Below are positions 1-64,000 of a stretch of 64,000 nucleotides of DNA, in pieces (position 1 is the first letter of the stretch; each line of letters begins with the position of its first letter). The stretch lies in the NCBI GenBank assembly GCA_963669155.1, contig OZ022580.1:18995736-19059735 (forward strand). The letters are read 5' to 3'. The notes beneath the pieces were generated by a model, which searched no databases, was not told the origin of the DNA, and saw nothing but the letters and a program-made list of their open reading frames with translations. The DNA comes from Arbacia lixula (Eukaryota > Echinodermata > Echinoidea > Arbacioida > Arbaciidae). The translations under genes and the position numbers were made by a program.

Positions 1-121
1 GGTAATCACTTACTTGTCTGACAAAGTCTTGAAAATCCATAAAATAATGAAAAACGTTTAGATCCAATTTGTGAACCTAGGAATTATCCTCCTGCTGACA
101 CGTTCAACGAAGAAAAAAAGT

Positions 122-900
122 GTTAAGCAATTTTAAATCTCTTTCTGAGTACGAGGTTGAAAAACTCATTGCCAACCTCAGCAAAAATTCATGACCATTG
201 GACCCATTACACACAAAACTCCTCCTCTAATGTGTCGATGTACTCATTCTTATATTCACATCATTGATCAATCTCTCTCTCTCTCTCTCTCTCGACCGGT
301 CACTTTCCAATGCAATGGGAAAATGCTCTTATCACTCCGTTATTGAAAGAAACCGGTTCTTAATTGATGCAGTCTTTAAGGAAACTTACGACCTGTAAGC
401 AATCTGAAATACATATCAAAGTTGGTGGAGGATGCAGCTATCCAACAGGTTATGGAACATCTTAGACGCAACTCTCCTCGGCCATGTACTCAATGTGGAG
501 ACAATTCTACAGCACTGATCCTGCACTGCTGAAACTGCTTCGCAAGGGTCACGATTGGGTCCCATGTTATTTACAATGCACACTAGCGATCTCATTTCAA
601 ATGTTCAAACATGCTTTCCTGAGATCTCATGTCACTGCTATGATGATGACACACAGCTTTATGTATCTTTCAGTCTCACTGAGCATTCTCAAGAATAAGC
701 AATATTATTAGTAGAAACGTGTATTGACTATGTAAGTACGTGGATGGATGCTAGAGAATAGGCTTATACTAAATGATAGTAAAACTCGTGAAGTTGACGT
801 CCAGTTCTTCTCTTCCGCATTGCCATTTTTGTCCATCTGAGATAGATAAAAGTTAATTCTATACGTTTGGAGACAAATCAAAGCAACCTAGCTGGCATAG
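122..900 (+). pseudogene. Decayed, internally deleted LINE reverse transcriptase inside each monomer
   Basis: Conceptual reading needs several frames. One frame gives EVEKLIANLSKNS, a stop, then PLDP and CVDVL, matching the pre-RT region of CR1/L2-type LINEs. The next gives FPMQWENALITPLLKETG. A further segment reads KLVEDAAIQQVMEHLRRNS, then MWRQFYSTDPALLKLL, equivalent to the usual SAYR-FHSTETALL block. Immediately after, at 540, the frame changes to SQGSRLGPMLFTMHTSDL and continues to the catalytic box at 639-653, which reads Y-D-D-D-T instead of Y-A-D-D-T. The stretch that should hold the first catalytic aspartate (the DLS-AFDT motif) is absent, so a deletion joins the two parts. Stops and frameshifts rule out an active enzyme. 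All 28 copies share these defects, so the LINE was dead before the array expanded. Clade assignment (CR1/L2-like) comes from motif memory only. Confidence 0.82.
272..293 (+). repeat. CT microsatellite inside the monomer
   Basis: An uninterrupted CT run of variable length sits at the same place in every monomer, with visibly longer runs in the copies near 1461-1489, 8585-8613 and 32308-32334. In the LINE reading frame it encodes alternating Leu-Ser, exactly where related RTs carry a short Leu-Ser-Leu-Ser motif before the FP.W block. It probably arose by slippage of those codons. Confidence 0.9.
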
Positions 901-1189
901 CTGCTCAACTTAGCTGTAACGCTTCGTCTGATGACGACTTGCGAATGATTTGCTGCATATATACCGCGACGCGCGCGGGATGCTAAGTAGAGGCGCTTTA
1001 AGGAGACACTTATTGCTAAAATATACCGTGTAAGGGAGACGTACCGGCAAATATATGTATATCTTACTGTGCAGGAGTACGATAAAAAAAGTAGCTGCTC
1101 AGTGTTGTCTAGTCCATGTTGAACATGTCAAATAAGCATCCTTCGATACCATGTACTATTGATAGACATAAATTCGTCAATGTGCCCTA

Positions 1190-1456
1190 GGTAATCACTT
1201 ACTTGTCTGACAAAGTCTTGAAAATCCATAAAATAATAAAAAACGTTTAGATCCAATTTGTGAACCTAGGAATTATCCTCCTGCTGACACGTTCAACGAA
1301 GAAAAAAGTGTTAAGCAATTTTAAATCTCTTTCTGAGTACGAGGTTGAAAAACTCATTGCCAACCTCAGCAAAAATTCATGACCATTGGACCCAATACAC
1401 ACAAAACTCCTCCTCTAATGTGTCAATGTACTCATTCATATATTCACATCATTGAT

Positions 1457-1490
<34 letters not shown>

Positions 1491-4400
1491 ACCGGTCACT
1501 TTCCAATGCAATGGGAAAATGCTCTTATCACTCCGTTATTGAAAGAAACCGGTTCTTAATTGATGCAGTCTTTAAGGAAACTTACGACCTGTAAGCAATC
1601 TGAAATACATATCAAAGTTGGTGGAGGATGCAGCTATCCAACAGGTTATGGAACATCTTAGACGCAACTCTCCTCGGCCATGTACTCAATGTGGAGACAA
1701 TTCTACAGCACTGATCCTGCACTGCTGAAACTGCTTCGCAAGGGTCACGATTGGGTCCCATGTTATTTACAATGCACACTAGCGATCTCATTTCAAATGT
1801 TCAAACATGCTTTCCTGAGATCTCATGTCACTGCTATGATGATGACACACAGCTTTATGTATCTTTCAGTCTCACTGAGTATTCTCAAGAATAAGCCGTA
1901 TTATTAGTAGAAACGTGTATTGACTATGTAACTACGTGGATGGATGCTAGACAATAGGCTTATACTAAATGATAGTAAAACTCGTGAAGTTGACGTCCAG
2001 TTCTTCTCTTCCGCATTGCCATTTTTGTCCATCTGAGATAGATAAAAGTTAATTCTATACGTTTGAAGACAAATCAAAGCAACCTAGCTGGCATAGCTGC
2101 TCAACTTAGCTGTAACGCTTCGTCTGATGACGACTTGCGAATGATTTGCTGCATATATACCGCGACGCGCGCGGGATGCTAAGTAGAGGCGCTTTAAGGA
2201 GACACTTATTGCTAAAATATACCGTGTAAGGGAGACGTACCGGCAAATATATGTATATCTTACTGTGCAGGAGTACGATAAAAAAAGTAGCTGCTCAGTG
2301 TTGTCTAGTCCATGTTGAACATGTCAAATAAGCATCCTTCGATACCATGTACTATTGATAGACATAAATTCGTCAATGTGCCCTAGGTAATCACTTACTT
2401 GTCTGACAAAGTCTTGAAAATCCATAAAATAATGAAAAACGTTTAGATCCAATTTGTGAACCTAGGAATTATCCTCCTGCTGACACGTTCAACGAAGAAA
2501 AAAAGTGTTAAGCAATTTTAAATCTCTTTCTGAGTACGAGGTTGAAAAACTCATTGCCAACCTCAGCAAAAATTCATGACCATTGGACCCAATACACACA
2601 AAACTCCTCCTCTAATGTGTCGATGTACTCATTCTTATATTCACATCATTGATCAATCTCTCTCTCTCTCTCTCTCGACCGGTCACTTTCCAATGCAATG
2701 GGAAAATGCTCTTATCACTCCGTTATTGAAAGAAACCGGTTCTTAATGCAGTCTTTAAGGAAACTTTCGACCTGTAAGCAATCTGAAATAGATATCAAAG
2801 TTGGTGGAGGATGCAGCTATCCAACAGGTTATGGAACATCTTAGACGCAACTCTCCTCGGCCATGTACTCAATGTGGAGACAATTCTACAGCACTGATCC
2901 TGCACTGCTGAAACTGCTTCGCAAGGGTCACGATTGGGTCCCATGTTATTTACAATGCACACTAGCGATCTCATTTCAAATGTTCAAACATGCTTTCCTG
3001 AGAGCTCATGTCACTGCTATGATGATGACACACAGCTTCATGTATCTTTCAGTCTCACTGAGCATTCTCAAGAATAAGCCGTATTATTAGTAGAAACGTG
3101 TATTGACTATGTAAGTACGTGGATGGATGCTAGACAATAGGCTTATACTAAATGATAGTAAAACTCGTGAAGTTGACGTCCAGTTCTTCTCTTCCGCATT
3201 GCCATTTTCGTCCATCTGAGATAGATAAAAGTTAATTCTATACGTTTGGAGACAAATCAAAGCAACCTAGCTGGCATAGCTGCTCAACTTAGCTGTAACG
3301 CTTCGTCTGATGACGACTTGCGAATGATTTGCTGCATATATACCGCGACGCGCGCGGGATGCTAAGTAGAGGCGCTTTAAGGAGACACTTATTGCTAAAA
3401 TATACTGTGTAAGGGAGACGTACCGGCAAATATATGTATATCTTACTGTGCAGGAGTACGATAAAAAAAATAGCTGCTCAGTGTTGTCTAGTCCATGTTG
3501 AACATGTCAAATAAGCATCCTTCGATACCATGTACTATTGATAGACATAAATTCGTCAATATGCCCTAGGTAATCACTTACTTGTCTGACAAAGTCTTGA
3601 AAATCCATAAAATAATGAAAAACGTTTAGATCCAATTTGTGAACCTAGGAATTATCCTCCTGCTGACACGTTCAACGAAGAAAAAAAGTGTTAAGCAATT
3701 TTAAATCTCTTTCTGAGTACGAGGTTGAAAAACTCATTGCCAACCTCAGCAAAAATTCATGACCATTGGACCCATTACACACAAAACTCCTCCTCTAATG
3801 TGTCGATGTACTCATTCTTATATTCACATCATTGATCAATCTCTCTCTCTCTCTCTCTCTCGACCGGTCACTTTCCAATGCAATGGGAAAATGCTCTTAT
3901 CACTCCGTTATTGAAAGAAACCGGTTCTTAATTGATGCAGTCTTTAAGGAAACTTACGACCTGTAAGCAATCTGAAATACATATCAAAGTTGGTGGAGGA
4001 TGCAGCTATCCAACAGGTTATGGAACATCTTAGACGCAACTCTCCTCGGCCATGTACTCAATGTGGAGACAATTCTACAGCACTGATCCTGCACTGCTGA
4101 AACTGCTTCGCAAGGGTCACGATTGGGTCCCATGTTATTTACAATGCACACTAGCGATCTCATTTCAAATGTTCAAACATGCTTTCCTGAGATCTCATGT
4201 CACTGCTATGATGATGACACACAGCTTTATGTATCTTTCAGTCTCACTGAGCATTCTCAAGAATAAGCAATATTATTAGTAGAAACGTGTATTGACTATG
4301 TAAGTACGTGGATGGATGCTAGAGAATAGGCTTATACTAAATGATAGTAAAACTCGTGAAGTTGACGTCCAGTTCTTCTCTTCCGCATTGCCATTTTTGT

Positions 4401-7400
4401 CCATCTGAGATAGATAAAAGTTAATTCTATACGTTTGGAGACAAATCAAAGCAACCTAGCTGGCATAGCTGCTCAACTTAGCTGTAACGCTTCGTCTGAT
4501 GACGACTTGCGAATGATTTGCTGCATATATACCGCGACGCGCGCGGGATGCTAAGTAGAGGCGCTTTAAGGAGACACTTATTGCTAAAATATACCGTGTA
4601 AGGGAGACGTACCGGCAAATATATGTATATCTTACTGTGCAGGAGTACGATAAAAAAAGTAGCTGCTCAGTGTTGTCTAGTCCATGTTGAACATGTCAAA
4701 TAAGCATCCTTCGATACCATGTACTATTGATAGACATAAATTCGTCAATGTGCCCTAGGTAATCACTTACTTGTCTGACAAAGTCTTGAAAATCCATAAA
4801 ATAATAAAAAACGTTTAGATCCAATTTGTGAACCTAGGAATTATCCTCCTGCTGACACGTTCAACGAAGAAAAAAAGTGTTAAGCAATTTTAAATCTCTT
4901 TCTGAGTACGAGGTTGAAAAACACATTGCCAACCTCAGCAAAAATTCATGACCATTGGACCCAATACACACAAAATTCCTCCTCTAATGTGTCGATGTAC
5001 TCATTCTTATATTCACATCATTGATCAATCTCTCTCTCTCTCTCTCTCGACCGGTCACTTTCCAATGCAATGGGAAAATGCTCTTATCACTCCGTTATTG
5101 AAAGAAACCGGTTCTTAATGCAGTCTTTAAGGAAACTTACGACCTGTAAGCAATCTGAAATAGATATCAAAGTTGGTGGAGGATGCAGCTATCCAACAGG
5201 TTATGGAACATCTTAGACGCAACTCTCCTCGGCCATGTACTCAATGTGGAGACAATTCTACAGCACTGATCCTGCACTGCTGAAACTGCTTCGCAAGGGT
5301 CACGATTGGGTCCCATGTTATTTACAATGCACACTAGCGATCTCATTTCAAATGTTCAAACATGCTTTCCTGAGAGCTCATGTCACTGCTATGATGATGA
5401 CACACAGCTTCATGTATCTTTCAGTCTCACTGAGCATTCTCAAGAATAAGCCGTATTATTAGTAGAAACGTGTATTGACTATGTAAGTACGTGGATGGAT
5501 GCTAGACAATAGGCTTATACTAAATGATAGTAAAACTCGTGAAGTTGACGTCCAGTTCTTCTCTTCCGCATTGCCATTTTCGTCCATCTGAGATAGATAA
5601 AAGTTAATTCTATACGTTTGGAGACAAATCAAAGCAACCTAGCTGGCATAGCTGCTCAACTTAGCTGTAACGCTTCGTCTGATGACGACTTGCGAATGAT
5701 TTGCTGCATATATACCGCGACGCGCGCGGGATGCTAAGTAGAGGCGCTTTAAGGAGACACTTATTGCTAAAATATACCGTGTAAGGGAGACGTACCGGCA
5801 AATATATGTATATCTTACTGTGCAGGAGTACGATAAAAAAAAATAGCTGCTCAGTGTTGTCTAGTCCATGTTGAACATGTCAAATAAGCATCCTTCGATA
5901 CCATGTACTATTGATAGACATAAATTCGTCAATATGCCCTAGGTAATCACTTACTTGTCTGACAAAGTCTTGAAAATCCATAAAATAATGAAAAACGTTT
6001 AGATCCAATTTGTGAACCTAGGAATTATCCTCCTGCTGACACGTTCAACGAAGAAAAAAAGTGTTAAGCAATTTTAAATCTCTTTCTGAGTACGAGGTTG
6101 AAAAACTCATTGCCAACCTCAGCAAAAATTCATGACCATTGGACCCATTACACACAAAACTCCTCCTCTAATGTGTCGATGTACTCATTCTTATATTCAC
6201 ATCATTGATCAATCTCTCTCTCTCTCTCTCTCTCGACCGGTCACTTTCCAATGCAATGGGAAAATGCTCTTATCACTCCGTTATTGAAAGAAACCGGTTC
6301 TTAATTGATGCAGTCTTTAAGGAAACTTACGACCTGTAAGCAATCTGAAATACATATCAAAGTTGGTGGAGGATGCAGCTATCCAACAGGTTATGGAACA
6401 TCTTAGACGCAACTCTCCTCGGCCATGTACTCAATGTGGAGACAATTCTACAGCACTGATCCTGCACTGCTGAAACTGCTTCGCAAGGGTCACGATTGGG
6501 TCCCATGTTATTTACAATGCACACTAGCGATCTCATTTCAAATGTTCAAACATGCTTTCCTGAGATCTCATGTCACTGCTATGATGATGACACACAGCTT
6601 TATGTATCTTTCAGTCTCACTGAGCATTCTCAAGAATAAGCCGTATTATTAGTAGAAACGTGTATTGACTATGTAAGTACGTGGATGGATGCTAGAGAAT
6701 AGGCTTATACTAAATGATAGTAAAACTCGTGAAGTTGACGTCCAGTTCTTCTCTTCCGCATTGCCATTTTTGTCCATCTGAGATAGATAAAAGTTAATTC
6801 TATACGTTTGGAGACAAATCAAAGCAACCTAGCTGGCATAGCTGCTCAACTTAGCTGTAACGCTTCGTCTGATGACGACTTGCGAATGATTTGCTGCATA
6901 TATACCGCGACGCGCGCGGGATGCTAAGTAGAGGCGCTTTAAGGAGACACTTATTGCTAAAATATACCGTGTAAGGGAGACGTACCGGCAAATATATGTA
7001 TATCTTACTGTGCAGGAGTACGATAAAAAAAGTAGCTGCTCAGTGTTGTCTAGTCCATGTTGAACATGTCAAATAAGCATCCTTCGATACCATGTACTAT
7101 TGATAGACATAAATTCGTCAATGTGCCCTAGGTAATCACTTACTTGTCTGACAAAGTCTTGAAAATCCATAAAATAATAAAAAACGTTTAGATCCAATTT
7201 GTGAACCTAGGAATTATCCTCCTGCTGACACGTTCAACGAAGAAAAAAAGTGTTAAGCAATTTTAAATCTCTTTCTGAGTACGAGGTTGAAAAACTCATT
7301 GCCAACCTCAGCAAAAATTCATGACCATTGGACCCAATACACACAAAATTCCTCCTCTAATGTGTCGATGTACTCATTCTTATATTCACATCATTGATCA

Positions 7401-8313
7401 ATCTCTCTCTCTCTCTCTCTCGACCGGTCACTTTCCAATGCAATGGGAAAATGCTCTTATCACTCCGTTATTGAAAGAAACCGGTTCTTGATGCAGTCTT
7501 TAAGGAAACTTACGACCTGTAAGCAATCTGAAATAGATATCAAAGTTGGTGGAGGATGCAGCTATCCAACAGGTTATGGAACATCTTAGACGCAACTCTC
7601 CTCGGCCATGTACTCAATGTGGAGACAATTCTACAGCACTGATCCTGCACTGCTGAAACTGCTTCGCAAGGGTCACGATTGGGTCCCATGTTATTTACAA
7701 TGCACACTAGCGATCTCATTTCAAATGTTCAAACATGCTTTCCTGAGAGCTCATGTCACTGCTATGATGATGACACACAGCTTCATGTATCTTTCAGTCT
7801 CACTGAGCATTCTCAAGAATAAGCCGTATTATTAGTAGAAACGTGTATTGACTATTTAACTACGGGGATGGATGCTAGACAATAGGCTTATACTAAATGA
7901 TAGTAAAACTCGTGAAGTTGACGTCCAGTTCTTCTCTTCCGCATTGCCATTTTCGTCCATCTGAGATAGATAAAAGTTAATTCTATACGTTTGGAGACAA
8001 ATCAAAGCAACCTAGCTGGCATAGCTGCTCAACTTAGCTGTAACGCTTCGTCTGATGACGACTTGCGAATGATTTGCTGCATATATACCGCGACGCGCGC
8101 GGGATGCTAAGTAGAGGCGCTTTAAGGAGACACTTATTGCTAAAATATACCGTGTAAGGGAGACGTATCGGCAAATATATGTATATCTTACTGTGCAGGA
8201 GTACGATAAAAAAAATAGCTGCTCAGTGTTGTCTAGTCCATGTTGAACATGTCAAATAAGCATCCTTCGATACCATGTACTATTGATAGACATGAATTCG
8301 TCAATATGCCCTA
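1190..8313 (+). repeat. Higher-order repeat block, six monomers, first copy
   Basis: Six consecutive monomers (starts 1190, 2386, 3569, 4758, 5942, 7131) form a block that recurs with an exact offset of 7124 bp. The first has the long CT run and ATTGATGCAG; the third has CAATATTATTAG where most have CCGTATTATTAG; the second, fourth and sixth carry GAGCTC rather than AGATCT. Each of these diagnostic variants reappears 7124 bp downstream. A few substitutions separate the blocks, for example AATAATAAAAAACG here against AATAATGAAAAACG in the first monomer of the next block. Confidence 0.93.
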
Positions 8314-8580
8314 GGTAATCACTTACTTGTCTGACAAAGTCTTGAAAATCCATAAAATAATGAAAAACGTTTAGATCCAATTTGTGAACCTAGGAATTAT
8401 CCTCCTGCTGACACGTTCAACGAAGAAAAAAGTGTTAAGCAATTTTAAATCTCTTTCTGAGTACGAGGTTGAAAAACTCATTGCCAACCTCAGCAAAAAT
8501 TCATGACCATTGGACCCAATACACACAAAACTCCTCCTCTAATGTGTCAATGTACTCATTCATATATTCACATCATTGAT

Positions 8581-8614
<34 letters not shown>

Positions 8615-11600
8615 ACCGGTCACTTTCCAATGCAATGGGAAAATGCTCTTATCACTCCGTTATTGAAAGAAACCGGTTCTTAATTGATGCAGTCTTTAAG
8701 GAAACTTACGACCTGTAAGCAATCTGAAATACATATCAAAGTTGGTGGAGGATGCAGCTATCCAACAGGTTATGGAACATCTTAGACGCAACTCTCCTCG
8801 GCCATGTACTCAATGTGGAGACAATTCTACAGCACTGATCCTGCACTGCTGAAACTGCTTCGCAAGGGTCACGATTGGGTCCCATGTTATTTACAATGCA
8901 CACTAGCGATCTCATTTCAAATGTTCAAACATGCTTTCCTGAGATCTCATGTCACTGCTATGATGATGACACACAGCTTTATGTATCTTTCAGTCTCACT
9001 GAGTATTCTCAAGAATAAGCCGTATTATTAGTAGAAACGTGTATTGACTATGTAACTACGTGGATGGATGCTAGACAATAGGCTTATACTAAATGATAGT
9101 AAAACTCGTGAAGTTGACGTCCAGTTCTTCTCTTCCGCATTGCCATTTTTGTCCATCTGAGATAGATAAAAGTTAATTCTATACGTTTGAAGACAAATCA
9201 AAGCAACCTAGCTGGCATAGCTGCTCAACTTAGCTGTAACGCTTCGTCTGATGACGACTTGCGAATGATTTGCTGCATATATACCGCGACGCGCGCGGGA
9301 TGCTAAGTAGAGGCGCTTTAAGGAGACACTTATTGCTAAAATATACCGTGTAAGGGAGACGTACCGGCAAATATATGTATATCTTACTGTGCAGGAGTAC
9401 GATAAAAAAAGTAGCTGCTCAGTGTTGTCTAGTCCATGTTGAACATGTCAAATAAGCATCCTTCGATACCATGTACTATTGATAGACATAAATTCGTCAA
9501 TGTGCCCTAGGTAATCACTTACTTGTCTGACAAAGTCTTGAAAATCCATAAAATAATGAAAAACGTTTAGATCCAATTTGTGAACCTAGGAATTATCCTC
9601 CTGCTGACACGTTCAACGAAGAAAAAAAGTGTTAAGCAATTTTAAATCTCTTTCTGAGTACGAGGTTGAAAAACTCATTGCCAACCTCAGCAAAAATTCA
9701 TGACCATTGGACCCAATACACACAAAATTCCTCCTCTAATGTGTCGATGTACTCATTCTTATATTCACATCATTGATCAATCTCTCTCTCTCTCTCTCTC
9801 GACCGGTCACTTTCCAATGCAATGGGAAAATGCTCTTATCACTCCGTTATTGAAAGAAACCGGTTCTTAATGCAGTCTTTAAGGAAACTTACGACCTGTA
9901 AGCAATCTGAAATAGATATCAAAGTTGGTGGAGGATGCAGCTATCCAACAGGTTATGGAACATCTTAGACGCAACTCTCCTCGGCCATGTACTCAATGTG
10001 GAGACAATTCTACAGCACTGATCCTGCACTGCTGAAACTGCTTCGCAAGGGTCACGATTGGGTCCCATGTTATTTACAATGCACACTAGCGATCTCATTT
10101 CAAATGTTCAAACATGCTTTCCTGAGAGCTCATGTCACTGCTATGATGATGACACACAGCTTCATGTATCTTTCAGTCTCACTGAGCATTCTCAAGAATA
10201 AGCCGTATTATTAGTAGAAACGTGTATTGACTATGTAAGTACGTGGATGGATGCTAGACAATAGGCTTATACTAAATGATAGTAAAACTCGTGAAGTTGA
10301 CGTCCAGTTCTTCTCTTCCGCATTGCCATTTTCGTCCATCTGAGATAGATAAAAGTTAATTCTATACGTTTGGAGACAAATCAAAGCAACCTAGCTGGCA
10401 TAGCTGCTCAACTTAGCTGTAACGCTTCGTCTGATGACGACTTGCGAATGATTTGCTGCATATATACCGCGACGCGCGCGGGATGCTAAGTAGAGGCGCT
10501 TTAAGGAGACACTTATTGCTAAAATATACTGTGTAAGGGAGACGTACCGGCAAATATATGTATATCTTACTGTGCAGGAGTACGATAAAAAAAATAGCTG
10601 CTCAGTGTTGTCTAGTCCATGTTGAACATGTCAAATAAGCATCCTTCGATACCATGTACTATTGATAGACATAAATTCGTCAATATGCCCTAGGTAATCA
10701 CTTACTTGTCTGACAAAGTCTTGAAAATCCATAAAATAATGAAAAACGTTTAGATCCAATTTGTGAACCTAGGAATTATCCTCCTGCTGACACGTTCAAC
10801 GAAGAAAAAAAGTGTTAAGCAATTTTAAATCTCTTTCTGAGTACGAGGTTGAAAAACTCATTGCCAACCTCAGCAAAAATTCATGACCATTGGACCCATT
10901 ACACACAAAACTCCTCCTCTAATGTGTCGATGTACTCATTCTTATATTCACATCATTGATCAATCTCTCTCTCTCTCTCTCTCTCGACCGGTCACTTTCC
11001 AATGCAATGGGAAAATGCTCTTATCACTCCGTTATTGAAAGAAACCGGTTCTTAATTGATGCAGTCTTTAAGGAAACTTACGACCTGTAAGCAATCTGAA
11101 ATACATATCAAAGTTGGTGGAGGATGCAGCTATCCAACAGGTTATGGAACATCTTAGACGCAACTCTCCTCGGCCATGTACTCAATGTGGAGACAATTCT
11201 ACAGCACTGATCCTGCACTGCTGAAACTGCTTCGCAAGGGTCACGATTGGGTCCCATGTTATTTACAATGCACACTAGCGATCTCATTTCAAATGTTCAA
11301 ACATGCTTTCCTGAGATCTCATGTCACTGCTATGATGATGACACACAGCTTTATGTATCTTTCAGTCTCACTGAGCATTCTCAAGAATAAGCAATATTAT
11401 TAGTAGAAACGTGTATTGACTATGTAAGTACGTGGATGGATGCTAGAGAATAGGCTTATACTAAATGATAGTAAAACTCGTGAAGTTGACGTCCAGTTCT
11501 TCTCTTCCGCATTGCCATTTTTGTCCATCTGAGATAGATAAAAGTTAATTCTATACGTTTGGAGACAAATCAAAGCAACCTAGCTGGCATAGCTGCTCAA

Positions 11601-14600
11601 CTTAGCTGTAACGCTTCGTCTGATGACGACTTGCGAATGATTTGCTGCATATATACCGCGACGCGCGCGGGATGCTAAGTAGAGGCGCTTTAAGGAGACA
11701 CTTATTGCTAAAATATACCGTGTAAGGGAGACGTACCGGCAAATATATGTATATCTTACTGTGCAGGAGTACGATAAAAAAAGTAGCTGCTCAGTGTTGT
11801 CTAGTCCATGTTGAACATGTCAAATAAGCATCCTTCGATACCATGTACTATTGATAGACATAAATTCGTCAATGTGCCCTAGGTAATCACTTACTTGTCT
11901 GACAAAGTCTTGAAAATCCATAAAATAATAAAAAACGTTTAGATCCAATTTGTGAACCTAGGAATTATCCTCCTGCTGACACGTTCAACGAAGAAAAAAA
12001 GTGTTAAGCAATTTTAAATCTCTTTCTGAGTACGAGGTTGAAAAACACATTGCCAACCTCAGCAAAAATTCATGACCATTGGACCCAATACACACAAAAT
12101 TCCTCCTCTAATGTGTCGATGTACTCATTCTTATATTCACATCATTGATCAATCTCTCTCTCTCTCTCTCTCGACCGGTCACTTTCCAATGCAATGGGAA
12201 AATGCTCTTATCACTCCGTTATTGAAAGAAACCGGTTCTTAATGCAGTCTTTAAGGAAACTTACGACCTGTAAGCAATCTGAAATAGATATCAAAGTTGG
12301 TGGAGGATGCAGCTATCCAACAGGTTATGGAACATCTTAGACGCAACTCTCCTCGGCCATGTACTCAATGTGGAGACAATTCTACAGCACTGATCCTGCA
12401 CTGCTGAAACTGCTTCGCAAGGGTCACGATTGGGTCCCATGTTATTTACAATGCACACTAGCGATCTCATTTCAAATGTTCAAACATGCTTTCCTGAGAG
12501 CTCATGTCACTGCTATGATGATGACACACAGCTTCATGTATCTTTCAGTCTCACTGAGCATTCTCAAGAATAAGCCGTATTATTAGTAGAAACGTGTATT
12601 GACTATGTAAGTACGTGGATGGATGCTAGACAATAGGCTTATACTAAATGATAGTAAAACTCGTGAAGTTGACGTCCAGTTCTTCTCTTCCGCATTGCCA
12701 TTTTCGTCCATCTGAGATAGATAAAAGTTAATTCTATACGTTTGGAGACAAATCAAAGCAACCTAGCTGGCATAGCTGCTCAACTTAGCTGTAACGCTTC
12801 GTCTGATGACGACTTGCGAATGATTTGCTGCATATATACCGCGACGCGCGCGGGATGCTAAGTAGAGGCGCTTTAAGGAGACACTTATTGCTAAAATATA
12901 CCGTGTAAGGGAGACGTACCGGCAAATATATGTATATCTTACTGTGCAGGAGTACGATAAAAAAAAATAGCTGCTCAGTGTTGTCTAGTCCATGTTGAAC
13001 ATGTCAAATAAGCATCCTTCGATACCATGTACTATTGATAGACATAAATTCGTCAATATGCCCTAGGTAATCACTTACTTGTCTGACAAAGTCTTGAAAA
13101 TCCATAAAATAATGAAAAACGTTTAGATCCAATTTGTGAACCTAGGAATTATCCTCCTGCTGACACGTTCAACGAAGAAAAAAAGTGTTAAGCAATTTTA
13201 AATCTCTTTCTGAGTACGAGGTTGAAAAACTCATTGCCAACCTCAGCAAAAATTCATGACCATTGGACCCATTACACACAAAACTCCTCCTCTAATGTGT
13301 CGATGTACTCATTCTTATATTCACATCATTGATCAATCTCTCTCTCTCTCTCTCTCTCGACCGGTCACTTTCCAATGCAATGGGAAAATGCTCTTATCAC
13401 TCCGTTATTGAAAGAAACCGGTTCTTAATTGATGCAGTCTTTAAGGAAACTTACGACCTGTAAGCAATCTGAAATACATATCAAAGTTGGTGGAGGATGC
13501 AGCTATCCAACAGGTTATGGAACATCTTAGACGCAACTCTCCTCGGCCATGTACTCAATGTGGAGACAATTCTACAGCACTGATCCTGCACTGCTGAAAC
13601 TGCTTCGCAAGGGTCACGATTGGGTCCCATGTTATTTACAATGCACACTAGCGATCTCATTTCAAATGTTCAAACATGCTTTCCTGAGATCTCATGTCAC
13701 TGCTATGATGATGACACACAGCTTTATGTATCTTTCAGTCTCACTGAGCATTCTCAAGAATAAGCCGTATTATTAGTAGAAACGTGTATTGACTATGTAA
13801 GTACGTGGATGGATGCTAGAGAATAGGCTTATACTAAATGATAGTAAAACTCGTGAAGTTGACGTCCAGTTCTTCTCTTCCGCATTGCCATTTTTGTCCA
13901 TCTGAGATAGATAAAAGTTAATTCTATACGTTTGGAGACAAATCAAAGCAACCTAGCTGGCATAGCTGCTCAACTTAGCTGTAACGCTTCGTCTGATGAC
14001 GACTTGCGAATGATTTGCTGCATATATACCGCGACGCGCGCGGGATGCTAAGTAGAGGCGCTTTAAGGAGACACTTATTGCTAAAATATACCGTGTAAGG
14101 GAGACGTACCGGCAAATATATGTATATCTTACTGTGCAGGAGTACGATAAAAAAAGTAGCTGCTCAGTGTTGTCTAGTCCATGTTGAACATGTCAAATAA
14201 GCATCCTTCGATACCATGTACTATTGATAGACATAAATTCGTCAATGTGCCCTAGGTAATCACTTACTTGTCTGACAAAGTCTTGAAAATCCATAAAATA
14301 ATAAAAAACGTTTAGATCCAATTTGTGAACCTAGGAATTATCCTCCTGCTGACACGTTCAACGAAGAAAAAAAGTGTTAAGCAATTTTAAATCTCTTTCT
14401 GAGTACGAGGTTGAAAAACTCATTGCCAACCTCAGCAAAAATTCATGACCATTGGACCCAATACACACAAAATTCCTCCTCTAATGTGTCGATGTACTCA
14501 TTCTTATATTCACATCATTGATCAATCTCTCTCTCTCTCTCTCTCGACCGGTCACTTTCCAATGCAATGGGAAAATGCTCTTATCACTCCGTTATTGAAA

Positions 14601-15438
14601 GAAACCGGTTCTTGATGCAGTCTTTAAGGAAACTTACGACCTGTAAGCAATCTGAAATAGATATCAAAGTTGGTGGAGGATGCAGCTATCCAACAGGTTA
14701 TGGAACATCTTAGACGCAACTCTCCTCGGCCATGTACTCAATGTGGAGACAATTCTACAGCACTGATCCTGCACTGCTGAAACTGCTTCGCAAGGGTCAC
14801 GATTGGGTCCCATGTTATTTACAATGCACACTAGCGATCTCATTTCAAATGTTCAAACATGCTTTCCTGAGAGCTCATGTCACTGCTATGATGATGACAC
14901 ACAGCTTCATGTATCTTTCAGTCTCACTGAGCATTCTCAAGAATAAGCCGTATTATTAGTAGAAACGTGTATTGACTATTTAACTACGTGGATGGATGCT
15001 AGACAATAGGCTTATACTAAATGATAGTAAAACTCGTGAAGTTGACGTCCAGTTCTTCTCTTCCGCATTGCCATTTTTGTCCATCTGAGATAGATAAAAG
15101 TTAATTCTATACGTTTGGAGACAAATCAAAGCAACCTAGCTGGCATAGCTGCTCAACTTAGCTGTAACGCTTCGTCTGATGACGACTTGCGAATGATTTG
15201 CTGCATATATACCGCGACGCGCGCGGGATGCTAAGTAGAGGCGCTTTAAGGAGACACTTATTGCTAAAATATACCGTGTAAGGGAGACGTATCGGCAAAT
15301 ATATGTATATCTTACTGTGCAGGAGTACGATAAAAAAAAATAGCTGCTCAGTGTTGTCTAGTCCATGTTGAACATGTCAAATAAGCATCCTTCGATACCA
15401 TGTACTATTGATAGACATAAATTCGTCAATATGCCCTA
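8314..15438 (+). repeat. Higher-order repeat block, six monomers, second copy
   Basis: Second copy of the six-monomer block (starts 8314, 9510, 10693, 11882, 13066, 14255). Positions of all internal landmarks equal those of the first block plus 7124 until the last monomer, which gained one A in its A-run and differs by a few substitutions (for instance TTTTTGTCC in place of TTTTCGTCC near 15070). This is the expected product of a large unequal exchange or amplification of a whole block. Confidence 0.93.
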
Positions 15439-18400
15439 GGTAATCACTTACTTGTCTGACAAAGTCTTGAAAATCCATAAAATAATGAAAAACGTTTAGA
15501 TCCAATTTGTGAACCTAGGAATTATCCTCCTGCTGACACGTTCAACGAAGAAAAAAAGTGTTAAGCAATTTTAAATCTCTTTCTGAGTACGAGGTTGAAA
15601 AACTCATTGCCAACCTCAGCAAAAATTCATGACCATTGGACCCATTACACACAAAACTCCTCCTCTAATGTGTCGATGTACTCATTCTTATATTCACATC
15701 ATTGATCAATCTCTCTCTCTCTCTCTCTCTCGACCGGTCACTTTCTAATGCAATGGGAAAATGCTCTTATCACTCCGTTATTGAAAGAAACCGGTTCTTG
15801 ATGCAGTCTTTAAGGAAACTTACGACCTGTAAGCAATCTGAAATACATATCAAAGTTGGTGGAGGATGCATCTATCCAACAGGTTATGGAACATCTTAGA
15901 CGCAACTCTCCTCGGCCATGTACTCAATGTGGAGACAATTCTACAGCACTGATCCTGCATTGCTGAAACTGTTTCGCAAGGGTCACGATTGGGTCCCATG
16001 TTATTTACAATGCACACTAGCGATCTCATTTCAAATGTTCAAACATGCTTTCCTGAGATCTCATGTCACTGCTATGATGATGACACACAGCTTTATGTAT
16101 CTTTCAGTCTCACTGAGCATTCTCAAGAATAAGCCGTATTATTAGTAGAAACGTGTATTGACTATGTAACTACGTGGATGGATGCTAGAGAATAGGCTTA
16201 TACTAAATGATAGTAAAACTCGTGAAGTTGACGTCCAGTTCTTCTCTTCCGCATTGCCATTTTCGTTCATCTTAGATAGATCAAAGTTAATTCTATACGT
16301 TTGGAGACAAATCAAAGCAACCTAGCTGGCATAGCTGCTCAACTTAGCTGTAACGCTTCGTCTGATGACGACTTGCGAATGATTTGCTGCATATATACCG
16401 CGACGCGCGCGGGATGCTAGGTAGAGGCGCTTTAAGGAGACACTTATTGCTAAAATATACCGTGTAAGGGAGACGTATCGGCAAATATATGTATATCTTA
16501 CTGTGCAGGAGTACGATAAAAAAAAATAGCTGCTCAGTGTTGTCTAGTCCATGTTGAACATGTCAAATAAGCATCCTTCGATACCATGTACTATTGATAG
16601 ACATGAATTCGTCAATATGCCCTAGGTAATCACTTACTTGTCTGACAAAGTCTTGAAAATCCATAAAATAATGAAAAACGTTTAGATCCAATTTGTGAAC
16701 CTAGGAATTATCCTCCTGCTGACACGTTCAACGAAGAAAAAAAGTGTTAAGCAATTTTAAATCTCTTTCTGAGTACGAGGTTGAAAAACTCATTGCCAAC
16801 CTCAGCAAAAATTCATGACCATTGGACCCAATACACACAAAACTCCTCCTCTAATGTGTCGATGTACTCATTCTTATATTCACATCATTGATCAATCTCT
16901 CTCTCTCTCTCTCTCGACCGGTCACTTTCCAATGCAATGGGAAAATGCTCTTATCACTCCGTTATTGAAAGAAACCGGTTCTTGATGCAGTCTTTAAGGA
17001 AACTTACGACCTGTAAGCAATCTGAAATACATATCAAAGTTGGTGGAGGATGCAGCTGTCCAACAGGTTATGGAACATCTTAGACGCAACTCTCCTCGGC
17101 CATGTACTCAATGTGGAGACAATTCTACAGCACTGATCCTGCACTGCTGAAACTGCTTCGCAAGGGTCACGATTGGGTCCCATGTTATTTACAATGCACA
17201 CTAGCGATCTCATTTCAAATGTTCAAACATGCTTTCCTGAGAGCTCATGTCACTGCTATGATGATGACACACAGCTTTATGTATCTGTCAGTCTCACTGA
17301 GCATTCTCAAGAATAAGCCGTATTATTAGTAGAAACGTGTATTGACTATTTAACTACGTGGATGGATGCTAGACAATAGGCTTATACTAAATGATAGTAA
17401 AACTCGTGAAGTTGACGTCCAGTTCTTCTCTTCCGCATTGCCATTTTTGTCCATCTGAGATAGATAAAAGTTAATTCTATACGTTTGGAGACAAATCAAA
17501 GCAACCTAGCTGGCATAGCTGCTCAACTTAGCTGTAACGCTTCGTCTGATGACGACTTGCGAATGATTTGCTGCATATATACCGCGACGCGCGCGGGATG
17601 CTAAGTAGAGGCGCTTTAAGGAGACACTTATTGCTAAAATATACCGTGTAAGGGAGACGTACCGGCAAATATATGTATATCTTACTGTGCAGGAGTACGA
17701 TAAAAAAAATAGCTGCTCAGTGTTGTCTAGTCCATGTTGAACATGTCAAATAAGCATCCTTCGATACCATGTACTATTGATAGACATGAATTCGTCAATA
17801 TGCCCTAGGTAATCACTTACTTGTCTGACAAAGTCTTGAAAATCCATAAAATAATGAAAAACGTTTAGATCCAATTTGTGAACCTAGGAATTATCCTCCT
17901 GCTGACACGTTCAACGAAGAAAAAAAGTGTTAAGCAATTTTAAATCTCTTTCTGAGTACGAGGTTGAAAAACTCATTGCCAACCTCAGCAAAAATTCATG
18001 ACCATTGGACCCATTACACACAAAACTCCTCCTCTAATGTGTCGATGTACTCATTCTTATATTCACATCATTGATCAATCTCTCTCTCTCTCTCTCTCTC
18101 GACCGGTCACTTTCCAATGCAATGGGAAAATGCTCTTATCACTCCGTTATTGAAAGAAACCGGTTCTTGATGCAGTCTTTAAGGAAACTTACGACCTGTA
18201 AGCAATCTGAAATACATATCAAAGTTGGTGGAGGATGCAGCTATCCAACAGGTTATGGAACATCTTAGACGCAACTCTCCTCGGCCATGTACTCAATGTG
18301 GAGACAATTCTACAGCACTGATCCTGCACTGCTGAAACTGCTTCGCAAGGGTCACGATTGGGTCCCATGTTATTTACAATGCACACTAGCGATCTCATTT

Positions 18401-20176
18401 CAAATGTTCAAACATGCTTTCCTGAGATCTCATGTCACTGCTATGATGATGACACACAGCTTTATGTATCTTTCAGTCTCACTGAGCATTCTCAAGAATA
18501 AGCCGTATTATTAGTAGAAACGTGTATTGACTATGTAACTACGTGGATGGATGCTAGACAATAGGCTTATACTAAATGATAGTAAAACTCGTGAAGTTGA
18601 CGTCCAGTTCTTCTCTTCCGCATTGCCATTTTCGTTCATCTGAGATAGATAAAAGTTAATTCTATACGTTTGGAGACAAATCAAAGCAACCTAGCTGGCA
18701 TAGCTGCTCAACTTAGCTGTAACGCTTCGTCTGATGACGACTTGCGAATGATTTGCTGCATATATACCGCGACGCGCGCGGGATGCTAAGTAGAGGCGCT
18801 TTAAGGAGACACTTATTGCTAAAATATACCGTGTAAGGGAGACGTATCGGCAAATATATGTATATCTTACTGTGCAGGAGTACGATAAAAAAAAATAGCT
18901 GCTCAGTGTTGTCTAGTCCATGATGAACATGTCAAATAAGCATCCTTCGATACCATGTACTATTGATAGACATGAATTCGTCAATATGCCCTAGGTAATC
19001 ACTTACTTGTCTGACAAAGTCTTGAAAATCCATAAAATAATGAAAAACGTTTAGATCCAATTTGTGAACCTAGGAATTATCCTCCTGCTGACACGTTCAA
19101 CGAAGAAAAAAAGTGTTAAGCAATTTTAAATCTCTTTCTGAGTACGAGGTTGAAAAACTCATTGCCAACCTCAGCAAAAATTCATGACCATTGGACCCAA
19201 TACACACAAAACTCCTCCTCTAATGTGTCGATGTACTCATTCTTATATTCACATCATTGATCAATCTCTCTCTCTCTCTCTCTCGACCGGTAACTTTCCA
19301 ATGCAATGGGAAAATGCTCTTATCACTCCGTTATTGAAAGAAACCGGTTCTTGATGCAGTCTTTAAGGAAACTTACGACCTGTAAGCAATCTGAAATACA
19401 TATCAAAGTTGGTGGAGGATGCAGCTGTCCAACAGGTTATGGAACATCTTAGACGCAACTCTCCTCGGCCATGTACTCAATGTGGAGACAATTCTACAGC
19501 ACTGATCCTGCACTGCTGAAACTGCTTCGCAAGGGTCACGATTGGGTCCCATGTTATTTACAATGCACACTAGCGATCTCATTTCAAATGTTCAAACATG
19601 CTTTCCTGAGATCTCATGTCACTGCTATGATGATGACACACAGCTTTATGTATCTGTCAGTCTCACTGAGCATTCTCAAGAATAAGCCGTATTATTAGTA
19701 GAAACGTGTATTGACTATTTAACTACGTGGATGGATGCTAGACAATAAGCTTATACTAAATGATAGGAAAACTCGTGAAGTTGACGTCCAGTTCTTCTCT
19801 TCCGCATTGCCATTTTTGTCCATCTGAGATAGATAAAAGTTAATTCTATACGTTTGGAGACAAATCAAAGCAACCTAGCTGGCATAGCTGCTCAACTTAG
19901 CTGTAACGCTTCGTCTGATGACGACTTGCGAATGATTTGCTGCATATATACCGCGACGCGCGCGGGATGCTAAGTAGAGGCGCTTTAAGGAGACACTTAT
20001 TGCTAAAATATACCGTGTAAGGGAGACATACCGGCAAATATATGTATATCTTACTGTGCAGGAGTACGATAAAAAAAATAGCTGCTCAGTGTTGTCTAGT
20101 CCATGTTGAACATGTCAAATAAGCATCCTTCGATACCATGTACTATTGATAGACATAAATTCGTCAATATGCCCTA
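15439..20176 (+). repeat. Mosaic monomers U14-U17
   Basis: Four monomers (15439, 16625, 17808, 18994) that do not follow the six-monomer order. The first has a distinctive CTGTTTCGC (codon change to Phe in the small open frame) and GCATCTATCC. The second and fourth share TATCTGTCAG and GCAGCTGTCC. The first two recur about 11861 bp downstream at 27300 and 28487. They are joined to the perfect blocks without foreign DNA. Confidence 0.85.
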
Positions 20177-21630
20177 GGTAATCACTTACTTGTCTGACAA
20201 AGTCTTGAAAATCCATAAAATAATGAAAAACGTTTAGATCCAATTTGTGAACCTAGGAATTATCCTCCTGCTGACACGTTCAACGAAGAAAAAAAGTGTT
20301 AAGCAATTTTAAATCTCTTTCTGAGTACGAGGTTGAAAAACTCATTGCCAACCTCAGCAAAAATTCATGACCATTGGACCCATTACACACAAAACTCCTC
20401 CTCTAATGTGTCGATGTACTCATTCTTATATTCACATCATTGATCAATCTCTCTCTCTCTCTCTCTCGACCGGTCACTTTCCAATGCAATGGGAAAATGC
20501 TCTTATCACTCCGTTATTGAAAGAAACCGGTTCTTGATGCAGTCTTTAAGGAAACTTACGACCTGTAAGCAATCTGAAATACATATCAAAGTTGGTAGAG
20601 GATGCAGCTATCCAACAGGTTATGGAACATCTTAGACGCAACTCTCCTCGGCCATGTACTCAATGTGGAGACAATTCTACAGCACTGATCCTGCACTGCT
20701 GAAACTGCTTCGCAAGGGTCACGATTGGGTCCCATGTTATTTACAATGCACACTAGCGATCTCATTTCAAATGTTCAAACATGCTTTCCTGAGATCTCAT
20801 GTCACTGCTATGATGATGACACACAGCTTTATGTATCTTTCAGTCTCACTGAGCATTCTCAAGAATAAGCCGTATTATTAGTAGAAACGTGTATTGACTA
20901 TGTAAGTACGTGGATGGATGCTAGACAATAGGCTTATACTAAATGATAGTAAAACTCGTGAAGTTGACGTCCAGTTCTTCTCTTCCGCATTGCCATTTTC
21001 GTCCATCTGAGATAGATAAAAGTTAATTCTATACGTTTGGAGACAAATCAAAGCAACCTAGCTGGCATAGCTGCTCAACTTAGCTGTATACGCTTCGTCT
21101 AAAGACGACTTGCGAATGATTTGCTGCATATATACCGCGACGCGCGCGGGATGCTAAGTAGAGGCGCTTTAAGGAGACACTTATTGCTAAAATATACCGT
21201 GTAAGGGAGACGTATCGGCAAATATATGTATATCTTACTGTGCAGGAGTACGATAAAAAAAATAGCTGCTCAGTGTTGTCTAGTCCATGTTGAACATGTC
21301 AAATAAGCATCCTTCGATACCATGTACTATTGATAGACATGAATTCGTCAATATGCCCTAGGTAATCACTTACTTGTCTGACAAAGTCTTGAAAATCCAT
21401 AAAATAATGAAAAACGTTTAGATCCAATTTGTGAACCTAGGAATTATCCTCCTGCTGACACGTTCAACGAAGAAAAAAGTGTTAAGCAATTTTAAATCTC
21501 TTTCTGAGTACGAGGTTGAAAAACTCATTGCCAACCTCAGCAAAAATTCATGACCATTGGACCCAATACACACAAAACTCCTCCTCTAATGTGTCGATGT
21601 ACTCATTCTTATAATATTCACATCATTGAT

Positions 21631-21661
<31 letters not shown>

Positions 21662-23741
21662 GACCGGTCACTTTCCAATGCAATGGGAAAATGCTCTTAT
21701 CACTCCGTTATTGAAAGAAACCGGTTCTTAATTGATGCAGTCTTTAAGGAAACTTACGACCTGTAAGCAATCTGAAATACATATCAAAGTTGGTGGAGGA
21801 TGCAGCTATCCAACAGGTTATGGAACATCTTAGACGCAACTCTCCTCGGCCATGTACTCAATGTGGAGACAATTCTACAGCACTGATCCTGCACTGCTGA
21901 AACTGCTTCGCAAGGGTCACGATTGGGTCCCATGTTATTTACAATGCACACTAGCGATCTCATTTCAAATGTTCAAACATGCTTTCCTGAGATCTCATGT
22001 CACTGCTATGATGATGACACACAGCTTTATGTATCTTTCAGTCTCACTGAGCATTCTCAAGAATAAGCCGTATTATTAGTAGAAACGTGTATTGACTATG
22101 TAACTACGTGGATGGATGCTAGACAATAGGCTTATACTAAATGATAGTAAAACTCGTGAAGTTGACGTCCAGTTCTTCTCTTCCGCATTGCCATTTTTGT
22201 CCATCTGAGATAGATAAAAGTTAATTCTATACGTTTGGAGACAAATCAAAGCAACCTAGCTGGCATAGCTGCTCAACTTAGCTGTAACGCTTCGTCTGAT
22301 GACGACTTGCGAATGATTTGCTGCATATATACCGCGACGCGCGCGGGATGCTAAGTAGAGGCGCTTTAAGGAGACACTTATTGCTAAAATATACCGTGTA
22401 AGGGAGACGTACCGGCAAATATATGTATATCTTACTGTGCAGGAGTACGATAAAAAAAGTAGCTGCTCAGTGTTGTCTAGTCCATGTTGAACATGTCAAA
22501 TAAGCATCCTTCGATACCATGTACTATTGATAGACATAAATTCGTCAATGTGCCCTAGGTAATCACTTACTTGTCTGACAAAGTCTTGAAAATCCATAAA
22601 ATAATAAAAAACGTTTAGATCCAATTTGTGAACCTAGGAATTATCCTCCTGCTGACACGTTCAACGAAGAAAAAAAGTGTTAAGCAATTTTAAATCTCTT
22701 TCTGAGTACGAGGTTGAAAAACTCATTGCCAACCTCAGCAAAAATTCATGACCATTGGACCCAATACACACAAAATTCCTCCTCTAATGTGTCGATGTAC
22801 TCATTCTTATATTCACATCATTGATCAATCTCTCTCTCTCTCTCTCTCGACCGGTCACTTTCCAATGCAATGGGAAAATGCTCTTATCACTCCGTTATTG
22901 AAAGAAACCGGTTCTTGATGCAGTCTTTAAGGAAACTTACGACCTGTAAGCAATCTGAAATAGATATCAAAGTTGGTGGAGGATGCAGCTATCCAACAGG
23001 TTATGGAACATCTTAGACGCAACTCTCCTCGGCCATGTACTCAATGTGGAGACAATTCTACAGCACTGATCCTGCACTGCTGAAACTGCTTCGCAAGGGT
23101 CACGATTGGGTCCCATGTTATTTACAATGCACACTAGCGATCTCATTTCAAATGTTCAAACATGCTTTCCTGAGAGCTCATGTCACTGCTATGATGATGA
23201 CACACAGCTTCATGTATCTTTCAGTCTCACTGAGCATTCTCAAGAATAAGCCGTATTATTAGTAGAAACGTGTATTGACTATGTAAGTACGTGGATGGAT
23301 GCTAGACAATAGGCTTATACTAAATGATAGTAAAACTCGTGAAGTTGACGTCCAGTTCTTCTCTTCCGCATTGCCATTTTCGTTCATCTGAGATAGATAA
23401 AAGTTAATTCTATACGTTTGGAGACAAATCAAAGCAACCTAGCTGGCATAGCTGCTCAACTTAGCTGTAACGCTTCGTCTGATGACGACTTGCGAATGAT
23501 TTGCTGCATATATACCGCGACGCGCGCGGGATGCTAAGTAGAGGCGCTTTAAGGAGACACTTATTGCTAAAATATACCGTGTAAGGGAGACGTATCGGCA
23601 AATATATGTATATCTTACTGTGCAGGAGTACGATAAAAAAAAATAGCTGCTCAGTGTTGTCTAGTCCATGTTGAACATGTCAAATAAGCATCCTTCGATA
23701 CCATGTACTATTGATAGACATAAATTCGTCAATATGCCCTA
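20177..23741 (+). repeat. Three-monomer higher-order repeat, first copy
   Basis: Monomers starting 20177, 21361 and 22558. Diagnostic changes are GGTAGAGG and GTCTAAAGACGAC in the first, CTTATAATATTCAC with a long CT run in the second, and the GAGCTC variant with AGATATC in the third. The same ordered set follows at 23742, 24925 and 26118, so this is a trimer of about 3.56 kb. Confidence 0.88.
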
Positions 23742-26700
23742 GGTAATCACTTACTTGTCTGACAAAGTCTTGAAAATCCATAAAATAATGAAAAACGTTT
23801 AGATCCAATTTGTGAACCTAGGAATTATCCTCCTGCTGACACGTTCAACGAAGAAAAAAAGTGTTAAGCAATTTTAAATCTCTTTCTGAGTACGAGGTTG
23901 AAAAACTCATTGCCAACCTCAGCAAAAATTCATGACCATTGGACCCATTACACACAAAACTCCTCCTCTAATGTGTCGATGTACTCATTCTTATATTCAC
24001 ATCATTGATCAATCTCTCTCTCTCTCTCTCTCGACCGGTCACTTTCCAATGCAATGGGAAAATGCTCTTATCACTCCGTTATTGAAAGAAACCGGTTCTT
24101 GATGCAGTCTTTAAGGAAACTTACGACCTGTAAGCAATCTGAAATACATATCAAAGTTGGTAGAGGATGCAGCTTTCCAACAGGTTATGGAACATCTTAG
24201 ACGCAACTCTCCTCGGCCATGTACTCAATGTGGAGACAATTCTACAGCACTGATCCTGCACTGCTGAAACTGCTTCGCAAGGGTCACGATTGGGTCCCAT
24301 GTTATTTACAATGCACACTAGCGATCTCATTTCAAATGTTCAAACATGCTTTCCTGAGATCTCATGTCACTGCTATGATGATGACACACAGCTTTATGTA
24401 TCTTTCAGTCTCACTGAGCATTCTCAAGAATAAGCCGTATTATTAGTAGAAACGTGTATTGACTATGTAAGTACGTGGATGGATGCTAGACAATAGGCTT
24501 ATACTAAATGATAGTAAAACTCGTGAAGTTGACGTCCAGTTCTTCTCTTCCGCATTGCCATTTTCGTCCATCTGAGATAGATAAAAGTTAATTCTATACG
24601 TTTGGAGACAAATCAAAGCAACCTAGCTGGCATAGCTGCTCAACTTAGCTGTAACGCTTCGTCTAAAGACGACTTGCGAATGATTTGCTGCATATATACC
24701 GCGACGCGCGCGGGATGCTAAGTAGAGGCGCTTTAAGGAGACACTTATTGCTAAAATATACCGTGTAAGGGAGACGTATCGGCAAATATATGTATATCTT
24801 ACTGTGCAGGAGTACGATAAAAAAAATAGCTGCTCAGTGTTGTCTAGTCCATGTTGAACATGTCAAATAAGCATCCTTCGATACCATGTACTATTGATAG
24901 ACATGAATTCGTCAATATGCCCTAGGTAATCACTTACTTGTCTGACAAAGTCTTGAAAATCCATAAAATAATGAAAAACGTTTAGATCCAATTTGTGAAC
25001 CTAGGAATTATCCTCCTGCTGACACGTTCAACGAAGAAAAAAGTGTTAAGCAATTTTAAATCTCTTTCTGAGTACGAGGTTGAAAAACTCATTGCCAACC
25101 TCAGCAAAAATTCATGACCATTGGACCCAATACACACAAAACTCCTCCTCTAATGTGTCGATGTACTCATTCTTATAATATTCACATCATTGATCAATCT
25201 CTCTCTCTCTCTCTCTCTCTCGACCGGTCACTTTCCAATGCAATGGGAAAATGCTCTTATCACTCCGTTATTGAAAGAAACCGGTTCTTAATTGATGCAG
25301 TCTTTAAGGAAACTTACGACCTGTAAGCAATCTGAAATACATATCAAAGTTGGTGGAGGATGCAGCTATCCAACAGGTTATGGAACATCTTAGACGCAAC
25401 TCTCCTCGGCCATGTACTCAATGTGGAGACAATTCTACAGCACTGATCCTGCACTGCTGAAACTGCTTCGCAAGGGTCACGATTGGGTCCCATGTTATTT
25501 ACAATGCACACTAGCGATCTCATTTCAAATGTTCAAACATGCTTTCCTGAGATCTCATGTCACTGCTATGATGATGACACACAGCTTTATGTATCTTTCA
25601 GTCTCACTGAGCATTCTCAAGAATAAGCCGTATTATTAGTAGAAACGTGTATTGACTATGTAACTACGTGGATGGATGCTAGACAATAGGCTTATACTAA
25701 ATGATAGTAAAACTCGTGAAGTTGACGTCCAGTTCTTCTCTTCCGCATTGCCATTTTTGTCCATCTGAGATAGATAAAAGTTAATTCTATACGTTTGGAG
25801 ACAAATCAAAGCAACCTAGCTGGCATAGCTGCTCAACTTAGCTGTAACGCTTCGTCTGATGACGACTTGCGAATGATTTGCTGCATATATACCGCGACGC
25901 GCGCGGGATGCTAAGTAGAGGCGCTTTAAGGAGACACTTATTGCTAAAATATACCGTGTAAGGGAGACGTACCGGCAAATATATGTATATCTTACTGTGC
26001 AGGAGTACGATAAAAAAAGTAGCTGCTCAGTGTTGTCTAGTCCATGTTGAACATGTCAAATAAGCATCCTTCGATACCATGTACTATTGATAGACATAAA
26101 TTCGTCAATGTGCCCTAGGTAATCACTTACTTGTCTGACAAAGTCTTGAAAATCCATAAAATAATAAAAAACGTTTAGATCCAATTTGTGAACCTAGGAA
26201 TTATCCTCCTGCTGACACGTTCAACGAAGAAAAAAAGTGTTAAGCAATTTTAAATCTCTTTCTGAGTACGAGGTTGAAAAACTCATTGCCAACCTCAGCA
26301 AAAATTCATGACCATTGGACCCAATACACACAAAATTCCTCCTCTAATGTGTCGATGTACTCATTCTTATATTCACATCATTGATCAATCTCTCTCTCTC
26401 TCTCTCTCGACCGGTCACTTTCCAATGCAATGGGAAAATGCTCTTATCACTCCGTTATTGAAAGAAACCGGTTCTTGATGCAGTCTTTAAGGAAACTTAC
26501 GACCTGTAAGCAATCTGAAATAGATATCAAAGTTGGTGGAGGATGCAGCTATCCAACAGGTTATGGAACATCTTAGACGCAACTCTCCTCGGCCATGTAC
26601 TCAATGTGGAGACAATTCTACAGCACTGATCCTGCACTGCTGAAACTGCTTCGCAAGGGTCACGATTGGGTCCCATGTTATTTACAATGCACACTAGCGA

Positions 26701-27299
26701 TCTCATTTCAAATGTTCAAACATGCTTTCCTGAGAGCTCATGTCACTGCTATGATGATGACACACAGCTTCATGTATCTTTCAGTCTCACTGAGCATTCT
26801 CAAGAATAAGCCGTATTATTAGTAGAAACGTGTATTGACTACTTAACTACGTGGATGGATGCTAGACAATAGGCTTATACTAAATGATAGTAAAACTCGT
26901 GAAGTTGACGTCCAGTTCTTCTCTTCCGCATTGCCATTTTCGTTCATCTGAGATAGATAAAAGTTAATTCTATACGTTTGGAGACAAATCAAAGCAACCT
27001 AGCTGGCATAGCTGCTCAACTTAGCTGTAACGCTTCGTCTGATGACGACTTGCGAATGATTTGCTGCATATATACCGCGACGCGCGCGGGATGCTAAGTA
27101 GAGGCGCTTTAAGGAGACACCATGCTAAAATATACCGTGTAAGGGAGACGTATCGGCAAATATATGTATATCTTACTGTGCAGGAGTACGATAAAAAAAA
27201 ATAGCTGCTCAGTGTTGTCTAGTCCATGTTGAACATGTCAAATAAGCATCCTTCGATACCATGTACTATTGATAGACATAAATTCGTCAATATGCCCTA
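23742..27299 (+). repeat. Three-monomer higher-order repeat, second copy
   Basis: Copy of the preceding trimer with the same diagnostic variants in the same order. The third monomer (26118) differs by CTACTTAAC near 26838 and by a short deletion that turns GACACTTATTGC into GACACCATGC near 27117, so it has drifted slightly since duplication. Confidence 0.88.
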
Positions 27300-30200
27300 G
27301 GTAATCACTTACTTGTCTGACAAAGTCTTGAAAATCCATAAAATAATGAAAAACGTTTAGATCCAATTTGTGAACCTAGGAATTATCCTCCTGCTGACAC
27401 GTTCAACGAAGAAAAAAAGTGTTAAGCAATTTTAAATCTCTTTCTGAGTACGAGGTTGAAAAACTCATTGCCAACCTCAGCAAAAATTCATGACCATTGG
27501 ACCCATTACACACAAAACTCCTCCTCTAATGTGTCGATGTACTCATTCTTATATTCACATCATTGATCAATCTCTCTCTCTCTCTCTCTCTCGACCGGTC
27601 ACTTTCTAATGCAATGGGAAAATGCTCTTATCACTCCGTTATTGAAAGAAACCGGTTCTTGATGCAGTCTTTAAGGAAACTTACGACCTGTAAGCAATCT
27701 GAAATACATATCAAAGTTGGTGGAGGATGCATCTATCCAACAGGTTATGGAACATCTTAGACGCAACTCTCCTCGGCCATGTACTCAATGTGGAGACAAT
27801 TCTACAGCACTGATCCTGCATTGCTGAAACTGTTTCGCAAGGGTCACGATTGGGTCCCATGTTATTTACAATGCACACTAGCGATCTCATTTCAAATGTT
27901 CAAACATGCTTTCCTGAGATCTCATGTCACTGCTATGATGATGACACACAGCTTTATGTATCTTTCAGTCTCACTGAGCATTCTCAAGAATAAGCCGTAT
28001 TATTAGTAGAAACGTGTATTGACTATGTAACTACGTGGATGGATGCTAGAGAATAGGCTTATACTAAATGATAGTAAAAGTCGTGAAGTTGACGTCCAGT
28101 TCTTCTCTTCCGCATTGCCATTTTCGTTCATCTGAGATAGATCAAAGTTAATTCTATACGTTTGGAGACAAATCAAAGCAACCTAGCTGGCATAGCTGCT
28201 CAACTTAGCTGTAACGCTTCGTCTGATGACGACTTGCGAATGATTTGCTGCATATATACCGCGACGCGCGCGTGATGCTAGGTAGAGGCGCTTTAAGGAG
28301 ACACTTATTGCTAAAATATACCGTGTAAGGGAGACGTATCGGCAAATATATGTATATCTTACTGTGCAGGAGTACGATAAAAAAAAAATAGCTGCTCAGT
28401 GTTGTCTAGTCCATGTTGAACATGTCAAATAAGCATCCTTCGATACCATGTACTATTGATAGACATGAATTCGTCAATATGCCCTAGGTAATCACTTACT
28501 TGTCTGACAAAGTCTTGAAAATCCATAAAATAATGAAAAACGTTTAGATCCAATTTGTGAACCTAGGAATTATCCTCCTGCTGACACGTTCAACGAAGAA
28601 AAAAAGTGTTAAGCAATTTTAAATCTCTTTCTGAGTACGAGGTTGAAAAACTCATTGCCAACCTCAGCAAAAATTCATGACCATTGGACCCAATACACAC
28701 AAAACTCCTCCTCTAATGTGTCGATGTACTCATTCTTATATTCACATCATTGATCAATCTCTCTCTCTCTCTCTCTCGACCGGTCACTTTCCAATGCAAT
28801 GGGAAAATGCTCTTATCACTCCGTTATTGAAAGAAACCGGTTCTTGATGCAGTCTTTAAGGAAACTTACGACCTGTAAGCAATCTGAAATACATATCAAA
28901 GTTGGTGGAGGATGCAGCTGTCCAACAGGTTATGGAACATCTTAGACGCAACTCTCCTCGGCCATGTACTCAATGTGGAGACAATTCTACAGCACTGATC
29001 CTGCACTGCTGAAACTGCTTCGCAAGGGTCACGATTGGGTCCCATGTTATTTACAATGCACACTAGCGATCTCATTTCAAATGTTCAAACATGCTTTCCT
29101 GAGAGCTCATGTCACTGCTATGATGATGACACACAGCTTTATGTATCTGTCAGTCTCACTGAGCATTCTCAAGAATAAGCCGTATTATTAGTAGAAACGT
29201 GTATTGACTATTTAACTACGTGGATGGATGCTAGACAATAGGCTTATACTAAATGATAGTAAAACTCGTGAAGTTGACGTCCAGTTCTTCTCTTCCGCAT
29301 TGCCATTTTTGTCCATCTGAGATAGATAAAAGTTAATTCTATACGTTTGGAGACAAATCAAAGCAACCTAGCTGGCATAGCTGCTCAACTTAGCTGTAAC
29401 CCTTCGTCTGATGACGACTTGCGAATGATTTGCTGCATATATACCGCGACGCGCGCGGGATGCTAAGTAGAGGCGCTTTAAGGAGACACTTATTGCTAAA
29501 ATATACCGTGTAAGGGAGACGTACCGGCAAATATATGTATATCTTACTGTGCAGGAGTACGATAAAAAAAATAGCTGCTCAGTGTTGTCTAGTCCATGTT
29601 GAACATGTCAAATAAGCATCCTTCGATACCATGTACTATTGATAGACATAAATTCGTCAATATGCCCTAGGTAATCACTTACTTGTCTGACAAAGTCTTG
29701 AAAATCCATAAAATAATGAAAAACGTTTAGATCCAATTTGTGAACCTAGGAATTATCCTCCTGCTGACACGTTCAACGAAGAAAAAAAGTGTTAAGCAAT
29801 TTTAAATCTCTTTCTGAGTACGAGGTTGAAAAACTCATTGCCAACCTCAGCAAAAATTCATGACCATTGGACCCATTACACACAAAACTCCTCCTCTAAT
29901 GTGTCGATGTACTCATTCTTATATTCACATCATTGATCAATCTCTCTCTCTCTCTCTCTCGACCGGTCACTTTCCAATGCAATGGAAAAATGCTCTTATC
30001 ACTCCGTTATTGAAAGAAACCGGTTCTTGATGCAGTCTTTAAGGAAACTTACGACCTGTAAGCAATCTGAAATACATATCAAAGTTGGTGGAGGATGCAG
30101 CTATCCAACAGGTTATGGAACATCTTAGACGCAACTCTCCTCGGCCATGTACTCAATGTGGAGACAATTCTACAGCACTGATCCTGCACTGCTGAAACTG

Positions 30201-32304
30201 CTTCGCAAGGGTCACGATTGGGTCCCATGTTATTTACAATGCACACTAGCGATCTCATTTCAAATGTTCAAACATGCTTTCCTGAGATCTCATGTCACTG
30301 CTATGATGATGACACACAGCTTTATGTATCTTTCAGTCTCACTGAGCATTCTCAAGAATAAGCCGTATTATTAGTAGAAACGTGTATTGACTATTTAACT
30401 ACGTGGATGGATGCTAGACAATAGGCTTATACTAAATGATAGTAAAACTCGTGAAGTTGACGTCCAGTTCTTCTCTTCCGCATTGCCATTTTTGTCCATC
30501 TGAGATAGATAAAAGTTAATTCTATACGTTTGGAGACAAATCAAAGCAACCTAGCTGGCATAGCTGCTCAACTTAGCTGTAACGCTTCGTCTGATGACGA
30601 CTTGCGAATGATTTGCTGCATATATACCGCGACGCGCGCGGGATGCTAAGTAGAGGCGCTTTAAGGAGACACTTATTGCTAAAATATACCGTGTAAGGGA
30701 GACGTACCGGCAAATATATGTATATCTTACTGTGCAGGAGTACGATAAAAAAAATAGCTGCTCAGTGTTGTCTAGTCCATGTTGAACATGTCAAATAAGC
30801 ATCCTTCGATACCATGTACTATTGATAGACATAAATTCGTCAATATGCCCTAGGTAATCACTTACTTGTCTGACAAAGTCTTGAAAATCCATAAAATAAT
30901 GAAAAACGTTTAGATCCAATTTGTGAACCTAGGAATTATAATCCTGCTGACACGTTCAACGAAGAAAAAAGTGTTAAGCAATTTTAAATCTCTTTCTGAG
31001 TACGAGGTTGAAAAACTCATTGCCAACCTCAGCAAAAATTCATGACCATTGGACCCATTACACACAAAACTCCTCCTCTAATGTGTCGATGTACTCATTC
31101 TTATATTCACATCATTGATCAATCTCTCTCTCTCTCTCTCTCGACCGGTCACTTTCCAATGCAATGGGAAAATGCTCTTATCACTCCGTTATTGAAAGAA
31201 ACCGGTTCTTGATGCAGTCTTTAAGGAAACTTACGACCTGTAAGCAATCTGAAATACATATCAAAGTTGGTGGAGGATGCAGCTATCCAACAGGTTATGG
31301 AACATCTTAGACGCAACTCTCCTCGGCCATGTACTCAATGTGGAGACAATTCTACAGCACTGATCCTGCACTGCTGAAACTGCTTCGCAAGGGTCACGAT
31401 TGGGTCCCATGTTATTTACAATGCACACTAGCGATCTCATTTCAAATGTTTAAACATGCTTTCCTGAGATCTCATGTCACTGCTATGATGATGACACACA
31501 GCTTTATGTATCTTTCAGTCTCACTGAGCATTCTCAAGAATAAGCCGTATTATTAGTAGAAACGTGTATTGACTATGTAAGTACGTGGATGGATGCTAGA
31601 GAATAGGCTTATACTAAATGATAGTAAAACTCGTGAAGTTGACGTCCAGTTCTTCTCTTCCGCATTGCCATTTTCGTCCATCTGAGATAGATAAAAGTTA
31701 ATTCTATACGTTTGGAGACAAATCAAAGCAACCTAGCTGGCATAGCTGCTCAACTTAGCTGTAACGCTTCGTCTGATGACGACTTGCGAATGATTTGCTG
31801 CATATATACCGCGACGCGCGCGGGATGCTAAGTAGAGGCGCTTTAAGGAGACACTTATTGCTAAAATATACCGTGTAAGGGAGACGTATCGGCAAATATA
31901 TGTATATCTTACTGTGCAGGAGTACGATAAAAAAAATAGCTGCTCAGTGTTGTCTAGTCCATGTTGAACATGTCAAATAAGCATCCTTCGATACCATGTA
32001 CTATTGATAGACATGAATTCGTCAATATGCCCTAGGTAATCACTTACTTGTCTGACAAAGTCTTGAAAATCCATAAAATAATGAAAAACGTTTAGATCCA
32101 ATTTGTGAACCTAGGAATTATCCTCCTGCTGACACGTTCAACGAAGAAAAAAGTGTTAAGCAATTTTAAATCTCTTTCTGAGTACGAGGTTGAAAAACTC
32201 ATTGCCAACCTCAGCAAAAATTCATGACCATTGGACCCAATACACACAAAACTCCTCCTCTAATGTGTCGATGTACTCATTCTTATAATATTCACATCAT
32301 TGAT

Positions 32305-32335
<31 letters not shown>

Positions 32336-33077
32336 GACCGGTCACTTTCCAATGCAATGGGAAAATGCTCTTATCACTCCGTTATTGAAAGAAACCGGTT
32401 CTTGATGCAGTCTTTAAGGAAACTTACGACCTGTAAGCAATTTGAAATACATATCAAAGTTGGTGGAGGATGCAGCTATCCAACAGGTTATGGAACATCT
32501 TAGACGCAACTCTCCTCGGCCATGTACTCAATGTGGAGACAATTCTACAGCACTGATCCTGCACTGCTGAAACTGCTTCGCAAGGGTCACGATTGGGTCC
32601 CATGTTATTTACAATGCACACTAGCGATCTCATTTCAAATGTTCAAACATGCTTTCCTGAGAGCTCATGTCACTGCTATGATGATGACACACAGCTTTAT
32701 GTATCTTTCAGTCTCACTGAGCATTCTCAAGAATAAGCCGTATTATTAGTAGAAACGTGTATTGACTATGTAACTACGTGGATGGATGCTAGACAATAGG
32801 CTTATACTAAATGATAGTAAAACTCGTAAAGTTGACGTCCAGTTCTTCTCTTCCGCATTGCCATTTTCGTCCATCTGAGATAGATAAAAGTTAATTCTAT
32901 ACGTTTGGAGACAAATCAAAGCAACCTAGCTGGCATAGCTGCTCAACTTAGCTGTAACGCTTCGTCTGATGACGACTTGCGAATGATTTGCTGCATAAAT
33001 ACCGCGACGCGCGCGGGATGCTAAGTAGAGGCGCTTTAAGGAGACACTTATTGCTAAAATATACCGCGCAAGGGAGA
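27300..33077 (+). repeat. Right-hand end of array, monomers U24-U28
   Basis: Monomers at 27300, 28487, 29670, 30853 and 32035. The first two repeat the U14-U15 pair, including CTGTTTCGC and GCATCTATCC. The last copy shows array-edge divergence (CTGCATAAATACC instead of CTGCATATATACC, ATACCGCGCAAGG instead of ATACCGTGTAAGG) and is truncated after GGGAGAC at 33077. Confidence 0.9.
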
Positions 33078-33105
33078 CCTCTACTCAGCATCCCGCGCGC
33101 GTCGC
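33004..33105. repeat. Inverted repeat at the array terminus
   Basis: The last monomer contains a 28-bp segment (33004-33031) beginning GCGACGCGCGCGGG. Its reverse complement follows at 33078-33105 with one mismatch, after a 46-bp spacer. The inverted arm begins exactly where the satellite stops matching its consensus. Beyond 33105 the match ends. The pair could form a GC-rich cruciform or hairpin and marks the breakpoint. Confidence 0.9.
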
Positions 33106-34439
33106 CACAGCATGTGAGTGATGCAATGATTCCCCACCGACTATAATGGGTTCATTGACCGCGAGAGTGGACTTGTCATTTACTTTGAGTTTACGTGCCT
33201 CGCCCATCACGATAAGCTCAGAGTTCGCTGGTACCCCGGTAAAAATAACAATAATACTCAGTGTTCCTGTATGTGCAATTTAGCCCTCTAAATTCGTAGC
33301 AGAATCAACATATAGAATTAACATCTCCAAATGGAAGGCGTCAGAAAGCCACGTGAACCTGTTCCACCCGGGAAACATCCGGTTCTCATCTTTTCAATAG
33401 ACCCCATCCCCGCCTCGGCTTTCGGATCTCAAACAAAAGCGAGAAGAAAAGCGAAAAATCGCTGGCTAATGAATAGTGTGTCTGTGAAGGCTTTTTTAAT
33501 GCGGCCCTCTACGACCATAAAGTATAATCTCCATCCATACGTCCTTGATGTAGTTTGATGTAGTTTGTATGTATTAACCTGTGATTCCTTTTATTTCATT
33601 GTATTTTTGTTTTCTTCTTCTTTCTTTCCGTGTTAATCTATCAATTTGGAAGTCATCAATATAATCAGGGACAATAACGCCTTTCCTTTTTGTTGCATTC
33701 GAGCATTTCCTTCAAAATATAAAACCATGAGAAGGGCGTATGTGGAGAGTGGGAGGTGAAATGGAAAAGAGAGAGAGAGAGAGGGGGGGGGGGGGGTGCA
33801 TAGCACCCACTGTATTTTCTTTTGTGTGTATTTATGTATATCATTTGGCTTCCTGCAGAGAATTGTCATTTACAGCAGGCAGTCACAATCTTTTTTATTA
33901 CTTTACTTTCTTTCACAAAATCCTAAACATGTATTACCTTTTCAATACAAAATTATCACTGTTTAAACCGTCAGGACGATTTCTCCGATGAATGCAAGAA
34001 GTTTCGTAAACGATATTTTGCCTTGCCCTGCAAAACGAGACGGGACTCTTCATTTGAAATTCATTTTGATATGATTGAATTGATGACAATTTGTGTATAC
34101 ATGATACATGCTTTTTGAGAAAAACCTTGTGAAAGCATTGGCGGATCCAGGGGTCACAGCGACGGCGGTAATTATTGGTGACGCCAAAAAAAAAAGGGGG
34201 GGAGGGGGGGGGGGGGAGGTGAGAAAAAAAAGAGGAGAGGGGGAAAGAGAAAGAAAGAAAATAGGAAGGAAATTGAATGCAGTAAGAGAAGGGTCATTTA
34301 GAATAGAAATTTCGCACGCGCTCCAGGATCGCATTGTCTGTTGAGTCACGTAATGATTATGCTCAAGAGGATAAAAAGGGTTCGAACTTTTCCGTTTACA
34401 AGTCAATAATGCGCAAACTCATTCTGCCATTGATTCCAG
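33106..34439. other. Unassigned DNA with purine and G-run tracts
   Basis: No supported gene. It contains a GA-to-G tract at 33767-33796 followed by GTGCATAGCACCC, which can pair with the G-run, and a second A/G-rich tract at about 34186-34270. The phrase GGCGGATCCAGGGG at 34141 resembles the start of dispersed repeats common in marine invertebrate genomes; that link is from memory and unverified. The small open frames here are low-complexity or lack family features. Confidence 0.6.
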
Positions 34440-34900
34440 TTTTCATTACAGATACACATCCTATTCATGGTATAAAGTGCTGAATATAACAAAAATGTCC
34501 AAGCGCTCGCATTATGAGATACGTATCCTATTCATGAATTCCCACAAAATTAGTCTTTGGCGTGTCTTCTTTTCGGGTCAGTATATAAAATATTTTCAGC
34601 TCGCGCTTTGTTCGCATTACTTGTTTTCATAGTTCACGCATCCTATTCATGATTCCAAAGATTGCTTACGATATTCTGTATTTCAAGTATAAATCGCGCT
34701 TGCATGACTTGCTTTTAAGATACCCATCCTTATCATGGTTACAAAAGTACCTTCTAAATTCCCGTTTTATGGTCTAATCTTTATAATTGCTCATAAAAAA
34801 ACGTGCTTATACTGTTTAGTGTTCAGGTTGTAAAATCGGACACTTCGTGCTCACATCAATTGTTTAATAAGATACCAATCGTGTTCATGATTACAAAAAT
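34440..34900 (+). repeat. Degenerate minisatellite with ATCCTATTCATG core
   Basis: A motif close to GATAC-CATCCTATTCATGATTACAAAA recurs near 34450, 34517, 34632, 34718 and 34870, with CGCTCGCATTA-like text between copies. Spacings are irregular (about 66, 117, 88 and 150 bp), so this is an old, eroded tandem repeat rather than a fresh one. Confidence 0.6.
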
Positions 34901-36507
34901 GATTATACATAATCACTATTCTTCAGGTCGGAAAATAGAAAAAAAAAACATATATGCGGGCTGAGAAAATCAGACAGACGAGCTCACTTTCTACTGCACT
35001 TATTAATGCATGAATAAATATAAATCCTGGATTCGAATATAGTTATTCTGGATGATTCGACTAGTCATACATTTGCGATAGGGATTTGTTTTGTTTTTCT
35101 TTGAACGATACGGGATAGAAAGGCTAGCTTCAAAATCTTATTTCCTTCAGACCTCGAATCAAAAAGAACACGTAGCAACATTCCTTTGCGCTGCCGTGAA
35201 TCGACAAACGGAGCTTGTGCACAGCACGCTTCATCTCATTCATGTACATTATGCGTCCAACAAAAAGACACAAACACAATTTTGTTGAAACACTAGTCTT
35301 GTTACACCATAATCCAATTTCATTTCAAACTCGGTGCAGGATATAGTCAGGACGTTCCAAGTATGACATATTCGTCGTGTTCATTGGGATGGTGACTTCA
35401 TTGATTTTGAAAGGTTTAGCGTAAAGGTTCATAATCCACTAGCCATGTTCATGTACAGTTGCTTTATTGATTGAAACATCCAGGGATGTCTAATTCCTGT
35501 CCTGTTTGTTGTACCACACGCTTTTTCCAAGTTTTCAATCGACCAGCCCCTTAATATTGCCTATAGGCTGAACGCGTTCTGGGCTTGTCACTTCCTGTTC
35601 TTTCATAAAGAAATTGACCTTTTATTGGCTCCACGATAGCACCTTTCAAAGTAAATCATACTGGTATTAAACCTGCTGATATCGAAGAGAGATTATTCAT
35701 TATCATGTGCTTGCCATCAAACAAACAGTTCATTTCTTCTAGACTTTAGAATAAGCGGAATATAGACCTGATTTAGCCCGCTTTGCTCTTCACCACTGTT
35801 TGGAAGCAATACAATGGAGAAATAAAGAGCAGGAACACACAGGAAGCCACGGTGTAATGATGATTATACATTTTGATGACTGCATACAAAGTGATACATT
35901 TTCATATCGCTACCGTGAAATATTAATATAATATTGACTGGCCTTGACGGGAATACGACATATATTGCCAGGACAAAGACGAGGGCAATATGGATTCAGT
36001 GAGAGCAATAAAGGTCGTATATTCCGAAAGTAAGAGCCAGTGAATATCATTATCATTATTAACATTAGACATCTATAGCTAATAATTTACACTTTCTATA
36101 TCCCATGTTTTGAATAATGTCATTAAATTCCTTATCATCGAAAGACGCAAATCTTCCGGATGTTAGACCAGGGACAATACAAGACGATATTTCCCGTTTT
36201 ATTACACGTCAAGTCCATAAGCTTTTGTGAAAGATGGTAATATTGTCAATATTACCATCTGTGCCCCATCGGCACTGGAAACGAGGGGAATATGGTTTCG
36301 TAAAACCACTGCTCAGATGTCTGATACGGATAATAATAGGAGTTCTATTCTAAATAATCTGACAATGAAATACGAATGGGATTAAATGACATTATTAGTG
36401 ATTACTTAATCAGCTTGATTACATGGGCCTATGACAATTTATTTACATTCACATGCGTATAGTTATAGGCGTACGATCACGATAACTGTCAACATAATTC
36501 ACAAGGA
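34901..36507. other. AT-rich unassigned DNA
   Basis: I see no gene, RNA or transposon end in this stretch. Short open frames (for example 35091-35288) have no recognisable domain and no supporting signals. One strong small hairpin at 36232-36260 is listed separately. Confidence 0.5.
36232..36260. other. Perfect 13-bp stem-loop
   Basis: The arm 36232-36244 (AGATGGTAATATT) is exactly complementary to 36248-36260, with loop GTC. It lies in otherwise unremarkable AT-rich DNA. Function unknown. Confidence 0.75.
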
Positions 36508-37227
36508 ATGTTAATATCCCAAGGACGAAGAAGGGTAGCGGTAAATACTATTATTAATGCGATTGATGCAGGGAAGTTTTGTCTTGGGGTGTTTTTGGAC
36601 TTGTCGAAAGCTTTTGACACCATCGACCATGACATCTTAATCAACAAGCTTGAGCATTATGACATTCGTGGAATTGCTTTAAATTGGTTTAGGAATTACT
36701 TATATAATCGATTACAGTTTGTAATGGTTAATGGAGTCAAATCTCAATCCAGTGGAGTAAAATATGGCGTACCTCAGGGCTCAGTCCTGGGTCCCTTATT
36801 GTTTTTGATTTATGTTAATGATTTCATAAACTCATCTCAGTTGTTTACCTATTCACTTTTTGCTGATGATACTTGCTTGCTCTCTCACCACAAAAACATG
36901 CATATTCTTATTCTGACTGCAAATACAGAAGTTACCAACATATTCAAGTGGTTTTGTTGCAACAATCTTTTATTAAATGCCAGTAAGACTCAATATGTTG
37001 TCTTTAGATCAAAGGGAAAAAGAATTCTAGATAATACTGGTGCCTTGACAATCGGTGGTCATGTGATCAACCGAAGTCAAAATGTAAGGTTTCTTGGAGT
37101 TACGGTTAATGATCATTTAACTTTGAAAGATCACCTTAGTTTTGTTTGTACCAAGGTCTCAAGGAGTGTTGGTGTGATTTCCAAGTTACGCTTCTTTTTA
37201 TCAGAGAAAACCTTAGTAACTCTATAA
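36508..37227 (+). pseudogene. LINE reverse transcriptase, central part
   Basis: A 239-codon open frame. Motifs in order: FLDLSKAFDTIDHDIL with the first catalytic Asp (near residues 30-45), WFRNYLYNR-QFV, GVPQGSVLGPLLFLIYVND, SLFADDTCLL with the catalytic FADD box (about residue 118), LLLNASKTQYVVF, and FLGVTVND in the thumb. All catalytic motifs are intact. The enzyme would make cDNA from its own RNA at a nicked target. The ATG used here is internal and not the native start, because the protein is cut off at its N-terminus. The frame ends in TAA at 37225-37227 where a Tyr codon is expected, owing to a frameshift; the protein continues at 37238. Clade is Jockey/CR1-like in a broad sense; I cannot be more exact. 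Confidence 0.88.
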
Positions 37228-37237
37228 TGCTGCCATT

Positions 37238-37690
37238 ATGCCCCACTTAATTTATTGTAATGTTGCAAGGGGAAATACGTATAGAACTCATATAAACAAG
37301 TTGATAGTCCTTCAAAAGAAAGCCATCAGGATGATTACAAATTCAAATTACAGAAGTCCAAGTGCTCCTTTATTTCTTCAACTTCAAGTGCTGCCTGTTG
37401 ATGAATTAGTCTCTTTAAGTTGTTTGATATTCATGTACAAATCTCAATCGGATCAAAATAGTTCATCTTTAAAAGATGTGTTTATCATAAATTCTACTGT
37501 TCATCAGTACAACACACGTCAAAGAAACCTAATCCATCAACCTCAAACTGCTTTGAACTCTTTTGTAGTTGTTTCCATAAAAGAATGGAACAAGTTTCCA
37601 CAAAACAAGAGGTCCAGTCCAACGCTGTCTAAATTTAAACTTTCATGTCGAATATATCTTTTTGAGAATTTACAAAACAAGCTAAAGTAA
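37238..37690 (+). pseudogene. LINE RT, C-terminal domain
   Basis: Continuation of the previous frame after a small indel around 37226. It opens with MPHLIYCNVARGNT, the typical block after the RT thumb, followed by LQKKAIRMITNSNYRS-SAPLF and a closing region with HQYNTRQRN and a Leu/Phe-rich tail. The two frames overlap no other gene. The start codon is only the first ATG in this frame. The stop at 37688-37690 is probably the natural end, since a 3' UTR and LINE tail follow. Confidence 0.85.
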
Positions 37691-37724
37691 ATAACGGAAA
37701 GCCATGTATGTCTGTGTGTTTTGC

Positions 37725-37725
37725 G

Positions 37726-37758
<33 letters not shown>
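37725..37758 (+). repeat. TG microsatellite in LINE 3' UTR
   Basis: Nearly pure TG dinucleotide run just after the LINE stop codon, ending in TATGTGTG. Confidence 0.9.
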
Positions 37759-37759
<1 letters not shown>

Positions 37760-37956
37760 TCTTAATTTTTTTTTTATTCCAATTTTTGCTCCTTATTTAT
37801 CATTGTAAATATGCCATTCGTCATATATTTTTGTGTCATTATAACGTACCTTGTAAGGGGCCCCTATCACAAGCTCTGCTTTCTCCGAGGTCCCAAACCC
37901 ATCATGTGCTTTCTTTGTCAATTAAATGTTAAAATGTTGTTTTCTTGATTGGTTTG

Positions 37957-37979
37957 AATAAAACTTGAACTTGAACTTG
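37957..37979 (+). terminator. LINE polyadenylation signal and tandem 3' tail
   Basis: AATAAA is followed at once by a short repeat of ACTTGA-type hexamers, with no poly-A. Such short tandem tails mark the 3' ends of CR1-like and related LINEs and fix the right edge of this insertion. Confidence 0.75.
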
Positions 37980-38390
37980 TACACAATTAGCAATCTTGAA
38001 ATCCTCGAGATGAGAAAGTAAATAATTTTTATACAGTGTTCCTGCATGCGTCCCTCACAATATATTTTTTTCTTAGTACAATATTTTTTAAGGAATGATT
38101 TATTGTGATCCCTGTCTATTTCTCCTCCCGTTTTTTTTTTAAATATATTTTTTATTTTCTCTCAAATCAATGGAAGAAATCATTCTTAATTAAACCCGAT
38201 GCATTGTACATTGACATTTTGAATTAAACATAAATTGCAATAGTCTTAAAAAAGGAATAAGTATATGTTCATATATTGTTTACAAAACATTATTGTACAA
38301 AGAATCTTGAGAGGAAAGCGTTGTCTATTTATTCTCCCACCCCCTCCCCCGTTTGAACATACTCCCAACACCTTCATCCACACACCCAAA

Positions 38391-38428
<38 letters not shown>

Positions 38429-38454
38429 CGCAGCACACAAACACGCACCTACAC

Positions 38455-38489
<35 letters not shown>

Positions 38490-38809
38490 CGCACGCACAC
38501 AAAACAAAACATGTTTACTGAAGGATATATGCAAACAAGTATTTTCTAACCAAAAAATAATGTATTCGCCTCGCCGTCCGTTTGACCGCAAAGAACGGTT
38601 TCCCGCCCTATTGGATCGAGAGAGTTGTGAGGTTGGAGCATTCAAACTACTATACTGAACTTTTTCAGATTGTCATAACTGCTAAACTAAAAGTGTTTCA
38701 AAGCGAACTAATAAGCAAATACTACAACAATGACAATGACAATGACGATGACAATGACAATTTATTGATCCCATGTCACCTTGTTAGATATTATGTCCGT
38801 TTTAGTATA
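37980..38809. other. AT-rich DNA with compound CA microsatellite
   Basis: No gene supported. A long interrupted CA tract occupies 38393-38500 (CACACA runs with CGCA and CAAACA interruptions). Every open frame of 80-106 codons here is created by that tract. A TGACAA-type repeat lies near 38728-38760. Confidence 0.75.
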
Positions 38810-40075
38810 CTATTTACTATCACTGATCAGTTCTTTTAATATACCAAATCCCCATTTCGCTTCCCTAGGTAAAACACGTTGATCAAATAACTTCAAGAGA
38901 ATATCAATAGGTATTTTAAATTGGTATGTTTTTGACAAAAGACTGTTTCCCCTTCTTGCTTGATTCAGCTGCTTTATTATTGATTTGTGCTTTGCGAAAT
39001 GTATCATAATCATAAGTGGTACCGAGATCAACAACTTCAACCACGTTATTATCAAACCTAAAAATTGGAATCCTCCGTACTTCCCCACGAGAAAAGATGA
39101 TGACTTTTAACCACCTTTTGCAGTGTACAGATAACGCATCTAATGCAAGTTGAAGTTCACTTTCAGATTTTGCAAGAACTAAATTGTATCATCTGCGTAA
39201 AGTACAGTAAAGAGCTTGTATATATACTTTTTGTATATATATATATATGTAGCTGCATCAATTTTACGAGGAAGAATATCTTTCCCTTGAAATTTTTCAG
39301 AAACAAACTGTTCAAAACTCTTCTCTCTGACAAACACAACCACATCATTTTGAAAATAACCGCGTGATTTTTGTAAGCGTTTCATGGCAGCAATGATCAT
39401 ACTTCAAAATATAGTAAGACTGTTACCCTAATTATTAGGGTTATTATTATACTCCCGGGGTATTTCAAAGCTTGTTTTTACGGGGGGGAGGGGGGGCATT
39501 TTGCCCCCCCCCCCCCCACACACACACACACACACACGTTATATTCAGAATGATGGGATTGTGTTTAGATCTGCTCCAACATATGGCCATTAGCAATAAG
39601 GTTAAAGCCCCTACGCCTTTCAAGAAATTTCTTGCCGTTTCTTGTGTTGCCTCTGTTCATATTACCGAACCTGTATTACACAGTAAAAAATGTTGATCGG
39701 ACATAACACTGTCAGATTTATCTATATAATACATATTACAACGATTAACATCTTCCATTCACTTTCACACCCGGTTAAGTAGCATTGGAATCTCCTAAAA
39801 GGCAAAACGGTAAATTATGCACGTTCTTCAACATTATCAAATCAGCAGCAATGTCATCAGTAGATTCATTATATAATAATAAGAATGTTCTGGGGAAATA
39901 TTTATAAACGATACCTCACATAAATGAAAATCCGAAAGCTTTCTCACTGATATATTATCCAAAATATTGTTTCTGATATTGCATTTCGAATCCAAACCTA
40001 ACACATAATTCAATATTTTTTCTCTAATTAAGACACCAATACCATGAATTCCACCGTACACAGATTTACTTTGAT
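38810..40075 (-). pseudogene. Decayed minus-strand LINE (endonuclease plus RT pieces)
   Basis: Read on the minus strand from 40075 down. Residues VYGGIHGIGVLIREKI open an APE endonuclease-like region (about 40061-39837), continuing after a frameshift with NLPFCLLGDSNAT, equivalent to the GDFNA catalytic motif (near 39775-39800). A weaker block NTRNGKKFLERR near 39610-39660 may follow. Past a C/G and CA interruption (39482-39537), the RT part has LYADDT (about 39180-39200), then KSESELQLALDAL and RFDNNVVEVVDLGTTYDYDTFRKA in a shifted frame, and KIPIDILLKLFDQRVLP near 38880-38920. Several frameshifts and stops show it is long dead. The order endonuclease, RT, thumb is preserved on one strand, supporting a single element. 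Clade not determined. Confidence 0.68.
39482..39537. repeat. G-run/C-run snapback with CA tail
   Basis: A G-rich run (39482-39496), then CATTTTG, then a run of C (to about 39517) and a CA repeat. The G and C runs are complementary around a short A/T loop, so the strand can fold back. It interrupts the minus-strand LINE remnant. Confidence 0.8.
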
Positions 40076-40367
40076 TTTGACTTTGATTTGTAAAGATAAT
40101 GTAAAGAGTCTGGGTATCAAACTTCCATAACTCACAGTACTATCGCATTGCATTTTTTCCATGATTATTTTTAGTGAAAGAAACAGCTACTGTAGCTGAC
40201 CCCTAATTACTCTGTGCATAAGGCATAAAGTATGCCTTATGCACATGCACAGAGTAAGTATGTAGAGTAAGCACAGAGTAGTATGTAGAAAATTCATGCG
40301 TAGGTCGTGGACACAATATGTACACATAGCTCATGCCTAGTTGCAGTCTAGAGAGCTATGCTGTCCA
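40076..40367. other. Unassigned DNA with 14-bp hairpin
   Basis: Contains a perfect stem: 40214-40227 (GTGCATAAGGCATA) pairs with 40231-40244 around loop AAG. Outer TACTCT (40208-40213) can pair with AGAGTA (40251-40256). The surrounding DNA repeats AGAGTAAG and GTATGTAG. No gene. The 13-mer TAAAGTATGCCTT recurs inverted at 46754-46766, just beyond the other end of the next element. Confidence 0.6.
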
Positions 40368-40545
40368 GGGCCCCGTAACATAAAGAAAGGTTAGCGATTA
40401 ATCGCTATTTTTCAATCAAGCGCTAATAGCGATTAATCGCTAAAATCCGTAACATAAAGCCCCTCTCCAATCAAACGCTATTAGCGCTTGATTCGTTGCG
40501 ATCAATCGCTAATCAATGAAAATAGCGTTCGATCGATTTACATTT
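40368..40545 (+). repeat. Left TIR and palindromic subterminal repeats
   Basis: CCGTAACATAAAG occurs at 40373-40385 and again at 40447-40459. Between and after them lie palindromes built from AGCGATTAATCGCT and its half-sites, such as AGCGCTTGATT and GCGATCAATCGC. Such clusters can bind the transposase or a Myb-like partner. Confidence 0.75.
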
Positions 40546-42035
40546 TGTTTTTCATGAAACGACTGACGGTATAGCCTAGCGATTTTCTTGCATGTTATCT
40601 GTTACCGCCGTAAGTTCGATGCACGAAACCATCAAAACAACGACCGTAAGTATCTAAATATTGCATGTTTACCCGAGTATGTCATTTTGTCATGATATCT
40701 TGTGCCAATGGATATTGAAATTAGTATGTAAGTAGTCCTCAGTGCTAATGATTAACGGATTTATGATGATGAAAGTAGTTTTTGTCAACACGATTTACGG
40801 CAGTGCCGATTTTGTATGTGATTCATCGCAGCAGCAAATTCACTGCGGCATTCATCGCCATATAGCACTTCCTAGCCCACCGTGTCCCCAGAGTTCAGGC
40901 AGGCCGTGCGCGTGGTTTTACGCTGTAGATATTATGTGCGTAGTTGAAACATCGTTGCGTTGGTAATGTCTAGACTATTAATAATATTATTACTTAGGAA
41001 CTAGCTTTGACTATGTAGATAGAGACGTACACAATGCATTACCAGTCATAATTCCGAAATTAATTCGACTTAATCTATCCTTTGTGTATTGAGGGTTTAT
41101 TTGATGAATTTACTGCTCAAAATGACTGTCTCTGAATCTGACTCAAGACCTAGGTCCTAGGCCTACTACAATTTTTGTAACTGTACTAGCTCTACTGTCA
41201 GCAGTTGAACTTGCATTTATGCCTATAGTATGGGAGTATGGCTCTCCATGCATGGCCTCGACATTTTAATTTCATCACACTTACATGGAGTAAACCAAGT
41301 TTTAGGCCCTGTACTACTTCAGTATAACCGATAGAGTATTCGATGGGATGGTTCAAACTGCGCACTGCGCAGACACATACATTAACAATTTGCTTTATCA
41401 CTGACTATGGCAGTCATGGCAGTACATGTATGTGGGCGCATCAACCATGCAATGATTAAGTAGAGTCTAGCACATTTTGAATGCATGTCGGGGAAACAAT
41501 TCGCATTGAAAAGATCAATCAGAGTTATTACAGAAATGCCAAGTCTCCTACATTAGGCGTGCGACTCCTGCATTAGAGGTTGCTCTCGTGCTGCATGACT
41601 CCCAGCAACTGTTTTCTTACGCATTTACAGCCTGTCAGAGACAGAAAAAAATTATGTTCAACTTTCCTGTACCAACCAGTGAATTTATACTTTGTACCAT
41701 TTAACTGGTGATCACATATTCAGCATGCATGTAGGCCTACGTCTATGCATGTGTAAGTAAGTACATGTACATCCCGTGAGCTTGTGATTGCACACTAAAA
41801 AATGAAATCCCACCGCTACCATCCCACCTTGCACCACCAAAATATGACAGAGTATTGAATTAATTTCCTCCAAAATAACTTCAGCTGAAAGCCTGCTCTG
41901 AATATTTCTAAACTAAGCCTGTACAAATTTTCTGAAGTCTACAAAACCTTGTAAAGTGCAAATCAATACATTTCTTTGATATTTTATTATTATTGGCTGG
42001 TTTATTTAAGAGACCATAAAAAAACTAAAAGATAA

Positions 42036-42941
42036 TTGGAATTTAAGATATGTTACAGTAAATCTAACAGAAGTGTACCCCATTACTGGAGACTCGCCCA
42101 AATACATTTTGGCTTATCTGACCTTCCATTATATTATCATAACTGCTCAGAAATGTGTGTTGAATTTCTGCACCAAACGGAAACATCAGAGTCCATTAAT
42201 AGGTGGCTTATTGGTACTGGGGTTTGTTAATTCATGTATACCGGTAATGAAGGGTTATGGTTATAATTTACGTCGGGTTGGGGAGGTTTTGTGTGGCTTC
42301 ATCTTAATTTTGTGGCCCGATTCATCACCTACACACTCATTGCTAGTGAGTACTCATGTGACTTGTACATGTTTATGTATATTTAAGGTGCTAAACTGCA
42401 TAATTCCTATCCATTCTATATCCATACAGTATGTTCCAGTTCCTGATCGTACGCTAGAGGCTAGAGTTGAAACCATTCAGCATGGTAACTTGGTAAGTGG
42501 AGATAATTTGTTATTAAATATTTTTGTTTATACACATCCTAATTTCCTATCTTGGTAGACTCCAGGCTTAAATGATGAAAGTTTTCAAAATCGACAGCAT
42601 TAGCCTATTGTTTGGATGTTGGTGTTAAGATTAACAACAGAAATGAAAACAATATTTTACCAGTCAATATCGTAGTACTATTTAACATGCAGTGGAGATT
42701 TCAATTCATTCATATATGCACTTTTACGTTTTTCCCTAATCCTCTGAGGGTTCCACAGAGGTTTTATTTGTGACTGGGGAAAAAAAACATTTCCATCCCA
42801 CAACCCTAAACAATCAAGGTGCAATGTGTACTTTTGGGCTTTGCCAAGGATAATGTGTTTTTCTTTAATGTTGAAGCTAACATTTCCCACACATATTTTC
42901 AGGATTGTGATTTTTTTTTTACTTTCTTGTCTTGTTTATAA
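42036..42941 (+). other. Transposon interior with unrecognised open frames
   Basis: Open frames of 64 codons (42036-42230) and 161 codons (42073-42558) overlap here on the plus strand. The longer is hydrophobic and shows no motif that I recognise. Either could be an exon of the transposon gene or chance. The DNA is otherwise AT-rich, and no promoter is evident. Confidence 0.3.
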
Positions 42942-42943
42942 AG

Positions 42944-43014
42944 CCAGGAGCAAGAAACCCAAGGTGGACAGAGGAGGAGACGGTCATGCTCTGCCCTCTT
43001 GTGAAAACCAACAG
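42944..43014 (+). CDS. Exon: Myb/SANT-like DNA-binding segment
   Basis: A pyrimidine-rich stretch ending TTTATAAAG precedes an open segment PGARNPRWTEEETVMLCPLVKTNR, which ends at CAG|GTTTGT (donor GT at 43015). The RNPRWTEEE start followed by a hydrophobic helix resembles helix 1 of the Myb/SANT-like domain of Harbinger accessory proteins, which bind transposon ends and bring in the transposase. Only the first part of the domain is visible; helices 2 and 3 are not found nearby, so the gene is either spread over further exons or broken. Exon limits are inferred from splice consensus only. Confidence 0.5.
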
Positions 43015-43433
43015 GTTTGTAATACATGTATCAAGCTTCACTGACAGTAAACAATTAGAAAAGTTGCTTATTCTTTGCTTTGTTATATATTGTTTTAATT
43101 TTCTTATGCAGGAAACATGCATTCTAAACAGCATTGCACAGTTAGAGAATGATGCTGTTTAATTGTAGATATTTTTTTTTAGGCATTTGCTTTGTTTGAT
43201 GCATAACACAATTTTGTAGGTGTAGGTTTAAACAAAGTAGAAAACAGGAACACTGTACATTTATAGTTTCAATCATTTACATGTACCTAGTGCAAATTTG
43301 TCAAAAATGTTGTTTTTCACAAAAATATATTTCATTTACATGTATTGTTTATTGTTTAATTGTGCCACCTCTCTCTCTTTCTCTTTCTGTCGTATCCTGT
43401 CTCTTTATCTTTCTTTGCATTTCTTTTAAATAG

Positions 43434-43572
43434 CTGGAGGACCAGAACCTAAGTTGAGGCCAGCTCTGGAGGCGCACTGGAGGCCATGTCGTTGTAGTCC
43501 AGACAGGAAATTGTTGGGTCCAACGAGGCGACGACACATAATGGCAGTTATCAAAGTTGCATAGACTCACAG
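43434..43572 (+). CDS. Possible second exon, GGPEPKLRP linker
   Basis: A long pyrimidine tract (43367-43432) ends in TTTAAATAG, a strong splice acceptor, and the segment closes at CACAG|GTAATA, a good donor. One frame stays open almost to the end: GGPEPKLRPALEAHWRP, then a basic Arg-rich stretch and a stop (TAG at about 43563-43565). Myb-like Harbinger proteins often have a TGGGP-P linker after the DNA-binding domain, which fits this exon following the one at 42944. The early stop suggests decay or an alternative frame. Confidence 0.4.
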
Positions 43573-43959
43573 GTAATACAGTGTATTCAAGAAAAAACAA
43601 ACAGTGTTCCTATAATTCAATGCATATGCTATGATATATTTTTATAATTTGGGTTAAAGTATTACTTATGAAGGCAAGAAATACACAAAATGAAATACAA
43701 ATGTATTTTTTTCTCCAAAGAAACCACTGACATCAACAAATCATCTGTTACAAATAGTATTGTTTCTAAGAAGTTAAGCAAGTTAAGCATGAGAGAGCAT
43801 CTCACATGTGATGTCACAAATTTAAAGCTTAAAAGAAATATACCTTTATTATTCCAGGTAGGGTCACAATGTGTGCATTAATTGGTATACCTCATATACA
43901 AGTATTTCAAACATGGTATGTATTTCATGAACCAATATACTGTGTAACAATGGGGTCAT

Positions 43960-45186
43960 ATCAGACAGAGGTCAAAGGTCGATGACCTTTCCCAACAATT
44001 GCCTAATTTTTTTTTTTTTTCAAATAAATACACATCTTATTATCCAAGTCCCATCAAACATAGCAGAGATAGATCACAATGTGGAGGCTTGTGATTTTTG
44101 GGGGGTAAAATCTCTTTAAGATCAAAGGAGACTAACCCTAATCAAATACATGTATTGTCAAAATTTACCATAATGTTATCTTTCTGAAAATATATATAAA
44201 TCAATTCAATCAAACTTATTACAAAGGTGTATTAATTCACGGAGATAGAGTGGTGAGGCAAGAGGTCAATGAATAAAATTGGCTGAAATTGGCTCAACAT
44301 ATTTTTTGCGATAACTCGAGTTCAATGATCAATTTCAACTGTATGTTGTACAAAGTTGTACAAAGTCAAGTCAGAGGATAAAGGTCACTTACCTTTTCCA
44401 AAATTATCAAATATGGCCAAAATGTTATATTCCCGCAATACTTTCAATTGCAATACAAATTGACTTAGTCTGTTTTATATCTATAATTATCCAGAGATGG
44501 ATGAAGACATCACTTCCTTCCAGACGATTGTGAAGCCATCGCACCCCTCCACGAAATGATGAAGACGCTCCACCTACAACACCCCTAGATGCAAATCGCT
44601 GACATCCCAACCTCAACGACACCCCAAGATGCACAGGAGTACAGACAAGAGCCGTAAAGTGGCTGGAGGCATTATGTTTTTAGGTTGTCCATCCGTTTGT
44701 ACATAAGTTTGTCCGTCCGTCCCGAATCCGTTTAGGAAATATCTTTAGAGCCGTTAACCAGATTTGCTTCAAACTTGGTAGATATGGGTACTGCATGAAA
44801 CTGATGAAGTGTGTAAAATTGGGGTTAAATCTGATTGAGGTCAAAGTCAAAGGTCGATGGACTTTGTGAGAAATTGTCCCAAATTGACCTTTTTCACATT
44901 AAATCCAGATCCAAGGATGCAATTCTCATTAAACATGGTACACAGATTGATCACTTCTTGGGGATAGACTGGTGACATTTTTGGTGAAATTCCTGAAAGG
45001 TCAGAGGTCAAAGGTCAATGAACATTGCCAAACTTGGCTAAACATGGAAATACACAATATGATATTTTCATTTCACATAGGAATTCAATGGTCATTGCCC
45101 ACCAAACATACATTTTCTGAGAAGAAATCTAGATAGAGCTAGCAAAGAGGCGGAGGCACATTTATTGACTGCGTGGCAGTCTAGTT
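43960..45186 (+). repeat. Eroded repeat tract with AGGTCA half-sites, ending in a dispersed element
   Basis: Segments resembling GAGGTCAAAGGTCGATGACC recur near 43968, 44262, 44366, 44836 and 44998, each followed by text on the pattern of CTTTGCCAAATTGGC and catcaaacatgg-type sequence, giving a diverged repeat of roughly 160-190 bp. The right part, starting near 44658 (CTGGAGGCATTATGTTTTTAG, then CCGTCCGTCC) and ending near 45186 (GGCGGAGGCACATTTATTGACTG), matches a dispersed repeat I recall from several marine invertebrates. AGGTCAAAGGTC is a DR1-type nuclear-receptor half-site pair; no function is implied. Confidence 0.6.
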
Positions 45187-45380
45187 TTAAATATTTCCAT
45201 CGTCAACAGATACAGCTTTCTGTTTGACTGCGGAAGTAGTTTTAAAATATATATAAAGTTCTCCCTCAGTGTGACTTGTTTTTACGTTTAAATTTACGTC
45301 CAATGGAAAATGAACAGTGGACGTATGTGCTAATACAAGGGGAAGTCCTGTGTGAGCATGAAATTTAGTAAGTTCATCAG

Positions 45381-45575
45381 TCAAATACTGTACAGCAATA
45401 ACATTCTCCCTTGCAGCACATGGATGTCTGTTTGCAGCACATTGATGTCTGTTTCCAGCACTGTTCTCTGCTCTTGTCTATCTTCATCATTGTTCATCAC
45501 TGCTTCGTCAATCCCCTCATGGTGCTCTCCATACAGCTGGACAAGGTTGTAGAGTACATAGCTTACATTAATCAC
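45381..45575 (-). pseudogene. Possible C-terminal remnant of Harbinger-type transposase
   Basis: A minus-strand frame contains SYVLYNLVQLYGEHHEGID followed by an acidic NNDED segment. Harbinger DDE nucleases end with a conserved VLHN helix, a short variable stretch and an acidic tail, which this resembles. The upstream catalytic region is not recognisable on this strand, so only a fragment is proposed. The repeated TGTTTGCAGCACATTGATG unit downstream (45412-45462) is a local duplication. A chance match is possible. Confidence 0.33.
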
Positions 45576-46309
45576 ACAAGACTGAATGTAAGAAATTGAT
45601 CAAGGAGAAAGTGACAATTGCCAGATCCCATTGTAATACATGGTCCATCATAGATAAAGTCAACAAATGGCTCAAAAAGAACCGAGGCTGTCTCCTTGGT
45701 CTGGAAATTTGAATATTTGATTGTAAATAAGGCAGATGCCACTGCATCTTCTTAATGCAGTTAGGTATAATATAACACTGTAATACATGTAATTTTTAAC
45801 CTTATTCAGTCAGTTATACCAAACTGTCATTGTATTAAGGCTTGTTATTAAGGTGCATGCAATTGACTGTAAGAGAAAAGCTATGAGAAATATCTAACTT
45901 ATATATGCTGGCTGTAGACTCAGTTTAGATGTAACATATGTTAATTGTTCTATTATGAACGTACATACATGTATTTTGCCTATTCTTTATTCTATTTGTT
46001 TTAATTTTTTTATCAGATATTGGACCAATGTGTGTGATAATTGTATGAATTGCTTTATCACTGTAAGTACAATGTATGACATATAGGCCTACATATATTA
46101 TGATTATGTTGTACTTGTTGTAGGCCCAGTGGCTCCAATAGCCTGCAGTCCACCTCATGTTTCATGTATATTCTATGGATGTCCTTGTGCGAAAATTTAT
46201 TAAATGATTCATCCTATCCCTGTATACTCGCCTCTGTCTTCGTACTTGCAATTCCTCAACCTCTTTCTCCTCTAATATTACACTTACAGCCGCCAAGGTG
46301 AATGTTTAG

Positions 46310-46601
46310 TGGCTCTACGATTGATAAGTAATCAATCGTAGAGTCTACGATCGATTCAGGGGTCTACGATCGATTTCTACGATTGATATCAATCGTAGCT
46401 TTCTTTATGTTACGGTTCTACGACTGATATCAATCGTACGATTGATTCGGGGTTCTACGATTGATTTCTACGATCGATATCAATCGTAGCCCCTTTATGT
46501 TACGGTTCTACGATTGATATCAATCGTACGATCGATTTAGTGGTTCTACGATCAATCAATCGATCGTACGATCAATCGTAGACTTTTATGTTACGGGGCC
46601 C
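46310..46601 (-). repeat. Right TIR and 90-bp subterminal tandem repeats
   Basis: CTTTATGTTACGG occurs at 46403-46415 and 46493-46505, and in the form CTTTTATGTTACGG at 46583-46596, a spacing of 90 bp. Each unit contains palindromes around TACGATTGATATCAATCGTA. The palindromic core differs from the left end (TACGATTGAT against AGCGATTAAT), but the architecture mirrors it. Confidence 0.8.
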
Positions 46602-46620
46602 AGCTCTATGATGCTGCCCC

Positions 46621-46653
<33 letters not shown>

Positions 46654-46700
46654 CACATACGGGGTACACAGAGAGCTATGGTGACTGAGAGCAGCTATCC

Positions 46701-46752
<52 letters not shown>
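46602..46752 (+). repeat. Two CA microsatellites
   Basis: CA runs at 46623-46652 and 46703-46752, separated by about 50 bp, directly outside the right end of the transposon. Confidence 0.95.
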
Positions 46753-46754
<2 letters not shown>

Positions 46755-48689
46755 AGGCATACTTTACACAGATAAGCATGTTACACATAGCTTATCTGTT
46801 ATGCACGTATACGTATACACACAACCTATACGCAGTCAACTCATCTAATTATATATGCACGCGTTTGTGCGCGCACTGTCCCAGAAACCGTACCCTGGCG
46901 CGCCCTGGCCCTGACGTGACCGGTACGCGGTCGACTCGACGGCGCGCCTGCCTGATTTGAGCTATGAGCGCGAGCTGCTCTGCGCGCGCTGCACGCATCA
47001 GCTATGCAGAGATGCCTACAACACTCATTTTATTCTTAGCAGTGCAGTTTCAGTGCTGCATGCATGCTGTATGTACAATAGATGCAGATTGAGTACATGC
47101 CAAAAGAGAGTTGCGTTTCTGTTCCATATTCTGTTGGGTAGCTGCACCCGTACCCTCGACCAACTTATGCATTTCAGATTGCTTACAAGCCGCAAGTCAG
47201 ACAGTCATGTCCATTGACTCTATTACAATGAGTACAGATGGTGTTAATCAACTAAATTTGTGAAAAATGAATTGATCCCCAATACATTCAGACTTCAATA
47301 TAAATTGTGTACCCTCATAAATTAATGGCCATTTTGTTGATTATTGAATGGTAATGCCAGTAGGCTGGGATGTGGAGAGGGGGCCGGGGTAGGGGTGTAT
47401 TTGATTCATAGCAATCACAGTCACTCAGTCAAGTATCATTGTAGTACATATACATGTAGTTAAAACATGGCATATTTGCACTGTCACACTATGTACAACA
47501 AACGTAAACACACACTCTGCACATTCCACGTCCATGGACACATTCAGAACAGGAACTCATAAAAACACTAAAAAAATGTTTGTTTTTTTCATCTGAAATT
47601 AAATACAGAAATATTGTTTGTACCTCACTTTTAGCACTTTGGAATAAGCAGATGATTATACTTGGACGAACATGAAATGGAGGAATAAACGAAAGCCGTA
47701 CACAAAAGCAAAGACCATGAAGGAGACACATGACACTAAATGTAACTGTATTAACAATGCATTTAATTAAATGTTAAAAAGTTATAAATTTATTCAACCG
47801 TTGCAAGGTGCACATGAATTATAGTACATGAATGTCATTTAAGTGACCTCCCTGTGATGCAGGTCTCGAAATACAAATTCAAATTCAAACTAAATTTCAA
47901 AACAGTATCGCACATTTAGGAGAACATCATTCAAATATATGCCAAAAGATATCAAAACGTTACAAATTGTACCTGATTTTATGGTCACAACCACCAAAAA
48001 ATTTAGCACCAACTAACATTCAAATCAATAGATCTGAAGTTTCCTGTCAACAATAATGATTGTTTTTTTTTTTTTCAGTGAAATTATGTACAATTACTAC
48101 CATTACCTCAACAAATTCAGAGGATATTAATGACATACACCTGTACATGCAAATGTTTAAAACTCTTTATAAAACATCTCTACAATACCACAAACCTTAT
48201 GAACTTCTTTAGCTCTCTTTAATTACACATATTTGATAACATATTCATCTAAATACGCAGACATTAAAGCCCCTGTTCAACCGCTGAAAACAAAATTTTG
48301 AGGGAAATTAGAAAAAGTGATACCATTGCAAATTACAATTCACACACTTTCGTAAAAATTTCAAGCAAATATTATCTGTGAAATGATTGAAACCTTTTCT
48401 CATGTTAATTTCTACTACAGGTAGGTAATGATAAAGAGATACATGTATACTGAGCACTCACAAATTCCAGATCACAAGACTTAATACTATTCATTTTTTA
48501 ATGAAATTAGATTCAGAAACTTGTACACAGTTGATAATTATGCCCCCCCCCCCCCCCCCCCCGTCTTTAAAGCACAGCCATTCATGGCACATGCAAGTAG
48601 AATTCAAATAACCTATGAACTGCAAGTATAACCTCATGTACTAAAAATGACTCTTATCAGCCAATCCTAATGGGACACCAACCTACTAT
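46753..48689. other. Unassigned DNA with a short GC-rich patch
   Basis: No supported gene. A GC-rich, CpG-dense patch at about 46860-46995 (GGCGCGCC twice, GCGCGCGC) stands out from AT-rich surroundings and could be a CpG island or an old insertion edge. A run of about 20 C lies at 48543-48562. The rest is AT-rich and featureless to me. Confidence 0.5.
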
Positions 48690-48806
48690 GTTTAAAGAAA
48701 ATTCAATACTTTTCAAGATGCTTTGACCTTATTTAGTTTCTATTTGATTTAGAAATAGAAACCAAATAAGGTCAAAGTATCTTGATCTTTTAGATTTTCT
48801 TCAAAC
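48690..48806. ncRNA. Long near-perfect hairpin, pre-miRNA-like or foldback MITE
   Basis: The inner stem pairs 48714-48745 with 48753-48784: 32 positions, 30 complementary, around a 7-nt loop GATTTAG. One of the two mismatches is a G-T pair. After a short irregular bulge the stem resumes (GTTTAAAGAAAAT at 48690-48702 with ATTTTCTTCAAAC at 48794-48806). The total of about 117 nt is within the range of animal miRNA precursors, but the unusually continuous pairing fits a miniature foldback element or siRNA source equally well. Confidence 0.45.
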
Positions 48807-49199
48807 TTGGACGATTTGTTTTTTTTATAGAACTATAAAAAAAGAAGACAATCCAAAACATTTTCTTTAAGATAACTGTGTTCACTAGGTACATGAGTAC
48901 ATTCCTTTCTTGTGTGAAAATAGGGGGGTTGAATAATTTTGCAACATGCTTTCTCAGCGCAAATTGCAATTTCAGATGAACTTTGAAGTAAACTTTGATT
49001 TTCTTCTCTGGTATTCTTTAGTAATTAACTGTCTGTTCACTATCTTAATGGTTTAGTAGCAACCTGCTGTTGCGATGTTATTCATTATGACAGAATGTCA
49101 AAAATGAGAGGGGGGGGGGGTTGAATAATTTTGCTGCCAACTGTATTTCAATATACAATATACAAGATATTCTGTCTGTCATAAAAAAACGAAATTTGT
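48807..49199. other. Unassigned DNA with direct repeat of GGGGGTTGAATAATTTTGC
   Basis: The 19-mer, with a variable G-run, appears at about 48924-48942 and 49115-49133. The second copy is followed by TGCCAACTGTA. Similar ends occur on Tc1/mariner-like elements, but I see no inverted partner, so no element is called. Confidence 0.45.
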
Positions 49200-49215
49200 C
49201 AACTGGCAAATAAAG

Positions 49216-49811
49216 CTAGTAAACCACAAAGGACCAAAAATCATCAACAGAAAGTTAGAGAGGGGCAGAAAGCTTCTGTCATCACTGAAAACAAAAGATG
49301 GGACAGAAGTTACCGATAAAGAAGAGATTACTCAAGCGATTGAGGACTTCTATAGAGAACTCTATAGCACAGATCAACCAGATTGGAGAGTAAATGAGGA
49401 CTGGAATGAGAAATCAAATGATGTTCCACCAATACTAAAGGAAGAGGTGAAGAGTGCTTTATACATGTATCAGATGAAAAGGGGAAAGGTTCCAGTGGAG
49501 GATCAAATGACTGCAGATATTATTAATTTGGGGGGCGAGGACACCATATCAATCCTAACAAAACTGTTCAACAAGATCATGCAAATGGAACAGGTACCTA
49601 CCCAGTGGAACAAATCAAAAGTTATCATACTGTCCAAGAAAGGGGACATGAAGGACATCAAAAACTACAGGCCCATTAGTCTGTTGCCTCATATATACAA
49701 AATATTCACACAAATTTTTCTTGCTAGGGTAGAGAAACAGCTCGATGAAAATCAACCACGGGAACAAGCTGGTTTCGTACAGGATACAGAACATCAGAAC
49801 ATCTCCACACC
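49216..49811 (+). pseudogene. LINE RT, N-terminal part (before the insertion)
   Basis: An open frame from before 49216 with NHKGPKIINRKLERGRKLL, a DFYRELYST block, then DIINLGGEDTISILTKLFNKI, WNKSKVIILSKKGD and NYRPISLLPHIYKIF, all diagnostic of the pre-RT and fingers region. It reaches DENQPREQAGF, after which a small frameshift alters GF-GYRTSEHLHTL. The frame runs to the TTAA at 49812. The 49447 ATG is internal; the element has no native start here. Confidence 0.85.
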
Positions 49812-50586
49812 TTAACCCTATCTAGCCCGGAGGGGGGGGGGGGGCAAAAACAGCCCCCCCCCCCTCGACATTTTTCGCAATAAATTTGTAACGCGAAAAG
49901 ATCACGCCGCGACGTTTCAGGACTTTTTCCTTCAAGTCTCACGCATCTCTTAAGACCAAATTTGCGACGTGGGGGTACACGGTTCCGAAGTTACGTAACA
50001 TTGTGTATGTGCATGTCAGACCAAAAATTGCTCAAAAACATGATTTCATGTACAAATCCAATGCAAATTCTGTATCTAGTCAAAATTCATAAATGTATCA
50101 TTATTTCTATTATTACTGATGAAGAACAATAGATTTTGTTATTTATGACTGAAATAGTGTTGCCGACGGCAATCAAAAAAACAATGAAAAACATCAAGTC
50201 CGAAAAACAAAGAAATACATAAGAAATTAAAAAACAATAAAATACATAAGAAAAACCATTTTTTAAAATCCCAATTTGATAATTATCCTAAGAAGAGTGT
50301 CTGGACTGATATCTAGAAGTTTTGGGGCTATATTTAAAGATTTACAACCAAATTATGATTTTTATGCATTTAATTAGCATAATTAATTGATTAAAAATAA
50401 ATTTCAATAATTTTGGTGCAATTGGCAATTGAATTGTGGAGATTACTGCATCGGTGACGTATGTGCCAATTTTCGTCGCGATCGCGCGATCAACGGTCGA
50501 GATCTTAGGGGGGGGCTGTTTTTGCCCCCCCCCCCCCCCCCCCCGAGCTATGCGATTTCAAAATAGCCCAGGCTATATAGGGTTAA
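49812..50586. mobile_element. piggyBac-like nonautonomous element with TTAA duplication
   Basis: TTAA at 49812-49815 and at 50583-50586 flanks 767 bp (49816-50582). The left end reads CCCTATCTAGCCCGG and the right end is CCAGGCTATATAGGG, its imperfect inverse. Next to each end is a G-run/C-run snapback around GCAAAAACAGC (about 49831-49864) or GCTGTTTTTGC (about 50509-50544). No transposase is encoded. TTAA duplication and CCC-starting TIRs are the hallmarks of piggyBac elements. The insertion is inside the LINE RT and therefore younger than it. Confidence 0.82.
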
Positions 50587-50888
50587 GCCAGATTATCAAG
50601 AAGGCAAAGGAATACCGTTTTGACATCTGCTGCAGCTTTGTTGATTACGAGAAGGCATTTGACTGCCTAGACCATCAGTCATTATTCAATGCCTTAGAAA
50701 AGCAGGTCACAGATGGAAAGTACATTCGCCTAGTTAAGACCATCTATAAGGACTCTAGTGCCCGTGTACATCTAGAAAGCACTACAACAAATGCCTTTAA
50801 AATCCTGAAAGGGGTAAGACAAGGTAACCCCATCTCACCAAAGCTCTTCACTGCAGCTATTGAGGATGTCTTCAGAAACCTTGATTGA
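50587..50888 (+). pseudogene. LINE RT, palm part 1 (after the insertion)
   Basis: It resumes as SQIIKKAKEYRFD, then FVDYEKAFDCLDHQSLF with the first catalytic Asp, and GVRQGNPISPKLFTAAIEDVF. It stops at TGA (50886-50888), where relatives have Trp, so a point mutation made a stop. The frame that reads across the right edge of the inserted element from 50436 is only partly genuine; the genuine part begins after the TTAA. Confidence 0.85.
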
Positions 50889-51467
50889 TTATCATTGGGA
50901 ATAGTGGTGGATGGGGAACACCTGACACACCTCAGATTTGCAGATGACATTTTACTACTTAGCCATACACCTCAGGAACTGGAGAAAATGGTCCGAGAAC
51001 TAAGTGAAGAAAGTAGAAAAGCTGGACTGAAAATGAATATCACAAAGACAAAGGTAATGATGAGCAGTAGATTCAAAGAACACAAAATCACAGTTCGGGG
51101 GAGGACCGTAGAAAAGGTAGACAACTACATATATTTGGGCAAAAATATCTCCATAGAAAATGAAACAGCAGGGGAAGTGAATAGAAGGATTCAGTTGGCT
51201 TGGGCAAAATTTGGCAAGCTCAACTTTATCTTTCGTGATGAGAAGCTCCCTCTTTCTCTCAAGAAACAGATTTTCAACCAATGCATCATACCTGTGCTCT
51301 CTTATGGAGCAGAAATATGGACCACAACTAAGAGACTGGAGAGAAAACTCAGAGTAACCGAAAAGGGTATGGAAAGAATCATGATTGGTGTTACAAAGAG
51401 GGACAAAGTTAGAAACCAGGATTTGAGAAAGAAAACCAAAGTACAGGAAATTAAATCAAAGAAATAG
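50889..51467 (+). pseudogene. LINE RT, palm part 2, thumb and C-terminus
   Basis: Same LINE after the nonsense codon. LRFADDILLLSHTPQEL contains the intact FADD catalytic box (near residue 17 from 50895). KAGLKMNITKTKVMM, VEKVDNYIYLGKNIS, RRIQLAWAKFGKLN and NQCIIPVLSYGAEIWT follow, all typical of the thumb and connection. A stop (TAG, 51465-51467) interrupts before RWAGHLARR-DDRWT and RRGRQSRRWIDDIREYG, which continue in the same family order to about 51690. Confidence 0.87.
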
Positions 51468-51712
51468 AGGTGGGCTGGTCATCTAGCTAGGAGAAAAGAT
51501 GATAGATGGACTAATAAATCAACCATCTGAACCCCCAGGGCTAACACCAGAAGAAGAGGCAGGCAAAGTAGGAGGTGGATTGACGATATTAGAGAATATG
51601 GTAGTATGACATGGAAACGAACGGCACAAGATAGATCAAAATAGAAAAATGATGAGGCCTTCCTTCATCAGTGGAGAGAAATAGGCTAGAGATAGAGATA
51701 GAAATAAAGTTT

Positions 51713-51984
51713 ACAACATAAAATGTTTTGTAACAGATTAAAAAAAAAACAGAAATAATAAGACAAAGAAAAAAATCCATAATAATACGTAAATAGTACC
51801 ATAGCGAGTCAAAAAACATTGCAAATTGGAAATTAATTAAATAATTTGCATTCCTCTTTTCACTGTCCCCGATACCCCTTCCCTCTATCCAAGGTAAGAT
51901 GGAAAGAGTAGAAGATTGAAAGGGTGCAGATATGAAAAAAATTACAAGTGGAAGTGGAGAAGGTAAAAATTATCTGGTCATCTG
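51713..51984. other. AT-rich spacer
   Basis: Nothing recognisable between the LINE tail and the foldback element. Confidence 0.5.
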
Positions 51985-52962
51985 GGGCCTGTTTCTGCAT
52001 TTCGATGCCAGTAACATCTAATTTAGAACTCACGTTAGCGCCAATGATACTAAACCGATTCTCAAAGAGAATGCTAAGTCGGATATCACTGACATCTCGT
52101 GAATTGATACCGGATCAGACTTTTTTCAGACAAATTGATAGCCTTTCTCACGAAACTCTGCAATAATTGATAAAATATCAGGTTGAAATAATTGTAATTT
52201 TGTTAACTATGGGGCGAAGTATTGTTTAAAACGTTGATAATTCTATGGCTTGATGTGTAACGCATCATTTTCATGAAGATCCCTCATTTTATTCCGTTAA
52301 ATCAATTCATCGATTTTCTTCAATGCCTTCCATTTTGGTCATATTTGTGTTGAAAGATATAATGTAAATGATAGTCTACACAAACATGCCATTCTTAAAA
52401 TAAATGTCTGAATATTGAAGAAAGGGGTAATCACATGCATGTGTTGATATTCACAACTGATGGAAAACTCTCAATCAAACCATAACTAAATCATTCAAAA
52501 ATAAAGAAGCGAACATGAGTGAAGTTTCAACATTAAACAGTGTTAAAAGTTGGATTGCTTAGACTAGCCCTCTGATCTACGGAATGCTCGAATGATACTC
52601 AACATTTTGAAATATTTGTAAACCTTTTTCATGAATCTCGCGTTCAATGAAGTGATGTTAAACAAGCAAACCTCTTTCCCTGCCACAGCTGATTTTATTC
52701 TTAGCAAATTCTGACAAAATGCAGCAGAAATGTTATCATAGAACGCACATTATGCAAATTCATTCACTTTTCAACTCAGATTTCCATAAGTCACTATTGT
52801 TCTCAACGATCGTCCAATCGAGAACAATAGATGCGACAGGGTCCGAGCAGTTCCAGCATTTAGAGCTGAGGTTAGAGTTTATAGCTTTGAGAATCACCTC
52901 GGTGCTAACTATCAGAGTTAGAGCTGAGGTTAGAGTTGTCATCGTGTTGAGAAACGCGCCCC
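51985..52962 (+). repeat. Left arm of foldback
   Basis: Starts near GGGGCCTGTTTCTGCAT and ends at GAGAAACGCGCCCC. The inner end carries a 60-bp tandem pair around GAGCTGAGGTTAGAG (near 52863 and 52923). No long coding frame; the 84-codon frame at 52719 is a by-product. Confidence 0.8.
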
Positions 52963-53712
52963 TGGTTCTTTGACGCCTGATGGTCGTGGCTGGTCATCTG
53001 GTCCTGTGATGTCTGATGAGCTTGCCAAGTCAATTGGTCCTGTGACGCCTGTCCTTCCTGTAGCAAAGGTGTTACCAAATACATTTTGGATCTATTCAGT
53101 TAAAGGTATACATTTGAGGAACAAAGGAAGCTGTTCAAATCTGCATATAAAATATTTTTTTTTTTTTGAGTGAATATGAAACACTTCTACTTGAACTTGT
53201 GTTCATGTGCTGGCCAAGTCTATGTATATCAGAATTATTGAAGGGGAGGGGCAACCTTTTGCAACAACAACAAAAAAAGAATTATCTAAAATTTCTACTG
53301 CAGATAGATGATGATTCAATGATGCACAATTTTAGACTAAAAGATTTCATACTTTTAATGTGAAGTAATAAGATCAAATCCATTGTAAAGCTAGAGTATG
53401 CTTTTATATCAGCAAGTCAATGCATGATTTTTTTTGGCTGTGGTAACTTTATATTTATACACCATACTGATCGAGGTCATAACTCCACAACTGAAAAACA
53501 TATAAGTCCTAATAATTTGTTAAATGGGTTCCATTATCTCATATCTCACATCTCATTTGACCTTGCAATAACATTGACACTGCCTCTAAAACAATGTCCT
53601 TCTCATGTTAGAAGTACATGTAGTAATCAAAACCAATGTTCTGTCTTAGTTAATGCACTGATTTTTGGTTGTGGCGACCTTTTATAAAAACAGAAGTCAT
53701 AATTCTCAGAAG
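52963..53712. other. Centre of foldback, left part
   Basis: No gene recognised. A short phrase GGTCCTGTGATG/CGCCTG repeats near 53003 and 53037. The phrase TTTTTGGCTGTGG/TTGTGGC-GAC occurs near 53430 and 53663, suggesting an old duplication. Confidence 0.4.
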
Positions 53713-54229
53713 GTGCATCTTCATTAGCCTGATGTGGCGAAATATCTACTGTAGGTAGTTCTGATTGGGATAGCCTAGCCAGAGCACGAAATAGCTAGCT
53801 ATTTGTGTCTTCATTAGCCAGATCAGGCAAAATAGCTAGCTATTTGGTAGAGAAAATTTCCCAAGAAATCTTGGGCTAGATGGAGCTAGCTAGAGCTAGT
53901 TTGTGAACTAGCTAGAGCTAGCTCTGAGCGTCTTCATTAGCCTGAAAACTTCTCAATCCCGGCATGCATCAGCGTGCATGAGGCATTGTTTACGTAATAG
54001 GTTTTTATACGTACGTGAATGAGAGCTCACAAAAAAAGCCATGCAGTCGTGGCCTTTTTCCGTCGCACACTGGGTATGTGCGAACATCGGGTTAATTCAT
54101 GTATCCCCAGTTTCGAGCTTACATATCGTGACTTTTGAGCGAATGAAGACAGGATTGCAACTTCAGGCTAGTTCCCCGGATCCTCAAACTAGCTCACTAT
54201 TACATCTGATTGGGCTAATGAAGACGCAC
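53713..54229. mobile_element. Nested MITE, ~517 bp
   Basis: The left end GTGCATCTTCATTAGCCTGAT matches the inverse of the right end (54202-54229, ending GGGCTAATGAAGACGCAC) at most positions. The internal motif GTCTTCATTAGCC recurs near 53807 and 53929. The interior is rich in AGCTAGCTA palindromes (53790-53925). It has no coding capacity, so it is nonautonomous. It lies inside the foldback element and is therefore probably younger. Confidence 0.68.
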
Positions 54230-55380
54230 AGGTCTAGAGAACGGATTTTCTGAACAAATTTTCAAACAAGATTTTCAACTTCAAATTTTAGTGTTGCAGA
54301 AGGCTAACATCCTCTTAATCTTCAAAATTACCAAATATTGCACATTATTAGAATATTTGTATGAAAGTTGGCAACAAAACAATCGCTCAATGACCCATTT
54401 TGTTTTACAAATAGTTACCTGTCTCCAGGAAAGGTTCTCTGCATTGTCCTCTTTCCCCTCCTGCAAAGAGACACATATGAGGAGTGTTGTTTAGCATGAC
54501 TTTCATCATCACATAACTTGGATGAACATGTTCGTCATTGACAAACCTCCCTAAATTCTCACTTTCATGTATCAATGCTGAAGAGATAAGAAAAAGAGTT
54601 GGGCATTTCAATGGAAAGTGGTCCTGAGCAAAACAAAACCTAAATAGTACATACTCCAGAATCACATGCACTAGCTCTCAGGACTAATTGGGTATTACTG
54701 AAAAGAGCTAACAAGGTCATTCATTTAAGCAAAAACACACTTTGATGTGATTTTTTTGGGGATGGGGAGACTAATTTTGTTTTTGTTTTTCTGGTAAAAA
54801 CATCATTTACAGGGTATCATCATCTCATACTCACGATCATTTCAGATTCAATTTCATCACTTCTGCGTAATTTCTCTGAAAAACCTGAATATTGGAAATC
54901 ATCAATCTCTAAATGTTTATGAATGAAATAACCAGGTCTTTATTTAGACACGTGTTCACAAAAGGAGGTTTATTCACACCATGGACTAAACCATGGAATG
55001 CTACTTGTAGACCGGTAAAAAAATATAAAACACATTTCTCAATTTCTATATAGTAATAACGGACCTCAGAACATAGACCTTCTTAATATTGTCTTTAAAA
55101 AATGTGTAACTTATTCAATAAAGTTAGAGAGTAAGGAATAGTCAGCAACACAAACCAAAACAATTATGTGTGCTCGATCCCTCTGGACTTTAACATAGCT
55201 CTGCCTGAAGTTTTCCTCGAGGAGCATCTAATTAACCCAAAACATCATATCTTAAAAGACCCTGTCCGAACCCACTTATACTTAATTGGAAAGCTAATGT
55301 TAGCTGCATGATACATAAATATCAATTATATACTATTTCAGTATTTGCCATGCAGAGGGAAAACAGATGTCTGAAGACTA
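54230..55380. other. Centre of foldback, right part
   Basis: AT-rich DNA, no gene. Overlapping open frames at 54281-54671 on both strands have no family features. Confidence 0.45.
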
Positions 55381-56368
55381 GGGATGCGTTTCTCGACACG
55401 ACGACAGCTCTAACCTCAGCTCTAACTCCGATAGTTAGCACTGAGGTGATTCTCGAAGCTATTACAACTCTAACCTCAGCTCTAAATGCTGGAACTGCTC
55501 AGACACTGTCCCATCTATTGTTCTTGATCGGACAATCCTTGAGAACAATAGTGACTTATGGAAACCTGAGTTGCGTAATTCGGACTGAAAAGTGAATGAA
55601 TTTGCATAATGTGCGTTCTATGATAACATTTCTGCTGCATTTTGTCAGAATTTGCTAAGCATTAAATCAGCTGTGGCAGGGAAAGGGGTTTGCTTGTTTA
55701 ACATCACTCAATTGAAGGCAAAATTAATGAAAAAGGTTAACAAATATTTCAAAATATCGAGTATGATTTGAGCATTCCATAGATCAGAGGGCTAGTCTAA
55801 GCACGCCGACATATTAACACTGTTAAATGTTGAAAATTCACTTGTGTTTGCTTATTTCTTTTTGAATGATTAAGTCTACGTTTGATTGAGATTTTGCATC
55901 AGTTGTGAATATCAACATATGCATGTGATAACCCCTTTCTTCAATATTCAAACACTTATTTTAAGAATGGCATGTTTGCATATAGTATCTTTAAAGGTAT
56001 CTTTCAATATTATGAATATGACCAAAATGGAAAGCATGAAAGCTAGAAAATCAATGAAGTGATTTAACAGAAGAAAATGAGAGATTGATAGCACAACAGT
56101 CCTCGTTATAGACTAATCAACGTTTTAAACAATACCTCGCCCCATATTTAACAAAATCATGATTTTTCAACCTGACATTTTATCAATTATTGCGGAGTTT
56201 TATGAGAAAGGCTATTACTAGTTTGTCTGAAAATTCTGATCAGGTATCGAAACACGAGTTGTCACTGATATCCGACTTAGCATTCTCTTAGAGAAACGAT
56301 TTAGCATCATTAATTCTACTAGCGTAAGTTCTAAGTGAGATGTCACTGGCATAGAAATTTACAGATCT
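55381..56368 (-). repeat. Right arm of foldback
   Basis: Begins GGGATGCGTTTCTCGACACG, the inverse of the left arm's inner end, and shows the same 60-bp pair (CTCTAACCTCAGCTCTAA at about 55408 and 55468). The outer end is near ATAGAAATTTACAGATCTG. Confidence 0.8.
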
Positions 56369-56443
56369 GAATACAGAAAGTAGCGCCACAGCCGCCATAT
56401 CATGCAATAACTGTTGGTATATCCCACTAATTTTATGACTTTG

Positions 56444-56514
56444 AACCCTAAACCTAACCCTGACCCTAACACTATTCCTAATTCTAAACCTACCCCTGAC
56501 CCTAACCCCAACCC
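56444..56514 (+). repeat. Degenerate telomere-like CCCTAA tract
   Basis: About 70 bp of imperfect hexamers: AACCCTAAACCTAACCCTG, ACCCTAAC, CCTAATTCTAAACC, ACCCTAACCCC. The unit matches the C-strand of the TTAGGG telomere repeat used by deuterostomes. Heavy degeneration indicates an old interstitial tract, not a live telomere. Confidence 0.7.
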
Positions 56515-56821
56515 GGCCTATATAGACAACTTATTTGCCGTTGAATAATGATTCAGTTGATTTTGGGGACGTGATTAGTACGGATTCTCCACGGGCGAGT
56601 AACGGGTAGCTATCCGCCTAGGCTGCCGGCGCCAGTATGGTCTACTCTAGCCCCGGACCGGACTGCTCCCGCGCAGCGGGAGCTGCGTGAGCGGGCTGAT
56701 CGCAGTAAGGTCTACACTTATGAACTAGCGCCGGTTTGGATTCTAGCGTAGATCTAGATAGAGACAAGGATCTGTTTAAATATGGGATATTCCTAACTTA
56801 CCTTTATAATTATAAATTAAT
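56515..56821. other. GC-rich patch with perfect hairpin
   Basis: The hairpin 56665-56672 (GCTCCCGC) pairs with 56676-56683 around loop GCA. The surrounding 56570-56760 is unusually GC-rich and CpG-containing for this area. No gene recognised. Confidence 0.5.
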
Positions 56822-57041
56822 TCTGATGACGACTTGGATACTTGCTGCTAGCTAGCTGAGCTGCGCACCGTCTCGCCGACGCGTGCGCCCGGGGAGTTTA
56901 TACCACTGCACTGACGTACGTATGTCGCGCGCGTGATGCTAGCTAGGGGTGCTTTGAGGAGACACTTTTTGCTAAAACATACCGTTCAAGGGAGACCTTT
57001 CGGCAAATATATGTATATCTTACTGCGCATGAGCGCGATGG
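56822..57041 (+). repeat. Diverged solitary relative of the satellite's non-LINE segment
   Basis: Matches monomer positions about 927-1095 with substitutions and indels: TCTGATGACGACTTG, then a divergent GC-rich stretch, TCGCGCGCGTGATGCTAG, GAGGAGACACTTTTTGCTAA, CAAGGGAGACC, and CGGCAAATATATGTATATCT. The LINE part is not adjacent. This shows that the non-coding half of the monomer exists separately in the genome. Confidence 0.85.
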
Positions 57042-57506
57042 AATCAATTACTTTTAAAAAGAGGGTGTTTTTCACACCATAAGGGATATATCTTTATCCT
57101 TTAAAAACTGATGAACAAGTTACACATCATTACGTTGGTACAATCACATGTGATCTTAGGTATGGATATCCCACACATATAGGCCGGAGAAAGCGAGATA
57201 TATCAAATATACTTTGTGTCTCCGTAATACACTTTTATAACAACTTCGAAAAAAAAAAAGTATACCCCCTAATATTTGAAACAGTTTCTACTTTAAATTG
57301 ATGTACCCTGGTATCGAATGGACAATGCCAACATAGAGCTACGGTGTTAACATGAATATTCGTGACGCATTTTGGACACGTGATCCATGGATAACTGTAT
57401 TATGAGGTGTCAAAACGTTAAGGAGACACAAAAATGTCTCCTTTACGCGGGTGTCTCCCTAAGGTAGGTATAATAACACCGGAATGTCTCCCTAATGCGG
57501 GATCCA

Positions 57507-57509
<3 letters not shown>
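57042..57509. other. AT-rich DNA with GGAGACA/TGTCTCC inverted motifs
   Basis: AAGGAGACA and TGTCTCCTTT form a short hairpin near 57419-57445, and GTGTCTCCCTAA recurs near 57451 with a related copy at 57485. The same AAGGAGACAC and GGGAGAC words occur in the satellite, so this may be the far end of the same dispersed element. No gene. Confidence 0.45.

Positions 57510-57561
<52 letters not shown>
57510..57561 (+). repeat. TA microsatellite
   Basis: Uninterrupted TA dinucleotides, about 25 units. A second TA run lies at 57763-57799. Confidence 0.95.
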
Positions 57562-57562
<1 letters not shown>

Positions 57563-57590
57563 AAGAATAGAGGATGCGATGGCGCTGATT

Positions 57591-57623
57591 ACTAGGGGCG
57601 CTTATTACATAAGCGCCCCTAGT
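57591..57623. other. Perfect 15-bp GC-rich stem-loop
   Basis: 57591-57605 (ACTAGGGGCGCTTAT) pairs perfectly with 57609-57623 around loop TAC. It sits between the two TA runs. It could be a small transposon footprint or a structured RNA element; nothing nearby decides this. Confidence 0.8.
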
Positions 57624-57761
57624 TTCAGTTTAAAATACGCTTGTTGTACGCAATCATGTTTTTGTGTAAATTGTTCAGTCATTCATTCTTGATAAAGGTC
57701 TATGACCGAAAATTCGAATAATTTTTCTTCTCCGGCGTTTCATTTAATTTTTTTGTCTTCA

Positions 57762-57762
<1 letters not shown>

Positions 57763-57799
<37 letters not shown>
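57763..57799 (+). repeat. TA microsatellite, second
   Basis: AT/TA dinucleotide run following CTTCATC. Confidence 0.95.
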
Positions 57800-57800
<1 letters not shown>

Positions 57801-59471
57801 ATATGCATTTATATAGAGAGTTTCAGACCTTTAGTAAGTGTACTCTTTTGGAAATTCAAATTATTTTGTATTATTCTATACATTGTATAAACCACAAGAA
57901 TGTTATGTAGTCTTGTAAAAAAAAAAATCGTGTAAATGAGAAAACTACCAGTGTTCAACAATTGTGTACACAACAGACCTCCTTACTGTTTGCTTTTCAG
58001 GCTCAGCTTTGTTTTCAATGTTGCTCAAGGTTAGATTTCCCGCTCTTTATGAACCCTGATCATGTTAGGAGGTCAAAATTTGCAATGGAACTGCAGTAAC
58101 CTAATTGGTTTTCTTGAATTGCGCCCTATAATGAATGTGAAGTTTATTCAGAGCATCGGTATGTGACTGGAGTAAAGCCAGCCCCAAATATGCGGGCTCA
58201 GTAAAGCACGGATTGATACAATTGAGTTGGTTTGATTGATATGTGGAAGATGGTATTTATTTGGAATTGTGAGAATCTGCAGTTAAGTGAACGACACTAT
58301 ATTTTTAGACGATTTACCAACACATATATTCTGGGATCGTAAAAGTCAATATAAACCCTTGAAGGTCACTTGCAAGTTCATTTATTATTGTACTATGACA
58401 CGGTTATTTTTGGTCTGAGTACATTTAAATGTTCTGCCTTGTAAGTTATGTTGGTATTAGGAAGCTAGACAAGTAACAAATTGCACACAACCAAGTACAA
58501 TGAGCATGATGAGAGCTGGAGAAATACTGCTCGAGGAAGATACGAAATATGGTCTCTATGGAGATGTGGTCTTTTTGTACAAGTTACTATATTACAGGAC
58601 TCAATGAGAAGCATTCAAGGGTAACACTCTGGCAGGTGCTGTTTCTGAACAGGTGGCCACGAAAGCAGGTTTCACTGTGGCTGCTGTTATTGAATTGATG
58701 GACCTCCTTTGTACAGAAAGCTCTTTATTTTCTAACTTAAATTAAAGCAATACTAGCCCTTTTTGTACACACTTGAGGTTTTGAGGTTTGTTTATACATG
58801 AATGTAAATTACCGCATCTGTCTCTTCTCACATGCCTACTCTTGTCAGATTATAAACACTATTGACTTGGGCATTTCCTCGATGAAACGTGGCAGAAGAA
58901 CGTTGGCAGAAGCAAGTGTAAAGCAACACACTGATCATGTTTTTTTATAGGCCTACATATAATATAACGCACATGACATGAAGTATTTAGAAATCTAAAG
59001 GAAAATGAAATAATATGGGCCATTATGGATATGGATATGGATATGGATCCATGTAAAGCAAAATGAAACATTGTATGTTTGTCTACTCATCTTCAGTACC
59101 TTCGTTTTATTCATTTTCCTTTCACTTTGTGTTTCTATGCTCAGAACTTTCGTACCCCCCCCCCCCCTTAATACACCCCTCTCACCCTCTCACCTCTTTA
59201 TTTTTCTCTTGCCCAATTCCCTATGTCACCAAAAGTCACAGTCCCTACTCCATCCGTTATGATTTCCATCCCCCTTCTTTCACTTCTATCTTTAAGTGCA
59301 ACTCACTCACTTCACATACAGACACATACACCCCACCTCCCCCTTCTTCGGCCTGAAGGGCCTCACTTCTCTGGAGACCAGTTCGCGACTTCTTGGCGAC
59401 ATCTTGGCGACGTCCTGAAGACTAGCCAGCACTCCGGGGAGTCGCGGGATCTTTAAACACGGTCGAATGGG
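57800..59471. other. AT-rich unassigned DNA
   Basis: No gene recognised. Contains an ATGGAT hexamer repeat at 59024-59050 and C-runs near 59154-59168. The phrase CTGGAGAC near 59371 is inverted at about 59527 (GTCTCCAG), flanking a GA/G tract, so these could be the edges of a small element. Confidence 0.45.
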
Positions 59472-59502
<31 letters not shown>

Positions 59503-59522
59503 GGGAGGGGGGGGGGGGGGGG
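59472..59522 (+). repeat. GA microsatellite running into a G-run
   Basis: AGAGAG repeat followed by GGGGAGGGG and about 14 G. A purine-only strand of this kind can form triplex or quadruplex structures. Confidence 0.9.
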
Positions 59523-60276
59523 TTCCAGTCTCCAGCAGGTCTCAGAGACGTTGTGAAGACTAAAACTGGCCGTGAGTTGGGAGACGTCTCAGAAACTGGC
59601 TTGGGACCAAAGAGACTAAACATAAAAGCATGTAAACGAAATATGTCAGCGCGAATCATGTTGTTATTGTTGCATATTCGGCTTTGGTCAGCTGACGCGG
59701 CCCGGTCAGGACATGACTTGGAGCATTATGAATTAATATGAGACATCTTGTTATTGTTGTTGTGTTTTGTAAAGCCTGAAATGGAGAATGGGGCAGCCGC
59801 TGATGATTCCGTATCCCTATGGACAGTTTGAAAAAAGTGTGTGTGTGTGTGTGTGTGTGTGCGTGTGTGTGTGTGTTTGCGTGTTAGGGGGCGGGGGCAA
59901 TTCGCCACCCACCCCCCCCCCCCTTCCTCTTATATCCGCAAAGAGAAAGATATTTAGCATGATTAATCCTTTTAAAATTTGACAAATCATACATTTTGTA
60001 TTAAGACACTTGATAACAAGACATTTTTTTTAATCTATAAACATCACATTTGAGCTTTAGCTTATGGAAATCAAAATCATTGAGAATACCATTTAGCACA
60101 AAAAAAGGGTCACCAGTTATGCATAAAGTCGTTCTTAGCTTAAGAACAACTCGGTGAAACACCCTCTCCTTTTTTGTGTAATGACAGTTGCGTATTGCGA
60201 TGAACTTTGAAGTTGTGTAGGTGAATCATAAGCGAAGGATGACTCGTAGACCCAAAGTGTATACCAGGTTTTTTTA
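59523..60276. other. Unassigned DNA with GT repeat and G/C snapback
   Basis: GT repeat at 59837-59876, then GGGGGCGGGGGCAATTCGCCACCC and a C-run (59886-59923) that can fold back. No gene seen. Confidence 0.6.
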
Positions 60277-60684
60277 TGTATTGGGTTAGGTACATAAAGA
60301 TAACACACAAGACACGAACAGCGAGCAAGAGTGACTTGTCTGCTTGATGTATAAACTACAAGTGTCTTTATTCTGGAATACTTTCGATTATATATACAGG
60401 GTATAATATTTCCATCATTAGTCATAATTGGTACTGGTTGGTACAAGGATGTATGGGGTGAGAGAAGTAAGGGAGTGCCCATTGGCAGGATGTTGTTGTC
60501 AAGTGAATACATAGATTGGAATGCGGGAATAAAAGGAGAACTGATAGTTTGAGACAGAGCGAAGTACAAAGTGAAAGTGTTACATGCAAGGCATGATTGA
60601 AACTTAAAGGAGCATGACACAAAGATACATGTAATATAGACGTGCAATATATCTCATAGCAATCATGTAGTTCAATACACTACA
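60277..60684 (-). repeat. 3' LTR
   Basis: 408 bp, colinear with the 5' LTR apart from substitutions and about 20 extra bases around 60548-60572 (near CTGATAGTTTGAGACAGAGC). The long minus-strand open frames inside both LTRs are by-products. Confidence 0.88.
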
Positions 60685-60689
60685 TTTCA

Positions 60690-60698
60690 TCCCTCCCT
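60690..60698 (-). promoter_or_regulatory. Polypurine tract
   Basis: Minus-strand AGGGAGGGA, five bases before the 3' LTR start (60684). Plus-strand DNA priming site of the element. Confidence 0.65.
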
Positions 60699-61095
60699 AA
60701 ATAGTACTTAATCTACTCCATCATAATCGCAATTTTATCTTTACGCATGAACTTTTACAATATTTTTTTTTAACATTCCAAAGCAATTATTTTATGAAGC
60801 AATATGAAACAGTAGTTATCTTAATTTGTTAACAGCAAATCGTACATGCATGACCTATAGATTTTGGAGCAATAACATAGCAGTCCATAAACTTTTATTG
60901 AGTCAAATATGGAATTCCGGATTTCCATCTTATAGTTCCTTTAATATTCTTTTAGCAATATTTAGTGTCCAAGGAATTATGGTGATATTGAGTCACTGTT
61001 CAGATATCATAAATCATTCGTATCCAACGGGGGTCAGTAATTTTAAAGTAATAACACTACAATGTGCGATAGGGATGACGTGCGATAGGGATGCC

Positions 61096-61326
61096 CTAGC
61101 GTTTCGGTGGTTTCCGATCGCGAGTCAGGTAGGCTTCTCGAGGCTGGCTGATTTTGCCTGGTTCGCGAGGTCGCTCAGCGCTCGGAACAGGTGGTGGTAA
61201 TTTCGGAAGATCTTCAGCGGTAGACGTGGATGAGCTGGGCCCATCGTCATCGTCCTGGATGTCGTCATTTTCGATGTCGATGTCGTTGTCGACGTCGAGA
61301 TTTTCGCGTGCGCGATTGTCTTCATT
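61096..61326 (-). pseudogene. Residual C-terminal tail of pol
   Basis: A minus-strand open frame of about 76 residues without ATG. It has an acidic segment (NDDIQDDDDGP) followed by a Pro-rich basic end, LPKLPPPVPSAERP and a terminal RKPPKR. This acidic-then-basic pattern is what is seen after integrase in gypsy pol proteins. It lies between gag and the 3' LTR, as expected if a deletion removed the enzymes. The frame with an ATG at 61325 is a shadow. Confidence 0.55.
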
Positions 61327-61543
61327 TCACCGTTTGTCTCTGTGGCCGTTCTCTCCTCCCCCCCCCCCCTTCGCTATTAAATAAACGGTCTTTAGTGTAC
61401 TTGAAATACCTTTGCTCTTGTCTCCCCTGTTGATTGTTGACGCGGGGAGCGATGTCGGAACTCTGGTTTCCGATATGGTTGTTCGAACATGGTCGACTCG
61501 GATTGGTCCGCTGGTGGAGAGGCTCCCTAGTGGATGACGACGA

Positions 61544-62377
61544 CTAGGTCTGCTGCCAATCCATCTTTAACTGGAAGAGTCGGTAGGTTCCGCTCTCTTC
61601 ATCAATTTGATGGTCTGCAGCATGGCTCGCAGGATCATCAACACCTACAGCTTTCGCTTCTTGCTGAGGCGCTTTGCTGTGACACACCGTGGCGATGTGT
61701 CCCTTCTTCAGGCAGAAATGACACGTGCTCTCTTTGCATTTGCACATATCTGGAGTGTGGTTATATTTTCCACACTGAAAGCAGGGCTTCGGTTCCGTTT
61801 CTTGACGCGGCTCGATGGAAGACATTCTGTATACCATCCCCCTTGTCGACTGCGCAGCTTGCAAGTCTCTCACATCGATGGCAGCTGTTTCAATGCTGGT
61901 AGCAATCTCGACTGCCGTCTGGAGAAAAAGCTTCTTTTCGGCCAGTAGCTTTCTCTGGATACGGTCGTTGCGAACGCCGCAGACCAGACGATCAGGAAGC
62001 ATGGTGTCGAGTGTCGACCCAAAGTTGCAGAAATCTGCAACTGATCGCAGCGATGTCATGAAGGAAATGGATTCCTCCTCCATCCGACATCGGCTATTAA
62101 ACTTGCATCTCTGCACGATCTCACTTGGTATAGGGTTGTGATGCTTGTTCAGTGCCTGTACCAATTCTTCATACTTCATATCTGCTGGCTTAACGGGAGC
62201 CACCAGATTCCGCACAAGCTTGTAGGAAGATGGACCAATAACTGTCAGCAAGGTAGCCTGCTTCTTTCCCTCAGAGGTGATGCCATTGGCTTTGAAATAC
62301 AGGTCTAGCCTCTCGATGTACTGCGACCACTCCTCCTTCCCCTCATGAAAATCAGTGATTTTTCCAATGAGAGCCAT
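61544..62377 (-). CDS. Gag polyprotein, nucleocapsid with two CCHC knuckles
   Basis: 277 codons, complete frame starting at ATG about 47 bp after the 5' LTR. The N-terminal two thirds is a capsid-like helical region: FHEGKEEWSQYIERLDLYF near residues 10-28, a TLLTVIGPSSY block, and an SFMTSLRSVADFCNFG block near 105-120. Two zinc knuckles follow: CFQCGKYNHTPDMC (residues 199-212) and CHFCLKKGHIATVC (219-232), both CX2CX4HX4C. Gag would package the element's RNA into virus-like particles. The frame is intact and ends MDWQQT, where pol would normally continue through the protease; here it stops. Similar proteins are known from Mag-clade elements and from domesticated gag genes, but the flanking LTRs show this one is an element. 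Confidence 0.9.
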   Translation of the reverse strand: MALIGKITDFHEGKEEWSQYIERLDLYFKANGITSEGKKQATLLTVIGPSSYKLVRNLVAPVKPADMKYEELVQALNKHHNPIPSEIVQRCKFNSRCRMEEESISFMTSLRSVADFCNFGSTLDTMLPDRLVCGVRNDRIQRKLLAEKKLFLQTAVEIATSIETAAIDVRDLQAAQSTRGMVYRMSSIEPRQETEPKPCFQCGKYNHTPDMCKCKESTCHFCLKKGHIATVCHSKAPQQEAKAVGVDDPASHAADHQIDEESGTYRLFQLKMDWQQT

Positions 62378-62403
62378 GTTGTGAGTTAAATAGAACTATC
62401 GAA

Positions 62404-62418
62404 GAATCCTCGTCGCCA
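62404..62418 (-). promoter_or_regulatory. tRNA primer-binding site
   Basis: Minus-strand TGGCGACGAGGATTC, six bases inside the 5' LTR, begins with the TGG that pairs with the CCA end of a tRNA. The exact tRNA is not determined; a TGGCGACGAGG start is common in Mag-type gypsy elements. Confidence 0.6.
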
Positions 62419-62424
62419 GTTTTA

Positions 62425-62812
62425 TGTATTGGGTTAGGTACATAAAGATAACACACAAGACACGAACAGAGAGCAAGATTGACTTGTCTGCTTGATGTAT
62501 AAACTATAAGTGTCTTTATTCTGGAATACTTTCGATTATATATACAGGGTATAATATTTCCATCATTAGTCATCATTGGTACTGGTTGGTACAAGGATGT
62601 ATGGGGTGAGAGAAGTAACGGAGTGACCAATGGCAGGATGTTGTGGTCAAGTGAATACATAGATTGGAATGCGAAAATAAGAGGAGAACAAGTACATAGT
62701 GAAAGTGTTACATGCATGGCATGATTGAAACTTAAAGGAGCATGACACAAAGATACATGTAATATGGATGTGCAATATCTCTCGTAGCAATCATGTAGTT
62801 CAATACACTACA
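62425..62812 (-). repeat. 5' LTR
   Basis: 388 bp, TG...CA ends on the minus strand. It contains the phrase TACAGGGTATAATATTTCC on the plus strand, shared with the other LTR. It would carry the promoter of the element. Confidence 0.88.
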
Positions 62813-64000
62813 AGCTTATAGTAACTCTGATCGTACACTCGATTATAACTATGCGCTAACTCTGTCTCCTGTTGTCTCAGCTATACATCCATATTTCTCT
62901 CTCAATTGAACTCCCTGTCATCTCTGTATATAAACTGGTTCTCTCATAAGAAACAGCTACATTGAAATCCCTTCAGAGGGCCAGTTGCGTTGATATATAA
63001 TGACTCATACGTATTTCCTACGTCACAGTTCCAGAAGTCCTGACCAGTAAAGATAATGTTGCAACTTATTCGGATAACCTTCAGGAGTCATTGGGATTCT
63101 GGAAAGTGGTCATGAAGGTGAATTTTATGAATTTATGAGTGGTCAGAGGACTTGATTCACATAAACATGTTTGCTATTAATATGAATATAAATAGGAATA
63201 TCAACATCAGCATCAATATCAATATCAAGATCAGTATAAACGACAACACTGTCGATATCAATATGAATATTAGTATCATTATCGATACCAATATAACGAT
63301 ATCAATATCAACTAATTCATAAAATTAAAAGATCTGAGAGTGAAGTTTATGCTAACTCTGATTTGAATTTCAGCGTGTCTGGTTATCTTTTCTTCAACAT
63401 CGTTCCCAAATCAGGTTTTTATTATATGGAAGCGTATGGAGGAAAAATATCACACAGAGAATGTTTGGCTGCATCAAATTGTATGTGTTATTTAAAGCCA
63501 TTAATAGACAACTTTTTTTATGAATCATTTTCCATCATTTTTGCTCTTTTGGCAAAAAGCCACCTATGGCTTTTTGTCAAAAGAAGAAGTATAAATGTAT
63601 CTGCGCTGTAGAACGTGGAAATATGGGTTAATATATTTTACAAAATATTTTAATGTTATACTTCTGTATAACTAGTCTGTACATTTATTTATATTTAAAA
63701 CTGTTTAATTACATGTGTATGCCTTCATAAAAGAAGCCAATTTGCAGTATCTCAAGACTGGCTCAATACGAATCTAGATCTCGTAGTTCGTTTATTTGTG
63801 TTTATAAAGTGCTAATATAATTTTCCAGTGTATGTATCATGTTTCAAATACTCCATAATGGTGGAGATATTTTGTTGTTTGTTATCATTAATATAGTGTT
63901 GTTTGGTAATTGCAGTTTTGTTCGATATGACAGGACACCTACATTTAATAATTTTTTAATAATTTGGACCAATATGTTGCCATTGCATTGAAATATTAAA
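62813..64000. other. AT-rich DNA with ATCAAT repeat and hairpin
   Basis: A degenerate AATATC/ATCAAT hexamer tract spans about 63180-63312. A hairpin pairs 63546-63562 with 63567-63583 (17 bp, one mismatch, 4-nt loop). An 82-codon frame at 63363-63611 covers the hairpin and has no recognised domain. No gene is supported. Confidence 0.6.
63546..63583. other. 17-bp hairpin
   Basis: CTTTTGGCAAAAAGCCA at 63546-63562 is complementary, with one mismatch, to 63567-63583 around loop CCTA. Possibly a small structured RNA or a remnant of an inverted insertion. Confidence 0.75.

What the first reader, a model, noticed from the sequence alone, without database searches (positions are those of the whole stretch)
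1..33077. Satellite born from a dead LINE fused to an independent non-coding repeat
Each monomer of about 1.18 kb carries the same internally deleted RT (first catalytic Asp motif gone, YADD changed to YDDD, shared frameshifts) joined to a CpG-rich non-coding segment that exists separately at 56822. The monomer therefore formed once, by joining two repeats, and was amplified to at least 28 head-to-tail copies. I do not know of a described satellite with this composition.
Basis: partly seen in the sequence, partly recalled or inferred. Interest (0 to 1): 0.75.

Follow-up and report, generated by a model that had tools for sequence, protein, structure and literature searches.

The report
Giant transposon carrying its own satellite
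The long run of repeats is not a free-standing satellite: it is the inner part of a very large transposon-like element (complete copies span 40 to 93 thousand bases) found at more than two dozen places in this genome, next to a TATATA run at every end examined.

Summary
The array is real: w1-33078, 1,183-bp monomer, 27 complete and 2 partial copies, continuing at least 20 kb upstream. One same-family LINE copy lacks the CpG segment for 1.1 kb downstream, so the monomer is a fusion.

Two points fail. The CpG-rich copy at 56822 is not independent: all 40 scored places (of 561 candidates) lie in one repeat family, 30 near its right end, 10 in its arrays. And the array is not free-standing. It sits inside a dispersed element from C5:18964299 to w57510, 88.9 kb, with inverted ends, clustered GGAGACA motifs and (TA)n outside. 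The end motif occurs 54 times in 607 Mb (control 0); 26 of the 54 form 13 correctly oriented pairs of 40-93 kb, none wrong; 28 are unpaired. No transposase domain was found in the stretches scanned.

Best reading: a giant non-autonomous DNA transposon with an internal satellite built from a resident dead LINE and its own subterminal DNA. Transposase, superfamily, TSD and host are unknown.

The parts
1..33078 (+). internal tandem array, 1,183-bp monomer (27 complete + 2 partial in the window; continues at least 20 kb upstream of the window)
4655..5183 (+). reference monomer w4001-5183: LINE ORF2 linker / RT N-terminal part (monomer 655-1183; continues into 1-98 of the next unit)
   Evidence: 655-934 is 84% to the LINE in the left arm; 957-1183 plus 1-98 is 82% to LINE copy L097
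4099..4110 (+). deletion junction: 244 bp of RT, with the first catalytic Asp motif, missing (between monomer 98 and 111)
   Evidence: junction at 28 sites
4111..4352 (+). LINE RT C-terminal part with YDDD in place of YADD (monomer 111-352)
   Evidence: (90% to L097)
4490..4651 (+). CpG-rich segment with two GGAGAC motifs, paralogue of the element's right subterminal region (BLAST-supported part w4538-4651; the rest by eye)
33078..33105 (-). array/right-arm junction: 28-bp inverted copy of monomer 534-561; same junction in the other copies fetched
33079..57510 (+). right arm of the giant element (18.2 kb without the nested insert)
   Evidence: repeated at 95-99% identity
36540..37982 (+). LINE 3' part inside the right arm (RVT_1); also at five other places at 91-92%
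40369..46599 (.). nested insert in the window copy: inverted ends GGCCCCGTAACATAAA, likely TSD CAG; the C7, C4:1.94M and C3 copies lack it
49129..51467 (+). second dead LINE in the right arm (three ORFs with RVT_1 matches, one below the cut-off)
51999..52966 (+). 1-kb inverted repeat, arm 1 (84% to w55377-56358)
55377..56358 (-). 1-kb inverted repeat, arm 2
56822..57039 (+). CpG-rich right subterminal segment, paralogue of the monomer's CpG segment
57400..57510 (+). right terminus with GGAGACA/TGTCTCC motifs and inverted end TGGATCCCGCATTAGGGAGACAT (read on - strand)
57510..57560 (.). (AT)n tract at the insertion site, right side

Best explanation
The array is the internal, length-variable part of a giant non-autonomous class II (cut-and-paste-type) DNA transposon. 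SHOWN: two inverted, non-identical ends; a left arm of about 10.4 kb (measured in the C14 copy), a tandem array, a right arm of about 18.2 kb; (TA)n outside every end read; dispersed copies, 13 of them with both ends, 40-93 kb; no transposase domain in the stretches scanned. INFERRED: a transposase supplied in trans binds the GGAGACA motifs near the ends and inserts the element into TA microsatellites. A CR1/L2-like LINE once landed in the element, lost 244 bp of RT, and came to lie next to a second copy of the element's CpG-rich subterminal DNA. That piece was duplicated head to tail, and the array then grew, shrank and was homogenised by unequal exchange inside each insertion. Later transpositions spread the array to other chromosomes.
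For: Right arm w33080-38000: 28 stretches at 27 places, window included, others 95-99% (33 of 545 candidates scored). Left arm: 22 places, 17 of them the same loci as a right arm (40 of 3,724 scored). End pattern with up to 2 mismatches: 54 sites in 607 Mb, control 0; 25 left-type and 29 right-type, 13 properly oriented pairs of 40,415-93,200 bp, 0 improper pairs within 150 kb. (TA)n directly outside 20 of 20 left ends and 25 of 25 right ends read, of 25 and 29 known. Outside flanks (about 200 bp each) mostly unrelated among 43 compared. Terminal 115 bp: 25 of 29 matches identical, the window's own included, mean 99.6%, against mean 93.6% to the window in 29 matches further in. GGAGAC: 6 in the first 290 bp of the left arm, 7 in the last 553 bp of the right arm; shuffled arms give 2.9 and 4.1 in their whole lengths. 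LINE linker of the left arm at 97-100% at 23 places. Homogenisation: within C10 0.40%, C10 to other elements 3.2-3.5%; identical monomers inside C5 (67 complete monomers of five copies, other unit types dropped).
Against: 28 of 54 ends have no partner within 150 kb: 11 on short contigs, 17 on large ones; one of these, C14:13.78M, runs into an assembly gap, the others were not examined. Five left-arm loci lack a right arm and ten right-arm loci lack a left-arm match; six of 29 right ends lack the array-side right arm. No transposase domain found. The inverted ends share about 23 bp and differ at the tips. TSD cannot be read inside (TA)n; no empty site was shown. Arrays could have expanded after insertion, so movement of a 40-93 kb unit is not shown. 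Terminal conservation is weaker by direct count: 3 differences in 480 terminal sites of four copies against 78 in 5,548 further in, and C7 has 2 of its 7 differences at the end. It may in part reflect gene conversion or shared ancestry.
Confidence: 0.8

Rival explanations
1. Segmental duplication or ectopic recombination spread large blocks that contain the array; the ends are only frequent breakpoints.
For: The element is huge with no transposase found; 28 of 54 ends are unpaired; three flanks share a repeat that itself lies next to (TA)n, and one other pair shares 90 bp.
Against: Same base-precise inverted ends at each end read, 13 proper and 0 improper pairs; flanks mostly unrelated; ends more conserved than the DNA further in (weaker).
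Confidence: 0.09
2. A Helentron-type (HINE-like) rolling-circle element with central tandem repeats, as in oyster Cg_HINE.
For: Same layout: left module, central satellite-like array, right module with subterminal inverted motifs and a hairpin about 70 bp inside the right end (AAGGAGACA-CAAAAA-TGTCTCCTT); (TA)n hides any TSD.
Against: Insertion is in TA runs, not TT; inverted outer ends; no Rep/helicase domain in the stretches scanned; arrays of tens of kb, whereas the Cg_HINE passages read speak of short arrays.
Confidence: 0.07
3. Ordinary free-standing LINE-derived satellite, with the flanking resemblance secondary.
For: Array is long, homogeneous and of LINE content; the C14:13.79M array has no right arm, but it ends in an assembly gap; only 11 of 186 candidates were scored in the monomer search, so armless arrays are not excluded.
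Against: Both arms accompany arrays at 17 loci; same array/right-arm junction at the ten places fetched, the window's own included; all 40 scored places of the CpG segment lie in this family.
Confidence: 0.04

Closest known systems
Tetris / TIR-220 (Drosophila virilis foldback transposon; PMC4079207, passages read)
   Same: Non-autonomous DNA transposon whose internal tandem repeats, probably derived from its own terminal DNA, grew into satellite arrays; the transposase was not found there either
   Different: Tetris repeats are ~220 bp and lie within its TIRs; here a 1.18-kb unit, about 72% dead LINE, lies between two unlike arms with very short inverted ends, in 40-93 kb units
Galileo (foldback, Drosophila buzzatii; as described in the PMC4079207 passages)
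   Same: Internal tandem repeats that carry extra transposase-binding sites; the monomer here carries two copies of the end motif
   Different: Binding is untested here; no transposase found
Cg_HINE, Helentron-borne satellite-like repeats of oyster (PMC7492417, passages read)
   Same: Left module, central satellite-like array, right module; dispersed; subterminal inverted repeats
   Different: TT/T-rich insertion, microsatellite in the left flank sequence, short arrays; here TA runs outside both ends and arrays of tens of kb
MuTAnT, Mutator-like elements that target TA microsatellites (Medicago; PMC4486113, passages read)
   Same: Insertion in (TA)n, which mostly hides TSDs
   Different: Plant elements, no satellite interior in the passages read; no sequence tie tested
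Known giant eukaryotic transposons (review PMC6431247, passages read)
   Same: Size class
   Different: Those in the passages read are coding (Polintons, Terminons, giant LTR elements); here no transposase was found and much of the size is satellite

Membership tests
Non-autonomous class II DNA transposon | defined inverted ends shared by copies | tested here: met
   54 ends, 13 proper pairs, 0 improper, 28 unpaired; the repeat is short and imperfect
Non-autonomous class II DNA transposon | dispersed copies in unrelated flanks | tested here: met
   (43 flanks; 3-4 share a repeat, one pair shares 90 bp, one pair 44 bp)
Non-autonomous class II DNA transposon | target site duplication or empty site | tested here: inconclusive
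   every site read lies in (TA)n; no second haplotype
Non-autonomous class II DNA transposon | related autonomous element with the same ends | tested here: inconclusive
   one relative end at C4:13.60M (89% over ~185 bp, then unrelated); its first 4 kb give only DUF3915 hits below cut-off
Helitron/Helentron (HINE) | TT (or A-T) insertion, no TSD | tested here: not met
   TA runs at all 45 ends read, where HINEs favour TT; insertion between A and T, as in Helitrons (recalled), cannot be told apart inside (TA)n
Helitron/Helentron (HINE) | 3' palindrome / hairpin | tested here: inconclusive
   a hairpin about 70 bp inside the right end, but also a 14-bp palindrome GGAGACATGTCTCC near the left end
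Polinton/Maverick | PolB, integrase and other genes | tested here: not met
   Pfam over the stretches scanned finds only LINE RT and a sub-cut-off endonuclease; w36471-47199 and 49132-51467 only through ORFs
Mutator-like (MuTAnT-like) | mudrA/MULE transposase | not tested
   PF10551 genome search did not complete
Satellite DNA | long head-to-tail homogenised array | tested here: met
Satellite DNA | exists as free-standing (peri)centromeric or subtelomeric blocks | tested here: inconclusive
   12 complete copies on large contigs lie at 0.12-0.95 of contig length, but centromeres are not placed and only 11 of 186 monomer candidates were scored

The most novel reading that the evidence does not exclude
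A new kind of mobile satellite: a transposon family in which the satellite is a working part. Repeating a unit that carries the end-type GGAGACA motif may load dozens of extra transposase-docking sites into the element and help a 40-93 kb unit to synapse and move, so array growth and transposition would feed each other; the mobilising transposase may belong to an undescribed (TA)n-targeting family.
Probability: 0.2. Interest if true: 0.85.

Novelty: new variant of a known kind. Interest (0 to 1): 0.62.

Why it matters
How satellites jump between chromosomes is an old question. Here one assembly holds 13 complete carriers with the same ends and different total lengths, which allows array growth, homogenisation and transposition to be dated against each other. 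It also shows a DNA-transposon-like element of up to 93 kb with no transposase domain found so far, and offers a simple source for dispersed arrays and for assembly gaps.

Tried and rejected
Rejected: LINE 3' half natively containing the CpG segment (L097 has none for about 1.1 kb downstream; one copy tested). Rejected: CpG segment as an independent repeat, as far as the 40 scored places show. Not decided: superfamily; the end sequences match no family I can recall with confidence. Led nowhere: Pfam scans for a transposase; an empty site for the C18 insertion from the repeat shared with the C4:4.2M flank (by eye the left flank does not match it). One search assembled minus-strand loci in the wrong orientation; replaced. 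Literature: nine searches (two returned nothing) listed no paper that I recognised as describing this element; the library lacks most subscription papers and all bioRxiv preprints. Host not identified: C22 is 18 Mb and C25 0.4 Mb, so 22-24 large contigs in 607 Mb; a sea star would fit, but that is recall and untested.
Full report
What is in the window. The first 33,078 bases are a head-to-tail array of a 1,183-bp unit: 27 complete and 2 partial copies, 97-100% identical to the query copy. The array was already running where the window starts; the 20 kb fetched upstream is all array. In C5:18975736-19028814 there are 44 complete units, with identical units at offsets of 2, 3, 6 and 9 and near-identical ones at 10, the mark of recent local duplication.

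The monomer. Against a copy of the same LINE family elsewhere in the genome (L097, C7:19.127 Mb, which keeps LVMDLSSAFDTIDH and YADD but has at least one stop), the monomer aligns at positions 957-1183 plus 1-98 (82%) and 111-352 (90%); the 244 bp between, with the first catalytic Asp motif, are missing. The YDDD core is at 28 sites and the YADD core at none. Monomer 655-934 matches, at 84%, the LINE that still lies in the element's left arm behind an endonuclease-like ORF (PF03372, E=0.0018, below its cut-off). The leftmost unit of the C14 array still joins a piece of RT with the first Asp motif to the array, and the C4 copy is 98% identical there. Aligned LINE pieces add up to 847 of 1,183 bp, about 72%. 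The CpG-rich segment is not part of the LINE: no match in L097. The CR1/L2-like label rests on recalled motifs.

The CpG segment is not independent. Its relative at w56822-57039 was searched in the whole genome: of 561 candidates 40 were scored; 30 are right-end regions of one repeat family (29 at loci with a known right end, one at the edge of contig C26), 7 are monomers in arrays I read, and 3 lie on the array side of the C4:1.94M copy, not read. The other 521 candidates were not scored.

The array has arms. The 4.9 kb after the array (w33080-38000) recurs as 28 stretches at 27 places, the window's own included, the others at 95-99% (33 of 545 candidates scored). The homology runs on to w57510, with a 6.2-kb insert (w40369-46599) that the C7, C4:1.94M and C3 copies lack. 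The junction array/right arm is the same at the ten places fetched, one of them the window's own (40 of 905 candidates scored). In a sub-family (L046) the junction itself is part of a repeated 2.67-kb unit. A left arm, about 10.4 kb in the C14 copy, precedes the array at C14 and C4. A query from it finds 22 places; 17 are right-arm loci, including the window's own copy at C5:18971314; 5 have no right arm (C14:13.79M, C22:3.47M and three short contigs), and 10 right-arm places have no left-arm match (40 of 3,724 candidates scored). The left arm's LINE linker is found at 97-100% at 23 places.

The ends. The right end, read inward, is (AT)n-TGCATGGATCCCGCATTAGGGAGACAT; the left end is (AT)n-CCACTGGATCCAGCGTTAGGGAGACAT. 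The shared pattern, with up to two mismatches, occurs 54 times in 607 Mb and the reversed control 0 times: 25 left-type ends (one, C4:13.60M, of a related element) and 29 right-type. They form 13 pairs in the right order and orientation, 40,415-93,200 bp long (mean 64.8 kb, 843 kb in all), and no improper pair within 150 kb. Against this, 28 ends are unpaired: 11 on short contigs and 17 on large ones; one of them, C14:13.78M, runs into a gap of N after its array, the rest I did not examine. Six of the 29 right ends (C16, C11:20.17M, C119, C177, C353, C371) have no match to w33080-38000. The window copy is C5:18964299-19053241, 88.9 kb. I read 20 of 25 left ends and 25 of 29 right ends; all 45 have a (TA)n tract outside. 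Among 43 outside flanks of about 200 bp (one left flank dropped because it reads N), apart from simple repeats, the window right flank, the C5:20.82M right flank and the C26 left flank (C9:5.68M in part) share one repeat that itself lies against (TA)n; the C18 and C4:4.2M right flanks share 90 bp; C19:13.6M left and C4:24.4M right share 44 bp at 82%. The rest are unrelated, as expected for insertions.

Signs of function at the ends. GGAGAC, either strand, occurs 6 times in the first 290 bp of the left arm and 7 times in the last 553 bp of the right arm; base-shuffled arms give about 2.9 and 4.1 in the whole 10.4 and 18.2 kb. The last 115 bp are identical to the window's in 25 of 29 matches, its own included, mean 99.6%, while w56822-57039 averages 93.6% over 29 other matches. 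In a direct count on four copies the contrast is weaker: 3 differences in 480 terminal sites against 16 in 1,600 and 62 in 3,948 further in; three copies give 1 in 360, and C7, the closest to the window, has 2 of its 7 differences at the end. Each monomer carries two of these motifs in the CpG segment (monomer 570 and 603; a further two GGAGAC lie elsewhere in it), homologous to the pair at w56958 and w56991.

No enzyme. Pfam scans with X at stops covered, in six frames, w33079-36470, 47200-49131 and 51468-57511 and, of the C14 left arm, L055:3523-8873 and L053; the rest of the arms was seen only through ten long ORFs or not at all. They found LINE reverse transcriptase and the endonuclease-like ORF, no transposase. 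One related end at C4:13.60M is 89% alike over 185 bp and then unrelated; its first 4 kb hold no transposase domain. Four requests for a MULE search did not complete.

How it most likely works. Shown: an element with fixed ends, two arms and a length-variable tandem core, spread over many chromosomes, with (TA)n at every end read. Inferred: a transposase in trans uses the GGAGACA clusters; the LINE entered an ancestor; a LINE/subterminal piece was duplicated in tandem; arrays turn over within each insertion. Of 67 complete monomers compared (C5 44, C7 8, C14 6, C3 2, C10 7; truncated and extended units dropped), those of C10 differ by 0.40% among themselves and by 3.2-3.5% from other elements. 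C5-C7 differences (0.91%) equal those within C5 (0.92%), while C7 is tighter within (0.53%). So array spread with the element looks recent for C5 and C7, and local homogenisation has had time in C10. Whether 40-93 kb moved as one piece, or arrays grew after landing, is not settled.

Compared with the known. Tetris in D. virilis is the nearest in logic: a non-autonomous transposon whose own repeated DNA became a satellite, with unknown transposase; its authors note that Galileo's internal repeats hold extra transposase-binding sites (PMC4079207, passages). Oyster Cg_HINE elements share the arm-array-arm layout but favour TT (PMC7492417, passages). MuTAnT elements insert in TA microsatellites (PMC4486113, passages). 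The review of giant transposons describes coding elements in the passages I saw (PMC6431247). What seems new is the combination: very large, no transposase found, inverted ends in (TA)n, and a satellite made of a dead LINE fused to the element's own subterminal DNA. I therefore call it a new variant of a known kind.

Noticed in passing
window 40369-46599: A 6.2-kb nested element, absent from the three copies compared, with inverted ends GGCCCCGTAACATAAA, repeats of CGTAACATAAAG and TACGATCGAT near its ends and a likely 3-bp TSD CAG; Harbinger-like by recalled TSD/TIR style.
   Followed up: partly
window 61544-62395 (-): ORF of 283 aa with zinc-knuckle, gag-like look outside the element; only listed.
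   Followed up: no
window 57562-57763: Short repeat with (TA)n on both sides, also beside the C26 and C5:20.82M insertions and in part C9:5.68M; perhaps a MITE that shares the (TA)n target.
   Followed up: partly
window 51999-52966 and 55377-56358: 1-kb inverted repeat, 84% identical, present in other copies of the element; no coding match.
   Followed up: no
L096 (C4:13601050-13605050): A related left end, 89% over about 185 bp, in (TA)n, with an unrelated body: candidate lead to the autonomous partner.
   Followed up: partly
L046 (C4:24379000-24387000): Sub-family array with a 2.67-kb unit that includes the first ~370 bp of the right arm, so the array border itself was amplified.
   Followed up: partly
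C3 and C4:4.2M copies (L014, L016, L017, L019-L026, L028): Arrays there mix a 696-bp truncated unit with extended units of about 1,976 bp (often a higher-order unit of about 2.67 kb).
   Followed up: partly
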